From Ulota crispa (Eukaryota > Streptophyta > Bryopsida > Orthotrichales > Orthotrichaceae), in NCBI GenBank assembly GCA_963920765.1, contig OY987251.1, positions 932,501 through 996,500 on the forward strand: 64,000 bases of DNA, in the 5' to 3' direction. Below the pieces are notes generated by a model. The model ran no database searches. It was not told the DNA's origin and saw nothing but the letters and a program-made list of their open reading frames with translations. The position numbers and the translations under genes are program-made. Of the stretch, positions 1 to 64,000 are shown one piece after another; position 1 is the first letter of the stretch; the number at the start of each line of letters is the position of its first letter.

Positions 1-1437
1 GTGAAATTGGACTTTTAATGTAGATAACTTATTCACTATGCCCATGCAACTCTTTGTAAATTTTTGAAAACAATTCTAAGCCTTTTGGGTGCAAAAGCAA
101 AAAGCAAGCCATCATTCATTGCAACGCTTTGCTAATTATATAAGAACAATATTTTGAAAACATTTGCATAAAGGCATGGTCAAACAAGCCAAAATAAAGT
201 CTTTCTAGCTTATACACGAACGCTAGTGCACCATGCTTCCAAATATTAGGCCATTCCGTGTTGGTCATGCTTGAATGGAGTCATAGGATGGAGAAGTCTT
301 GTAGTGCAACAAAGTTTGACTTTGCCTCCAAACTCCTTTGCGTTATCATTAATTTATTTATCAAACTGCCATTATTAGGATCAAAAAATGACTTTGGATT
401 TGTACATTTAGAAGAACATATATCATCACAACCATAACCAAGAGATTACTTCTTATGAATACTTGATACACCTTGTGGTATGCCTTTTTAGAAAACAAGT
501 TTGCTCCATGCAAAGCAAGCTTTTGACAAGAACTTTTCAAAACCTGTCGTGTGGATGCTCTTGGAAGAGTACATCACCCCTAAAAAACCAGTAAGGGGAG
601 GGAAAAGGAAAATTTGGGACAAAGCATTAATTGAGATCTTCTTCATCCGAATTTGGATTGGGAGAGAGTTGTGATTGGAGAGAATTCAGGCAATTGGTGT
701 ATTGTTAATCAACTGGTGTGGCAAAAAAGTAGATGGAATTTAAGTGGCAAAAAACTAGATGGAATTTAAGTTTAAAATTTATAAAACTGGAGAGAAATGT
801 GTAAAAACTAGAAACTAATTGGTGAAGAAGACAAATACAAGAAATTTACCCAACTAATATTGTGAATGGGTAAATTTTTGCTTGCCAATTTCCTAAACTA
901 CCAAGTACATGCCATTTTGATAATAAATGGTTGGTTATAATTGGAGTTGAAAATTGAAGCAACCTAGTTTGCTTTTTCTTTTTGAAATAGTTAAATGTCA
1001 ATGTGTGAGTACTACTACATGTGAAAAGTATTTTTTTTGTGCAAAATAAAATTAAACTAATGCAATACACGTATATGATTGTTACAAATTTAGAAAGTGC
1101 TATGTGTGTAGCTTTCAAGGGGCTATTAGTAGGTTACGACGGCATTTTGATTGATGATATTGTTTAGCAAAAAAATGCAACAAAATTTCGATGTTAAGTT
1201 GCAATTCTTGAAAAATAACTAGGAAAATGTTGGAATTTTCACTTCATGAAAGTGATGATTCCTAATCCTAAATTTTACATTAATTAATTTCTTATTTTTT
1301 GTTTTCACTCCTATCTCCATTTTTTGAAGTTAGAAGAAAATTTAGTCTTTTCATGGTGGAGGGATTTGCCAAGTTCAATACATGCCAATGATTTAAAATA
1401 ACTAATCATAAACACATTGTTTTAGCAAAGGTGGACT
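1..1437. other. AT-rich intergenic DNA, no gene seen
   Basis: I see no convincing coding region, RNA gene or terminal-repeat element in this stretch. Open frames are short and follow AT-rich sequence. It ends in the trinucleotide ACT (1435-1437), which is one copy of the target duplication of the CACTA element that follows. Confidence 0.6.
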
Positions 1438-1706
1438 CACTAGTAGAAAATTTAGCACAAAATCAATAGAATTTCAACCAAAAACTATTGATTTTTTCTG
1501 TGGATTTGGTCAAGTTGATTTGGGTACTTTTCTGTTGATTTTTTGTTGATTATTTGTTGATTATTTATAGGTTTTTGTCAATTTTCTGTTGATTTTTTGT
1601 TACTTTTCACGTATTTTATGTTATTCAATTCTTTTTTATTTCAATTCTATTTTTTTTTCAAAGAATTTTATTTTATTTTATGAAACAGTAAACTCTTTTA
1701 GGGGCC

Positions 1707-1906
1707 GGGCAGCTGCCCCAACCGTTGGGCAACTGTCCAAACTCCTAGGCAGCTGCCCTAACCGTCAAGCAGCTGCCCTAACCATCGGGCAGCTGCCTGA
1801 ACCCTCGGGCAGCTGCCCCAACCGTAGGGCAGCTGCCCAAATCCCTAGGCAGCTTCCTAAACCCCCAGGCAGCTGCCCCAACTGTTGGGCAGCTGCCCAA
1901 GCTTTG
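1707..1906. repeat. 20-bp minisatellite, ten units, palindromic core
   Basis: Ten head-to-tail units of 20 bp each contain a version of the palindrome GGGCAGCTGCCC followed by a variable spacer such as CAACCGTT. Units differ from each other by several bases, so the array is not freshly made. The GC content is far above the surrounding DNA. Reading frames across it are an artefact of the repeat. It lies inside the CACTA element and directly joins a tRNA-like sequence at its right side. Confidence 0.9.
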
Positions 1907-1919
1907 GGTAGGGCTGCCG

Positions 1920-1990
1920 ATAGCCGAGTTTGAACCCCCCGCCACTAGGCTCACACTCCACAACTCTACCACATTCCCGAGAACCACTAG
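1920..1990 (-). repeat. tRNA-like segment (possible SINE head)
   Basis: On the minus strand the sequence has a box-A-like TGGTAGAGTTGTGG and, about 30 bases further on, a box-B-like GGTTCAAACTC, the spacing of an internal RNA polymerase III promoter in tRNA-derived SINEs. I cannot fold it into a clean cloverleaf, and no acceptor stem is evident, so it is not called as a tRNA gene. The box-B side runs into the 20-bp minisatellite. It may be the head of a SINE whose body was replaced by the array, or chance similarity. Confidence 0.35.
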
Positions 1991-2497
1991 AGAATGAACA
2001 CAATAGAATCATGATTCTATTTGTACATTAAATGTTCATGTCTTTAGTAATCCAGTAGACTTTGGAGGCTATTTCTGCTCATTAAAGGACTTTTTTTCAG
2101 AAAACTTAGAACTAAGAAAAGTTGGTAAATGTATTTTACTTTCACCTCCAACAATTTTTTTGGATTTCAATCTTTTTATCAAAAGTTATGAGCTAAAATC
2201 AGAGAAGGTGTTTGGAAATTTTAAAAAAATTGTTTATTTCCATCCTTTTGATTTTGTTTATAAATTTTTCTTGGAATTCACAAATCTCATAAAGATTGTT
2301 GCAGGCAAAGGTTAGATTCATTAATAATTATTATTTAGTGCTAGTTTTTTTGTAAAAAGAACCTTATTTTGTTAAAATAGCCTCTATAGTTTGATAGCTT
2401 CAAATAACATGAAGTCGTGAAAAGTTACAAAATTAAAACCTTGCAATTATAAAATCCAAATTCTATAGACTTTTGAATAGTTTTGGATATTTTTTAA

Positions 2498-2908
2498 GGG
2501 CATTAACATGTGAACCACACCCTTTGAACTACTGTACCACATCTAGGGGTAAATTTTAGATTTCTACCATCAAAAATTTGAGTTTGAGAATTTTGAATTC
2601 AAATTTGGACTTAGAGACCATGCTATTGTCTAGGACCATACAAAAAGTTGCAATTCAACAACACCCAATGACAAAGCTTATTTTTTTTTACAAAAAAAAG
2701 TAAAAGTAACAATTTTCTCCCTAACTAAACTTTTTCATTGGGTGTTGTTGAACTACAACTTTTTTTATGGTTCTAGACAATACCATGGTCTCTAAGTCCA
2801 AATCTGAATTCAAAATTTTCAAATTCAACTTTTTGATAGTAGAAATCTAAAATTTACCCCGGGGTGTAGTATAGGAATTGGAAGGGTGTGGTACACATAT
2901 CAATTCCC
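2498..2908. mobile_element. Mutator-like foldback MITE, 411 bp
   Basis: The two halves are inverted copies of each other, about 185 bp each, around a short T/A-rich loop near 2690-2720. The ends read GGG(C/A)ATTAACATGTG and the inverse of GGGAATTGATATGTG. Flanking 9-mers are ATTTTTTAA and ATCTTTTAA, one mismatch, which fits the 9-bp target duplication of Mutator-like elements. The same termini, with their own 9-bp duplication, recur at 51744-53083. It sits inside the CACTA element. Confidence 0.75.
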
Positions 2909-3889
2909 ATCTTTTAAAGTTTATAAAAGTATTTTATAAGATTGTTTTTTTTTTTTTTAATTCATTTGGTTAGCAATAAAAGGAAAAACACTAAAAATAC
3001 CCTTTAAGTCTTTCAAAATATCAAGTTTATGCCGAAAATATTTGAAACATAAAAAATATTCCTTATTTTTTGTAGGAATATCAATTATACTCCTATTATT
3101 TTGGAAAAGTAATAAAAAAGCTCTTCTATTTTGAAATGTTAAATATATCTTTGTATTATTTGAAATGTAAAAATCACCTTTGGTTTCTTGTATGAATTTG
3201 CATTAAACTATACACTTGGTTATCATATAACACAAAGATATAAATAATTTAAAATAGTTGAGGAGCATTTTTAATATTTTCCCAATATACTAGAAGCATT
3301 GTTGATATTTATACAAAAAGGAAAGATATTTTTGGTACTTTTAATCCTTGAGGGACATATATGATTTTTTCAAAGAATTGAGGAGCATCTTTTATATTTG
3401 TTTGTAAAGAAATTTTGGTATTTAAAACAACAGAATGTTGTATTTTTTATATAAAATTTTGTTGAATTAGTGAAGTTGTGTCCAAAAGTGTTCAGATCAA
3501 CTGTTGATTTTTCTATTATTATGGTCATACTTTTACTTGATTTTAAAGGCTGCTAATTTTAAATCTAACCAAATTGTGAAAAGTAAAGAAAATAAAACCA
3601 GTCAATGTACACTCAAACTTCTAAAAGATTCTTTTTTTTTTGAAAACTTCTTTTATTTTTTAAAACTTCAAAACATTTTAATGAGGTCCAAAAAGATTTT
3701 AGAAAGATTTCAAAAACAAACGTAAACTATTGTAATAGCTTTTTTATTAAAAATATTTTAAAGTATTTTGATGAATTACAAAAAGACTCCTAAAGGACTC
3801 TAATTCAGTCTTAAGAGATCCTATTTCTATAAAGATTTTGAAGTACTTTAACAAATTTCATAAAGATTTTAAAAAGAATCTCAAAGATT

Positions 3890-4460
3890 CCACAAAGGTT
3901 CTTGGAGATTCTCAAAGATTCTCAAAGATTTTTAAAATTTCACAATAGATTCTCAAAAGATTCACAAAGATTCACAAAGATTTTTAAAGATTTTCAAAGC
4001 TTCTCAAAACTTCCAGGAAGATTCCAAGATTATTCTTAAATATTTTCAAAAATTCTCAAGACATTTCAAAATTCCTAGAACATTTCCAAAGATTCTCAAA
4101 TATTCCAAACTATTCTCAAATATTCTCAAGAATTCTCAAATATTCCAAGAAGATTCTCAAAGATTCCAAAAAAAAATAAAAAGATTCCCAAAGATTTTTA
4201 AAGATTCTAAAGGATTCCTAAAAGATTCTCAAAGATTCTCAAAGATTCTCAAAGATTCTCAAAGAATCTCAAAGATTTTCAAAGATTTTCAAAGATTCCT
4301 AAAAGATTCTTAAAGATTCCAAGAAGATTCTAAAAGATTCTAAAATCTTGAAAAGATTCTTAAATATTCTTAAAAATCTAGAAAAGATTCTTGATGATTC
4401 CCAAAAGATTCTTAAAGATTCACAAAAAGTTCCCAAATGATTCCCAAAAGATTCCAAAAT
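3890..4460. repeat. Degenerate array of AAAGATTCTC-type units
   Basis: Roughly 570 bp are made of irregular repeats of a 10-11-base motif, CAAAGATTCT, cleanest at 4217-4270 where it recurs without interruption. The repeat creates a spurious minus-strand frame rich in Glu-Ser-Leu-Arg-Ile-Phe. It lies in the right third of the CACTA element, where such elements often carry simple arrays. Confidence 0.8.
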
Positions 4461-4612
4461 TTCTGTTAATTTAGATAATGGTGTCCAAATCAACAGAACG
4501 TATTTAGTTTTTTACATAATTTTGTTAAATTAGTCAATTAGCGTGGGCAAGTGCCCAAATCGACAAGAAACTGTTGATTTTTTGTTGTTTTGGAAGGAGT
4601 TTTCTACTAGTG

Positions 4613-4999
4613 ACTTTGGCCGGACAAAAGAAACAAGCTGGTTTTAAAATGATGCAAGGTAGGAGCACCCCTTCCTTGTGGGCAGCATTTTTTCTCTATT
4701 AGGTATGGCAGTAGCCAAGGTGGCACCATGTTTGCACAGACCATGTATTTTTAGGCTTCTAAAGTATTTTTCATCACAAAATATTTAGGCGATGAGGGTT
4801 GTTGGGGATGAAGAAATCTAGCTCCACACATGAATTTAACAACTTCAAATAGGGGATACAAAAAAATTTCTCTCGACCAAGTTCCTACAACAAAGCATTA
4901 TATATATTTTTAAAGTAACTACATATTACAAGAAACACAATGAATTTTGACAACATCCTAACTTAAACATACCCTAAGTTAAGAAAGTCACATTTTGGG
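4613..4999. other. Intergenic DNA, nothing recognised
   Basis: No coding region, terminal repeat or RNA gene is visible between the CACTA element and the small MITE that follows. Confidence 0.5.
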
Positions 5000-5001
5000 T
5001 A

Positions 5002-5136
5002 CAGTAGAACTCCTTTTAAACTAATATACTTGGAACATGAGTTACTAGTTCATATAGTGGCGTGAGAAAGGGGTGGGTAGTGTTATGACATGCCAAATAT
5101 TAGTTAGGGGATATTAGTTTAGAGGTGTTCTGTTGT
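5002..5136. mobile_element. Emigrant-like pogo MITE, 135 bp
   Basis: The left end CAGTAGAACTCCTTTTAAAC pairs with the inverse right end CAACAGAACACCTCTAAAC, and TA flanks both sides (5000-5001 and 5137-5138). The end sequence closely follows the Arabidopsis Emigrant/Lemi MITE terminus (CAGTAAAACCTCTATAAA), which belongs to the pogo group of Tc1/mariner. It has no coding capacity. A decayed pogo-type transposase lies about 12 kb to the right. Confidence 0.75.
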
Positions 5137-5138
5137 AC

Positions 5139-6490
5139 AAAGCACAAAAGATTCAAAATTTCAAAACTAAATCTGAATGTATAGTAAACTTCTAAGCACT
5201 GTACAACAACATGCAAAGTGAAATAACTTTGAAACACTTTACAATAAAGAACTTGTACAACAAAATCAAGCATTTAACAACACTATCCTCAAGACATAGA
5301 AATCAATAAGCAATTAAACAAAACTTCTTAAGTTTTCAAAAATAAAATTGGCCTCTTCAATACTCTTTCACCTAATTTCTTTGGTTGCTGAACTTGAAAG
5401 CGAGAGAAGAAAGAAGACAAACCAATAGGCAACAAACCATATGATAATATAATTGGTGCCCTATTTTTCTGGAAGGTCATTAGTTGTCGCCACATGGCGA
5501 CATAATCACAATTATTTTTTATATCACTAAACCAACACTTGGCAACATAGCCCATATGGTGTCATGATTTCAAGCTATCTACATACTTCATCCACAAAAT
5601 TTTTGGCAATGAAATTTTACAAATCTGAGTTAGTTCCTTAGGGCAAAGAGAACTTGGGTTTTCATAAACAAAATCTAGCTTTTTTTTTGCCAGGAAAAAA
5701 AACGCTGCTCGTGGGTGTCTCCATCCCCAAGACCTAATGTGTTAAACTTGTTAATGACTGACATATATTGGTTATGGGTGACAAAGTGATGGTTATGAGT
5801 GCTCCATCTCACTATTTAAAAATTCATCAAGTTAGTATTATGAACGTATGAGCACACTAAAGACATCTCCTACACACAACTATACATTTTCAATGATTTT
5901 GTACTTTGAAAAATCTTTGTGAACTAACGCTTACAATTGAAACTTTCAAATTGATGCCAATATTTTTAATTTCCGCTTCCCTAACTTAACACTATTTTTT
6001 TCAAAGTTCGTCAATTGGTTTTCTTACCACCACAATCCTATGTTTCACATTTATGGATGCTCCTACCTTAGGAGAAAATGACCAGAAAGGATTAACTTAC
6101 TGCTAAAACCGGCAAAAGTTTCAAAAAATCCGGTTGAAGCCACCAAACAGTTGAAATATGCCGGCGGAGCTGAAATTTTCCAACGAACACTGCAGAGGGG
6201 AGCTCTTAACCGACATCCTACTAAGATGCCGGGGCCTCCAAAGAAGCAGCAACAGATCAGCCAATAGCGGGCACGCTAAGTTAAGAGCGAGGGACGATTC
6301 GAATCGTCCCGCCGGTAACTGAAGTTAACTTATTCCAGATTTGAAGGATGTCGCTGCCTGTCCGGCAGTGACAGGCTCTGACGGGACACTCGCTTGTGCA
6401 TAATGAGAGGCTCCACATCAGATTAGGGCCTCGCCGGGTAGGCCCAGGAGCGATTGACACCTCGCTGCCAGGTGTCGAATTCAAACGAGG
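5139..6490. other. Intergenic DNA; right end of a TIR family; GC-rich start
   Basis: 5800-6073 is homologous to 19440-19661 and both end in TTATGG(A/G)TGCTCCTACCTTAG, the right terminus of the AGGTAG family that is complete at 35032-38286. From about 6110 the base composition shifts to GC-rich and contains a perfect 20-bp palindrome at 6291-6310. No gene is recognised here. Confidence 0.5.
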
Positions 6491-6499
6491 GGAAGGCCC

Positions 6500-7799
6500 A
6501 CGGGCATAGGGAATGATAAAAGGACCCCGTTCACGTTGCTCAGTTGCATCACTTGCATGCTTTTCATTCGCATTCTATTGGTTTAGTGAGTTTGTACAGT
6601 CGACCGGTCGCTGCGCTCGCCACCTGCCCCCTCCTATTCCACTTCCTTCTTTCCCTCGTCACTCTCTCCTCGTCGCAGCTGCTCTGCTTCACTGCTCGCT
6701 ATCGCTACTCACACCTCCATACTCTGCCTCTCGCGTGTTTTTTCCAGCCTCGAAAACGGCGAAGTGTCGAGCTCTACCGCGACAAATAAAGAAATGTCAG
6801 TGACTTATGATCGTGAGCTTCCGTGTTACTGAATTGTGTCAACTCCTCTGCGAGTGTGATGTGATCCAAGGGATTAAGAATACGATGTTGTTATTTTCTT
6901 ATGCTTTCTCTTGATCGAACCTGCGCCTTTGCTGTTTTAACTTCCGTCTTTTTAATTGCTCGCGATTAGTTACGTTGGATGCAATGAAGAAAGAGTTGTA
7001 GTGCAGTTTGTTGGAGTTTTCTTGATCAGTAGGTGCTTGTGAGGTCTGTTTTCCATTTTTGTGACGTGCGATGAAACTTGTTTGTGAATGAAAATTAGTG
7101 GAGGTAAATGACTGTGTTAAGTTGAGTAGACTGGATGAGCTGCAATTTGGCTGGAGGGCTTTGTACTGAAAGCAGTGCACCATGCTAACGTGCATCGTCA
7201 TGGTTCCTTTGAGTGAGGTTAGAGTTCGCTCGGTTGTTTTTGATGATCTGCAATTGGTTTGCGACTCCTCTTGCGTAGTGGTGCATACTCTTTGAGTTGC
7301 TTAGTGTAGTTATCGCGGAACGGAAGGTAGTAGGTTCGCTGTAGTTTTATAGGTCTTTGAAAAGAAAACATGTTCCATGTCGCAAAGCAAGTTGTTGTTG
7401 GATGCTGATTTTCAATTATCTTGTAAACTGGCTTAGCAGTTTGGAAATGATTGGGTAACTCAGTAGCTTTCTATAGTCGCATACTTTTTTGACAGCAGGT
7501 CAATGTGAGCTGGATGAGCTCTGATAAGTGCAAATGTTTTCCTTTTGATTGTATATAACAGGAACTATTGGTATGTAGAGACACATTGAAGAAGAGAGGG
7601 TTAAAATCAATATGATCGGGTAATGAAACTGAATTTTTATTATTGCTGTGATGCAGTTCGGACGCCAATCATTTTGCTCAACATATAGCTTCCACGAAAC
7701 CTTGAGGAGGCATATGCGTTGAAGTGGTGTATAAGACAGTAATTCGATCGAAAGAATTTACGCACATCTCCTTCTCCAAGTTGGCACCATCAAGCAACT
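6500..7799 (+). promoter_or_regulatory. Probable promoter and 5' leader of the MFT-like gene
   Basis: This GC-richer stretch precedes the MFT-like start codon. It includes a CT-rich tract (about 6620-6725) like a plant 5' leader, then 1 kb without a convincing frame, which could be leader sequence or a leader intron. A pyrimidine-rich stretch ending in CCAAG just before 7778 could serve as an acceptor. I cannot fix the transcription start or TATA element from sequence alone. Confidence 0.35.
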
Positions 7800-9495
7800 A
7801 TGGCACGATCTATATATCCCCTTGTTGTAGGAAAGGTGATAGGTGACGTTATTGATACGTTCGTACCAAGCGTGGATACGGCTATTCACTATTCAGCTCG
7901 GCAGGTAGGACATTATATGTATCCACTTGGTTATGCATTTCACCAAAGTAATTGATAGCTATTATGCTCTACCATGTTGAACTGTTGTAAATCTTAATTG
8001 TGTAATCTTTGACTGTTTAGACCTTAATTTTTATCCTTGTTGCGAAGCTTGACAGTGGTTATTTTGGATGGCATCTGTAGGTGACCAATGGTTGCCAGAT
8101 GAAACCATCTGCTACAGCTCAGGCACCAGATATTCAATTATGTGACAACAGTGGAGGCAATAATTTTTATACTCTGGTGAGATAGCATTTCGGCCTTCCA
8201 TTTTGTCAAGTCCTTTTATGGATATCGTTGTTTACTTGATTGGTTCAATTAGTCACAACTGACTCAGATCTTGATTCAGATCTCGTTTCTGTTCACGTGA
8301 GACTTTTTTATAAGATAAAATCTATTGTTCATGTCTCCACTGAGTGCAAAACTTCTAAATTTTATTCCCTCCAAAATCATTGCGTAGATCCGTATTTGAT
8401 TGGCTATTGAAAACAAAAGTGTAGCGGGTGATATGAAATAGTTGTTTACGTTTGAAAATTGTATTGAATTCAAATTATCATTACTTCTGCTCTAAATAGG
8501 GCTGTCTCTTGTGCAGTTTGATTGCGCTCGGTAAGTGGATCATTTTGTGAATGCTTTTCGTAGTTACGTTGCAGTTGCAATCTTTGTGCTGGCCATGAAT
8601 GTGAGTCTGACCGTCTCTTGATAATTCTGTCAGGTTATGACAGATCCAGATGCACCAAGTCCTAGTGAACCAACCTTACGTGCATGGTTACACTGGTATT
8701 AAAACCATTCCCCTTTTCGGAACTTAGAGTATATATGTATATGTGTATGAATGTACATGTATGAGAGCGTTTGTAAATATCTGAGTTGAGCATTATGTAA
8801 TTTGAGGTGTCTATTAAGGAAATTAGGCGGGGACGGTAAACCTGAACATAGTGAGACGAATTCGAATAAAATAAACACTGAACGTCCGTTTGATCATCTT
8901 TTAGTATTATGTGCAGAGTTTCTTTGAAACATCAGCTGCAGGTTTGCAACCCTGCGAGGACAGTTTGGGAGTTTGTGTTGATTTGTTGTATTGGTATGAC
9001 CAGGATTGTGACAGATATACCTGGAAATTGCGGAGGCTCAGAGTTAGCTACTGGTGACTACCAATTCACTTAAATCATTGAATGTTGTTAAAATAACTTC
9101 AGTTTTCTTTCGTTTGCTCTTGTAATGAATCACTCAACAAATCTATTTACGGTAATACTAGTTGCAGCTGTTTCTGAGGATAGAATTGGTTGCGTATGGT
9201 ACTGACTATTTAATTTGTTGTTTATGTAGGGTTTTCGTGGATAAATGAACGTGTAGCACCGGCAAGTAGCTCGGGTAGAGAGATACTGTCATATATGGGT
9301 CCCCGCCCTCCTATTGGTATTCACAGATATATATTTGTATTATTCAAGCAGCCTTCAACACCGTTCCTCATGGCCCCGCCTGCGGTTCGCAACAACTTTA
9401 GTACACGGAATTTTGCTGCAAATTACGGTTTGGGCCTACCTGTGGCAGCCACGTACTGCAATGCTAAAAAAGAACCAGGGAGCCGATGTCGTTAG
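7800..9495 (+). CDS. MFT: MOTHER OF FT AND TFL1-like phosphatidylethanolamine-binding protein
   Basis: The five inferred exons are 7800-7904, 8081-8176, 8634-8695, 9004-9053 and 9230-9495, all with GT..AG introns, giving about 192 residues (family about 175). The protein opens MARSIYPLVVGKVIGDVID, has the ligand-pocket motif DPDAPSPSEP (71-80) and GIHRY (134-138), and ends YCNAKKEPGSRCR, the MFT type of C-terminus. Residue 85, the FT-Tyr/TFL1-His switch position, is Trp, as in MFT. The third exon is 62 bp, the canonical length. Two things are odd. An extra intron (7905-8080) splits the usual first exon just before VTNGC. The loop between the IPG and GREI motifs is longer than normal; an alternative acceptor at 9257 would shorten it to a 183-residue product. 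MFT proteins modulate ABA/GA signalling in seeds and spores; the role here is inferred. Confidence 0.93.
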
Positions 9496-9761
9496 ACAGC
9501 CGAAGGAGTGTGTTGAAAACTGTTACCCAAATATACATAGTTACTTGCACGTGACGCTCAAATCAAGGTAGTTGCACCTATCACTAGTTGCTAAATACGA
9601 GGCACATGATCTCCGAGAATTTATTTCACACCGCGAGCCAGGCTCTAGGTCATAGCTGCGCCTACCTTATGTTCACTTGTCGAGGTGATCATTTCTGTAC
9701 AAAATTCTTTGTATTATTAAAATTTGTTGCATACTCCAGATAACTTTATGGAGCGGCGTGA
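9496..9761. other. 3' flank of the MFT-like gene
   Basis: This holds the likely 3' untranslated region of the MFT-like gene. AATAAA-like signals are not obvious, although ATTATTAAAATTTG near 9714 is AT-rich. Nothing else is seen. Confidence 0.4.
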
Positions 9762-10416
9762 TAAGGTAGTACGCTCGAAAACCATTCGCTCATTTTGAAC
9801 CATCCAGTAGTTGGCTTCAGTAATTGGCTGTGAAATGGTGCACTGATGGTTCTTACATTGGCCTCTTACAACTCATTGAATGCATGGAAAAAAGATTTGT
9901 TTTTAATTACAAGAATCAATCATTCTCCTTGCTTTCTCAAATCCCTTCACAACTTGCAAGTGAATTGTTCTTGGAAGATTTAAGGTTAATCCTTGAAGGG
10001 CCTTGGGCTCTAGAGATATGGTACCAAATATGATCTCAACTAATATTCAGAAGTTTGAATCAACTGGAAATTAAGTATCACAAACATACATATTGAAGGG
10101 TAATATGATGGTGAGAGCATATAGTTTTTTGGAAAGTCCTCAAAGTAGCTCAAATACTCTTGTACATATAATTGTACATATGGCCACAAAGGACTTTGGG
10201 ACCATTCAGGGGTTAATAATAGGTACCTATGACACATGCACTTTGAGAATTCATAAGTAACTCAAAAATATTTCAAAAAACATGAAGCGACTTGTGTTAC
10301 ATTCAGCATCTATTTCTCTTCATTTGAAAAATGAACTAAAAATCCTTCCATCCACGGAAGATCATGAAAAAGAGCTATGAGCCCTTAGATGGGCGGTTTT
10401 TGAGCGTACTACCTTA
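9762..10416. mobile_element. TIR element (AGGTAG family) carrying a TTAA element
   Basis: The left end TAAGGTAGTACGCTC is the exact inverse of the right end GAGCGTACTACCTTA. A second copy at 10728-11138 aligns along its length but lacks the 231-bp block at 9986-10216. Without that block the two copies are about 425 and 411 bp. TA borders both ends, which would suit a Tc1/mariner-type target, but TA could equally be part of the inverted repeat. It has no coding capacity; short frames are artefacts. Confidence 0.7.
9986..10216. mobile_element. TTAA element, family G copy 1 (231 bp)
   Basis: It is bounded by TTAA on both sides. The right end reads, inverted, CCCCTGAATGGTCCC, and the left end TCCTTGAAGGGCC. 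It is homologous to 38544-38794. It interrupts the host TIR element; the sister copy of that element at 10728-11138 has a single 4-base site (GTCA, near 10946) where this copy has TTAA on each side of the insert. Confidence 0.82.
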
Positions 10417-10727
10417 CTGTCCCTCCAAGTACTCAATTTGGATTTTGAAATTTGATCCAGTAGACATGGCACTTCGATACTTACAACTTCTAGATCTCTG
10501 GATAATCAGTTATATATTTCATGTGGTGCCAGCGGCAGTGCTCTAACTATTTTGAACGCACGATATAGTATATCAGAATTGAGAAAATTTGAAACTGAAT
10601 ATGTTGTATAGCTCAACATACTGTATGCTCTTTTTCCAAGTATGGTAGACTCTTAGAATGATTTTTTTTATAATACCGAACTGTAGCCAGGTCGGGCCCA
10701 ATATAGCTCAACTAATCAGTTGAATTA

Positions 10728-11138
10728 TAAGGTAGTGTGCTCATAAAACCGCTCACTCATTGTGAACCGCTTGGTAGCCTGTAGTAAAATGGTGTACTGG
10801 TGGTTTTACAATTGGCCTTTTACAAGTCATTTAATGCATGAATGTAAAGGTGTTTTTAATTGCAAGAGCCGATCATTTCTTTGCTTTCCCAAATCTCTTC
10901 ACAACTTACAAGTGAATGGTTTTTGGAAGGTCTAGGGTCATAAATAGGGAACTATGACACATGCATTTTGAGAATTCATAAGTAATTCAAAAATGTTTCA
11001 AAAATATGAAACAACTTGTGTTACATTTTGCATCTAGTTCTCCTTGTTTGAAAAATGAACTAAAACCTCCCATCCACTAAAAACCATGAAAAAGGTGGAT
11101 GAGCCCTTAGATGGACTATTTATGAACACACTACCTTA
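10728..11138. mobile_element. TIR element (AGGTAG family), uninterrupted copy
   Basis: It starts TAAGGTAGTGTGCTC and ends with the near-inverse GAACACACTACCTTA. It aligns end to end with 9762-10416 apart from the TTAA-bounded insert there, and so acts as the empty-site reference. The copies differ by numerous scattered changes, so they are not recent. Confidence 0.7.
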
Positions 11139-11245
11139 CACAAACATTACATGATCTTTTCTTGAACACTTCATTCTTCTATAAGAAAACAAGATTAATT
11201 AAACAAAATGTGAACTTGTCAAGATTTGCTTTTAATATATAATCC

Positions 11246-11885
11246 TTAACCCCTAAATGCTTGAGGCCTTTTTGGGCTTTTAGGAATTTGCTTCAAATTG
11301 AACAAAAAGGCAACATATTAATAAGCTGTATCAAGTTCTTTTGAATTGTAACCGTACAAATTCAAACTAGATATGTTAAAGGTCACACAAGAAAAGAAAA
11401 GAAAACAATATCACTAATGGATTAAAAATTATAATGTTTGATTATGAGGGTGTTAAAACTACAAAAATGACTTGAAGCCTTTGAATCCTCTTTTCACATG
11501 TTGGATCTAAAAAAATGACCATCAAAAAAGTATAAGGTCAAAGGAAATAACATACATAACCCCAATCACTTTATAGCTTTTCAAAATCTTTTCTACAATT
11601 TTTTCAAATGAATTTTTTATGTAAAATTTTCTCCAAGATCTAGTGTAATTGAGGCTCATTTCCAAGAACTCTCAGCATTAGAAAAAGTCAAGACCTTTGC
11701 ACAAAAGCTTGAATAAAAAACTCATAATTGATCATTTTGAGAATCAAATTGTTGATCCTAAAATTAAACTTCACAAAGAATAAATCCAAAATGTAAACTA
11801 CTAAAAATAGTACTTCGGCTAAATTTATTGAACTTTAGAGTACTGCAAACACCAAATTTTGGTGCCGCCGACATTTAGGGGTTAA
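11246..11885. mobile_element. TTAA element, family A copy 1 (640 bp)
   Basis: TTAA precedes CCCCTAAATG at the left and follows CATTTAGGGG at the right, a perfect 10-bp inverted terminus. The interior is AT-rich, without a coding frame, and closely resembles 48976-49616 and 55288-55939; it is more distantly related to family B at 13606. Confidence 0.85.
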
Positions 11886-12112
11886 AACATTCTTTAGGAT
11901 TTCTGTTTCGAAGTTGCTTCAACCTAAATGTACATATAGTATTTGTAAGCACGTACATTCGGACAAATTTTGTTAAAAGTAAATAAATATATTGAAATGT
12001 GTATGAATAACGACACCCAGCGGAGCACCTGATTGTGCTATGACAATTTGGAAGTATCCAGAAGTTGGAGAGCAAATGCTTGGGACTCTTGACGGATATC
12101 CTTTAATAATAA

Positions 12113-13008
12113 GGGGCTTCATACTTAAACTTTTTCAGGTGACCCATGTCGCGATTCACTTCTGTGAATTCACTAGTGAACCGCGAGGTGACCCACTTTT
12201 AGACTTCACTTTTAATGTGATTCATATGAGGAGTAAATTTCAGAAACTCACTTTTGTGGCTTCGCGGGGCTCATTCGCCTACTTCTTCAAACTATATAAC
12301 TTCTTTCGCAAAAACTTCTGCAAACTCACGGGTGTCTCAGACTTGCACGTGCAAAGGAACAAAAACAATTCACTAGTGAGCGAAGATTTTGTGAGGTGGG
12401 AAGTTTGAAGGCTAGATTTTATGTTTGAAATCCTCCAATGATATATTTTGGGAATTGATATAGGCACACCTGGTGTTTGTTATATGGACAAGGAGGGGGG
12501 GGGGTCAAAGTAGTGGAGGTATCTTGTGATGTAAGACTAGTGGACTTGTGCAGGCAGGCACTGACTGGAGCAATAGAGGGTTTCAAACATAAAATCTAGC
12601 CTACAAGTTTCTCACCTCATAGAAATTCAGGTCACTAGTAAATTATTTTTGTTCACTCACATGTGAAAAGTCTCAAACACCTATGAGTTTGCGTGAGTTT
12701 GCATTTAGGGTTCAATTTTTGCAACAACAACGTTGTAAGAGCAGGACTAGCACAAGCACAAGTAGAGCAAGTACAAGGAGCAAGGCAAGAGTGGGAGCAA
12801 GATGGGTGGGTGGCGACCTCTGTCCGCATTCACACTCATGTCCAAACTGCTACTCAAGGAAGCTGCAAAAGTGGACTTCTAGAGTTCAATCCTAAGGTGA
12901 ATCACATTAGGAGTGAACTTCAGAGTGAGTCACCTAGATGTTCACTAGTGAATCCACCGAGGTGAATGACAACGTGAGTCACCTAAAAGAGTTGATGTTT
13001 GAAACCCC
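12113..13008. mobile_element. Pair of inverted TIR elements forming a foldback
   Basis: The outer left end GGGGCTTCATACTTAAAC and the outer right end (inverse GGGGTTTCAAACATCAAC) are inverted repeats, and 4-base ATAA flanks both. An inner pair also matches: 12411-12436 is the inverse of 12578-12600. The region therefore reads as two related elements, about 12113-12434 and 12578-13008, facing each other across roughly 145 bp. Repeats of the type TTCACTAGTGAA lie in both. The 122-residue frame across 12040-12408 has no recognisable domain and follows the repeat. The GGGG termini resemble PIF/Harbinger MITEs, but the class is not certain. Confidence 0.6.
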
Positions 13009-13014
13009 ATAATG

Positions 13015-13330
13015 AACACTACTTGCACAAGCAAATCTTGTCACATGATGATTGCTAAATTGGTTTGAGAGGGTTGGGATTGGGATTGTCAAATGTCCTT
13101 ATAGGAACACATCCAAACAATTTTTAGGTTAGTCTAGAATTGCTTTTAGGGACCCTATGAGCTATGATTTTGCCCTTAAATATAAAATATTCTACAATAC
13201 ATTTTTCACAACAATGGTGTTCATGATAGCTTGTTGAAAGGCTAATCTTACAGATTTTTTTCTGAAATTTTCCAAGACCTCATGTTACTCCAAACTCTTA
13301 AATTGTCAAGTATGGGTATGTATACCTTAC
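13015..13330. repeat. Dispersed repeat, copy 1 (partner 56025-56343)
   Basis: This segment aligns over about 315 bp with 56025-56343. Both start near CACTTGCACAAGCAAATC and both contain GATAGCTTGTTGAAAGGCTAA. No termini or target duplication are visible. Each copy lies close to an A/B-family TTAA element, on different sides. Its class is unknown. Confidence 0.6.
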
Positions 13331-13605
13331 ATAAAAAATTGGCAACCAAGAATCTTGAGTATCTTTGTAGGACCCATTGGCTTCATGGTAGTTGATATGC
13401 TGCCCTATTGGACCCTACAAATGTAAATTTGATTGTGTCATCCTTAATTGGGGCATTTTTATTGGGTCTCACAGATTTTGTCAAATTCTAGCTGACTGCA
13501 GTCCATTGGATGTTAAATGTTAAAGGGAGGGACCAACCCACATTTGTCCAAATTTATCAAAATTGTTGTTAGTATGGTTTCCTTTTGCCAAAAAATGCCA
13601 TGTCC

Positions 13606-14255
13606 TTAACCCCAAAAGGATCTTGGAATTTCCTAAGCTTCTAAGAATTTGCTCTAATTTGAACTAAAAGCCAACATTTTGATGAGTTCTATCAATTCTT
13701 TTGGAATTGTAACCGTATAAAATCAAATTAGACATGTTAAAGATCACAGTACAAAAGAAAACCCCATAATTTCTCTTATGGATTGAAAGATTATAATGTT
13801 TGATCATGAAGGTGTTAAAACTGTGAAAGTGATTTTAAGTCTTTCAATCTTCTTATCACCTGTCAAAAAAAAAAAATTGGTCACCAAAAAAATATGAGGT
13901 TAAAAGGCTTAACATGCATAACCCCAATCAAATAATGACTTCTCAAAATCTATTCTACAATTTTTTAAAATGAATTTCTAATGTGATTTTTCTCAAAGAT
14001 CTAGTGTATTTGAGGCTCATTCCCAAGAGCCCTCAACACTACATAAAGTCAAGATTGCTATGGACACCCATGCACTAAATCTTGAATAGAAAAATCATAA
14101 TCATTCATTTGAAAAATTAGATTGTTGAAGCTAAAACTAACTTTTTAAAAAAATAAAAAATGTGAACTACTAAAAATAGTAATTTGGTAAGGTTTTATTT
14201 AACTTCAAAAATTGGTTGAGGACGCATTTTGTCCTCAAGGTCATTTTGGGGTTAA
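13606..14255. mobile_element. TTAA element, family B copy 1 (650 bp)
   Basis: TTAA borders CCCCAAAAGGATC at the left and, at the right, the inverse of CCCCAAAATGACC. Both ends carry CCCCAAAA where family A has CCCCTAAA. The interior aligns with the element starting at 63345 and more distantly with family A. No coding frame is present. Confidence 0.85.
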
Positions 14256-14356
14256 CCCTTGATGGTTACAAATACTCTCCAAAAAAGAATGCTAATATTA
14301 TTTGTTAACTATAACGTGAAGGATTGCTTTGGAGTTGTAAACGTTAATCCCTAAGG

Positions 14357-14703
14357 GGCAGTTCACACTAATTATTCCACATCCCAGTAAAATTTGAGAA
14401 TCTAAGATTGGTGTAGAGCCAAAAGTTGGGACTTGGAACTTCACACTACATCCCACGTCCAAGTCCATTGTATTTTGCTTACATGGTAGCACCTTTTGGA
14501 AGTTTGGCCCCAAGGAAGGTGGGACTTCACTCAAAAATTAAGGTGACCATTTTACTAGACCCAACATTTAGCCTAAGTTTTGCCAACTTTTTGCATAAAA
14601 TATTCATGACACATCTTTGCCTTTAATAACCCATCAAAGTTTAGATCTCATGTTGAGGTGAAATTTGCAAAGATGGGATGTGGGACATAGTGTGAACAAC
14701 CCC
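14357..14703. mobile_element. GGGG-ended MITE, possibly PIF/Harbinger type (347 bp)
   Basis: The left terminus GGGGCAGTTCACACTA is the inverse of the right terminus TAGTGTGAACAACCCC apart from small differences, and the repeat continues into CACATCCC / GGGATGTG. TAA precedes it and AAA follows, near the 3-bp TAA duplication of PIF/Harbinger MITEs. A related 121-bp element with a clean TAA duplication lies at 47417. Confidence 0.6.
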
Positions 14704-16366
14704 AAAGAATATTTGGGAGGATGAAGCACGCACTTATATAGCTTTTGAGGCAAAATCAATTATGGCCTACCAATTATGCCTTAGGAATATTCCAAATATA
14801 AGATTTTTTATTTTTGTAGGTTAATTACTTCTCTCTTTATTTGAATTAATTCACAAGCTTGCATACAAACCATGAACCACCCAGTGATCAAATTAGTCAC
14901 ATATTTGAAGAATAAACAAAAATTGCTTTCAATGCATACTTGAATGTACTTCATTCAGTTCATAAAACTCCTATGGTAAGCATCTGAAGTCATTCATCAT
15001 CCTCATTATGGAGGCTAGCACTCTTGGTAGTCAAATTCCAAATCTCATGCTAACATTTTTGTGATAGTATTTGTATGACACAATTAGTTAGGTGTGTATT
15101 TAAACTTCAAAATATATTTTGAAACTCAAGTTTAGATTTAACTTACCCATATTATAATATCATAGATATATGAATACAAAACTCGAAACTCAAAATTTAT
15201 CCTAAAGCTGATTGCAATCCAAAACTTGGTAATTTTGGAGTGATTTTTTTTGAAATAGATATTGAATGCGATGATCTCATTGTAGTGGTTTTCTAAAATT
15301 CATTTGTTACTTTTGTCTAAAATTCCATCTTTTCAAGGAAATTTTGAATCAAAGACCAACTTAGTAGAAGAATGATAGATATCTATTTTCATACTCTCTT
15401 GAAGTACATTTTCCGTTCTAAAATTGGAATTTCATCAAAGAGCATTAATTAATTGATTGGGCTGAAGTACGAGGTTTCAACAAACCTAACTAAGGTGAAG
15501 GCACCCCACGATAAAAACATTCCACCAGGATCATTATTTGTACAAAGAACACCATACACAAGTATTTTTCTTAAATGTGTTTTCAAAATAACAATAAATT
15601 ATAGACAATTGAGGTGATGCCACGTAGAAAATTACAAGAGATTTGAGCTTAAGAAGGGCCCTTCCCAAAATCATGGAAATTTTGGGAATACTTCCACATG
15701 GGCAGGCCAGCCTGGTCTTGTCAGACGATATGATTTGAAAAAAAACAATGTTTTGGTACAGCCCAGGAACCTGGGCACATGCTTGAACTTTTCTGAGTCT
15801 TGCAAAGATTAGTTTCTAGTTTCCTATCAGAGTTTTTTTCAGTGTAAGGTAGAAACACTCTTGGGCGTTGCTTCCATATACGCGTGGGCTACTTTTGAAC
15901 TCATACTCGTCAATGAAAGTTGCTTATTCCACAGTGATCAGAAAATGACGGTTCAAGGGTACTTTACATGGCTAATTCAAGGCACATTTTGCTTGGAACC
16001 AGGGTCCATGGTAACGATGTATTACTGCCCATAACTACGGGAAGGGCTGGTTCAATAAGTAATTCTTGGTTCAATGCTTGGTGGCTATGGGGGTAATTAT
16101 TCTGCTTAAATGTGCAATCATCAGCGGCGGCATTGTGAATTTTGAAAAGATATGGAGCCCATGGATGTATTTCTTGGTGAACTCCATATCATTATGAGGT
16201 CGCTGGCACGACGGTTTAAAGTGCGTTTGTAATTGATTTAACATTAATGAACAGACAAGTTCAGATACAGCTATTTCCATCAGTCTTTGCTCAGAAAAAT
16301 TATGCAATAACTTCGGCACCAGTTGGTTGGAGTCGCAAATCTAGAAGATAGAATTAGACAAGTGCA
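14704..16366. other. AT-rich intergenic DNA
   Basis: No gene, RNA or element termini are recognised across this stretch. GC content rises in the last 500 bp toward the island that follows. Confidence 0.5.
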
Positions 16367-16534
16367 ATGGCAGATGAGGAGTATCATGGCAGTAAGAGTG
16401 TAGAGAATGCTTGGGCCCCTGAGCTACGACCATATGGACCTCTTCCTAGTTTTGGTAACTTGTATGACGAGCAAAGTCAACTTCATGAGAGAAATCGTGC
16501 TGATCTCTTGCTTCCCGAAAGTGCCGAGAGCTGA
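16367..16534 (+). CDS. Small open frame, 55 residues, unrecognised
   Basis: ATG at 16367 opens a 55-residue frame starting MADEEYHGSKSVENAWAPEL and rich in Glu, Leu and Ser. The composition is protein-like and it lies at the edge of the GC-rich island before the pogo-type transposase relic. I recognise no family. It could be the first exon of a degraded gene, part of the transposon, or chance. Confidence 0.3.
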   Translation: MADEEYHGSKSVENAWAPELRPYGPLPSFGNLYDEQSQLHERNRADLLLPESAES

Positions 16535-17213
16535 ACGACAATCTGCTTTTTGACAGAGTGGTGGACACAGGTGGCAAGGATTAAATCACCCAGTTCCAGT
16601 TGAAGGCAGTCACGATCGCTCCTCAGCAATGCAGCCCGGTGATCAGCGAGGTTCGAGGACACTCATCGGCGATGGAGTGCAGCGTTGACATGCCGTCAAC
16701 AACTCCAGCCAAATCCAGAGAATCGTAACTGACGACGGAGCAGGTTGCTACTAGCCCGCTAACATCGACCGCAACCATGCATCAATGCCGCTTGGCTGAG
16801 CAGGAATCAATCGCCGTTGTCCAGACGAGAACACGCACAAGGAATTCCGAAGATCGATTGCTGGCGGAGGACGGCACTGGTCAACTGATGTCACCGACGG
16901 ATCGATCGGCAGTGAGCGAGCAGCTTTCCGGCAGTCGGCCGCATTTGGTCTGCGAGAAGACGGGTATGTGGGGGAGGAAAGTAGTGAGATGCGAAGGCTG
17001 CCAGTTGACAGCGAGCGCGGCCAAGCAAGAAGGCGGCCCGACGACGATGTACCAGATTAACAACGCATGTGGTTCAGCAAGTTTACCGCCGATGAAAACC
17101 TGCTTCGGAGGCCAGTTCTGGACGGAAGCGGGCAAGCTTGTCCAAGAAGCTGACCAGCAAATACAGAGAACGGTAGGTGAACATCGCAAGTAACGGTCAC
17201 CTCTGCGGCCGGA
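16535..17213. other. GC-rich 5' part of the transposon island
   Basis: Both strands show open frames of about 140 residues (16777-17193 on plus, 16881-17327 on minus) because stop codons are rare at this GC content. Neither has a recognisable domain. The stretch probably belongs to the 5' part of the pogo-type element, but I could not find its terminal inverted repeat. Confidence 0.4.
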
Positions 17214-18890
17214 GTGAGAAGCATACTTAGACGCAGAAGCAAGCGGAAGATAACTGAAACCTGGAGTGACAAGCAACTTGCAGATGAATTGAGGCAGTGG
17301 ACGCAGGTGCGAGTGTGGCAGTTGCAAATAGACACTTCGGAATTCCGACCTCCTAGCTCCGAGATTATTTTCACGGAAGAACTATTTAGAGAAATAAGGT
17401 GCGTCAAGAAATTCTCACTGTTGAAGAAGAATCCCAGCTCATTGCATGGATGCTATCTATGCAGGACCATGCACACCGAATTTCAGTACCAGGGCTAATA
17501 AGGAAGGTAGCAGAAATTACACAAGAGAGATGGTCGCCCTTCAAGGACGGCATCCATGGGCGAGGATGGTAAAGGTGGTTCATTAGAAAACATCCGGAGC
17601 TCACGTTCAGAACTGCGCAAGGGTTAGATGAAGGAGGTGCAATGGGACTTAATACCACCAGCGTGACATCTCTGTATACAACCTTGAAGAAGGCTTATGA
17701 TCAATATGGCTGCCACCCATCTCAGATCTGGAATGCAGATGAATCTACAGCTCAAGCAGGGAGTAGCGGAGGTCTAAGTCTGGCGTTTGCAAGGAAAGGC
17801 ACCAGATCAGTTCATGCAACAAAACCAAAGAACGGTGAGCACTTGACAGTTCTGTCATGCGTGAATGCGCCCGGAGACCACGTTCCAAATTTTAACATTT
17901 TCAAAGGTAAGCGCAAGCAGAGGAACTATATTGCAAAGTTTGAATCCCAATCTATTATGGGAAGGGCTTTGCAACTACAGGAATCTGGCCCTTGAATTTT
18001 GAAGCCATGGACGCCTACATGGCACCCAGCGCTTGTTATGTTCAGAATTTTGGAGAAGAGGCAGTCAATGTCGAGGAAGTGGGTGCAGATGTGGACGACG
18101 ACAACGACGGCGATGAGATTGAAGAAAACCTGCCGATACAGCAACCCTCCCTGCTGCAACAGCTCCCAATATGCAGGAACTCCACTGGCTGGAAGAGCAC
18201 AACGTCCACGGCACAAGTGGCACCCCTGAAGCTATCGATGTCCACGATGCTGCTCTCCTTAACATTGACCACCGCCTGTAAGCTAGCTGCGCCGCCCCCG
18301 TGCCGTTGGTTCCTGCATAGCAGATAGGAGACGTCAATTTTGTGTCCGACACTCCAACCTTAGCAGCGAGACAATATTATGTGCATTCTGAGGCGGAGTC
18401 TACTCGCTCTAAAGAGGCCCCGGACTCTTCAGGGGAGGAGGGCTAGGAGGTCGTCGTGCTTCAGAACTTGTTTCCACTACCACAGGTCCAACGTCCACCA
18501 CGGAGACAACGACGACCTGGTGCAGGGCCGTTAATTGACCAGTCTGTGTCAATTCTCATGACATCAGAGGAATTTATTTCAACGATGACTGGAAAAGCAG
18601 TCAGGAAAGAAGAGGTAGCACGGGAGCGGGAGGAACGACGAGTGCAAGCTGTGCAGAAAAAAGCACAGAAGGAGCAAGAGAAGGCACGGAAGAAAGCTGA
18701 ACAGCTTGTTCGCCGAATCCAATCACAGCAGAAGAAGGCTGATAAAGAACGGGAGAAACTTAGAAAGGCAAGCGAGAGAGGTGAACCGCGTTCGAGAGCT
18801 AAAGGCAGGCGTCGACGTAGCGGAGCGGGAGGAGACTTCCACGAAACTTACGACTTCGAGCTTGACGGAGGATTCCAAGGGACAACGTAA
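17214..18890 (+). pseudogene. Decayed pogo/CENP-B-type DDE transposase
   Basis: An N-terminal piece (KITETWSDKQLADEL, about 17241) resembles the psq-type DNA-binding domain. In another frame LTVEEESQLIAWML through RWFIRKHPELTFRT (17417-17610) matches the CENPB-type helix-turn-helix. The DDE_1 nuclease core begins at IWNADES with its first catalytic Asp at 17738-17740 and continues HLTVLSCVNAPGDHVPNFNI and FKGKRKQRNYI (17850-17940). After 17994 the rest of the core, with the other two catalytic acids, is missing; the sequence resumes with an acidic stretch and an ILMTSEEF motif leading to a Lys/Glu-rich coiled coil (18550-18790), typical of this family's C-terminus. There is an in-frame TAA at 17570 and at least one frame change. 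It cannot make an active enzyme. GC content is far above the flanks. Confidence 0.82.
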
Positions 18891-19836
18891 CCCTCGCTCT
18901 TTTCCAACGCGTCGACCTGCTATTCCAAGCTCAACAACACGATGCAATCTGGCAGTCTCCTAATTCAGGCTCCATGCGTGTTTTGCTTCGATGCTAATTC
19001 AAGCTGCAGGCGCGCTGTACCCAGACAAACGGCTCTCTCGTCCTCGAAGGCGCGCAGTGTCTGGTGCAATAGCTACTTTAACGGGGACATCTGGTTCACT
19101 GACAGGAGTCACCCACTCTGATGCTTGGTCGTGGCGACCCATCCCACGGATGTCAAGCGCTGGCTGGTGCTAAGAGATGCCCGAAATAGTGGTTTCACAT
19201 GCGTCCAGCAATGATGCCAGGTATCCAAGGCATTTGAGATCGATCCCTGTAGCAACGACCTCTTCTGTCCAGGAACTCGGCCCTAGGATTCTACATTTTG
19301 TCTTCTGAGCATCATAGATTGGTATTCAGGAACCCTTAAGCTTGGTATCTTGTATATTTCTACACGGATCTATGAACCACGTGCCTCTATTCTAGTAACT
19401 ATTCCATGTGGTAATGTGTGAACTGAAAGTGGTAAGAGTATATACCACTCACTTTTTCATCTCACTCTATCAACGTGCATGGGTTTTTCACGATTTTGTA
19501 CTTTGAAAATTATGCACAGTCACACTAGCAATTTGTTCACTGAAACCAATATTTTTCATTTCCTATTCCTAACGTAAGAATATTACTTTCAACCTTACTT
19601 AATCAATCTAAATACCCTGAACCCCTTAATTTTGAGCTTATGGGTGCTCCTACCTTAGAGGTAGTATTTCAATTACTCCAAGAGCCTGCTCTAATAAGAG
19701 CTTTTTTTTAGCTTCCGGTTGTATATTATTCATACTCAAGCTTACATAAAACCGATGCTTGAGTAGAAGCTATAGCAAACAAGTTTTTAACAAGTTTTTT
19801 GTACTGAGACCAAGCAGCCACGACTTATTTCAGAAG
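18891..19836. other. 3' part of the GC-rich island, then AT-rich DNA
   Basis: GC-rich sequence continues to about 19250 without a recognisable frame. 19440-19661 is homologous to 5800-6073 and ends in the terminus GCTCCTACCTTAG of the AGGTAG family. No gene is seen. Confidence 0.45.
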
Positions 19837-19838
19837 TA

Positions 19839-20708
19839 CAGTACCAGGCAAGCATGAATTGTCCGGTGTCTTGCTGCAGTTCAAAAAAATTCCTATAATA
19901 CATAACAAAATTGAGACTTTGCTGTTTTGAATCACAAAAATTGACTCTTATGCAATCCCAATTAGACATACCCAATTTTGATTTCAAAAAATCAAAATCC
20001 TATTTTTGGTGAATTATTTTGTATTAAATTCATGATTTTACATGAAAATTGATTGAAGAAAATGGGTGACGAATTTTTTAAATTTGGTTGCATGGGTATG
20101 TTGGAAACATTCATATGCACATTTTCCCTTTGAAAAAGAACCCCCTTAAGTAACAAAATTATGATCGCCAAAGAGTTCAATGTGGGTTGTGGTAAGACCA
20201 CAATTTGTAAAGTAGATATTTCTATTGTTCAAATGGTTTTTGGCTAAGTAAACATATTGTCATGTTCAAAGGTACAAATTTAGTCATAGTGAATGAATCA
20301 AATAACAATTTTTTTTATCATAAATAAATATCTATTTTACAAATTTTGGTCTTACCACACCTCACATTGAACACTTTGACGTTCATAATTTTGTTACTTA
20401 AGGGGGTTCGTTTTAGAAGGGAAAATGTGCATATGGATGTTTCCAACATATCCATGCAACCAAATCTAAAAAAACTCTCACCAATTTTCTTCAATCAATT
20501 TTCATGTAAAATCATGAATTTAATACAAAATAATTCACCGAAAATAGGATTTTGATTTTTGGAATCGAAATTGGGTATGCCTAATTGGGATTGCATAAGA
20601 GTCAATTTCTGTGATTCAAAACAACAAAGTCTCAATTTTGTTATGTATTATAGGAAGTTTTTTTGAACTGCAGCAAGGCATCGGACAATTCATGCTTGCT
20701 TGGTACTG
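19839..20708. mobile_element. Long-TIR foldback element with CAGTACC ends (870 bp)
   Basis: The left arm (19839 to about 20215) and right arm (about 20330-20708) are inverted copies of each other; the ends read CAGTACCA(G/A)GCAAGCATG on both sides. TA flanks both ends (19837-19838 and 20709-20710). CAGT-type ends with TA targets are usual for pogo/Tc1-mariner. The two 69-residue frames, one on each arm, are near-identical mirror images created by the palindrome, not genes. A second element of the same size and related arms lies at 37216-38083. Confidence 0.75.
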
Positions 20709-20831
20709 TATAGTAAAGGCATAATCAAAGCATGATTTTTTCAAAATTGGCTCCAGAAGTGTATTAATCAGCTATAAGCACACAAGTTCACTCATTTTCA
20801 ACAACAAAATTCCATGCATAGGAGCTACAAA

Positions 20832-21721
20832 TTAACCCTTAAATCCTTGGGGCCTTTATTTTGTCAAAAGACACTCAAAGTTGCCATTTCTATTGCAAAG
20901 AGTAAATTTTTTTGAAAATTGGTCTTTTGCATATCTAACCATAGGATCTTGTACTAGACTAGTATAAGAATGTGGAAACAAAAATTCAAAAACTTTGACC
21001 GGACAGATTGCAACCTTGCATGATTAGACTATTTGACTTTGAACTTTTTTAACTTAAAATTTTGCACCACAAAGTTTTTGAGGTTTATTTTTGTATAGTG
21101 GAAAGTTGATTTGGGAATTTGTGGAAAAAAAGCAAAACAAAAAATACTTAATTTTCATTCTTAAAAAAATCAATAGGTAGAAGAAGGTATGAGATTGAAC
21201 AAAAACTTAAATTGTTAATAACCTTGCAATGGAATTGAAACTCTATAATCCCGATGGTGAGATTGTTCTAGCAAGCAAACGTCATCCTCTCTAACATTTT
21301 TTTTTGAGAAATTGTTAAACTTGCATTCAAAAATGAAGTTTATAAGTTAATTTTTCAAGAAGATGCTTAAGGTGCTTGAAAAACAAGATTGTCCATAACT
21401 TTCTCATAACTAGTCCAAATGGAATGGATCAAAGCCTCAAATGTAGACAAAAATATAACCTATGACAAAGAAATTAAAAATTAAAAAATTCAAGTTTTTG
21501 TAAATTGTTTTTGCTGCCCAATTTGCATAAATTTTTGCTTATTTAAGCATAACTTTTGCTTTTGGGCATTGATTGGAATAACAATTATATTCCCCAAAAG
21601 CTAATGTGTTTTCCTATCTTCAAAAAAAGTTTCAAAAATTCAAGAAAATAATTGAGGCTGTAGGTACCTGCCCGAAATCCCATTTGTCCCCCGAGGGGAC
21701 ACTCAGGGATTTAGGGGTTAA
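20832..21721. mobile_element. TTAA element, family C copy 1 (890 bp)
   Basis: TTAA borders CCCTTAAATCCTTGG at the left and the inverse of CCCCTAAATCCCTGAG at the right. A GC-rich subterminal stem around GTCCCCCGAGGGGAC (21686-21702) stands out in the AT-rich interior. It aligns along its length with 51954-52884. No coding frame is seen. Confidence 0.85.
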
Positions 21722-22430
21722 CACATTCCTAGATCAAAGTCAAGGGAAAAAGTGAGTATAAGTAGAGTAATGTTTGAACTTGGCAATTTTTCCAAGAGAG
21801 TAAAGGCCTCACCTGTGCCCATTCCAAGCACCCAAACAATCCAATGTTAGATAAGAGGGGATGCAACAGGTGTCAGCAGCCCTTACTGCATGTTATAGCC
21901 TTCACAAGGAAAGAAAAAACCATGATAAAGCAATCAAGTGTAAAAAGTTAATCATAAAAAACAAGCAACAATATATGACACCTATGTAGCAAAATTCTGC
22001 AAGGAAGCCATAGTGGGTGTAGAACTAAGTTTAGTGTTCTAGAAAAAACGTTACACCTGCTACTACTGACTGTAGTAGCGGATCACGACAAGCCACGGAC
22101 GAGTGGTACTGTAGCATGCACCAGCAAAGAAAGCAGAGCACATATGTGGGAGCAATCACAAGAGCGGAGTGAGAGGAAGGAGGGGGGAATGGTATATCGA
22201 GAGCTGGGAATCGGAATCCATGAGCCGCAAGCCATGAGTCTAGATTTTTTGATAAAATAATCAATTTCACCTATAATTATATATGTAGGGCCTTATAATT
22301 ATGCATTTTAAACTTTTATTTTTAGAATTTATTTTTATTTTTTTAGTTTTTCAATTGATTTTAAGCTCAAAATTGATTCCTGCTCACCAAATCTTGGCTC
22401 ACCGCTCACCATTTTGTGCTCACAAAATAG
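21722..22430. other. Intergenic DNA, nothing recognised
   Basis: A short GC-richer patch at 22030-22250 carries minor open frames on the minus strand without recognisable domains. No other feature is visible. Confidence 0.45.
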
Positions 22431-22441
22431 GTTGTCCTAAC

Positions 22442-22932
22442 TTGAGGCACCTGCACCATCCTAGTCTTGGATACCACCCTAGTCTTGGATACCACCCTAG
22501 TCTTGGATACCACCCTAGTCCTCCAAGACTAGGGTGGTGGAGGTGCATTAAATCACTCACATTTTTTGCAAATTTTTTTTAAAAAATTTTTCTAGGTTTT
22601 TTTTAATGGAAGTTGGAGTGACTTTAGGCACCTCCATAAGTCAGTCTTGATCAACTAGGGTGGTGGAGGTGCATCATGTCACTCCCAGTTCTTGCCTAAT
22701 GTTTTTTTTTCAGTCTTTTTAATTATTTTTTTGGTGAAAGTGGGAGTGGCTTTTGGCACCCCTATAAGCCTAGTATTGGATGACTAGGGTCTTCGAGGTG
22801 CCTCATGTGGACACCATTTCATGCCTAGTGAGTAATTACTTTTGTTTTATTGTGATTTTGATAAAAGTGGGAATGACAAGAGGCACCTCTATGAACTTAG
22901 TCTTGAAAGACTAGGGTCTTGGAGGTGCCTCA
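22442..22932. repeat. Four tandem imperfect hairpins, about 128-bp spacing
   Basis: Four degenerate units (near 22442, 22620, 22750 and 22878) each read GGCACCT..CTAGTCTTGGA..GACTAGGGT..GGAGGTGCC, so each folds back on itself. In the first unit an 18-bp block (ACCACCCTAGTCTTGGAT) is tandemly repeated about three times (22457-22525). Flanks of the hairpins (AGTGGGAGTGAC) are also repeated. A 93-residue frame across the first unit is a by-product of the repeat. Function is unknown. Confidence 0.75.
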
Positions 22933-23748
22933 AGTTGCCACCATATCATAACTATTGAATGGTGGTTGTATGAAGACTTATTTGCACCTAGATGGTATCA
23001 ACTGTGTATATTAATTGAAGGCATTAGCTGATTTTTGTGTTTATTAAAGGTAGAAGTATTTGAGATTTTGTGATTTTTTATATTATAAGTTTCTATGTTC
23101 TTGTGGGCAGCATTGTTGGAGACACTGTCTATCATTTTATTTTTGATCATCTTCATGTGACAACAAAACCTTAATGACTACACTTACCAAAGTTCCCACT
23201 ACTCTTTAGTTCTTTGACTCTCATAATTGTTATCGCAAACTTTGATTGTTTTGTTGATTGTGGCCGTGAATGTGGTGTATTGCTTGCCTATTTTGTTTGG
23301 TAAGAACCTCTAATTTTGAGCAATGGTTGTCAATTTCATTTGCTTACATTAGTTTATGAAATCACCATCACTTGGGCAAATTCATGCTTAACTGAAGTTC
23401 AAGGATTTTATGCCAATTTGCTCATTGGTGTCTCTTCTATTGGTGCTAATTGACTTAGAAGATTCACACTATTCTCCTCCGCTGGGGTTTTGATTCAAAT
23501 GACCAGATGACGTTAGGGCCACATACACAAAGCCAAATGTTGGGCAAGGAAGACATACCACCAGTGTCAAAATCAATGGGAAAACTTGTGATTGCTAAAG
23601 CAAGGGTGTGTATTCTTTAATCCTAACTTGCTTTGTTTCAATAAGAACAAAGTATTTCATTGTAGTAATTCAAAAAATCTAGGATAGGAGTGTCCACCTT
23701 TTTGAAATGTGGTAATTCTTCCTTTTTCATTTGAACATGCACTAGAAT
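22933..23748. other. AT-rich intergenic DNA
   Basis: Nothing recognisable is seen in this stretch on either strand. Confidence 0.5.
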
Positions 23749-23884
23749 AAAAATTTGTTGAAGTCAACACAAACTACATGATGTTTTTTTGCTTCTAACG
23801 CATATATTTGTGTTGAATAACACAATTGTTTGAGTTAGAAGCAAAAAGACATCATATAGTTTTTGTAGACTTCAACAAATTTTT
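23749..23884. repeat. 136-bp hairpin with arms of about 52 bp
   Basis: AAAAATTTGTTGAAGTCAAC at the left is matched by the inverse AAAAATTTGTTGAAGTCTAC at the right, and pairing continues with few mismatches through GCTTCTAA, leaving a loop of roughly 30 bases. Size and near-perfect arms could fit a small foldback MITE or a hairpin RNA precursor. Confidence 0.7.
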
Positions 23885-26844
23885 CTTTTGGTGATGTTTT
23901 GGAATGAGCAACATGAGTGGCTGTGCCCACCCACAAGAGTTTAGTCACGTGCAACTAAGCTTTCAAATGTAGGCGCAGTCACCTTCATTTAGCTTGATCT
24001 TTATTGTAACATAAAATGAATTTATAGATCACCATATATAAGTATTGTTGAAGTTTTTGTTTTTTCAATTTAGTGTGTTCTTTGTGTCAAAATAATATCA
24101 TTATTGTCTCTGAATTGTAATTTTGCACTATTGATATGTTTCAAAAATTTCTTAGAATGTTTTGCATCATTTCACTAGAATATTGGAGTAGTTTGAGGCC
24201 CCTAGAAATCAATAGTTATGCACAATTAATGTTATAAGTGGAGCCCCTTGATACTATGGATTTTAGTTATTAATGTAGCTAATTCATGTTACATTCAAGA
24301 TTTAAGAGCATTTCAATTATCTAAGCTTACTTAAATATTGGAGTAGTTAGTGGCCGTTAGGAAACATTAGTTATGCACAACTAACATTTTATTGGAGCCC
24401 CTTGGTACTATTGATTTCATAAACTAAAGTAGAAAATACGTGTAACATTCACAGCTTAACAACATTTCTGATTTAATTTGTTATAGAAGGTTGTATATGT
24501 TAGAATGGATTGTTAGTTTTAATATATTTATTTCTATGCATTACTAATATTTTTATTTATTATTTGGTTCAATTTTGCTTGCAATATTTGTATCCATTTT
24601 ATAGGATATTTTTATGCTTTCAAAGTTTGATATTTGTAATAAATGCTATGTGTTTGATTAGCAATTCATATTATATTTCTTTTGTTATTTGTTTTTTTAT
24701 TGGAGATTGCTTAATTTCATTACATTATATTTGGAATGTTAATATGTATGAACATTGTTTGTTGATTTGTTTTTCAAAATGCGAATTTGGAAGAAATGGC
24801 TGATATGCCCTACTGCAATCTAATGAGTTGAGCGTCGTTGGCTACAAATGTTAAGAAATCAAGGAAATAACTTAGTTGATGCCACTTGCAACAATAGCAT
24901 GTGAGATTTTTTGAAATGACACATTGCAACAATCGTCCATAAATCAAACATTAAATGTCATGCTCAGCAACTTGGTTCAAATTTGAAGTGCATGGCCAAA
25001 ATAGCAAAAGAATGCAAAGGTTATTTGGCTCCAACTTATCAAAGAAAAAAAGAAAAAAATGATGATTGCCACAAAGGTTTTGACACATTTTTGGTTTTGC
25101 TAGGATGATATCCAATGTTGTGTTAGAGATTTGAAGCAAAAATGGATTATTGATTGGCCCAAAGTTCCAAATTTGGCATGTTTTTTTAGGTACTAATTTC
25201 ACTTGTGAAGAATCTATATTGTTGCAACATGCGGGTTTTTGTGTGCAAGAGTAGCCTTTACTGTCTCTTTCTTGTCTAGCTAGCTTGTCAACTTGTTTTG
25301 ATTGCATTTAACTCAATGAAATAACATCATCCAATTTAGAACTTTATCCAATCATTTGAAATAGTTGCACTGTATGGCAAATTTCAATATCTTGACCCCA
25401 ATATAAAGAAACAAATGGAAAAGTGCTACAAATATAAGTCATACAGTTTGGAAGTAACACTACTTGTATTGCCTAGATTAGATGCAATTTCTTTCCTTGA
25501 AATGGGAAACGATCTCATAAAAAACGTATATCAAATTAAAGTATGAATATTTTTTGTTAGTACTTGCTTGGATTTTGTGAATATAATTTTTTTTTTCTAT
25601 TGGTGGACTTCAACAATATGTAAGCTGCAAACACCTGTATTATCTATTTTGTTACCTCTACAAGGTGAATACTCAAAAGGAAAAAATCATACATACTTCA
25701 AATTCTTGTTACTTCAAGATGAATACCCTTTTCAATTAAGTAGGATTATCAAGATTAGAAAAAAATTGTGCTTAAATTTACGTCAATACAGATTGGACAT
25801 TAAGTACGTATTATAAGACTTCTTTTGTTCTTTTATAATCTTTCATGGTTAAATTTTTTTAATGCATTCACATGCATCACAAACATGTGTTGCTTGGTTT
25901 TTTTATTTGCTACAATTAGGGATGTAATTAGTGAAATTTTCCTGCACATTATAATAGCTTTGCGTAACTAAATAAATTAACTATTTTACATATTATTGTG
26001 GTCTTGATCTTGGAAGGTGTATGTTTAGATTAATGATTGTGTTACGTAACTAGCTGCTTTTATTAATAGTCATGTATGTTAGTTTTAAAGGTTACTTGAT
26101 GAATGCAAACCAATTTAGCCCATAAACGTTGCAAAGCCATTTTGTGGCTTTTAGATGATTGAAAAGTGCTCTGACAGTGGAATAACATTGTTTTTCATCC
26201 TAGATTCCGTTGGGATATGAGTAATGCAATCTAGAGCATGTACATAGATAGCTTTTGCATGCATAATGTTTAAAAAATGGTCCCACTTGCCAATTGAGTA
26301 GTAAAGATGCACCACTGTGTAGTGTATTTTGAATTTTGATGATCATTTTACCAAAACTCAATATGAGTTATTAAAATGATGTGTTTTTAGTTTGAGCATA
26401 ACTAGCACTTGAAAGTTTACCAAATGCGGTTTCTCCTTGTACTTTAATATTGTGAAAAAATTTAAGTTTTGAAATTTTCATTACTATCACAAGTTGAGTA
26501 CCTATTACCATGGAATAGTTACTTTTTCTAATTTTAGCAATATGGGAAGAAAAATTCCATCATGATGATCTTCATCATGATTCACATCTATGATACAAAA
26601 ATTGGCACAATTGAATACATTTTATAATTACTATGAATTTCTTTAACATTTGCTTCAAAAAATTAAAAAAATTTCATATTTTCACCAAAATTTAAGAACA
26701 TTGTTTATGCATGCAGTATGCACATACCTTCTACTACTAAAATCATAATATTGAATTTGATGTTGATTACATTACAAAAACAACTCCTAGAAGATGATTG
26801 CAATACCACAAAAAATTCATGGTTGTAGGCCCGTCCTTTAGGGG
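23885..26844. other. AT-rich intergenic DNA with a short direct repeat
   Basis: 24182-24280 and 24338-24430 are direct copies (TTGGAGTAGTTTGAGGCC / TTGGAGTAGTTAGTGGCC, both followed by AGTTATGCACAA). The remaining nearly 3 kb has only short AT-driven frames and no recognised element, apart from an isolated TTAA-type terminus at its right end (26830-26848). Confidence 0.5.
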
Positions 26845-26848
26845 TTAA
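26830..26848. mobile_element. Isolated right end of a TTAA element
   Basis: CGTCCTTTAGGGG followed by TTAA matches the right terminus of families F, H and I. I could not find a clear left end; a weak candidate, TTAGCCCATAAACG, lies near 26116. The body is probably degraded. Confidence 0.45.
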
Positions 26849-27204
26849 TTGAGGTGAATCAAAAATTTACAACTTCAATTTCTTAAAAGAAATTATTTAT
26901 TCAATGCTCACACTTCTAAATAATTGTACAAGAAATTCACAACTCATTTAAAATCTTTTTAGATTATTTTAATTGCAAATTTATCATTACAATGAATACA
27001 ACCAAAAAAGTCAAATTTGCATGGTTATAGGTGCAAGCACAAATCTATAGTCATAGGTCTCAAATTTTACTATAAATAATAATTTTCAAATAATTCTTCA
27101 AAAAATTTGTTAAAAAAATGAAAGAATATTTCTACTTCTTCAAATGTTCTTGATTAAGGCTCCACACTCATGGACTTCACGCTTGAGGCTCACAAGCTCA
27201 CCGC

Positions 27205-29914
27205 TCAAGGCTCGCATCCTAGCGTTGTTGCACATTTAGTCAATTTGGACATGTCAATTAGGACACAATTTCTTGTAATGAGTTCTTTAGGTGTTTGATC
27301 ATTAATAGCTTTTGTTGGTAAGCAATTTTGAATATAGGCGGCCATACCAACGGCTTCAACCCAAAAACAACTTTTGAGTCCAGCAAATTGAAGCATGGAA
27401 TGAGCACTTTCAACTAAAGTGCAATTCTTGTGCTCTGCTACTCCATTTTGCTCTATAAGGTGCAGCTGTTTGCCTTATTATACCATATGTTTTACAATAG
27501 TGATTAAATTTGTTAGAAGTATATTCACCTCCACCATTGGTTCAAAAAAATTTAATCTTTTGATTTGTAAAAATTTTGGCTTCAGCTTTAAAGATTTTGA
27601 AATTTGTAAAAACTTCATTTTTATGTTGTAAAAAATATACAATCGTTTATCTAGATTTGTCATCAATAAAAGTGACAAAATATAATGATCCACTACAAGA
27701 CGGTGTTTGCATAGGACCATAAACATCACTATGAACTAATTCTAGGAGTTCTTTAGCTTGTGTGCCTCCTTTCGTGGGAAATGGAAGTCTATGTTGTTTA
27801 CTAGCTAAACAACTAGAACAAAAACTTAAGTTGGGATTTTTATCCAATGTAAGACTACATACAAATTCACGTGATTGCATTAATCTTAGTTTTTGGATTC
27901 CAACATGACCCAACCTTAAATGCCAAAGGTCAGTAGAATTGACTAGCTTATGGCTAAAAGTATTAATAAGGCTTTGGCCTTTTTGTGATGTAATTTGTAT
28001 AGAATGAGATGAGCCAATCTTGTATAATTGGCCTTCTCTTTGGCAAACAACAAGAACCTTATTACTAGATTTCTTATCCATAAGGACGCATTTCTCTGGT
28101 GAAAATATAAAAGTATATCCAACATCTATTGCTTGACTAACAAAAATTAAATTCTTTTTTAATTGTGGGACATAAAGAATTTTTTCAATTTTTTTAATAT
28201 CTCCTTTAGGAAGAATAATTTCAACTGTGTTAAAACCCTTAATTTCACAAGTGGAATTGTCATCTAAATATACAAATTCATTATTGAATAAACTTTCTAG
28301 TGTTAGAAAACATCTAGAAAGAAAATACATATGCTGCAAAGCGCCGGAATCAACATACCAAGCGTCTTCATTAATGTCAATTAATGTCAACAAATAAAAA
28401 TGTTACAAGCAAATTAGCCTCGTTGGAAGCTCCATTGTTTAATTGTTGTGATCTTCTTTCCTCTGCTAGTTTAATACGGCAATCTCAGATCTGGTGTCTC
28501 GGTTTTCCATAATGAAAACATACTATAGAAAATTTTCCTTGATAATTATTTGTACTTGAAGTAGGGGAATTTGAATTGTATTTAGTAAATTGTTGTCTGT
28601 TATATTGGTTTGATTTATCAAATTGTCTTACACATTGTCCACTTGATTTTGTTGAATGGGGGCGTTGGCCTCCAAATAATGCAAAAGAAGATTTGTCAGT
28701 ATCTTCTCCCTTCCTCCTTAAATCTTCTTCAAGGAGTAATTGAATTGTATCATTTAAGGCACCAACTCGACTAGTTTGGGCCATTACAAGGCCAACATAT
28801 GAAGTTGGTAAGGATCCAAGTAAATTGGCTATGGCTTTGGCATCCAAAATTGTGGTGCCAACCATGGCCAATTCATCTTGCATATTGCAAAAACAATTAA
28901 AATGGGTTTCCATATTCTTGCTTTCTTGCATTTTTATTGTGAATTTTTTTTGGATAATTCAATTTTTGCCAATAAGTTTGGCCGTTTGATACTTTACTTT
29001 CAAAGTATCCCATACTTCTTTAGAAGTCTTTAATGTTTTCACATGGACTAGTAAGTGATCCTTCATGAAAAAAAGGATGTCACTTTTTGCTTTTTGATCT
29101 TTGCAATCCCATGATGGTTGATTGGTGGGTGTTGTTGGTTGTATTGTAGAACCATCAACAACACCCCAAGTATCTTCTTGGATAAGATACATTTCCATCC
29201 GAGTTGATCATGGAGTGTAATTTTTGCCATCAAAACGGTTTACTAAACTACTAGATTGCAAAGTACTCATTTCATTTATTTGTTATGTGTTGAATTTCAT
29301 ATTGATCATATATATATGATCTTGGAGAAAAATTCAAATGTATGCTTTTTAATTTGGTGAAGGTAGGAAAGAATATCCATTATTAGCAAAAAAATATGGA
29401 TTTACCTCATCATATTCTGGTATTTCTTCAATCCAAGAGTTTAATTCTTCAATCAAAGAAAGAGGTGCTTGTTCAATGCCATATGAAATCTTGACAAGTG
29501 AGATTTGATTTTTAAGCAATGGGATAGTGTTTAATGGTTGAGGATTGAGGTGGAAATTAATGAATGCATTTTCAAATCAAAGACTTGTTTCAATTTCAAT
29601 TCAATTAGTATCATCAATGAACAAGTCATAAACATCATCACTTGCACATTCTCCAACATTTGGTGGAAGAATACACATATTTAGGGAGTAAAATCTCCCA
29701 AATAATATTTTGTAATTTTAAAATGCAAGAGTTAAAAACAATTTAAACCATACTCTGATACCATGATAAGAATAGAAATATACAAGTATTCAAGTGAAAT
29801 AATAATGATTGTAATAGAATAGGCAATAAGCCTTTTGTATAAGAAGACATTAGATCAAGGGTTGTGACCCTTGATACTTATGACTTATGACTATGAGTTT
29901 TATTATCTTTGACA
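27205..29914 (-). mobile_element. Ty1/copia LTR retrotransposon fossil, broken
   Basis: On the minus strand the parts occur in copia order: a short LTR of about 150 bp starting TG and ending CA (29764-29914), directly followed by a primer-binding site TGGTATCAGAG complementary to plant initiator tRNA-Met, then a gag-like region (about 29200-28485), a protease/GAG-pre-integrase stretch (about 28390-27900) and integrase core sequence to about 27205. Protein-level resemblance to plant copia elements is clear. The copy is incomplete and broken in several places, and no second LTR is found in this window, so it is an old fossil that cannot be dated by LTR comparison. Its LTR edge abuts a subtilase gene fragment. 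Confidence 0.85.
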
Positions 29915-30240
29915 GGTGCTTGTAGCAATTGGGAGGAGTGGAGCCATTCAACTGGACAAGTTCGCTTGGAGTTGATGTATATTGTTCATATGGACAATTC
30001 TCAACTCCCTGATGTAGAGAATGTCTTGGCAACACCGTTCAATGTGTACAACAATTTGCTGCGGGGCGTGAAGTTTGAGGTCAACAGCAATTCCAAGAAT
30101 GATGTATCTACAGCGCAGCCGGTGCATGTCTACTACCACGCTTTGCGTGGATTCTCCGCTCAACTTACGGATGAGGAGGTTGCGGACGCTATAGAGATGA
30201 ACAGTTTTGTTGGGGACCACAGGATTGGGATCTTAGAATT
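29915..30240 (+). pseudogene. Subtilisin-like protease propeptide (I9) fragment
   Basis: The frame reads YIVHMDNSQLP at about 29978, the start of a plant subtilase inhibitor propeptide, and continues to YYHALRGFSAQLTDEEVADA (30131-30190), the conserved end of that domain. The region between them is of normal length. No signal peptide precedes it, because the copia LTR lies immediately upstream, and no catalytic Asp/His/Ser domain follows. The sequence after about 30240 no longer resembles a subtilase. It is best read as a gene fragment stranded beside the retrotransposon. A spliced gene with the catalytic part outside the window is unlikely, given the unrelated DNA downstream. Confidence 0.75.
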
Positions 30241-30351
30241 GGGGACCTTGGGCTGTGTTCATCAGACACATTGGTTTGGTTGTTCCACTTTCAGTTGTTT
30301 TCTCGTCTATTTTGGCATTGTTTTTTGAGTTTGGATCTGAGCTAAGATGCA

Positions 30352-30807
30352 ATGGGTTTTCATTTCAATGATTCTAGTGGTTCTGACAGAGACACTGATA
30401 GAGGTGGTGAGAGCATAGGTGGTGAGAGCCACCACATTGATTGGCCAAAAATAGAGTTGTCAAAGGGGGATCGTCGGCCAGAGACAAAGTTGTCAGAGGG
30501 AGATTATGCTGGACAACGAGCCCCATGGTGGCAGATTCACTTTGTGCAAGCTTTGAAACCAGTGAGGTACGACAAGGAGCAGCAACACAAGAATCAAGAT
30601 GAGCCACGGCCTTGGGAACTGCTCCAGTACTTGCCCAAAAGGCAAGGTCTAGGGTACGCACGCACAATACTAGTGTTGAATGAGACATTGGATGGTTTAG
30701 AGCCCAATGTGGGCAGCTTTGGATTCTTAGAGCATTGCCATCGCTCTCCCGCAACACCAAATGCAACCAGATATTTCATGGGCTACCACGCTGGCCATTT
30801 CACGTAG
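30352..30807 (+). CDS. Hypothetical 151-residue frame, unrecognised
   Basis: The frame starts MGFHFNDSSGSDRDTDRGGE, is hydrophilic and charged in its first half, and lies in a locally GC-richer stretch just downstream of the subtilase fragment. An overlapping 130-residue minus-strand frame is also open, so openness alone is weak evidence. I recognise no domain. It may be a remnant of the gene that contributed the subtilase fragment, or non-coding. Confidence 0.25.
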   Translation: MGFHFNDSSGSDRDTDRGGESIGGESHHIDWPKIELSKGDRRPETKLSEGDYAGQRAPWWQIHFVQALKPVRYDKEQQHKNQDEPRPWELLQYLPKRQGLGYARTILVLNETLDGLEPNVGSFGFLEHCHRSPATPNATRYFMGYHAGHFT

Positions 30808-31129
30808 TGGCTTTGCCCTTTCAGGAGTTCTTCCATTGCGCACTCACTCTACGTCGTTGCTTCTTCTCTCCAGTACTCAGAAAGGAAACAAGCACAAACA
30901 AGCGTTCAACAAATTTGAGTCCTCTCGTGAGTTGTAACATGAACTCAAAAGACTTGGAGAGTAGCGTGGATGAGAGCTTGTATCGTTGCCCAAGAAATCC
31001 ATAAAGGCTTTGGTGTGGGTGCATTGGAGCTCCAAAATTCCCTACTCCCTCAATGATTATAGTTCCGTGTGCACTTGCATCTGCGGCGGTGATGCTTTTA
31101 TAGGGTGATGTTTGAATTGCACATGATAC

Positions 31130-31600
31130 TGCAATTTTACTATGTGACCACAAAGCTACTACGATAAGTATTGTGGGTAAATAATTATCAAGGTCCACGA
31201 AATTAGTCCAACTTTATATCTTTTCAGTATAAATTGTATATGTTAAATAAGTTGTACTCAATTCAGTTGGAAATTATTGGAATGTAATCATTATCTACAA
31301 TAAAAACAAATTCCAACAAAAAAATAACTCAAATAATTACCACCTACAAGTAGATAATGCAATACATTCTCGTGGATTTTTGCTATTTTGATATTCAACA
31401 TCATAACTACAAATAAAAATAAAATGGCAATAGCTCCTACATAAACCACCAAAAAAATCATGACAAAAAAGTCAAGACCTAACAAAACAAGTAAAACCAA
31501 AGTGTTAAAAAAAAACTAAGATGAAAAATAAAACAGAATGGATTGGATTTTTAGCATGTATTACCCTAACACTAGGAGACTAAAGCAATGCAACTACAAT
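31130..31600 (-). pseudogene. nad6: Nuclear copy of mitochondrial nad6 (NUMT), broken
   Basis: On the minus strand, pieces in different frames match plant NADH dehydrogenase subunit 6 in order: IALVS then VIHAKNPIHSVLFFILVF (31590-31510), LGLDFFVMIFLVVYVGAIAI and MMLNIKIAKIHENVL (31480-31340), VIFLLEFVFIVDNDYIP (31320-31270), and TELSTTYLTYTIYTEKI (31260-31205). At least three frame changes and two in-frame stops mean it is not functional. The missing NAD6 start and end are blurred by a duplication: about 80 bp (31131-31205) recur in direct orientation at 31596-31683. nad6 normally encodes a membrane subunit of complex I in the mitochondrion; this is a transferred relic. Confidence 0.88.
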
Positions 31601-31689
31601 TTTACTATGTGACTACAAAGCTAGTCTTGAGGGTCCACTACGATAGGTATTGTGGGTAAATGATTATCAAGGTCCACCATAATTTTATC

Positions 31690-32720
31690 TAGTATTACAA
31701 ATTGCTATGATAAGCAAAACCACAAATCTCCAAGCTCGTGACTTTGAGATTTCTGAATTTTTTTTAAACTACTTAGAAATAATGTTGTTTAGAAGAATTT
31801 TAATCCACAATTGCTTACAAAAGATAGAATCTATTAACAAAGATTAGAAATCCTATAGTCCACATCATTACATGATAATTTTGGTGTAACAATATTAGGC
31901 CCTAGGTGTTGCAACTAGTTGTACAAAGGTAGAATATGTAATTCACAAGCCTCTCTCTACTATGGTGCCCCCTATATTTGTCCAAATTCATCTAAATTAA
32001 AATGAAAATTCAAGTATGCCAACTAAAATTTTAGAATATTAATGGGCTCTCACATGTGGAGATTTTGCATTTGTTCAAATTTTTCTGATTGGATGCTTGT
32101 TTACAAACACATATAGCAACCGATTTCCTTGACCAACCAAAAAGTTGTTTAAATTTCAAAACATAGAAATAAAGTTGATGTTCCCCATTAAAAATTTCAT
32201 CAATACTCCAATCAAATGCACGTAACTAGTCATGACGTTTAGTACCACAAAAAGATCAATCTTGTAAAAAAATGAAAACAATTTTAGTGGCGCTAGTTTG
32301 AAACAATATTCTTTCTCATTCTTTTTTGCTACAAGAAATTTTGGCCCAATGCCAACAAAATATTTTTCTTTGGAAGGAAGCTGAATACTAAAATTGTTGC
32401 ACCAAATCATGAATGCATTAAAGCATATGCAACAATAAACTCTTAAGAGATTGAAAAGATATTGGTCAAATTAACAGGTGCGGATATAATAACTTTCTTG
32501 TAACTTTTTAGTATGTTTTTTACTCTTTGAATGATTATGTAGGTGATTGTTTTGGAACGTTCCCTATCAAAACCAAAGTAAATAGTCCCACTAATCATAA
32601 GGTAAACACACTTATATTTTGGAATGGTTATTTTTATTATGCTTTTACAAATGCAAGGTTCTTTCTATTTTCAATCAAAATATATGTACAAGCATAACTT
32701 TTGCAAATTGATAAAACAAT
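31690..32720. other. AT-rich intergenic DNA
   Basis: No gene or element termini are recognised. Short frames such as that at 32156-32410 on the minus strand have no domain and are AT-driven. Confidence 0.5.
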
Positions 32721-33651
32721 TTAACCCCAAAAGCTTTGAACACCCTCTTTTGGCCACATAGCAATTTTGAGCAGCTCACTACCAATGGGGTTGTTATTTT
32801 TTTCTTTGAAATTTTCACAAATCATTTATGTGAGGAGTAGCTTTAAGGTCCAAAAATTTTCATAACTTTCAACTACTTGGTTCAAAAATTATTGCATGAT
32901 ATGTAGTTTTCTTTGAACCTCGCTTTGAACTCCAGGTAGCCCGGGCAGCTTCTAAATTATTATTTTTTTAAATAAATAAAGCTTTGAAATTGGTTCTTTA
33001 GACTTTTCTATACATAGGATGCTTTGAATCATTCCATTTTGATCAATTAGATGAAATTTATGAAGAGATTTTGTTTGCAGGTAGTTATGGATTCTCTACT
33101 CTAAAATAAATTTGAACTCCTTTATTTCACTCAATTTTCAATATTTAGGAAAAAAAAAAAAGAAGGAAAGGATGTGAATTGTTTACTACAACATTACAAC
33201 CATTTGGATTTGCATTTTTCATTTCCATAATTAAATTCTTAACAATTTAGTGTTTTGAATCATTTTCTACTTCTTTTTAATTACTATCATTTTCCCACAT
33301 GTTGTACAATTTCAAATGATTTGAATTTTTTTTCACATGTGTACCCTACTTAAGTGGAATAAGGAATCTAGAGAAGCATCACCCACGTTTTTTTTCCTAA
33401 GGAATTTCACCCTTTGAAGGGTAGCTGCCTAGTTTTTCACAAGATGTTTTTGAATATTCAAATTGTTCCATCTTCCAATCCATGTGGTGAAAATTTTGAT
33501 TTTTTTTCAAAACCTTCTAAAACTCATTGTACAAGATCCTTTGGGTACATATACATAAAAATGTTTTGGTTTTCAAACTTGGTTGATGCTCTGAAAATGG
33601 CAATTTGGGAGAGTTTTTGGTAAAAACACTGCTTGATCCATTTGGGGTTAA
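32721..33651. mobile_element. TTAA element, family D copy 1 (931 bp)
   Basis: TTAA borders CCCCAAAAGC at the left and the inverse of CCCCAAATGG at the right. The interior aligns with 57516-58439 (shared GGCAACATAGCAATTTTG-like start and a stretch ending in GATGAAATTTATGAAG). The right TTAA is shared with a partial family E end that follows. Confidence 0.83.
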
Positions 33652-33695
33652 ACCTTAAATGCCAAAGGGAACAACTTTTGTCCCCTAGGCTTAAA
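33648..33695. mobile_element. Partial TTAA element, family E
   Basis: After the TTAA shared with the preceding element comes ACCTTAAATGCCAAAGGGAA and TTTTGTCCCC, matching the first 45 bp of the complete family E copy at 34939. The right half is absent or too diverged to see. Confidence 0.6.
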
Positions 33696-33699
33696 AGAA

Positions 33700-34938
33700 T
33701 TACTCAAAGGGTAAGAAAAAGCAGTTTTTTGTATGATCTTTTTCAGAAGTCATTATAAACACATGGTCCTTCATAGAAGGTAAAGATTTATTCATAGAAG
33801 GCAAAAGTTTATCTCATTAGTTGTACTCATATTTTTAGATAACCCAAATTGTAAGAAATTTCAAAATCACAATGTATGGTCCCAAGCTGCTCTTATTGTA
33901 ATTTTCATGAGGGGACTATGCACTATTAACTTTTGCAACTTTTTTGAGTAATATTTTGATGTTTGAGCACCACTATAAATGATATTGCTCATTTTAGTCC
34001 TTTGAGGACTACAACCATTTTCACAAAATCCACTCAAAACAAGGGTGATAAATTTAGATGTGCAATTGAATCAAATATGGCCCTAGTTTTAATAATCCAA
34101 CCGTACAAATGTGAAGGGCACCTTGTTTTTTGTAACGTATCAAACTTTTAGCTAGATCTATCGTTGGAAGTGAAATATTATAATGATTGAGTGAGCCGTA
34201 TGTGGAAAATCTCTAGTTTTTCATGTTTGTGTGGTTTTGAATGTTACCGCTTTAAACAAGCTTTGATTGAGAAGAGCCTTACATTTCTAGAAAGCATGGC
34301 TTCCCACCTTTCCAATAAGATTAGTTTCACACAAATAGATAAAAACAGCAATTACAAGGAGTAGCTAAGTGGACAGAAAGGGTCAAAAATCTACTTTCTT
34401 TGCTACCCTAAGACGGTTCTACAAGAAATTTGATAACTATTATGGAAAATCCAATTGGTGAAAACAATCAAGAATTGGCCTTAAATGTAAGATGACAAAT
34501 TTTAAAGATGAAATGACAACACCATTTTAGTAGATTTTCAAATACTACAATTATATTGCTACCATATAGGAAACAATACAAGTGTATTTTTTAAGCAATT
34601 TGAAATTTTTTAGGATTTTGTAATTAAAATTTGACATTCTTCTTGCATATATGATATATTGTGTTCTTGCTTTGATCCATCTTTGACAAAAAATATATAT
34701 ATGTATTTTGAAGCCATGCTATATAAACATCATTATTTATCAACTCACAAACCCAATTCTGTTGCTATTTTTTTAGATGGATGCAAAACTCTTGTGATCA
34801 CATGTGTTTTTCTAGATCAAATTCCAAATTATTGAGCAATTTCAATCTACAGGCCAAAAACTACTCCCTACGACCAAAATATTTTGGTTGCATGGTCCTT
34901 AAAAGGCGGGGGGGGGGGGGGGGTTGGTCGCATGGTCC
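33700..34938. other. AT-rich intergenic DNA with a G homopolymer
   Basis: Nothing coding is recognised. A run of about 18 G residues lies at 34907-34923. Confidence 0.5.
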
Positions 34939-35031
34939 TTAACCCTTGAATGCCAAAGGGGACGATTTTTGTCCCCGAGAATACTTAGGGCTCCATGTAT
35001 TCATAGTGACCCCCCGGCACTGAAGGGTTAA
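34939..35031. mobile_element. TTAA element, family E copy 1 (93 bp)
   Basis: TTAA flanks CCCTTGAATGCC at the left and the inverse of CCCTTCAGTGCC at the right (10 of 12 matching). A GC-rich palindromic core, GGGGAC..TTTTTGTCCCC, follows the left end. At 93 bp it is near the minimum for a transposable unit. Its right TTAA overlaps the left terminus of the 3.26-kb AGGTAG-family element. Confidence 0.8.
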
Positions 35032-35479
35032 GGTAGAAGCACCTAAACCTGACAGCATTTGTTTACGGACTTTTAGAAATGAATCACTATCTGATCTAGC
35101 AAACACCCAAATTAGACAAGCAGGTTAGCTTAAGTTGTCACCATAATTGAGCATAGGAACACAAATTGTATAGGTGGCAATTTATGATTGCATGTTACAT
35201 GGTCTTTGTGTTGTCGTTTTTTTCATTTCAATAAGACCATTTCAATGAGGGTCTAGTGATCTAGTCTCTAGTGTCCACAATAGTGGGTGTCAAACCTTCA
35301 ATTTGTTAAGATTTTGAGATAACTTTATCCAGAGGTTTTCTTAAAGTTACGGGGTGGTGGCTGAACCACAATGTGCAAAGTTATCACCCTTGCAAAGCTT
35401 CACGAACTCCTTGATAAAAATTTCACTAAGTTTTCATAACTTATGTATGGGATAATGTCACAAAGATTGATGTGTGATA

Positions 35480-35883
35480 TTATAAAGGGACATATGTGAT
35501 ATTACAAAGGTCAAGGTGTGATATTACAAAGGTCATTGTGATTGTATCCATAATATCACAGAGAATGAAGATGTGATGTTAAAGAGGTAGGATGTGATAT
35601 TGAAGAGGTAGGGTGTGATATTAAAGAGGGAGGGTGTGATATTAAAGAAAGAGGGTGTGATATTAAACATGTTAGGATTTGATATTAAAGAGGTTAGGAA
35701 TTGATATTACAAAGATAGTTGAGATTTTAGTAGTATGAATAGTAGTAACACTAACCTCTTTAATATCACACCCTCCCTCTTTATCACACCTTACTTCTTT
35801 AATATCACACCCTCTCGCTTTAATATCACACCCCTCTCGCTTTAATATCACACCCTCTTGCTTTAATATCACACCCTCCCTCT
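35480..35883. repeat. TGATATTAAAGAGG minisatellite, both orientations
   Basis: 35480-35710 carries tandem units of GTGATATTAAAGAGGTAGG type, and 35750-35883 the inverse (CTCTTTAATATCACACCCTC). The array resumes at 36840-36870 after a TTAA element. Each inverted unit contains TTAA, the target of that insertion. Confidence 0.85.
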
Positions 35884-36839
35884 TTAACCCCTAAAAGACC
35901 ACAAGTGTTTTTTGAAAAAAAAATCTCAAAAACTGCCAACTTTTAGTGCATTGCCCAAAAAATTCAAAATATAAACCTTTTTTCTCAATTCCAACCGTAC
36001 AAAAGTGTGTCAAATAGATAAGTTAATATGTGAAAAAAAATTCAGCCCATTTGACCGCACGGAATTGTAAGATTATAACGTTTGAAGTGAGAAAAACAAC
36101 TTTTTTCATTCCTGCAAAACAATGTCAGCAAACTTTGAGCCTTCTTAGAGTAAAATTTTTGCTCTACACAAATTTAAGCTTTTTGACCATTCACAAGTGC
36201 ATGATGTTAGGTTCACTCATGAAAATTTTCAGATGCAAAGATAGAATCTAGCTTATTCTAAATCACTTTGCACTACAAGGAGATTTAGTGAATTGGTAAT
36301 ACACTAGTCATTCTTTCATGATTTCTTGTGCAATGAGGAAGTCTTTTATTTGAAATCTGAATAGTGAAAAGTTAGAGATAATCATTTGGAATATTTGAAA
36401 AAAAGTTTCAAGAGTTTTGGATTTATAAATTGAAAGATAATAGGGCTTAAAGTTAGAGGAAAGTTTTTTTTCTTGAAACTACCTGAACATAGTTAACAAA
36501 GTTTGACTCCCTTCTAAATGTGATTTGAGAGTTCAATTTTTTTTGACTTGTACATTATGTTTTTTTAGTTACAAACTTGCCAAATTTCAAAAGTTGATGA
36601 GAGTTTTAGCATAAGATTCTCCAAAGATGCCCAAGTTGCCCGAGCTGCCCAAATTCTTTTGGACAACATAACTTTTGAACCAGGCATCTATTTGGGGAAA
36701 ATATTACATCTCCACTTACGGGATACATATTTGCACCTTGTGCAACAATTTTGAGAACATCCAATAAAAATTGACTTCATATGGCCCTACTTGAGTTCTC
36801 AAGTGGCTGTTGAACAACACTTTGTCCTTTAAGGGTTAA
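35884..36839. mobile_element. TTAA element, family F (956 bp)
   Basis: The ends are CCCCTAAAAGACC at the left and the inverse of CCCTTAAAGGAC at the right, each bordered by TTAA. It interrupts a minisatellite whose units read CTCTTTAATATCAC: the left flank stops at CTCTTTAA and the right flank resumes at TTAATATCAC. Removing the element with one TTAA restores a normal unit, so TTAA is the duplicated target. No coding frame is seen. Confidence 0.9.
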
Positions 36840-37215
36840 TATCACATCCTACCTCTTTAATATCACAAAATTGCGTAAATTATAATTTAGGATTTAGTAG
36901 TGAGACGAGGTTAGCGTGCTAGAAGAGAGCTACAAGATCACTTGATAACTTTCATAAAGTGAGACCATAACTAGTTTGAGTTGTTAACCACCTCTAGAGG
37001 TGGGTGATAAAGTTATCATACCTTATGACTTGCAAAAGTGGTTGAGTTGTGGGGTGGACCCAGCCAAAGTTATCTAGTGGGAAACATTGCAAATCAGCCA
37101 GGTTTGACACCCACAATAGGTGGGTCTAGGGAGTTACCTTCAACAATTTGTAGTTTATTCATACAATCTCAGTTAATTCCAAAACAAATTTAGCAGTGCT
37201 TTCCTAACCCTTGTA

Positions 37216-38083
37216 CAGTCAAGATCATTAATCTTACAAATTGCCTTTTTGAGGCGTTTGGATTTTTTATGAAATGTGGAGTACAATTGGTACATTCTTG
37301 TCCAAAAATTTGTCATTGCATTCTCATGTAATCCCAATCAAGCATACCAAACATCAATTTCAGAAAAGCAAAACTTTGTTTGTGGTGAAATTTTAGAGCA
37401 AAATTTCATGGTTTACATGGTATTTTATTAAAAGCAATTGGTGATGAATTTTTGAGATTAGATTTCATGGGTATAAAGGAAACATCCATATGCACATCTT
37501 CCATGCTAAAAAATACCCCCTTAAGTAACAAAATTTGATCAATAAAAGATTCAATGAAACTTTTGATAGGCCCAAATCTTGAATTTTTATTTTATTTTAT
37601 GAAAATCAAGTTTTGTTGTTTGACTCAAATATTGTGACGAAGTTTGTATCTTTGAACATGATATCTCATTTACTTGATGAAAAGCTAGTTAAAAAATAAA
37701 GATATGTATTTTACAAGATTTGGGCCTATCACAAGTTCCATTGAATCTTTTATTGATCAATTTTTTGTTACTTAAGGGGGTATTTTTTTAGCATGGAAGA
37801 TGTGCATATGGATGTTTCCTTTGTACCCATGAAATCAAATCTCAAAAATTCATCACCAATTGTTTTTAATAAAATACCATGTAAACCATGAAATTTTGCT
37901 CTAAAATCTCACCACAAATGAAGTTTTGCTTTTCTGAAATTGATATTTGGTATGCTTGATTGGGATTACATGAGAATGCAATGATAAATTTTTGGGCAAG
38001 AATATACCAATTGTACTCCACGTTTCATTAAAAAATCTTGAACGCCTCATAAAGGCAGTTCGTAAGATTAATGGACCCAACTA
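37216..38083. mobile_element. Long-TIR foldback element, copy 2 (868 bp)
   Basis: The left arm (37216 to about 37600) and right arm (about 37700-38083) are inverted copies. The ends are CAGTCAAGATCATTAATC and the inverse of TAGTTGGGTCCATTAATC, with TA on both sides. Shared blocks with the element at 19839, such as CATATGCACAT and CCCCCTTAAGTAACAAAATT, show one family of almost equal length. No coding frame is present. Confidence 0.72.
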
Positions 38084-38225
38084 TACAATCTCAGAATGAT
38101 TAATGGACCCAACTATACGATCTCAGAATGATTAATGGACCCAACTATACAATCTCAGAATGATTAATGGACCCAACTATACAATCTCAGAATGATTAAT
38201 GGACCCAACTATACAATCTTAGAAT
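38066..38225. repeat. 32-bp tandem repeat, five units
   Basis: Five nearly identical 32-bp units start GATTAATGGACCCAACTA and end CAATCTCAGAAT. The first 18 bases are the right terminus of the foldback element ending at 38083 and the rest is its flanking DNA. Confidence 0.92.
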
Positions 38226-38543
38226 CTCCATGCACACTCCTAGTGAATTGATTTAACAAAAGTGTCACATTTAGGTGCTTCTACCTTACAGAGTTTATGG
38301 TGACCATCCCTGAGGCTCAGGGCCAGAGTGCATAGTGTAGGCACCTATGTGTCTTTTGCTTTGATAACTTATAGTTAATTCATATCAACTCAGAAAATTT
38401 CAATTCAAATAGTCATACAACTGTTTTTCTTTGACTTTCTACCAAAGATATTTCCAAATAGGTAAGTTGGCATAATTTTTCCCTTAGATAGTTGATTAGG
38501 ATATGTTATTTCCCTAAGATGGTCAATTTATGAGCCTCCAACC

Positions 38544-38794
38544 TTAACCCCTAAAGGGCCCTTGGGTTCTGGAGCTATGGTACCAAATACAGTCCCAACC
38601 AATATTCAGAAGTTTAAATCAACTAGAAATTAAGTGTTACAACCATACATATTGAAGGGTTGTATGATGGTGGGTGCATATAAAAATTTGGAAAGCCCAA
38701 ATTGGAAAGCCCTCAGAGCAGCTCAAATACGTCTGTATATACAACTGTATATATAGCCGCACCGCAAAGGGCTTTCGTGACTTTCAGGGGTAAA
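38544..38794. mobile_element. TTAA element, family G copy 2 (251 bp)
   Basis: TTAA precedes CCCCTAAAGGGCCCTTGGG. At the right the inverse of CCCCTGAAAGTCACG is followed by TAAA, a decayed TTAA. The interior, including GGTACCAAATA and TTGAAGGGT, aligns with 9986-10216. Confidence 0.82.
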
Positions 38795-38799
38795 ACATA

Positions 38800-39520
38800 A
38801 ACTTGAAGAACAACTACATGTGATGAACACTTCCTCGTACAATTAACACCTTACAATCCCACAATTCAAGCAAAAACCCCTTCATAAGGGTCTCGCTTCA
38901 GCAACAGAAACAAATGAATAAAAAAACCCCGAGATTCAAATCCCTGGAGGGAAAAAGCAAGAGGAAAAACACAAGACTCACAAGAGATCAACAAACGAGG
39001 AAACACAACCGGCCGAAAAAAAGAAAAAAGAAAAAAATTAGGTAACTTCCCATCAAATGTTACCAAGATCATCAAAGATGGTACAAGTACAACGATAAAA
39101 CGTGCAATTCCACGTTTCTTGTAGAACTAGAGAGAGAGAGACAACCCACTGATTCCCACATTTGTCAAACCATGAAGCAGCAGTTAAATAAATCCAAACA
39201 ACACTCAAGAAAGACTACAAAGGGAATAAAAGAGAGTTCATTGCCAGAAAAAGAGAATCAATCACTCACAGGCCATGGGAGGTGCCTTGAGAGGGTATTG
39301 AGTGACAACTCAACCCCTTCCCCGCCCAAGTCCAGAACTCAGAAGATACATACAAAAAAAGTCGTATACTAAAACTAGGGTCATAACAAACAAAACTAAA
39401 CCACAACGCTCTCTCCTTGTCTTTTGGTTTTTTGGAGTATTTTTTTTCTCACCGGGTGGGACAGTCATATGCTCTCTACAATAAATACAAACCTGTAGAA
39501 TGGTCACTTACTTACTCTTC
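38800..39520. other. 3' flank of the RS2Z gene
   Basis: This contains the likely 3' untranslated region of the minus-strand RS2Z gene. Frames on both strands here (39172-39484) are short and unsupported. No other feature is seen. Confidence 0.4.
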
Positions 39521-42500
39521 CTAGGGAGTAAGGCTTTTCTCTGCCCGGTTTACCGGTGACGCCTCCTTTGCAGGGCTGTCCTTTTCCATGTCCTGCTCTG
39601 GGCTGGGGCTCACGCTTCGCTTCTTCTCTTGCGGCACAGGGCTTTGCTCGCCGCGAAGAGCCGCAGGGCTTGGACTGCGGTTGTGAACAGGGCTCTTGCT
39701 TTTGCTCCTGCTCCTGCTACGGCTCCTGCTTCTGCTACGGCTGCGGCTCCTGCTGCGGCTCCTGCTCATGCTTCGTCCGTTGGCTGCAGGGCTGCCAGAG
39801 ACGCTGCGCTTGCTGTCTTTGGCCGCAGGACTGCGACTACGGCTGCGGCTGCGGCTCCTGCTTCTGCTGCGGCCGGCCTTCCTGCTCTTCACAGGACTGC
39901 GGTCGTCGTCCTTCATGGGACTGCGGTCGTCCTTCATTGGACTGCGGTCGTCCTTGGTCGGGCTGCGGTCGCCCTTGACAGGACTGCGGCCTCTCCTCGG
40001 GGGAGATCGGCTGAAAGAAACAAAACCACATCGTTTGTATTTCATGTTGAATCATATCTGATTTTTCTTTTTATTTCAATACGTGCAATTCCTCCAGAAC
40101 TTCAAGAATTTCTTATATTTGTCTGGATGTAACTTTCAATAGAACAACGTAATCTTTGAACTTATTGCAGAATTTTAGAGTAATTTTTTGGTTTTGCAAA
40201 CCTATAAGAACGATGGTTTTGATTCACATCAAGACCAAAACCAAGTAAATTCATTTTTTGTCCCATTTTACAATAATAATAGTTATATGACAAGTAGGAT
40301 TCTGAACAGGATATCCTCGTCCTTGAGCTCTCGGTTGAAATCTATTTAAAACAACTCCTTTAATCAAGCTTTGTGTCTAAAGTACGCTCTCCAGCAACAT
40401 ACCCGATCCTTGCACTAAACATAGAAAGTTTTGAACACAAACCTGTAGCTGTGGCTGCGGCTTCGGCTGGGAGAAACACTCTTGCGAGATCTGCCATGTC
40501 CTCGTGGAGAGCGAGACCGGGACCGCGAAGGACTGCACAAGCACACAACCACAACAATGAGAAAGCGGCAGTTCAAATGTTGGACAAAACCGTCACCTTG
40601 ATGCTGTGTCGGTGAAGAATGCCTATTGTACGGTGTCATGAAAAAGGAATTCAATTTAAACAAAAGTCTGTTCAGTGTCAGTGCATAGCGCAACATTCAG
40701 CGTTCAGGAATAAAAAAATGTGAAAGAAGAGCGGAAGTACCTGCTGTTAGGCCTGGGACTGTTGCGGCAGTTGCGCTCAATGTGGCCACGCTGCCCGCAT
40801 CGGTAGCACTTGTCTCTCCAATCACCTGCTTTGCAGTCTCTGGCCCAATGGCCATCGTTTCCACAATTGTAGCAACGACCAGTACCAGGAGGTGGACCTC
40901 TCCCGAGGTACTCTCGAGTCCCACCGGGGGCACTGCGTGGTCCCTGATCCATCATCCGCTACAATCAATTTAAGTGCCAAGCTCAGTATACACTTGTCCG
41001 GAATAGTTAGGGTGCTGGTAACATCCGGAGCCAACTCCAAAAACCACACAATCAGAGATTAGCCGAAGGAAAACAACAAGAGACTTCAGGGCTGATCTCA
41101 TCAACCAAATTAGTACCAAGAATAAAGGCCTGTTTCAGCAATACCCACAATCCCACTCACCCTCCTTGCAAACTCCACAATCAGCCTGTTGCCATCGAAG
41201 TCTTTCCCGTTGCAATAATGCCTTGCATCGTCGGCATCTCGGGCATCAGCAAATTCCTGTGCAAGAGTAAGCGCTAGCAGCTCAGCAGCATTGCTCACAT
41301 GAAAGAAGGGTAACACCATGTAGTAGCACAAACAAAGGGTGGGTGGATGGGGGGATGGGTTCCGGTTCAACTTCAACCCAAACTATCTAATTTATATTGC
41401 ATATGAAACAGAATCGCACAGTGAGCACCCAACAAAGGTCACCGAACCCTAAAACCGTTTGGTGACCTTTGATATTGCTACATGCCCGAAAGGTTTTAAG
41501 AATTCTTACAAATCACTCGAGAGTAAGCTGAGAGGGACAGGCAAAAAAATATGCAATGGTAGAACGACGAGGAGGAGGAGATACTCACAACAAAGGCAAA
41601 GTCGTGCTTCACATCCACGTCTCGAACTCTGCGGGAAAGGGCCGCCAAAAAAAGAGCAGCGCACCACGTCAACAGCATTGCACGAGAGATCAGACGAATC
41701 ACACACTGCACTTTTACTTCCACCCCTCCTCATTTGTCATTCCATGAATGTACGTGTACATACGGCCACTCATACATACAAGGAACACCACGCCCTACGA
41801 TGCGTCTTTCTGCCTCCCCATCTACCTTCGCGAGAGAGCTTAAGGCCACCAGTTCCACCAAATTTGACCCCTCACCAAAGACCTCCAGGCCATGAGAGAG
41901 AGAGCCCACCAACCTTCAACAACATCATGCAAGTAAAATTCAGGCTTAGCCCTACCCATCATCATCCAGTACCCTTCTTTTGCGTGCTTGTCGAGGCTGC
42001 AATTTTCTCTCGCTCTCACCAGAAAGTAACATGAGACAACGACTCAAATCAACAACTCTGCCACACCTCTATACTGGCCACAACTAATAAGCTTCAGACT
42101 CTTCTTCTTTAAGGTTGTATGTACCATTTACTAAAAAAATGAAAAATAAAAAAATTCCTCCAACTCTTACGTTGATTTTACCTCACTTCCAACACAACCA
42201 TACCTACAAAACTTGCCTCTGTTCAATACGTACATGATCAAGTGCTGCTCCCTGAAATCAACTAACTCTCTAGTTGAATCAACCAACACGGTTAACAATT
42301 AAAAGTCGAAATTTACGATTGTAAGCATTGCAGACCCAGTACTTCGTACATGGCTATTCTATTGACACCACATGTGTGTAACCGAAGTTCCTTAAATCAT
42401 GGCGCAACAAAATTCTAAACCAAATAATTAGGAATGCAAAAAACTAACCACGGGATCGATTCTCCTCAGATATTAGATACTGAGTTTTGTTACAATTCCC

Positions 42501-43013
42501 AAAACTTGCAAAAGTAACTGGGAATTCGTTTCATAACTAGAGAACTCAAAACTGAAAAAAAATACTTTCCCAGTTCAGAGTCAGTTCACGTGGCGACGAG
42601 GTAGAGCCCAAAGTGTAAATGTGTTAGCACTAAATAGCCAGTAACCAACAACAGGAAGCCTACCATCAGCTCATATCACCAACGGAAATAGACAAGTATC
42701 AAGTCCTACTATCAAGGCAGCTGTAGAAACAGAAAGAAAAATTAAAAGCTCTCGTAGACGTGGATTTTCTCCATACAAGGTGTTACTGATTGAGATGAAA
42801 AAGTCCATACCTGCCATACTTGGCGAACAGGTCTTCCAAATCACGGCTTCTAGTCCGAGTGGAAAGACGGCCGACATAGAGCCGAGTCCCGCCGGCATCA
42901 GGCCCTCCATCACCTCCCCTGCCACCCCCTCCACCCCGGTACCCTCCACCTCCACCACCGCCTCTGTCATCACGCCGGTCGCTTCCTCTGTAACGGTCGT
43001 CATAGCGAGACAT
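39521..43013 (-). CDS. RS2Z: RS2Z-type SR splicing factor (RRM, two zinc knuckles, RS/SP tail)
   Basis: The six coding exons on the minus strand are 43013-42811, 41628-41589, 41256-41161, 40958-40741, 40532-40443 and 40010-39521, all with GT..AG introns and compatible phases, giving 378 residues. An N-terminal Gly/Arg-rich stretch precedes an RRM (44-113) with RNP2 LYVGRL (45-50) and RNP1 KHDFAFVEF (75-83). Two CCHC knuckles follow, [14 protein letters not shown] (142-155) and [14 protein letters not shown] (164-177), then an RS domain and a Ser-Pro-rich tail. This layout defines the plant RS2Z subfamily (Arabidopsis RS2Z32/33, about 285-290 residues); the tail here is longer. Such proteins bind pre-mRNA and recruit spliceosomal proteins in nuclear speckles. 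The ATG at 43013 is chosen because [10 protein letters not shown] is the family-like start. Intron 1 (1182 bp) is long, as in SR genes with regulated splicing. Confidence 0.95.
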
Positions 43014-43046
43014 CTTGCACACAATGGGGTTGTATCACTGCGATCA
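43014..43046 (-). other. 5' untranslated exon end of the RS2Z gene
   Basis: On the minus strand a good acceptor, TTATGCAG, ends at 43047, directly ahead of about 33 bases of leader before the ATG. This suggests a leader intron reaching upstream toward the divergent promoter near 44.8 kb. The upstream donor was not identified with confidence. Confidence 0.45.
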
Positions 43047-43260
43047 CTGCATAAGCAAAACACAATAACACAGGTCAGCAACCTATTCATCCTTCTCATC
43101 CACTCTCCCGTCGAACCCTCGTTTGACTCCCACTGCAGTGCAAAGGTTACGTGAAACAGACACTCATTCATGCTTTCAAACACCCCTCACAAGACATGAG
43201 CGCAGAAGAATTCCTCTTATAGTTGATGCACAGTTCCAGCCCTCATTCATCACCACTAAT

Positions 43261-43560
43261 GAAAAAAACTACGAAAAATGCTCAACAGCAAGCCCATCTT
43301 TTTCCTATAAAATATCAAACGAAAAAACCTATGAAAAATGCTCAACAGCAAGCCCATCTTCTTCCTCTAAGATATCAAACGAAAAAACCTACGAAAAATG
43401 TTCAACAGCAAGCCCATCTTTTTCTTATAAAATATCAAACGAAAAAACCTATGAAAAATGCTCAACAGCAAGCCCATTTTCTTCCTCTAAGACATCAAAC
43501 GAAAAAACCTATGAAAAATGTTCAACAGCAAGCCCATCTTCTTCCTCAAAAATAACAAAC
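43261..43560. repeat. 60-bp tandem repeat, five units, open in two frames
   Basis: Five units of exactly 60 bp share CAACAGCAAGCCCAT and differ by few bases. Because 60 is a multiple of 3, two plus-strand frames stay open (43123-43764, 213 residues, with a 20-residue repeat NEKTYEKCSTASPSFSYKIS; and 43223-43555). I regard these as repeat by-products because they lie antisense in the probable leader intron of the RS2Z gene, but the longer frame extends well past the array. Confidence 0.85.
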
Positions 43561-44700
43561 GGTAACTCCGGATTTTACAAGACACGAAAGAACGAAATTT
43601 CCCTGCACCAAGATTACATATTAAATCTCTCCCTACAACACATGGAGCAGGAAAAGCTCAGCAAATACTTCAAAGTGGAAACAGGGTTTGCAAATGAGGA
43701 TAACTCACGCCTCAGGACCTCTGGACAAACTCCCTTACATTCCTTAAAAAGCGTTATTGGATAAATTCGACACAGGAACTGTTAATCCTAAATACGGATA
43801 TATCCTCACAAACATCAGAGTAATAACCTTCGACAAACTAACCACATATTTCCCTTAAAACAGGCTTGCGAGAAAACGAACGGCTGTATTTTACCAACAA
43901 CGAACAACCAATATCTACACAACCTAACCTGGAAGAACTCGGGCATTCAAGCAACTTCTCAGCAGTTAAGACCGATGTTTACGAGTTCCTAATGCACAAC
44001 TGCATCGAAAAAGTTCAGGCGAGGCATAAAAAAAGAGAAGAAAAATATCCTGTTGGAATCTGACAACTCAAACCTCGGGACAACAAATAGCTTCAAACTA
44101 AGTGTGGAAGAAACAAGCTTTGTACAACACATAACCTGTAGAGCTCCTGCTGAACACCATACGAAAAGGAGTGACCAACCAAAAGTAGAAGCTTTGAAAC
44201 CCTAACGGATAGTCTGCAAATTGCCCGACTTGCCTAACATCTGGATAGATAACGGGATACATAGGGGATTTCTGTGAAGACTCCGCCATAATCAGATATC
44301 CACAAACGACGCAGACGACAACAACAACAAACACTCATTAATGCTAACTAAAAGCAAATCATACATGCCAATCACCAACTGCTACTCGCAATAACTACCA
44401 CGCACGCATCTAACTTACAATCAACCGCACGCTTTCCGCGCTCCATCAACAACAAACCACAACGACAGTCTAAACAAACAGCAACAGAGACGCGCACATA
44501 CAGATTTCGCGGGTACCACAAAACCTCAAGACAAAACACGACGCAACCTCAGTGAAACGGCGAGTAAGCTTAGAAGTGCGAAAAGGATGTGCCGAAACAA
44601 CAAGGCCGTTGCAAGCACGTACCGAAAGAGAGCCCCCGCAGGACGCAAGGCCAAGGAACTCGAGAGCGCAAACGGAGAGAGTTTCAAAAGAGACCACAAA
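43561..44700. other. Upstream region of the RS2Z gene
   Basis: This is probably the leader intron and 5' region of the RS2Z transcript. It holds moderate-length frames on both strands without recognisable domains. Confidence 0.35.
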
Positions 44701-45149
44701 GCCGCCATAGCCAAGGACATCAACCGATGACCCTGAAAGCAAAAGGCGATCGGATCTCAACCTTCCGTTGAAAGGATCCAACGGCCACGATCTAGCCCCC
44801 TCCGATCGAGTTTCCACCTGGAACTGTCGTCGTCTCGTTTACTTGCTTAGGTCTCTGCTCTGGCCATTAGCCATGCCTTGTTGGGAGGCGTATCCCAATC
44901 AGCTGATTCAAATCCGGGTGAGAACTTGTTGTTTTTCGGCGAGCTGGTGATTTTCTTACGAGTTCTAGGGTTTTGGAAACGAGTGCTTTCGCTGAATTCA
45001 ATTAGACCACCATCAAGTACGTGACGCTTTACCTTGTTGCGAATCTTCAGGGAGGAATTTGGCGTGCGTGCTTAGGGTTTTAGAGAAGGCAATCTGCATC
45101 ATCACCGTTGTGTCAGTTTTTGTAGCGTTTTAAATTAGGGTTTCGAGAA
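44700..45149. promoter_or_regulatory. Divergent promoter with three telo-boxes
   Basis: The RS2Z gene runs left and the mitochondrial-protein gene runs right from this GC-richer interval. TAGGGTTT (telo-box, AAACCCTA inverted) occurs at 44966-44973, 45073-45080 and 45136-45143, the last ending 6 bases before the ATG. Telo-boxes are common near the start of plant genes for translation and mitochondrial functions. No clear TATA box is seen. Confidence 0.55.
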
Positions 45150-45635
45150 ATGGTGTCGTCGACTCGGGTTTGGTTGTCGATAGCCAGGAGGGTTCAGGGT
45201 TTTACGAGGGCGAGACAAGTGTTGATCGCCTCGGCTGCTGCAAGTAGAGAAGCATCATCATGTAACCATCGAGAGTATTATTATTCTTCTGTTGCAGCAG
45301 CAAGCTCACACTTACGGGATTGGACGCGTCCGTGGTCATGCGTGCGGAGCTTTGTAGCGGCTCCTGTGAACCAGGACGAGACGAACAAGATCGTCGAGGA
45401 GATCAACTCCAAATTCGCGGAGGCTCGCGAAGAGATCGAGCTGGCGGCGGAGTCCAAGGAGACCGTGTATTTCAACGAGGAAGCAGAGTCGGCGAAGAAA
45501 GCCGTGACCGAAGTGCTGGCTTTGTTCAATGGCCTCCTCTCTCGCCTGCCTGACTCCGAACGGGGCGCTTTGCAGCGATCCATGGGCATGAAGATGGAGC
45601 AGCTCAAGGCTGAAGTTGCACAGCTCGATGAGTAA
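45150..45635 (+). CDS. Predicted mitochondrial coiled-coil protein, 161 residues
   Basis: The single-exon frame begins MVSSTRVWLSIARRVQGF. Its first 33 residues are rich in Arg, Ser and Ala with no acidic residue, and REYYYSS (about 41-47) resembles a processing site, so mitochondrial import is likely. The mature part, from about residue 78 (TNKIVEEINSKFAEAREEIE) to the end, is acidic and helical with a heptad-like pattern; it contains SKETVYFNEEAESAKKAV and finishes GMKMEQLKAEVAQLDE. It looks like a conserved plant protein, but I cannot assign a reaction or complex. The start is supported by the close telo-box and the leader-peptide character. A TTAA element (family H) begins right at the stop codon, so it supplies the start of the 3' untranslated region. 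Confidence 0.82.
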   Translation: MVSSTRVWLSIARRVQGFTRARQVLIASAAASREASSCNHREYYYSSVAAASSHLRDWTRPWSCVRSFVAAPVNQDETNKIVEEINSKFAEAREEIELAAESKETVYFNEEAESAKKAVTEVLALFNGLLSRLPDSERGALQRSMGMKMEQLKAEVAQLDE

Positions 45636-45859
45636 GAACCCTTAAACGTCTGAGCAGCCCGTAGAACAATACGATGTATTTTTCCTGTATTTGAAATGCA
45701 TCCCCAACTTTATTACATTTGAGATCAACAAAGAAGTTCGAATTTAGATCTAGTGAGGTAGTCAAGATCCCAAATTTAAAAAAATTGTTGCTAGCAAAGG
45801 CCAGTTATACAGCAGCGTACATACTATGTACTATGGTTGCTCGGTCGTTTAAGGGTTAA
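45635..45859. mobile_element. TTAA element, family H copy 1 (225 bp)
   Basis: CCCTTAAACGTC at the left is matched by the inverse right end CCCTTAAACGACC, then TTAA (45856-45859). The left TTAA has decayed to AGAA, overlapping the last base of the neighbouring stop codon. It aligns with 47569-47936 and, inverted, with 50102-50347. It forms the proximal 3' untranslated sequence of the gene at 45150. Confidence 0.83.
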
Positions 45860-47416
45860 GCTTAGTCGTCGCCCATTGCTGTTTTCCACCACTTGCTTGT
45901 ACTCCGGAGCTTCACAGCACTGCACCTGCCCATATCAAAGCAGGCTGTCCAAGGATTGTGTTGCTTGGACCAAGCTTTTGCAACAAACAACTCCATATTA
46001 GGTCATTTGAACCCACATTTACAGGCCCATCAGGTGAGAGATTCTGACCTAATCCTCAAACTCGTTCCCCGTGTTGTCCACGCCTTCTGCCTTCACCGTA
46101 CCATGGTTTTTAATAAGATTTCGATCCCCTAGCTTTGGCAAAGTTAGGCAAGTTTGGCAAGTTTTGGTAGTGTGGATCTCCGAGCAGCTCCTTCCATTAC
46201 TGACATTCTAGAGCTCCTTTTCTGGAGCTCACCTTCTGAAACCGAATCCCCGGCTCCTTGTTTTGTCTTGGAATGTTGAGGCGTATTGAAAGAGATTCTC
46301 CAGATAATGAGACCTTGTCTTCTTCACATGTGAGAGCATGTCAAAGCTTCAAATCTGCTGACTCTTCGTTGCTTTAGGATGAGTTTGCTTCCAATATCAC
46401 ACTTATTTGTCACAGTCCCAAGTATGTGGAGTCAATTGGCTCTTCACAGTTACCGGTAAGCTTACTTGCAATTTGAATATGGATGTTGTCTATGTCAGGT
46501 TTTGTAATATTTGAGAAGCTCCACGTGGTTGATTGGTTCACTGTGAAATCTCTTTGTATTTGAGGTCATTTTGCATCAACTGCCAATATAGCTGGTATGT
46601 GTTGTTCTTGGGGTTAGATTTGTACATGTTAGCAAAAGAGAGAGCATTTTGTAATACCCATCAAGGAATGTAGTTGTTTTGAAGCTGACTAGGAATTGGC
46701 ATTTATACAAACAAGTATGCCTTGCACACGCTTTGCGTAGTCTCTTTAAATTTTTGGTGACTTTTCAAGTGACTTTCACCCTCACTTTCCATATTTTTCT
46801 TTTCCCTCCCCTTTGAATTTTGAGTGATGTACAGTACATACACCTAATGCTTAGAGAATTATATCGCGTGACAAACACGTGAGGCTTTATAATATAGATG
46901 TTTGGGTGGTCTTTTATAAGATGCGGTAATTCAGTACCGATGCTTGTGTTTGACATTTTTTTAAGGGTTTCATGCATGCAGGTGATGTTATTCTTAATAT
47001 CACGAGATCCATGTCATTTTAGCATGTTTTTTTATTGTTTGACTTTTGTAAGGGTGTAAAATTTTATTTTTACCATTGACAATGTTCTCTTGTCATGTAC
47101 GCTTCTTTTTTTAATTCCTAAATCCAGAGTTGCTGGTTCAATGGGGGGGGGAACTTTTTTTCGTTTTACAGCTGCAGCAACATCAATAGCAAAGCTACTT
47201 TACCTACCGTCAGTAGGTAACATGTTACCTTGGCAAATTGGATTTTTATATTTGCTTGTCATGGGTGTTGACCAATCAACTGCTTTCACATGGCTTTTTT
47301 TTTAACAAAAGTGCTTGCTTAGTATTTAAGTACCAGTTTGCTCAAACTTCTTGCTTATTGATGTAGCATTTGTCAAGGTCTCCTCGCCTCCATTTAGAGG
47401 CAACAAACAGCACTAA
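45860..47416. other. Intergenic DNA
   Basis: The first 300 bp are moderately GC-rich and may be the distal 3' region of the upstream gene. No coding region or complete element is recognised. Confidence 0.45.
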
Positions 47417-47537
47417 GGGTGTGTTCACATTCTGTCTTAAAAGGTAGTAGCAAAGGAAAATTATATGCATTTGGACACACCTTTAGATTGCATTCATATT
47501 GCTAATATCCTTGCTAACACCTTGTGTGAACATACGC
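47417..47537. mobile_element. Tourist-like MITE (PIF/Harbinger type), 121 bp
   Basis: The left end GGGTGTGTTCACA and inverse right end GCGTATGTTCACA form the terminal repeat, and TAA flanks both sides (47414-47416 and 47538-47540). GG-starting ends with TAA duplications are the PIF/Harbinger pattern. The ends resemble the larger element at 14357. Confidence 0.7.
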
Positions 47538-47568
47538 TAAGTTAATGGGATAAATCTTCCTTAGAGTA

Positions 47569-47936
47569 TTAATCCTTGAACAACCAAGCAGCCCTTGAAC
47601 AACCAAGCAGCCCTTTGTGACCAGTACAATGTGGGGTATTTTTATTGTATTTGGAGTGCATCCACACCTTTATTATATTTGAGATCAACAAAGAAGTTAA
47701 AATATAGATCAATGTTGTTCTAGTGAGGTACAATAGTGCCTCTTTAAGATGAACCTTTATAAGAAAAAACGCTTAGCTAAGATGAATGAAATGAATATGT
47801 TGTTTGGATGCCTTCATCTTATTGAGGCACCACTGTAGTCAAGATCCCAAATTAAAACTTTTTGTTGGTAGCAAATACTAGTTATATAGCGTCGTACATA
47901 CGGTGTATTATAGTAGCTTGGTCCTTTAAGGGTTAA
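47569..47936. mobile_element. TTAA element, family H copy 2, with inserted MITE
   Basis: It has TTAA at both borders; the right end CCTTTAAGGG matches family H. It is 368 bp rather than 225-246 because a 105-bp pogo-type MITE sits inside and the left end carries a short tandem duplication (TTGAACAACCAAGCAGCCC twice). Its right TTAA is also the left TTAA of the next element. Confidence 0.83.
47731..47835. mobile_element. pogo-type MITE, 105 bp, inside a TTAA element
   Basis: The left end CAATAGTGCCTCTTTAAGATG pairs with the inverse right end CAGTGGTGCCTCAATAAGATG, and TA flanks both sides. The two sister H elements at 45635 and 50102 read GTGAGGTAGTCAAG through the same point with a single TA, which proves both the insertion and the duplication. 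Confidence 0.88.
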
Positions 47937-48922
47937 CCCTAAATGTTCAGTTGCCCCCTTTGGGGATAAATGGGATTTTGGGCAAGTATTTACAACTAAA
48001 CCACTTTGTGTGATTTTTGAAACTTTTATAGAAGACGGGGAATACAAAGATCTAGGTTGGCATCTAATTTTTTCTTCATTCCAACATTTGTTGAAGAAGT
48101 TATGCATGAATTTCTAGCAAACAAGGGAGGAAGGGCAATCCAAAAAACTTTTTTAAAAATTGCATTTTTTAAAAATAAAAATAAAAATCTGAAATTGGTT
48201 CTTTAGACTTACATATATGTGGGAAGCTTTGGATCATTCAATTTTGATTGATGAGATGAATGTTCTGAGAAGTTTTAGCTTGCCAGTAGGTGTGGGACTC
48301 CCAAACCTCCATTCCTTTTGCCCCTTGTAAAATTTGGTGCTTTACTTTTTTGAGCTCTTTTTATATAAATTTTTTAACTATTTTTGTTTTACAAGCGTGT
48401 TTCCAAGTTGTAGTAGACTACAATTCCTTAGTTTTCACCATTTGGATAAAAGTATTTCATATTTTATGAATTTTACATAAATCCTCTAATTTTGCATAGA
48501 GTATATGCAAATTTCATAGCCTTACGGCCCTTATGGCATTGCAAGATTTTCCAAAGTATGATCCACAACTCTAATTCATTTGAAAATTCTCCTATACTTA
48601 CCTAACTTGGTCTTCTACATGAAAAAAATAAACTGCAACTTTGCATAGAGCAATTTCTTTGATATAGGTGCAGTCAAATGCTTTTGAAATTTTCGGGCAA
48701 CAAGGAAAAAAAAAAAAAAAATCACTTTAGATGTCAATATCTCACTCTTCTACATTTAGATTGAATTGATTTTATTCCCACAAGTACCTCCCATAGTCTA
48801 GGGCAAAATCCTAGGGTTGAATTTTCAAAAAAAAAAAATTCCCACCTTTCTACTAATTCCCCCAAAAATGGCAGTTTTCAATCACTTTCATAGAAAAAAA
48901 GGCTTAGGCCTTTAGGGGTTAA
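47933..48922. mobile_element. TTAA element, family K (990 bp)
   Basis: The left end TTAACCCTAAATG is followed by GTTGCCCCCTTTGGGGATAA and GGGATTTTGGGCAAG, matching the inverted right end of family C. An interior stretch (48190-48290) matches family D. The right end is CCTTTAGGGG then TTAA. It therefore links families C and D. No coding frame is seen. Confidence 0.78.
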
Positions 48923-48975
48923 TGCCATGGACATGACATCTCAATTGGCGTTAAAGTGGGAAATCAAATATGGCC

Positions 48976-49616
48976 CTAAACCCTACATGCCTAAGGCCTT
49001 TTTTGAGCTTCAAGGAATTTGCTGTATATTGAACAAAAAGGCAACATCTTAACAAGTTGTATCAATTTTTTTAAAATTGTAACTGTACAAATTCAAACTA
49101 TATATGTTAGAGATCACATAGAAATGAAAACACAACAATATCACTTATGGATTGAAAGATTATAACATTTGATCATGAGGGTGTTAAAACTGCAAAAATA
49201 ACTTGAAGTCTTTCAATCCTCTTTTCACATGTTGAATCTAAAGAATTGGTCACCAATAAAATTTAAGGTCAAAGAACATACCATACATAACTCCAATCAC
49301 TTTATGGTTTTTCAAAATCTCTTCTAAATTTTTTTTAAATGACTTTTTAGTGTAAATTCTTCTCCAAAATCTAGTGTACTTGGGGCTCATTTCCAAGAGG
49401 TCTCAACACTACAGAAAGTCAAGACCCTTACACAAAATCTTGAATAAAAAAGTCATAATCAATCATTTTTAGAATCAAATTCTTAGTGCTAAAACTAGAC
49501 TTTAAAAAGAATAGTTTAAAAACATAAATTATTAAAAATAGCAACTTAGTTAGGTTTATTGGCCTCCAAAGTATTATCAACACCATAATTTGATGCCACA
49601 AGCATGTAGTGGTTAA
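48976..49616. mobile_element. TTAA element, family A copy 2 (641 bp)
   Basis: The left border is CTAA (decayed) before ACCCTACATG, and the right end CATGTAGTGG is followed by TTAA. Its length and interior match 11246-11885. Both ends share the same substitution (CTACATG against CTAAATG). Confidence 0.8.
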
Positions 49617-49714
49617 AAACGAAGGTTACCGAAGACTCACAAAACCGGCCGTTCTTCGTCATCACCGACTTGCTGAACAGTGTTGCGTCCACCAAATTAC
49701 TTGAAATTTGCACA

Positions 49715-49990
49715 CAAAGCAGATTCTACTGTCAAACCTTGATTGAGCAGGCCTTTAAGCTTTTCAGCTTTGCTAAGCAGGGAACATCGTCTCCCGCATC
49801 GTCTTCTATCCTCGCCACTCCGTTCTGCCAATTGTGAGGTTTGAAAATCTAAAAGCATGACAAGGGGCAATCACTTCTTCATTCTTCCGATGAACGATTA
49901 AAAAGAGACAAGTTCGAAGCAGATCAAATTTCCTGCTACGAGGTCCTCTACCACAATACTCCCAAACAGTGATCCTAAATATAATTTTCA
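49715..49990. repeat. Direct duplication, left copy (partner 50566-50815)
   Basis: Shared landmarks are TGTCAAACCTTGATTGA, GCTTTGCTAAGCAG / GCTTCGCTAAGCAG and CACTTCTTCATTCTT. The copies differ by scattered changes. A TTAA element (H copy 3) lies between them. No coding function is recognised. Confidence 0.7.
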
Positions 49991-50101
49991 GTTTAGCTCA
50001 AGTAGCTAAAAACAGTGCTAAAAAGCAAAAAAAAATCAATTTCAACACTGAAAAGTTCAAAAGTTTATTAGCTGGTAGCAATCCTGCAAAATTTAGCCAC
50101 T

Positions 50102-50347
50102 TTAACCCGCAAAAGACAAAGCTACCATAATACATAGTATGTATGCTGCTGTATGATTGGCATTTGCTACTACAAATAAAAAAAATTAATTTGGGATCTT
50201 GACTACCTCACTAAAACAACATTGATTTATATTCTAGCTTCTTTGTTGATCTCAAATGTAATAAAGGTGTGAAATACACTCCAAATACAAGAAAAATACC
50301 CCATATGGTACTGGTCGCAAAGGGCTGCTTCGTCCTTTAGGGGTTAA
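50102..50347. mobile_element. TTAA element, family H copy 3, inverted (246 bp)
   Basis: TTAA borders CCCGCAAAAGACAAAGC at the left and the inverse of CCCCTAAAGGACGAAGC at the right. It is in the opposite orientation to copies 1 and 2 and lacks the pogo MITE present in copy 2. Confidence 0.83.
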
Positions 50348-51734
50348 TGATCTTAGCTCCCAAACGTGACTGCAACTGAAATCCTCCGCCGGCTCATATA
50401 ACTACAGCTATACTACACCATAGGGCAGAGCTAGAGTCAATCATGGAGTACAGATTTTTTTCCTACTAGTGAAAATCCAACCATAAAACGAAACTGAATT
50501 AGTGTGAGCGAGAGAAAGGTTTAAATTTGTTTTGTTAAACCTGGCAAAATAATAATGGAAACACAATTGCTTGAGTGCCTCTATTGTCAAACCTTGATTG
50601 ACGGGCCTTACAACTATTCAGCTTCGCTAAGCAGCGAACATTGTCTTCTATCCTCACCACTCTGTTTCGCCAACTGCAAGGTTGAAAATTTAAATGCATG
50701 CCAAGGATTACATTCACTTCTTCATTCTTGCCATGAACAATCAAAATAAGACTAATCTGATGCAGATCAACACCCGTGCTACGAGCTCTTCTAACACAAT
50801 CCCGATCACTGCTGCTTTCACCACAAGGAAACATGAGCTTAATCAACAATATTGTGTTGATTTGGACATCATTTTGAACATAGCAGTGTTAATTAGGACA
50901 TATTTATGTTAATTAGGACCACTTGATTAGGACCCATTTTCTACTAGAATTCTAACTTACCATCTGTGACGAGAATCTTGATCACAAGAAGCAGCCTAAG
51001 GTGCTACAAGAAACGAGCATGAAAATTCAGATCAGACCGCAAAGCCCACGCTGTTGCTTCTAACTTACCAGCTGCAACAAGGGAAAATGCACAATTTGGA
51101 GAACTTTTAAGGCAAAAAAAAATCTAGGCTTATAAAGAACTTAAACTGCAGATCTTTATGCTTTAGGTTTTTGGTTTCTTCCAATCGCAACATGAATTTG
51201 ACTCACAACCCTGTATAAAAATCATAGTGCGTCATATGTATTGGCAAGTGATGTTGCTAAAATAGTAAAGAAAATTAATTCTTTTGTGACATCTGGATGC
51301 ATGAAACTTGGTCAACTCAGTAACAATAAGTTAGTGAATTTGTTCATAATCAAACACTAAAGGTTGGCACTTGTAGGGACTAATACTAAATTAAAATGAA
51401 AAAATAGATGAAACCTCCAAATTTTTCTCAAAGAAAGATCAGGCTAAGTGATTAGTTGTCGGATGTAATTCACTAATAAAAGCTGTTTTTTTTTTACTAG
51501 AGAACATGCACACATGGATGATTCTCTCCATTTTTTTCCTAACATGATTGAATGCATGCATCCTAAGGTGCGTGTTGCTTGCCCAATGAGAAACAAATAT
51601 ATTTTCCTAAGAGAGGGGAAGCAATGGGTGGGGAGATTCAAAAATATTGAAAAACAAGTCAAATGAAATGTTAAAAAAAAATTGAACTACGAGTCAACCA
51701 AAAAATACTAGCTAGATTTGTAAAAATCGTCTAA
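50348..51734. other. Intergenic DNA with the right copy of a duplication
   Basis: 50566-50815 is the partner of 49715-49990. The remainder has no recognisable gene or element. Confidence 0.45.
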
Positions 51735-51743
51735 TTGTTTTTT

Positions 51744-53083
51744 GGGAATTGATATCCGTACCACACACTTTTGACTATTTTACCACACCTACTACATATG
51801 GTTAATACTTATGATATTTTAGTAGGCGTGGATCACAAGTAAACATCATTAATTTGAAGATATAGCTTGACATACAAGTTGCAACTTCAATTTTGTTTTT
51901 CAGTTCCAAAATCTTGCTTATAGTTTTGATTAAAAAATCTCAATATGCTAGGTTTAACCCCTAAATCAACGGGGCCTTTATTTTGTCAAAAGACACTCAA
52001 ACCTGCCATTTCTATTGCAAAGTACAAAAAAGTTTGAAATTTGGTCTTTTTGTATACCTAACCGTAGGATCTTGCACTAGACTTGTATTGGAATGTGTAC
52101 ACAAAAATCTATAAACTTTGACTGCACAGATTGCAAGATATTTGCAATTGAATTGTAAAAAACAACCTTTTTTGCACCTTGCATGACTAGATTATTTGAC
52201 TTTGAGCTTTTTTAACTTAAATTTTTTGCACTACAAAGTTTTGAGGTTTTTCTTTTTATGGTGGGAAATTGAGTTAAGAATCTTTTAAAAAAAACAAAAA
52301 CAAAAAATACCTAGTTTTCATTCTTAAAAAAATCATTAGATGGATGAAGGTCTGAGATTGAACAAAAACTTAAATTGTTAATAACCCTGCAATGGAATTG
52401 AAACGCAATAATCCCAACAGTGAGATTGTTCAAAAAGAAAACTTCACCCTCCTCAACAATTTTTTTTGAAAAAATGTTAAATTTGCATTTAGAAATGAAG
52501 TTTATAAGTTATTTTCTCAAGAAGAAGCTTGAATTGCCCAAAAAACAAGATTGTCCATAACTTTCTCATATCTAGTCCAAATGGAATGAATCAAAGCTTC
52601 CAATGTAAAAAAAACTATAACCTATGAGAAGAAAATAAAATTAAAAAAAAATTCAAGTTTTTGTAATTTTGTTTTGCTGCCCAATCTCCATAATTTTTTG
52701 CTTATCTAGGCATAACTTTTGCTTTTGGGCATGGATTGGAATAAAAATTACATTCCCCAAAAGCTAATGTGTTTTCCTATCTTCTAAAAAAGTTTCAAAA
52801 AATCAAGAAAAAAATTGAGGCTGTAGGTACCTGCCCAAAATCTCATCTGTCCCCCGAGGGGACACTTAGGGATTTAGGGGTTCATTTAGACTTTTTAATC
52901 AATACTATGAGTAAGATTTTGGAATTAAAAACAAAATTGACATTGCAACTTCTATATCAAAGTATATTTTCAAATTAGTGATGTTTTACCCATGATCCAC
53001 ACCCACTAAAATATCATAATATTGGCCATATATAGTAAGTGTGTTAAAATAGTCAAAAAGGTGTGGTACAGATATCAATTCCC
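51744..53083. mobile_element. Mutator-like foldback element holding a TTAA element
   Basis: Ends GGGAATTGATATCCGTACCAC and the inverse of GGGAATTGATATCTGTACC bound the region, with arms of about 210 bp. Flanking 9-mers TTGTTTTTT (51735-51743) and TTATTTTTT (53084-53092) differ once. The centre is occupied by family C copy 2 (51954-52884), so the element itself is about 410 bp, like its relative at 2498-2908. Confidence 0.78.
51954..52884. mobile_element. TTAA element, family C copy 2 (931 bp)
   Basis: TTAA precedes CCCCTAAATCAACGGGG; the right end is GGGATTTAGGGG followed by TTCA, a one-base decay of TTAA. It aligns along its length with 20832-21721, including the subterminal stem GTCCCCCGAGGGGAC. 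It lies in the loop of a Mutator-like foldback. Confidence 0.86.
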
Positions 53084-53095
53084 TTATTTTTTATA

Positions 53096-53410
53096 GGGAA
53101 AATTTCATGGATACCCGTGAAGTTTGCAATATTTTCATAGATACCCCTGCTTTTTCAAAAATTTCACAAATACCCTTGGACCAAAATTTTCAAGCATTTG
53201 TTTTGTTGTGCATATCACTTCCTTCTCCATTTGTGTGCACACTACTTTTTTCTTGTTATGCGTGCGCACAAATGAAGAAAGAAAGTGGCATGCATAACAA
53301 AACAAACACCTGAAAGTTTTGGTCCAAGGGTACTATTTGTGAAATTTCTGAAAAAGCAGGGGTATCTATGAAAATATTGCAAAATTCAGGGGTATCCACG
53401 AAATTTTCCC
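53096..53410. mobile_element. Mutator-like MITE, 315 bp, perfect 9-bp duplication
   Basis: Arms of about 135 bp start GGGAAAATTTC(A/G)TGGATACCC on both sides. The 9-mer TTTTTTATA is exactly duplicated at 53087-53095 and 53411-53419. The central loop contains TGTGCGCAC-like inverted sequence. No coding capacity. It stands 12 bp from the preceding Mutator-like element. Confidence 0.88.
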
Positions 53411-53559
53411 TTTTTTATATATGTAGGCAGTATCTAACACATGCACTATAAATACAGGTAGAAAATGATAATTTTTAAAAAATTTATAGAGGAAGATCAA
53501 AATCTTTCCTTCCCCGGAGAAGGACGCTTCAGCACCCCCAACGGAAGAAACCATAGCAT

Positions 53560-53760
53560 TGTTCACCCAACTCGATCCCTCCCCCAGAATATGCCTCCCC
53601 ATATACCTGAAAGATGTTTTAATTATAGATTCTCAAAAGTGATTGGTTCTCTGCTAAAGCCAGCAAATGGCATTTGCTGTGAAATCCACATATTTGGGGA
53701 GCAAAAGGGAACCACCCAGTGAAGGTTAATAATGTTATGACGTTGGCTGACTTGGGATCA
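53560..53760. repeat. Dispersed repeat, copy 1 (partner 58700-58900)
   Basis: The two segments align with moderate identity over about 200 bp, from the CCCCC-rich start through TTAATTATAGATTCT / TTAGTTATAAATTCT to GTTAATAATGTTATGA / GTTAACAATGTTATGA. Both are followed by locally GC-rich DNA. No termini are seen; the class is unknown. Confidence 0.6.
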
Positions 53761-54080
53761 TTGCTCACCTGGCCCTCTGCTGACGTGGCGCAGCCCAAAT
53801 GTGAAGCGCTGGGCCTGGCTCTTCCGTTCCCTCCCGAGTCCTAGACGCCCTTGACCAATATTGGCCTTCTCTGCCCCTCCTTTGTTCCCCAGCTCGCCAA
53901 GCCCATTATAAAAATATACGTTGCTTTCAGCCCCATGGTCCACCCACTATTCCCTTCAGCAAAAGTAGAGCTCCCAAAAGCGGTGGCCACGTCACGCCAT
54001 GAGAAACATTAGTAATCCCCTACCATACCCCCCCAACCTTACAAAAGGGCCCCTTACCATCATTTCTTGGAGGAAATTAA
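53761..54080. other. GC-richer intergenic DNA
   Basis: No frame with a recognisable domain is present. A 61-residue minus-strand frame (53758-53943) is unsupported. Confidence 0.4.
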
Positions 54081-55008
54081 TTAACCCCTAAAATTCTTCC
54101 GTGTTTAGAGACCCAAAATTGTTTCAATATACTAGTCCCCAAAGTAAGGTCAAAATTTTCATTGAAATTTATTTGTTAACAAATTTAATCATAGGATCTT
54201 TTGGTTGTCTTGCACAAGTACATTTTCTCAAAGTTTCAAAATGAATATCCCCACCAATTGCAAGATCAATGTGCCTAAACGTCAAAATGTAGGCTTTTCT
54301 AGTCCTTCCAAAAGGTGAAGTTTGGTTTTTCAAACTTTTTAGAGAAAAACACATATGTTGTTTTTCTTGTGCAATTTTTGGCAATATATTGGAAAATGGG
54401 TTGAAAGCATATATAAAAAAATTTAACCAAAAAAATTTTGGATTCATTTTTACAAAAATTGTAAAGTGAAAGGTATTGATCAATGAAAGATATAACTAAT
54501 ATGCTAATAAGTTTTGGAAGAATTTGAAAATTGTTAATCCCAATGGTGAGAATGCTCTAACAAACAATTAGTAACTTAAGTTTTCATTTTCATTTGAAAA
54601 TTTTCAAAATTGAGAGTGAAAGATAACTTTATATGTTTTTTCTACCCTCTTCCTACATTCATTGCCCGCAAAATAAAACTCCTTTTAACTCTTACCTCAT
54701 TATTTGGAATTGAGTGATTCAATTTTTGTTGAGTAAGTATCAATCTATACATTTCTATAAAATAAAATAAAATAAAATAAAAATTGGAATATATTTTTTG
54801 CTACCCAGTTTGACAATGAAATTGAAAAAAACCTTCTAACTTTGGCATTACTTATTGGAATGACATGAAATAAAGCTTCACATGTAGAGTATGATGAGTA
54901 GCATCCATCCTAAAAATTTCATGAAAAAATTCCAAATTATGAAGTCAATAGAGCCTACCCAAGTTCTCATAAAGCCCAAAGTGGGCTCCTTTGTCCTTTA
55001 GGAGTTAA
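54081..55008. mobile_element. TTAA element, family I (928 bp)
   Basis: TTAA borders CCCCTAAAATTC at the left and the inverse of CTCCTAAAGGAC at the right. A GC-rich subterminal stem GCCCAAAGTGGGC lies near 54974. An AAAAT pentamer run is at 54758-54783. No coding frame is recognised. Confidence 0.8.
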
Positions 55009-55042
55009 CAGCCAACGCTCAAGGATTTGAGTAATTAATCCT

Positions 55043-55291
55043 TTAACCCCTAAGCGCCCAGCCTAAATTAGAGCCATGTTGGATCTCATTGCAAACAATC
55101 TAGCACCACAAGTTCAAAAATAACATCTAGAAGAGTTAGCCGTTGATATTGCATGAGGCTTAGGCTCTGCAAATGTATGAAAAATTTGGTAAGCATTCAT
55201 TGCACAGATCAAAAGATTATAACAATCAAAGTCAACAAATTGTTGAATATGGAAAGGCTAGATTTGGGGCACTAGGGCGCTCAGGGGTTAT
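55043..55291. mobile_element. TTAA element, family J (249 bp)
   Basis: The left end CCCCTAAGCGCCC and inverse right end CCCCTGAGCGCCC match at 12 of 13 bases. The left border is TTAA; the right border is TTAT, shared with the next element. Confidence 0.83.
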
Positions 55292-55939
55292 CCCCTCAAC
55301 GCCTCTGGTATTTTTGAGTATCTTAGAATTTGCTTGAAAGTGAACAAAATGCCGGCATTTTTATTAATCTTATCAATTTTCTCTGAAATGCAACCGTACA
55401 AATTCAAAATAGACATGTTATAGATTGCATAGGAAAAGAAATCACAACAATATCATTTATGGACTGAAAGATTGTAATGTTTGATCATGAGGGTGTTAAA
55501 ACTGCAAAAGTGATTTGAAGTCTTTCAATCCTCTTTTTGCATCTCAAATCTAAAATTGAGGGTACCAAAAAAATATGAGTATGTAAAGTATAGCATGCAT
55601 AACCCCAATCAATTTACAGCTTCTCAAAGTCTATTCTACAAATTTTTTAATTGAGTGTTTAATATGATTTTCTCTCCAAGTTCTAGTGTACTTGAGGCTT
55701 GTTTCCAAGAGCCTTCAACACTAGAAAGTGAAGATCTGCAATGGACACGCTTGCACAAAATCTTGAATAGATAAATTTCTTTCATTCATTTTCAAAATCA
55801 GACTTCTAATACTGAAACAAGACTTCAATAAGAATTTAAAAATAACAATAACCGTTAAAAAAATTTAAAGAAAGGTTGCGCATCTTTGAATAAAATTCAG
55901 AGGGGCATGGTTTGAGCCCCTTGGGCATTGAGGGGTTAA
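55288..55939. mobile_element. TTAA element, family A copy 3 (652 bp)
   Basis: The left end CCCCTCAACGCC and inverse right end CCCCTCAATGCC match at 11 of 12 bases; both carry CTCAA where copy 1 has CTAAA. The left border TTAT is shared with family J; the right border is TTAA. The interior aligns with the other A copies. Confidence 0.84.
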
Positions 55940-56024
55940 AGTAACCCAATCCATAACTGAGCAGTCTCCAGTGCCACTCTATAGCTAGGGTTTCCTCTAC
56001 ACACTCTTAAACCCAAAGTGGAGC

Positions 56025-56343
56025 AGTGAATGTCACTTGCACAAGCAAATCCTACCACATGTCAACTTAGGAGTTAGTTTGGGAGGGTCAGTATTGGGAT
56101 TGTCATGTACATGTATTGGAATACATCCAAGCAATTTCAAGGGTAGTTTATAGTTGCTAATAGGGACCTTATGAGCTACAACTTTACCCTTTAATATGAA
56201 ATAATCTACAATACTTTTTCCCACAAAAATGACATTCCATGATAGCTTGTTGAAAGGCTAACCTACAAATTTTTATCTTGAATTTTACAAGACCTTGAAG
56301 TACCCTAAACCCTTAAACACTCGGGTATGGGTAAGGTTACCTT
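56025..56343. repeat. Dispersed repeat, copy 2 (partner 13015-13330)
   Basis: It aligns over its length with the first copy, including CACTTGCACAAGCAAATC and GATAGCTTGTTGAAAGGCTAA. A 63-residue minus-strand frame within it is not conserved in the other copy, arguing against coding. Confidence 0.6.
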
Positions 56344-57515
56344 AGAAGGATGTGGGGTCAGGACTTATCAAGCGTGTTCCCCAATAAAGACATGAAAATG
56401 AAAGAAAGGACCATTCCCTAATGCTGGTTAGAAATGGACAAAAAATCAATGGCATTTGGATTTGTAGTTACTTTTACGTATAATATTAAAATGTTGTGTT
56501 TGGATTTTACCTAGATTTAGTATGGGTTTCTGTGTGCGCCTCAAAAAATAAACAAAATTTGTTGGTCTAGTTGTTTGAGAAACTTTTTGTTTGGTAGTAA
56601 GTGATATGACCTTGGGTAATGGCAAATCTAGTCACTCTGGACCAAAATTCGGATATATTAAGCAAATTTTTTTTGAACGAATGACCTTTTGTATACTTTT
56701 ACAAAATACTATGAATTGACTTTCCAAATTGAGTTCTTGTATTATTAAAGAGGTCATGTTTGTGGAGTGAACACAAGGTGGGGAACCTTGATTTCATTGT
56801 TGTGCACTATTATGTATATCAGTGTATCAGTAAATGATATGGATACTTGTACTTCGATGGTGTACCATTATGCATGCTAATGTATTGTAGTAGTATTGGA
56901 TTCCGCACATCTTGTAGCCTTGCACCCTAAGCTTATAATTTCTACGTTAGTAATTGGCGTTAAGTTACATGCTGAAACTAACAAATTGCTTATTCGTTAT
57001 TGAGGAAATATTAAGAACCAAATTGTAATGCTAATAAAACAATGCTAGCGCAACCAATTAGAGGGTTGCAAAGTTAGGAAAGTTTATTACCTCTAATGCG
57101 CATGATGTGGTATAGACTTTATCAAAATAAAAACATGTTTAGTCGTAACAATAAAATTTCACATCATTAGGAGGCACGCTTGTAGGTTTTTGTAAAAAGA
57201 AATCCTCACCTACTGTAAATGAGGGAACTACACTAGATATTGTGTTTTGGTAGCCCCTACACTGATTTTTTGAGTTCTTACATTATATACGTACTTATCG
57301 ATACTACAATAATTTCATCCAAAGTTATTACAGTTTTCTTTTAAAGGCTTGACAACAACAATGAAGCTACATAAAATCAACTAGCAACGTTCAAGTTGTA
57401 ATCCATGTGAAATTCTAGTATCTAGAGAGTTGCATACATCTCCAAGTGGCCAAGCAATGAGTTATGAGATAACTTTTTACAATAAGACAACCTAAATGTT
57501 AAGGCAACTTAAATG
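56344..57515. other. AT-rich intergenic DNA
   Basis: No gene or element termini are recognised. Confidence 0.5.
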
Positions 57516-58439
57516 TTAACTCCTGAAGGATTAAGCAGCTGTGTCTTTTGGCAACATAGCAATTTTGGGGAGGTACGTGTGATTGGAGATTCTCATATTT
57601 TAAGTTGAAATTTTAATAGAAGGTGGAGTCAAGGGAATATCTTTCTTATACACTAAATTTCATGACATTTGGAATCAAAAGTAAATATTTATGGCCTAAT
57701 ATGTTGCTTTTTTTAGGGTAGACAATCTAGGCAAACTTGAAAAAATCATTTTTTTCAAAAACAAAAATTTGGAATGGGTTTCTAGATGTACATGTATGTT
57801 GTATGCTTTGAATCATTCCATTTTGGTTAATGAGATGAAACTGATGAGGAGTTTTTGTTTGCAAACATATATGTATAATCTACTCTAAAATAAACTTTGA
57901 AGTCCTTTATTGTACTCCATTTTCAATATTTTGGAAAAAAAAACCTAAAGTATGTTGATTGTTTATTACAATATTACAACCACTAGTATTGGCATTTTTC
58001 ATTTTCTTACTTAACAATTTAGTGTTTTGAATCATTCTCTACTTCTTTCTACTTACTATTTTTTTCCCATGTGTTGTACAATTCCAAACAATTTGAGAGT
58101 TTTGAAGTATGTATCTAACTTGCCTTGAAGAATGAATCCATAGAGTTATAACTATTTTGAAAACTTTTAACATACAAATGTGAACTTGTGAAGTGCACCT
58201 GCCTAACTTTTTGGAAGGACAAGAAACAACTTTTTGTGAATTCAAACTCAAATATCTAACAATCCATATGGTGAAAATTTCTGAATTTTTTTTCACATCT
58301 TTTGAAACTAGTGTATGACAAAATCTCACGGTTACATGTGTCTAACAATGTTTGTTTTCTAAAATTTGGTACTTGTACTAGAAATGACAATTATGAAGCG
58401 GTTTTGGAAAATTTTTTGTCAAAAACCTTTAGGGGTGAA
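57516..58439. mobile_element. TTAA element, family D copy 2 (924 bp)
   Basis: TTAA precedes CTCCTGAAGG; the right end CCTTTAGGGG is followed by TGAA, a one-base decay of TTAA. The interior aligns with 32721-33651 (ACAACATTACAACCA-like and GAATCATT(C/T)TCTACTTC blocks). The frames at 58039-58511 are not preserved in copy 1. Confidence 0.82.
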
Positions 58440-58500
58440 GGCAATCTAAACATAATATTCATTGTAAACAATAAAGTAGTAGGCCAAATTATTAAGCTAT

Positions 58501-58597
58501 TTAACCCCTAAAGAACCACAGAGACAAAAATTGTCCCCACTCATACACGGGGGGCCGTGTATCCACAGTGACCCCCCCCCGAGCGCTTAAGAGTTAA
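58501..58597. mobile_element. TTAA element, family E copy 2 (97 bp)
   Basis: TTAA borders CCCCTAAAGAACC at the left and the inverse of CTCTTAAGCGCTC at the right. The core GACAAAAATTGTCCCC and the CCCCCCCC-rich right part match the 93-bp copy at 34939. Confidence 0.78.
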
Positions 58598-58699
58598 CCA
58601 TAGTTCCTTTGTAAAATTAGCATGATTACTTTGGAAAGTCCTCAACAGATATGAAGTGGTACAATGAGTTGGCTCAGTTACCATAACATTGTTAACCTA

Positions 58700-60071
58700 G
58701 CATCATACCCCCCCCCAGCCGTGGAGGGAGATTCCCCTCGGGATACCTAGGGGGAGAGTTTAGTTATAAATTCTGATACCTGATTGGTGCTAGTCTACAG
58801 TTATCTAATGGTATTCGCTGGGGAAATCCTCATATTGGGGGAGTAAAAGGGGACCCCCCAATGAAAGTTAACAATGTTATGATTGCACATACGTCAATGT
58901 GGGGCCAGGGAGGAAAAGCTCAAGTGTTTTCCCCAACAAGGGTAATAGTAATAATTTATCCCCTATTTTATTGTTGTTCAATTGTGTCCTACTTCAGGGA
59001 CCAAGACTAAAGCAGGGTGTCTAAATCCAAATACGAATTCCAAATTCTCAAATTCAATCTCCCCGTGGTAAATATCTGAACTCTCACATTTTGTAGCGGG
59101 TGAAAAAATTATGCTTTTCCACCCTCGCCCCGCATCGACGTATGTGCAGTAATACGAGCCCAACGAGTTGCCCCTTGAGAGAAGAAGGCAAGGCGAACTC
59201 CCTCAACGAAGGGGCAGGGGCGCAGGGGTGGATACCGGGGGACGAGAATGATCCAAAATTAGGCCCCAAAGTTCCACAGGATCTGGAGTCGACCCCCCAA
59301 ATATAGTGGACACCCGGCGAAATGCCCTGTCAAGTCAATCCCCCCGCCCAAAGGGGCGGGACCAAAGGAGCAGCGCGGGGAACGCGCCCGGCTTACCGAG
59401 AACGCTTCGTCCACAGTGTGTGCGTTGCTGCGACTGTCACACAAGTTTGCGTCGTCTCTCGCCAAGGCTACCTTCTTCTCTCTCCCGCCCTCAAATTCAA
59501 GTTCGGTGCAAGAATTTGCAGCTTTGGTTGCTTTGTTCTGAACAAAACGATCACTGGAACGAAAATTTTACCTGGTCGTACAGTGCTGCCTTCTTTAATT
59601 TGAAGCATTGGGGTTAATATCGTAGGATTTGAGTTCCGGCTGCTGCTTCTTGCTGTACTTTTGTGACGAGGCTTGATTCCTTGCATTGATGCCGTCAGGC
59701 CAGCTCTGATCGTTTCTGGAGCTAGCGAATGCATGCACTGATTACTTGCCAGGGATTGGGAGATGCATTGCAATTGAACGTCTAAGATCATCAAAGTGTA
59801 CCGACAGCAGTAGTCACAAGAAATGTTGATAGAAGTTTGTGTCTGGTCTATGAATTGTGCACTTGATGCAGTCAATTGATAGCTAGAGATTTGTTACGCG
59901 GAGAGCCCTGACTGGTCGGTTGTGGAGTTGGCGATCGTTGACAAAAGAGGTGGTCGTCATTTAGGCAGGGTCAAGATGAAGTTGCACGACAATCAAACAA
60001 ACGTCCATTGACAGAGTCTCTGTAACGATATTGTCGAGAAAGAATCTGGATACAGTGGATTTCAATTGCAG
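58700..60071 (+). promoter_or_regulatory. Upstream and leader region of the multi-UBL gene
   Basis: 58700-58900 is copy 2 of the repeat at 53560. 59001-59100 resembles the right arm of the foldback at 2498-2908. From about 59100 the DNA becomes GC-rich, including CCGCCCAAAGGGGCGGG-type sequence near 59345, and stays so through a probable 5' leader. A strong donor CAG|GTAAGT ends the leader exon at 60071. Open frames at 59306-59617 on both strands have no domain. Confidence 0.45.
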
Positions 60072-60461
60072 GTAAGTTATATGGCGTTTTATCAACCGAA
60101 TAGGAGTCGATTAGGCAATTGGATGAGTTCTTTTATGAATGTCGTGGTGTGCATTTTTTGAACTTGCGCATGCCGAAGGTGTTCGAGGCTTGCATTAATT
60201 ATTCCACGGTTGTAGCTTGCAGCTGTTTAGAAGAGCTGAATCATGTTGGAGTTGGCGTAGTCAGCTTTGAGTTGCACACTTTGTGCAGCGGATTTTACGG
60301 GAGAAAAATGTCAGCAACCGCACGTAGAAGAATCATTGCAGCTTGACATCTTCCTATGCAAATTGTCTTTCTGTTGATAGCGGTTTAATTTTATTTTGTG
60401 TTGCGTGGGAATGAATTGGTCATATGGATATTTCTCTAACATTGCATACATGTTTGTGTAG
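60072..60461 (+). other. Probable 5' leader intron of the multi-UBL gene
   Basis: A near-perfect donor (GTAAGT at 60072) and an acceptor after a T-rich tract (TTTGTGTAG ending 60461) frame 390 bp. Joining the exons gives no upstream in-frame ATG before a stop, so the intron lies in the untranslated leader. Confidence 0.6.
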
Positions 60462-60533
60462 AAGCGCAAGTTGATTGAAGTCACAGTAGCGCTACTGGAA
60501 TCCGAGCGTGGTCCATACTTTGCCAGCGTAGGA

Positions 60534-61613
60534 ATGTTGATCGAGGCGAGGGACTGGCAAAGCGATGCAGTGCGGTCCATCCAGATTGACGCCAGTCCTA
60601 AGAACACCGTGTATGCCGTGAAAAAGGCCATCGAGGGCGGGGAGTTAATCAACGCCAGCCTCCAACGCCTTACTTATGGCGGCCGTCTCCTCCAGGATGA
60701 GCGCGCGCTTGAGGATTATCACATCGACATCAGCTCCACGCTCCAAATGTGGTGGTGCAAATGTATGGCATGCCGCGCCATGGCGGCCGATCAAACATTC
60801 CACACCATGCGCATCTACATCAACACTCCGAGGGACAAGACCATCGCCCTAACGGTTTCCCGCAACGGCACCGTGTTCAGCGTCAAGACCAAGCTGCGCG
60901 ACGACGAAGGCTTGCCTGCCGTACGACAAAGGCTGATTTTCGACGACGAGGAACTCCTCAACGGGCGAACACTTAACGAGTACAACATCGCGAAGGACAG
61001 CGTATTGCGCATGGCGCCCATGGAGCCCGTGGGGCTCATGCCCGTGACGGTGTGCATTGCCATCTTGGACCGCACCGTCACTCTGGAGGTTCGGAAAACG
61101 GACACCATTCGCGACGTGAAGGCGATGCTGCAGCAAATGGAGGGCATTCCGCCGTACCATCAACGGCTCAAGCTCCGCTACGACTATGGCTTCTTCAACC
61201 GCGAATCGAACAACGCCGATTTACTGGACAGCCTCACCCTTGCCGAGTTGAACATAAACCGTGGCGATTCTTTCTTTTTGCTCCGACGCCAAAAGCACCC
61301 CGCGGACTGCCCGTGTTTCGAGTGTTGCGGCGCGTCGTTTCATTTCTTCGTGAAGACAGTGGCGGGGAAATCCATCGTGGTTGATTTGAAAAGCTTTCAC
61401 ACAGTGGAAGCCATTAAGAAGAAGGTGTACGAGAAGGAAGGGATTGCGATTCGTAAGCAGAAGTTGTTGCTCGAGGACGTCGAGCTGGATGACGACAAGT
61501 CGCTGTTTGAGTATCACATCGAGGTAGACTCCATTATCAGATTGGTGGTTGTTAGTGGCGGAAAATCCGGCTTCGATGGCTTCTTCTCCAGAGTCACTGG
61601 CTCAGGTAATTAG
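60534..61613 (+). CDS. Protein with four divergent ubiquitin-like domains
   Basis: From the first in-frame ATG (60534) the 359-residue protein has four beta-grasp ubiquitin-like domains at about 15-73, 90-161, 170-251 and 269-340. The second and fourth are closest to ubiquitin (EGLPAVRQRLIFDDEELLNG and FFVKTVAGKSIVVDL). Short linkers carry Cys clusters: CKCMAC (75-80) and CPCFECC (259-265). The last domain ends LVVVSGG followed by a 16-residue tail, so a diglycine is present but not terminal; the inner domains lack it. The frame is open 21 codons upstream but without an ATG. The gene is GC-rich compared with its surroundings. It may act as a fixed multi-UBL scaffold binding proteasome or ubiquitin-receptor proteins rather than a ubiquitin precursor; that is inference. 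The end TCAGGTAATTAG also resembles a splice donor, so a further exon is possible. Confidence 0.85.
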   Translation: MLIEARDWQSDAVRSIQIDASPKNTVYAVKKAIEGGELINASLQRLTYGGRLLQDERALEDYHIDISSTLQMWWCKCMACRAMAADQTFHTMRIYINTPRDKTIALTVSRNGTVFSVKTKLRDDEGLPAVRQRLIFDDEELLNGRTLNEYNIAKDSVLRMAPMEPVGLMPVTVCIAILDRTVTLEVRKTDTIRDVKAMLQQMEGIPPYHQRLKLRYDYGFFNRESNNADLLDSLTLAELNINRGDSFFLLRRQKHPADCPCFECCGASFHFFVKTVAGKSIVVDLKSFHTVEAIKKKVYEKEGIAIRKQKLLLEDVELDDDKSLFEYHIEVDSIIRLVVVSGGKSGFDGFFSRVTGSGN

Positions 61614-63344
61614 AATAATTCCACTGGAATTAATTATTACGTCGACAAGTGCTCAAGTTTTTGCTGGCAATAGTAGTTTCAATTATGTACCACAGTTAGC
61701 GTTTAGGGCATATGATCATGAGGAGCTCAAGCTTGAATGATCAAAGGGGTCATAGAAAAATCATGCCACAGTTTGGGTTGGACTGCATCTAAAATCTTCC
61801 GGTGAAATGGTAAATTTATTAGTTTAGGATCTGGAATAAAGTGGTCGCGTGCCAAGACTACGATTACCACTGCCAAGGTATCATTCATCCAGATCTCCGT
61901 GTCCATCATCTCTTTACAGTAAGTCTGCTGATAATGTGAGCCTGTTGTCATTGTTGTGTTTGGGCTTGCGAAGGACAATCGGCTCTCTTGCGAATTGCAA
62001 GGCATGCCAACCCGTACCACTTCCCGGCCCCTCAATGACCACGTACATAGGCCGCACATGCCAAACAAGGTTGCTTGAATGTGAAACCTGACCGTGGCAA
62101 GCAGGACTGGGTACAATAGCCTTTGTTGTAAATACATGCACATAAAGTTTTACTTTGAGCTTGGAATTTCGTTGAATCTGAAAGAGAGTCTAATCTATCC
62201 CTACTGTCGCAGCGAAGCAGATTCGTCATCTTTTTTTTGACGAATGATCTTCAAACTACTGTATGTTCTGCGGTTAAATGTATTTCGTGCATTGAAGAGG
62301 ATGCACGGTCAGTCCTTTGCTTGACATTGATGCACTCAATCAGTGCATAATGCTATAAATGTCAGTTGCATCGTCACTAAGTCTGTGCTTCCTCCTTCAC
62401 AAAAGAGAGCCGGGTAGACTGAAGCTCAAGCTTACGTTCTTACTCAGGGGTACTGGGGGCCCAAGGAACGGTGCAAGAGAGCCCTTCAAATCTTAGCAAT
62501 TCGTAACTTGGAAAAGAGACAAAGGAGATCCACTCCGTGTTGCTTCAAGAAGGGATTGCCTACTGTATTTATGTACTGCAATTCAGCTTGAAAGTTTGCC
62601 TTTCAACCGTCACAGCCTGTTACAATTTCCATTTCTAGTAAACAAACAACCTTCTCTAACGTGTAACTGATCAGAATTATATTTGGAGGGTGAGGACGGA
62701 TGCACTGGCAATTGTGAAAAGCAAAGTCCTTTTCATAGATTCGTTAAATAGATAGTTCGGTTAATATAGAATAAGTTACAGTCTATGCACCGGAAACCGA
62801 CACTACGCCGTCTAGAAGCCGCATATCAGCACTAGGGTGGAATTTGCAGGCTGTAATGCTATATATACAGTACAATGACTGGTTTTTAGATTCTTTTGGC
62901 TGGCTCTTTGTTCTCCGGCTCCCTGATGTCTCAAGAACCTTTTAGCGATTTGGCCCACCCCGTGAAAGTTTAAAAGGGTGTCACTTAAAAATGGTGTCAC
63001 TTGTTGATTAAAAGTAACATTTGGAGTAGTTCATCCAATTATGGATTATTTAGCAAATCTGCATTATCCATGGCGATTGGGAAATACTCCAATGTCATGC
63101 ACATCCTCTAGTCAGCCTTCCAGAAGAGTCTTTAGCTTTTTATGGGGCTAAAGTTCGGCATTTCTCATTTTCAACCAGTTTTTCACAGGCATGTACCAAA
63201 TGTTATCTACATTTGTACACGTACAATAATATACTATATAAATATATATTTGAAGATTTCGGTTAGTATTTTTTGCCACTTGGTTTCAAGTTCCAAGTAA
63301 TTATTTGCAATTTCAAGACAACACAAATAAATGCTGATTCTTCT
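61614..63344. other. 3' flank of the multi-UBL gene and intergenic DNA
   Basis: 61740-62230 is moderately GC-rich with frames on both strands (138 residues on minus, 80 on plus) that show no domain. It is probably the 3' untranslated region or degraded DNA. Nothing else is recognised. Confidence 0.4.
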
Positions 63345-64000
63345 AAACCCCAAAATGACCTTGGAAATTGGAAATTTGTAAGCTTTTAGGAATTTGCTCT
63401 AATTTGAACAAAAAACCAATATTTTGATAAGTTGTATTAATTCTTTTTGAATTGTAACCGTATAAAATCAAACTAGACATGTTAGAGAACACGTTAGAAA
63501 GGAAAACACAACAATCTCTTATGGATTGAAAGATTATAATGTTTGGTCATGAGGGTGTTAAAATTGTGAAAGTGATTTGAAGTCTTTCAAGCTTATTTTC
63601 ACATGTCAAATTTGAAAATTTGGTCACCAAAAAAACATGAGGTTAAAGGGCCTAATATGCATAACCCCAATCAAATAATGACTTCTCAAAACCTACTCTA
63701 CAATTTTTTTAAATGAATTTCTAATGTGATTCTTTTTCTCAAAGATCTAGTGTATTTGAGGCTCACTCCCAAGAGCCCTCAACACTACATAAAGTCAAGA
63801 TTGCAATGGACACTCATGCACAAATTTTTGAATAGAAAAATCATAATCAATCATTTGCAAAATTAGATTGTTAACGCTAATACTAAACTTTAAAAAGAAA
63901 ATTTCAAAAATTTAAATCACTCAAAATAACAAATTGGTAAGGTTTTATTTTACTTAAAAAATTAGTCGAGGACACATTCTATCCTCAGGGTCGTTTTGGG
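63345..64000. mobile_element. TTAA element, family B copy 2, cut by the window end
   Basis: TAAA (decayed TTAA) precedes CCCCAAAATGACC, and the window stops at GGTCGTTTTGGG, which in copy 1 (13606-14255) is followed by GTTAA. The interior aligns with copy 1 throughout. Both ends again carry CCCCAAAA. Confidence 0.85.

Follow-up and report, generated by a model that had tools for sequence, protein, structure and literature searches.

The 64,000-nucleotide stretch of the Ulota crispa genome analysed here (hereafter the window) contains many small elements with TTAA borders and CCC-type ends, which raises the question of what kind of transposition system has mobilised them. They are probably old, non-autonomous, MITE-like cut-and-paste transposons of a plant nuclear genome that are specific for TTAA and likely depend on a piggyBac-like transposase acting in trans. 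The assignment to a plant host, as in the initial annotation, agrees with the presence in the window of an RS2Z-type splicing-factor gene, which points to a plant:

39521..42884 (-): RS2Z-type SR splicing-factor gene with RRM pieces, two CCHC knuckles and an RS tail in separate exons

The elements display the hallmarks of MITEs, namely small size, inverted ends, a fixed target duplication and multiple copies, with no coding capacity in those scanned. The inverted ends consist of CCCYTAAA followed by approximately 8-12 further semi-conserved bases.

Number, borders and ends of the elements

Twenty elements could be bounded, 19 complete (93-990 bp) and one cut by the window end, in addition to one orphan right end. 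Together, the 20 elements account for 11,542 bases (18.03% of the window), in good agreement with the initial estimate of about 20 elements and roughly 18%. The sizes cluster near 95, 250, 650 and 930 bp.

C1, 9986..10216 (+): 231 bp, TTAA on both sides; element-free paralogue at 10784-11139
A1, 11246..11885 (+): 640 bp
A2, 13606..14255 (+): 650 bp
B1, 20832..21721 (+): 890 bp, large family
L, 26826..26848 (-): orphan right end
D1, 32721..33651 (-): 931 bp, large family, in the opposite orientation to B
E3 fragment, 33648..33688 (+): right TTAA in common with D1
E1, 34939..35031 (+): 93 bp
F, 35884..36839 (+): 956 bp, large family, splits a tandem array
C2, 38544..38794 (+): 251 bp, right border TAAA
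G1, 45635..45859 (+): 225 bp, left border AGAA, partly palindromic
G2, 47569..47936 (+): 368 bp, of which 105 bp are a nested TA-flanked MITE
H, 47933..48922 (-): 990 bp, large family; TTAA at 47933-47936 in common with G2
A3, 48976..49616 (+): 641 bp, left border CTAA
G3, 50102..50347 (-): 246 bp
B2, 51954..52884 (+): 931 bp, large family, right border TTCA; within hairpin element 51744-53083
J, 54081..55008 (+): 928 bp, large family
I, 55043..55291 (+): 249 bp; border 55288-55291 (TTAT) in common with A4
A4, 55288..55939 (+): 652 bp
D2, 57516..58439 (-): 924 bp, large family, right border TGAA
E2, 58501..58597 (+): 97 bp
A5, 63344..64000 (+): truncated by the end of the window; left border TAAA

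A search of the window by end scoring found no left partner for the orphan right end (26848).

The window contains 15 copies of the full end motif, TTAACCCYTAAA, counted on both strands, whereas 200 dinucleotide shuffles gave 0.1 on average and never more than 2. TTAACCC/GGGTTAA is found 29 times, against 10.0 expected (maximum, 20) from such shuffles. A relaxed end pattern has 12 left and 10 right matches in the window, and downstream of six of these left ends, at a distance of 60-1100 bp, there is a right end, an arrangement never seen in 60 simulated windows. Across the 40 ends, conservation begins at TTAA: each of the eight columns outside it carries 0.00-0.22 bits, compared to 1.55-1.83 bits for the TTAA columns and likewise for the first three C columns, values that are partly circular because 26 of the 40 ends were taken from an exact TTAACCC scan. 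The other 14 ends, which include all 8 with a changed border, were placed via family homology or pairing. With a weight matrix built from the same 40 ends, 25 of them score above 20.1, the top score of 40 simulated windows; the 15 ends at or below this value thus rest on pairing and family homology. TTAA is intact at both borders in 12 of the 19 complete elements. The outer T is present in 18/20 left and 19/20 right borders and the A adjoining CCC in 19/20 and 20/20, respectively; the first three bases of the ends are C in 37, 37 and 39 of the 40 cases, and the fourth is C in 28, T in 11 and G in one. The common TTAA borders and CCC-type ends that were originally described are therefore upheld by both the motif excess over shuffles and the sharp column conservation.

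TTAA as the target site

Two sites bear on the state of the target before insertion:

35572..35883, resuming at 36840-36867 (no strand): tandem array of ~21-bp TTTAATATCACACCCTC units, target of F
10784..11139 (+): C1-site paralogue lacking the element, with TCAT in place of the TTAA of C1

Array units without an insertion carry TTAA, whereas after the insertion of F, TTAA is found on both sides, and joining the flanks of F over a single TTAA restores TTTAATATCACA. The C1-site paralogue is diverged and agrees with the same reading. The proposal that TTAA is the target, present on both sides after insertion, is thus substantiated. No exact outer direct repeat of length at least 3 was detected in the 19 elements (k=1-10 examined); for k=1-10, the likeness of outer flanks is 0.23-0.31 for the same element versus 0.24-0.28 for mismatched pairs.

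Three pairs of neighbours have a border in common (D1/E3 fragment, G2/H and I/A4), compared to approximately 1.7 expected by chance if 20 elements pick randomly among 465 TTAA sites. A TTAA-specific DDE transposase, most likely of the piggyBac type and supplied in trans, would bind the ends, cleave at the bordering TTAA and rejoin the DNA into another TTAA. The TTAA adjoining an existing element would be a target like any other, hence neighbours with one common border.

Search for a transposase

Pfam scans, which covered all elements except C2 and A5, identified no transposase in 17 of the 20 elements (six frames) or in B1 (three frames), nor any DDE_Tnp_1_7 domain flanked by these ends in the portions of the window that were scanned. 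The earlier observation that no autonomous copy is visible accordingly holds for these parts. The matches to DUF3755, SNaCT8 and DUF5119 obtained in these scans are weak, fall under the curated cut-offs and were treated as chance. The large elements do not appear to be decayed coding copies, as the longest frame in the majority consensus of the seven spans no more than 66 aa. The copies in the window are diverged and probably dead. Given that no transposase was found between the ends in the parts scanned, membership in piggyBac is likely but unproven; judged from the ends and the target, the most plausible enzyme is a piggyBac-like transposase.

An HTH_Tnp_Tc5-type remnant is located at 17423-17611. 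It was rejected as a source of the elements: there is no TTAA/CCC end scoring at least 15 between 14,255 and 20,832, and among the inverted repeats listed for 14300-19830 none has ends of the TTAA/CCC type. The open stretch at 17573-17995 had no match in the PDB at E up to 1. The extended end pattern, searched exactly, was likewise absent from the genome contigs of IMG/VR and GTDB, as expected for a plant element.

Relatedness of the interiors

The seven large elements (B1, B2, D1, D2, F, H and J; 890-990 bp) appear, with moderate support from local alignments in consistent order and orientation, to be one very old colinear family that descends from a single ancestor. Global identity among most of them is 46-56%, which is weak by itself in AT-rich DNA. 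Pairwise alignment z-scores were computed with only 15 shuffles each. Among the cross-family pairs of B, D, H and J, 12 of 13 reach z of 9.7-19.0 in matching orientation, with only 6.2 for H-J; the pairs with F score 12.1, 9.3, 8.7, 7.5, 5.1 and 4.1, and B1-F in the wrong orientation, at 6.8, scores nearly as high as in the matching one. Because pairs deemed unrelated or out of register reach 5-7 (e.g., J-A1 reversed, 6.9; D1-A4, 6.2; B1-B2 reversed, 5.3), values below approximately 7 were taken as no evidence.

The five A copies of approximately 650 bp probably carry the left part of the large family. The profile E-values of the A-to-large comparison are 0.00038, 0.0016, 0.0093 and 0.38, with a strong composition bias and a best value of 0.54 in a single reversed control, and the local matches A2-F and A4-F are in register (E ~5e-5); the A copies are mutually related, so these matches are not independent. 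Element I is weakly linked to the large family through a match of ~100 bp to B2 (E 5.7e-4), weakly because the out-of-register matches A5-F and A3-B1 (E ~4e-4) are equally good. The initial description of some interiors as unrelated thus fails for the seven large elements, which local alignments indicate to be anciently related, and their common descent would explain part of the sharing of ends.

Affiliation of the ends and alternative explanations

The piggyBac transposons are a group familiar from animals. The inverted ends of piggyBac elements carry a CC[C/T]T terminal motif (PMC2872659) and are otherwise given as CCC-rich. In its strict form, this motif is found in a minority of the 40 ends, since base 4 is mostly C; however, coral piggyBac MITE family III also starts with CCCC (PMC2872659). 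The comparison set consisted of coral piggyBac ends alone, weighed against permuted ends. On most tests, the ends in the window appear closer to the coral ends than permuted ends are: for positions 6-13, 1 of 1000 permutations reached the mean distance between the 40 ends and six coral ends that come from transposase-encoding piggyBac elements, although the best-match statistic for the same positions and ends was not significant (98/1000). The left and right ends of AmiPB2 each agree in 11 of 13 bases with the right ends of G1 and G2. The Repbase rule for non-autonomous elements calls for the same duplication length and an alignment of positions 1-11 with at most one mismatch; the best of the comparisons with 14 coral ends, a small set from corals only, have two mismatches. 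Kolobok elements also have a 4-bp TTAA duplication but their termini are 5'-RR...YY-3' (PMC9587614), unlike the 5'-CC...GG-3' found here. The piggyBac pattern originally noted is supported in its TTAA target, and the ends resemble those of piggyBac more than those of Kolobok, but not at the level of the 11-base rule against this small set of coral ends.

The coral CMITEs, which are piggyBac MITEs (PMC2872659), resemble the present elements in the TTAA duplication, CCC-type ends, likeness of the ends beyond CCC, several small non-autonomous families, common interior sequence and tandem neighbours. They differ in size (~100 bp versus up to 990 bp here) and host, a plant in the present case; furthermore, compared to coral piggyBac, base 4 is mostly C here and no transposase-bearing partner was found in the scanned parts of the window.

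TTAA borders alone do not identify a superfamily, and another TTAA-specific transposase, of Sola3, an atypical Kolobok or an undescribed superfamily perhaps confined to plants, is a less probable but serious candidate for mobilising the same elements. Sola3 elements duplicate TTAA, and Sola-labelled repeats appear in the C-fern repeat table. Kolobok has been reported from a chlorophyte and from red algae (PMC9587614), and the excess mismatches under the Repbase rule also fit such a transposase; conversely, the purines at Kolobok ends oppose that variant, and the resemblance to coral piggyBac ends beyond CCC, on most tests run, argues against this explanation. A piggyBac-like transposase is therefore preferred.

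The remaining alternatives concern the length of the duplication. On sequence alone, a 4-bp TTAA duplication looks the same as a duplication of TA whose neighbouring T and A are fixed, and T-TA-ACCC...GGGT-TA-A reads as the same letters as TTAA-CCC...GGG-TTAA. Tc1/mariner-like elements of the Stowaway type, with ACCC ends and a strong preference for TTAA, are nonetheless improbable: the window does contain TA-flanked elements with CAGT-type ends and the HTH_Tnp_Tc5 remnant, but the two TA-flanked elements examined start with CAGT or CAAT, not ACCC, and the outer T and A are conserved as strongly as the inner TA. The 3-bp TAA/TTA target of Tourist MITEs (PMC10004981, in a review passage) is contained within TTAA. 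Under a PIF/Harbinger origin, however, one end would be predicted to have an extra A and the opposite side an outer base free to vary, whereas all four bases are kept on both sides in 18-20 of 20 cases each, which makes this origin very unlikely. Least credible, to the point of being negligible, is a hAT or Mutator type in which TTAA, near-invariant and adjoining the CCC ends, would belong to the inverted repeat and a longer duplication would lie beyond it. The duplications of these superfamilies, 8- to 11-bp long, lie outside the inverted ends, but the 19 elements have no outer direct repeat for k=1-10, and TTAA is part of the target in the array that F interrupts.

The plant record and significance

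Stowaway and Tourist MITEs of plants are likewise small and non-coding, with inverted ends, but have TA or TAA/TTA duplications as opposed to TTAA. The suggestion that the piggyBac pattern is rarely or not described for plants is only partly sustained. One paper terms plant occurrences occasional, e.g., in red algae; on the other hand, other papers simply name plants, or MITEs of plants, when they enumerate the hosts of piggyBac, the C-fern repeat table includes 1,230 PiggyBac-labelled copies, and a passage of a review lists an angiosperm 'PiggyBac' MITE class assigned from end and duplication features (PMC10004981). The latter lowers the novelty of the present elements; the likeness is one of name and description, as the passage gives no sequences. 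Little on natural TTAA-specific transposition systems of plants was found in the literature looked at.

We put forward tentatively, as a possibility short of even, that a plant lineage has been, or still is, home to a large and long-lived population of transposons specific for TTAA, either piggyBac-like or of another, new type, with much of it descended from one element and divided into several size classes. Such a population would represent a considerable part of the genome, in a kingdom for which piggyBac has been termed occasional. Where plant annotation pipelines are limited to the five usual superfamilies, 18% of the window could remain unclassified or be misfiled. A coding copy with these ends, if present in the genome, would be a plant-derived TTAA transposase; piggyBac is described as usually excising without a scar, which gives TTAA-specific transposition its value.

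Minor observations

Two genome papers on seed plants (Stipa and Dracaena) contain 'piggybac' once each. The matches to this term in a moss paper are the word 'piggybacking' and were discarded. Finally, one of the elements contains an insertion of a different type:

47731..47835 (no strand): MITE nested in G2, with a TA duplication and CARTRGTGCCTC ends, absent from G1 and G3

TTAA-bordered elements and their insertion sites

In the window, which spans 64,000 bases and has no N, 20 elements bordered by TTAA and ending in CCC-type termini were bounded, 19 of them complete and one (A5) cut by the window end, as well as an orphan right end; the bounded elements make up 18.03% of the sequence. Element boundaries were adjusted manually, using alignments and the sequence itself. 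Features discussed individually below include:

9986-10216, element C1 (231 bp)
26826-26848, orphan right end (L)
33648-33688, E3, a fragment adjoining the large element D1
35884-36839, large element F (956 bp)
47569-47936, element G2 (368 bp)

There are 15 copies of the full end motif TTAACCCYTAAA in the window, against 0.1 expected from 200 dinucleotide shuffles. Under a relaxed pattern, six left ends are followed by a right end at a distance of 60-1100 bp, compared to none in 60 simulated windows. An exact TTAACCC scan recovers 26 of the 40 ends; the remaining 14, among them all eight whose border is altered, were assigned through homology within a family or by pairing. With a weight matrix made from these same ends, 15 of the 40 score no higher than the best random match, and these 15 rest on pairing and homology. 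Inward of the TTAA, the consensus of the 40 ends is CCC(C/T)TAAA-x-G-x-C-x-x-x-G. Each of the eight positions outside the border carries 0.00-0.22 bits of information, rising to 1.55-1.83 bits in the TTAA columns and in the three C columns that follow. Both borders are intact TTAA in 12 of the 19 complete elements. No direct repeat was detected in the outer flanks (mean identity 0.23-0.31 for k = 1-10, versus 0.24-0.28 in mismatched pairs); because the bases further out are not repeated across the element, TTAA either is the entire duplication or contains it.

The target is preserved at the site of F, which lies in an array of ~21-bp units containing TTTAATATCACA. Joining the F flanks over one TTAA restores this core, and each of the six located array units has a single TTAA; thus, TTAA is present in the target and, after insertion, on both sides of the element. 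The tandem units, at 35572-36867, are in an inverted-repeat arrangement that F interrupts. C1 sits in a ~360-bp repeat, of which a second, ~82% identical copy at 10784-11139 lacks the element; the joined C1 flanks align to this empty copy without gaps over the junction, with TCAT at the position of the TTAA. Adjacent elements have one border in common in three cases (D1 and the E3 fragment, G2 and H, I and A4), so that the TTAA of a neighbor is reused as an insertion site. Since random choice among the 465 TTAA sites of the window would give roughly 1.7 shared borders for 20 elements (our own arithmetic), against the three observed, no extra preference for such sites needs to be invoked. Nested in G2 (47731-47835) is a 105-bp MITE that has CARTRGTGCCTC ends and is flanked by a TA duplication; G1 and G3 show the corresponding empty site.

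These elements were probably mobilized by one or several transposases supplied from elsewhere in the genome, which would have bound the roughly 16-20-bp element ends, cut at the TTAA border to release the element and placed it in a new TTAA.

Affinity of the ends

Scans of 17 of the 20 elements in six frames and of B1 in three, which together cover all elements but C2 and A5, detected no transposase domain, and no coding sequence was recognized; borders and ends are thus the basis for classification. Kolobok transposons are likewise TTAA-specific (PMC9587614), but the 5'-RR ends ascribed to them there differ from those in the window, where CCC is nearly invariant and is followed by C in 28, T in 11 and G in one of the 40 ends. 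For piggyBac, the published ends are CC[C/T]T (PMC2872659) or, in beetles, mostly CCCT (PMC12732532), and many bee copies start with CAC (PMC10140906).

The reference set to which the 40 ends were compared consisted of 14 ends of coral piggyBac transposons and their MITEs, from tables of PMC2872659; MITE family I, which is identical to AmiPB1, was excluded, and family IV has a left end that is the same as AmiPB1 across 13 bases. The closest pairs match at 11 of 13 bases each (AmiPB2 left with G1 right, AmiPB2 right with G2 right, and MITE family III with A4 right). Over positions 6-13, the mean distance was reached in none of 1000 permutations for all 14 coral ends and in one of 1000 for the six ends of transposase-encoding elements; the best-match distance was reached in 4 and 98 of 1000, respectively. 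Given that ends are inter-related within each compared set, that the comparison was to piggyBac alone, with no control set from other superfamilies, and that the Repbase filing rule is missed by one base, the elements are best described as carrying piggyBac-type ends rather than as a piggyBac.

Plants were credited with only five superfamilies as of 2008 (PMC2528002), and piggyBac is considered only occasional in plants, for example, in red algae (PMC12732532). PiggyBac is included in a list of plant superfamilies (PMC10794571) and among the seven angiosperm MITE superfamilies (PMC10004981), and 1,230 copies carry this label in C-fern (PMC6890710). A full-text literature search, with most subscription papers outside its reach, found no description of plant CCCYTAAA/TTAA elements.

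Relationships among the elements

The complete elements fall into size classes of 93-97 (two elements), 225-251 (five), 640-652 (four) and 890-990 bp (seven); G2, including its nested 105-bp insert, is counted alongside the second class. The initial annotation viewed the large elements as several families with unrelated interiors, which is contradicted by colinear local alignments, in which B1, B2, J and F run one way and D1, D2 and H the other. For instance, B1 1-657 aligns with D1 931-245 reversed, B2 81-929 with J 82-926, and F 1-352 with H 990-645 reversed. When each pair was scored against 15 two-base shuffles in the matching orientation, 12 of the 13 comparisons between different families within B, D, H and J gave z-scores of 9.7-19.0, the exception being H-J at 6.2. 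Of the seven elements, F has the weakest scores (4.1-12.1), and low values carry little weight because background pairs also score 5-7. Judging from these alignments, the seven large elements (B1, B2, D1, D2, F, H and J) are derivatives of a single ancestor. A profile of the seven detects members of the ~650-bp A family at corresponding distances from the end (E-values of 0.00038 for A2, 0.0016 for A5, 0.0093 for A4 and 0.38 for A3, with 0.54 the best in the reversed window) and matches A1 at the ends only; the five A elements probably share that ancestor in part. Element I possibly does as well, with a ~100-bp match to B2 (E = 5.7e-4), although two out-of-register matches of other pairs are equally good or better. 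In alignments within the window, the interiors of C, E and G show no link to other elements apart from end matches. Divergence between copies of one family is about 10-34%; therefore, the population is old, and it is probably inactive.

Genes and other repeats

On the minus strand, at about 42.9-39.5 kb, exons encode the start and the remainder of an RRM, two CCHC zinc knuckles and an RS/SP-rich tail. Two knuckles combined with such a tail mark the plant-specific RS2Z subfamily, which points to a plant host. A weak Ribosomal_L22 match (40272-40361; E = 2e-5, 25.2 bits, cut-off 28) lies within this gene, between its zinc-knuckle and RS-tail exons. A 383-aa open frame at 60462-61613 contains four ubiquitin-family stretches (PF00240, E = 5.2e-54). 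A 169-aa open frame (45126-45638) ends in a TAA stop codon whose final base is also the first of the left border of G1, so that G1 might supply the 3' UTR of this frame.

Copia-type Pfam matches are also present in the window. A broken transposase remnant (16729-18963), for which no element ends were found, has an HTH_Tnp_Tc5 match at 17423-17611 (E = 0.0018, below the cut-off) that crosses a stop and is followed in the same frame by a NADES motif, as in pogo/Tigger-like transposases. A long foldback element (19837-20710) bears TACAGTACCARGCAAGC at both ends, which would fit a TA duplication and CAGT ends of the Tc1/mariner-pogo type. Two hairpin elements (2498-2908 and 51744-53083, the latter hosting B2) have related ends, GGGAATTGATAT..GTACCACAC or similar. 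Tandem repeats include 60-bp units at 43258-43561, in which an open frame of 20-aa units is kept, and 20-bp units at 1686-1917, where GGGCAGCTGCC motifs are abundant.
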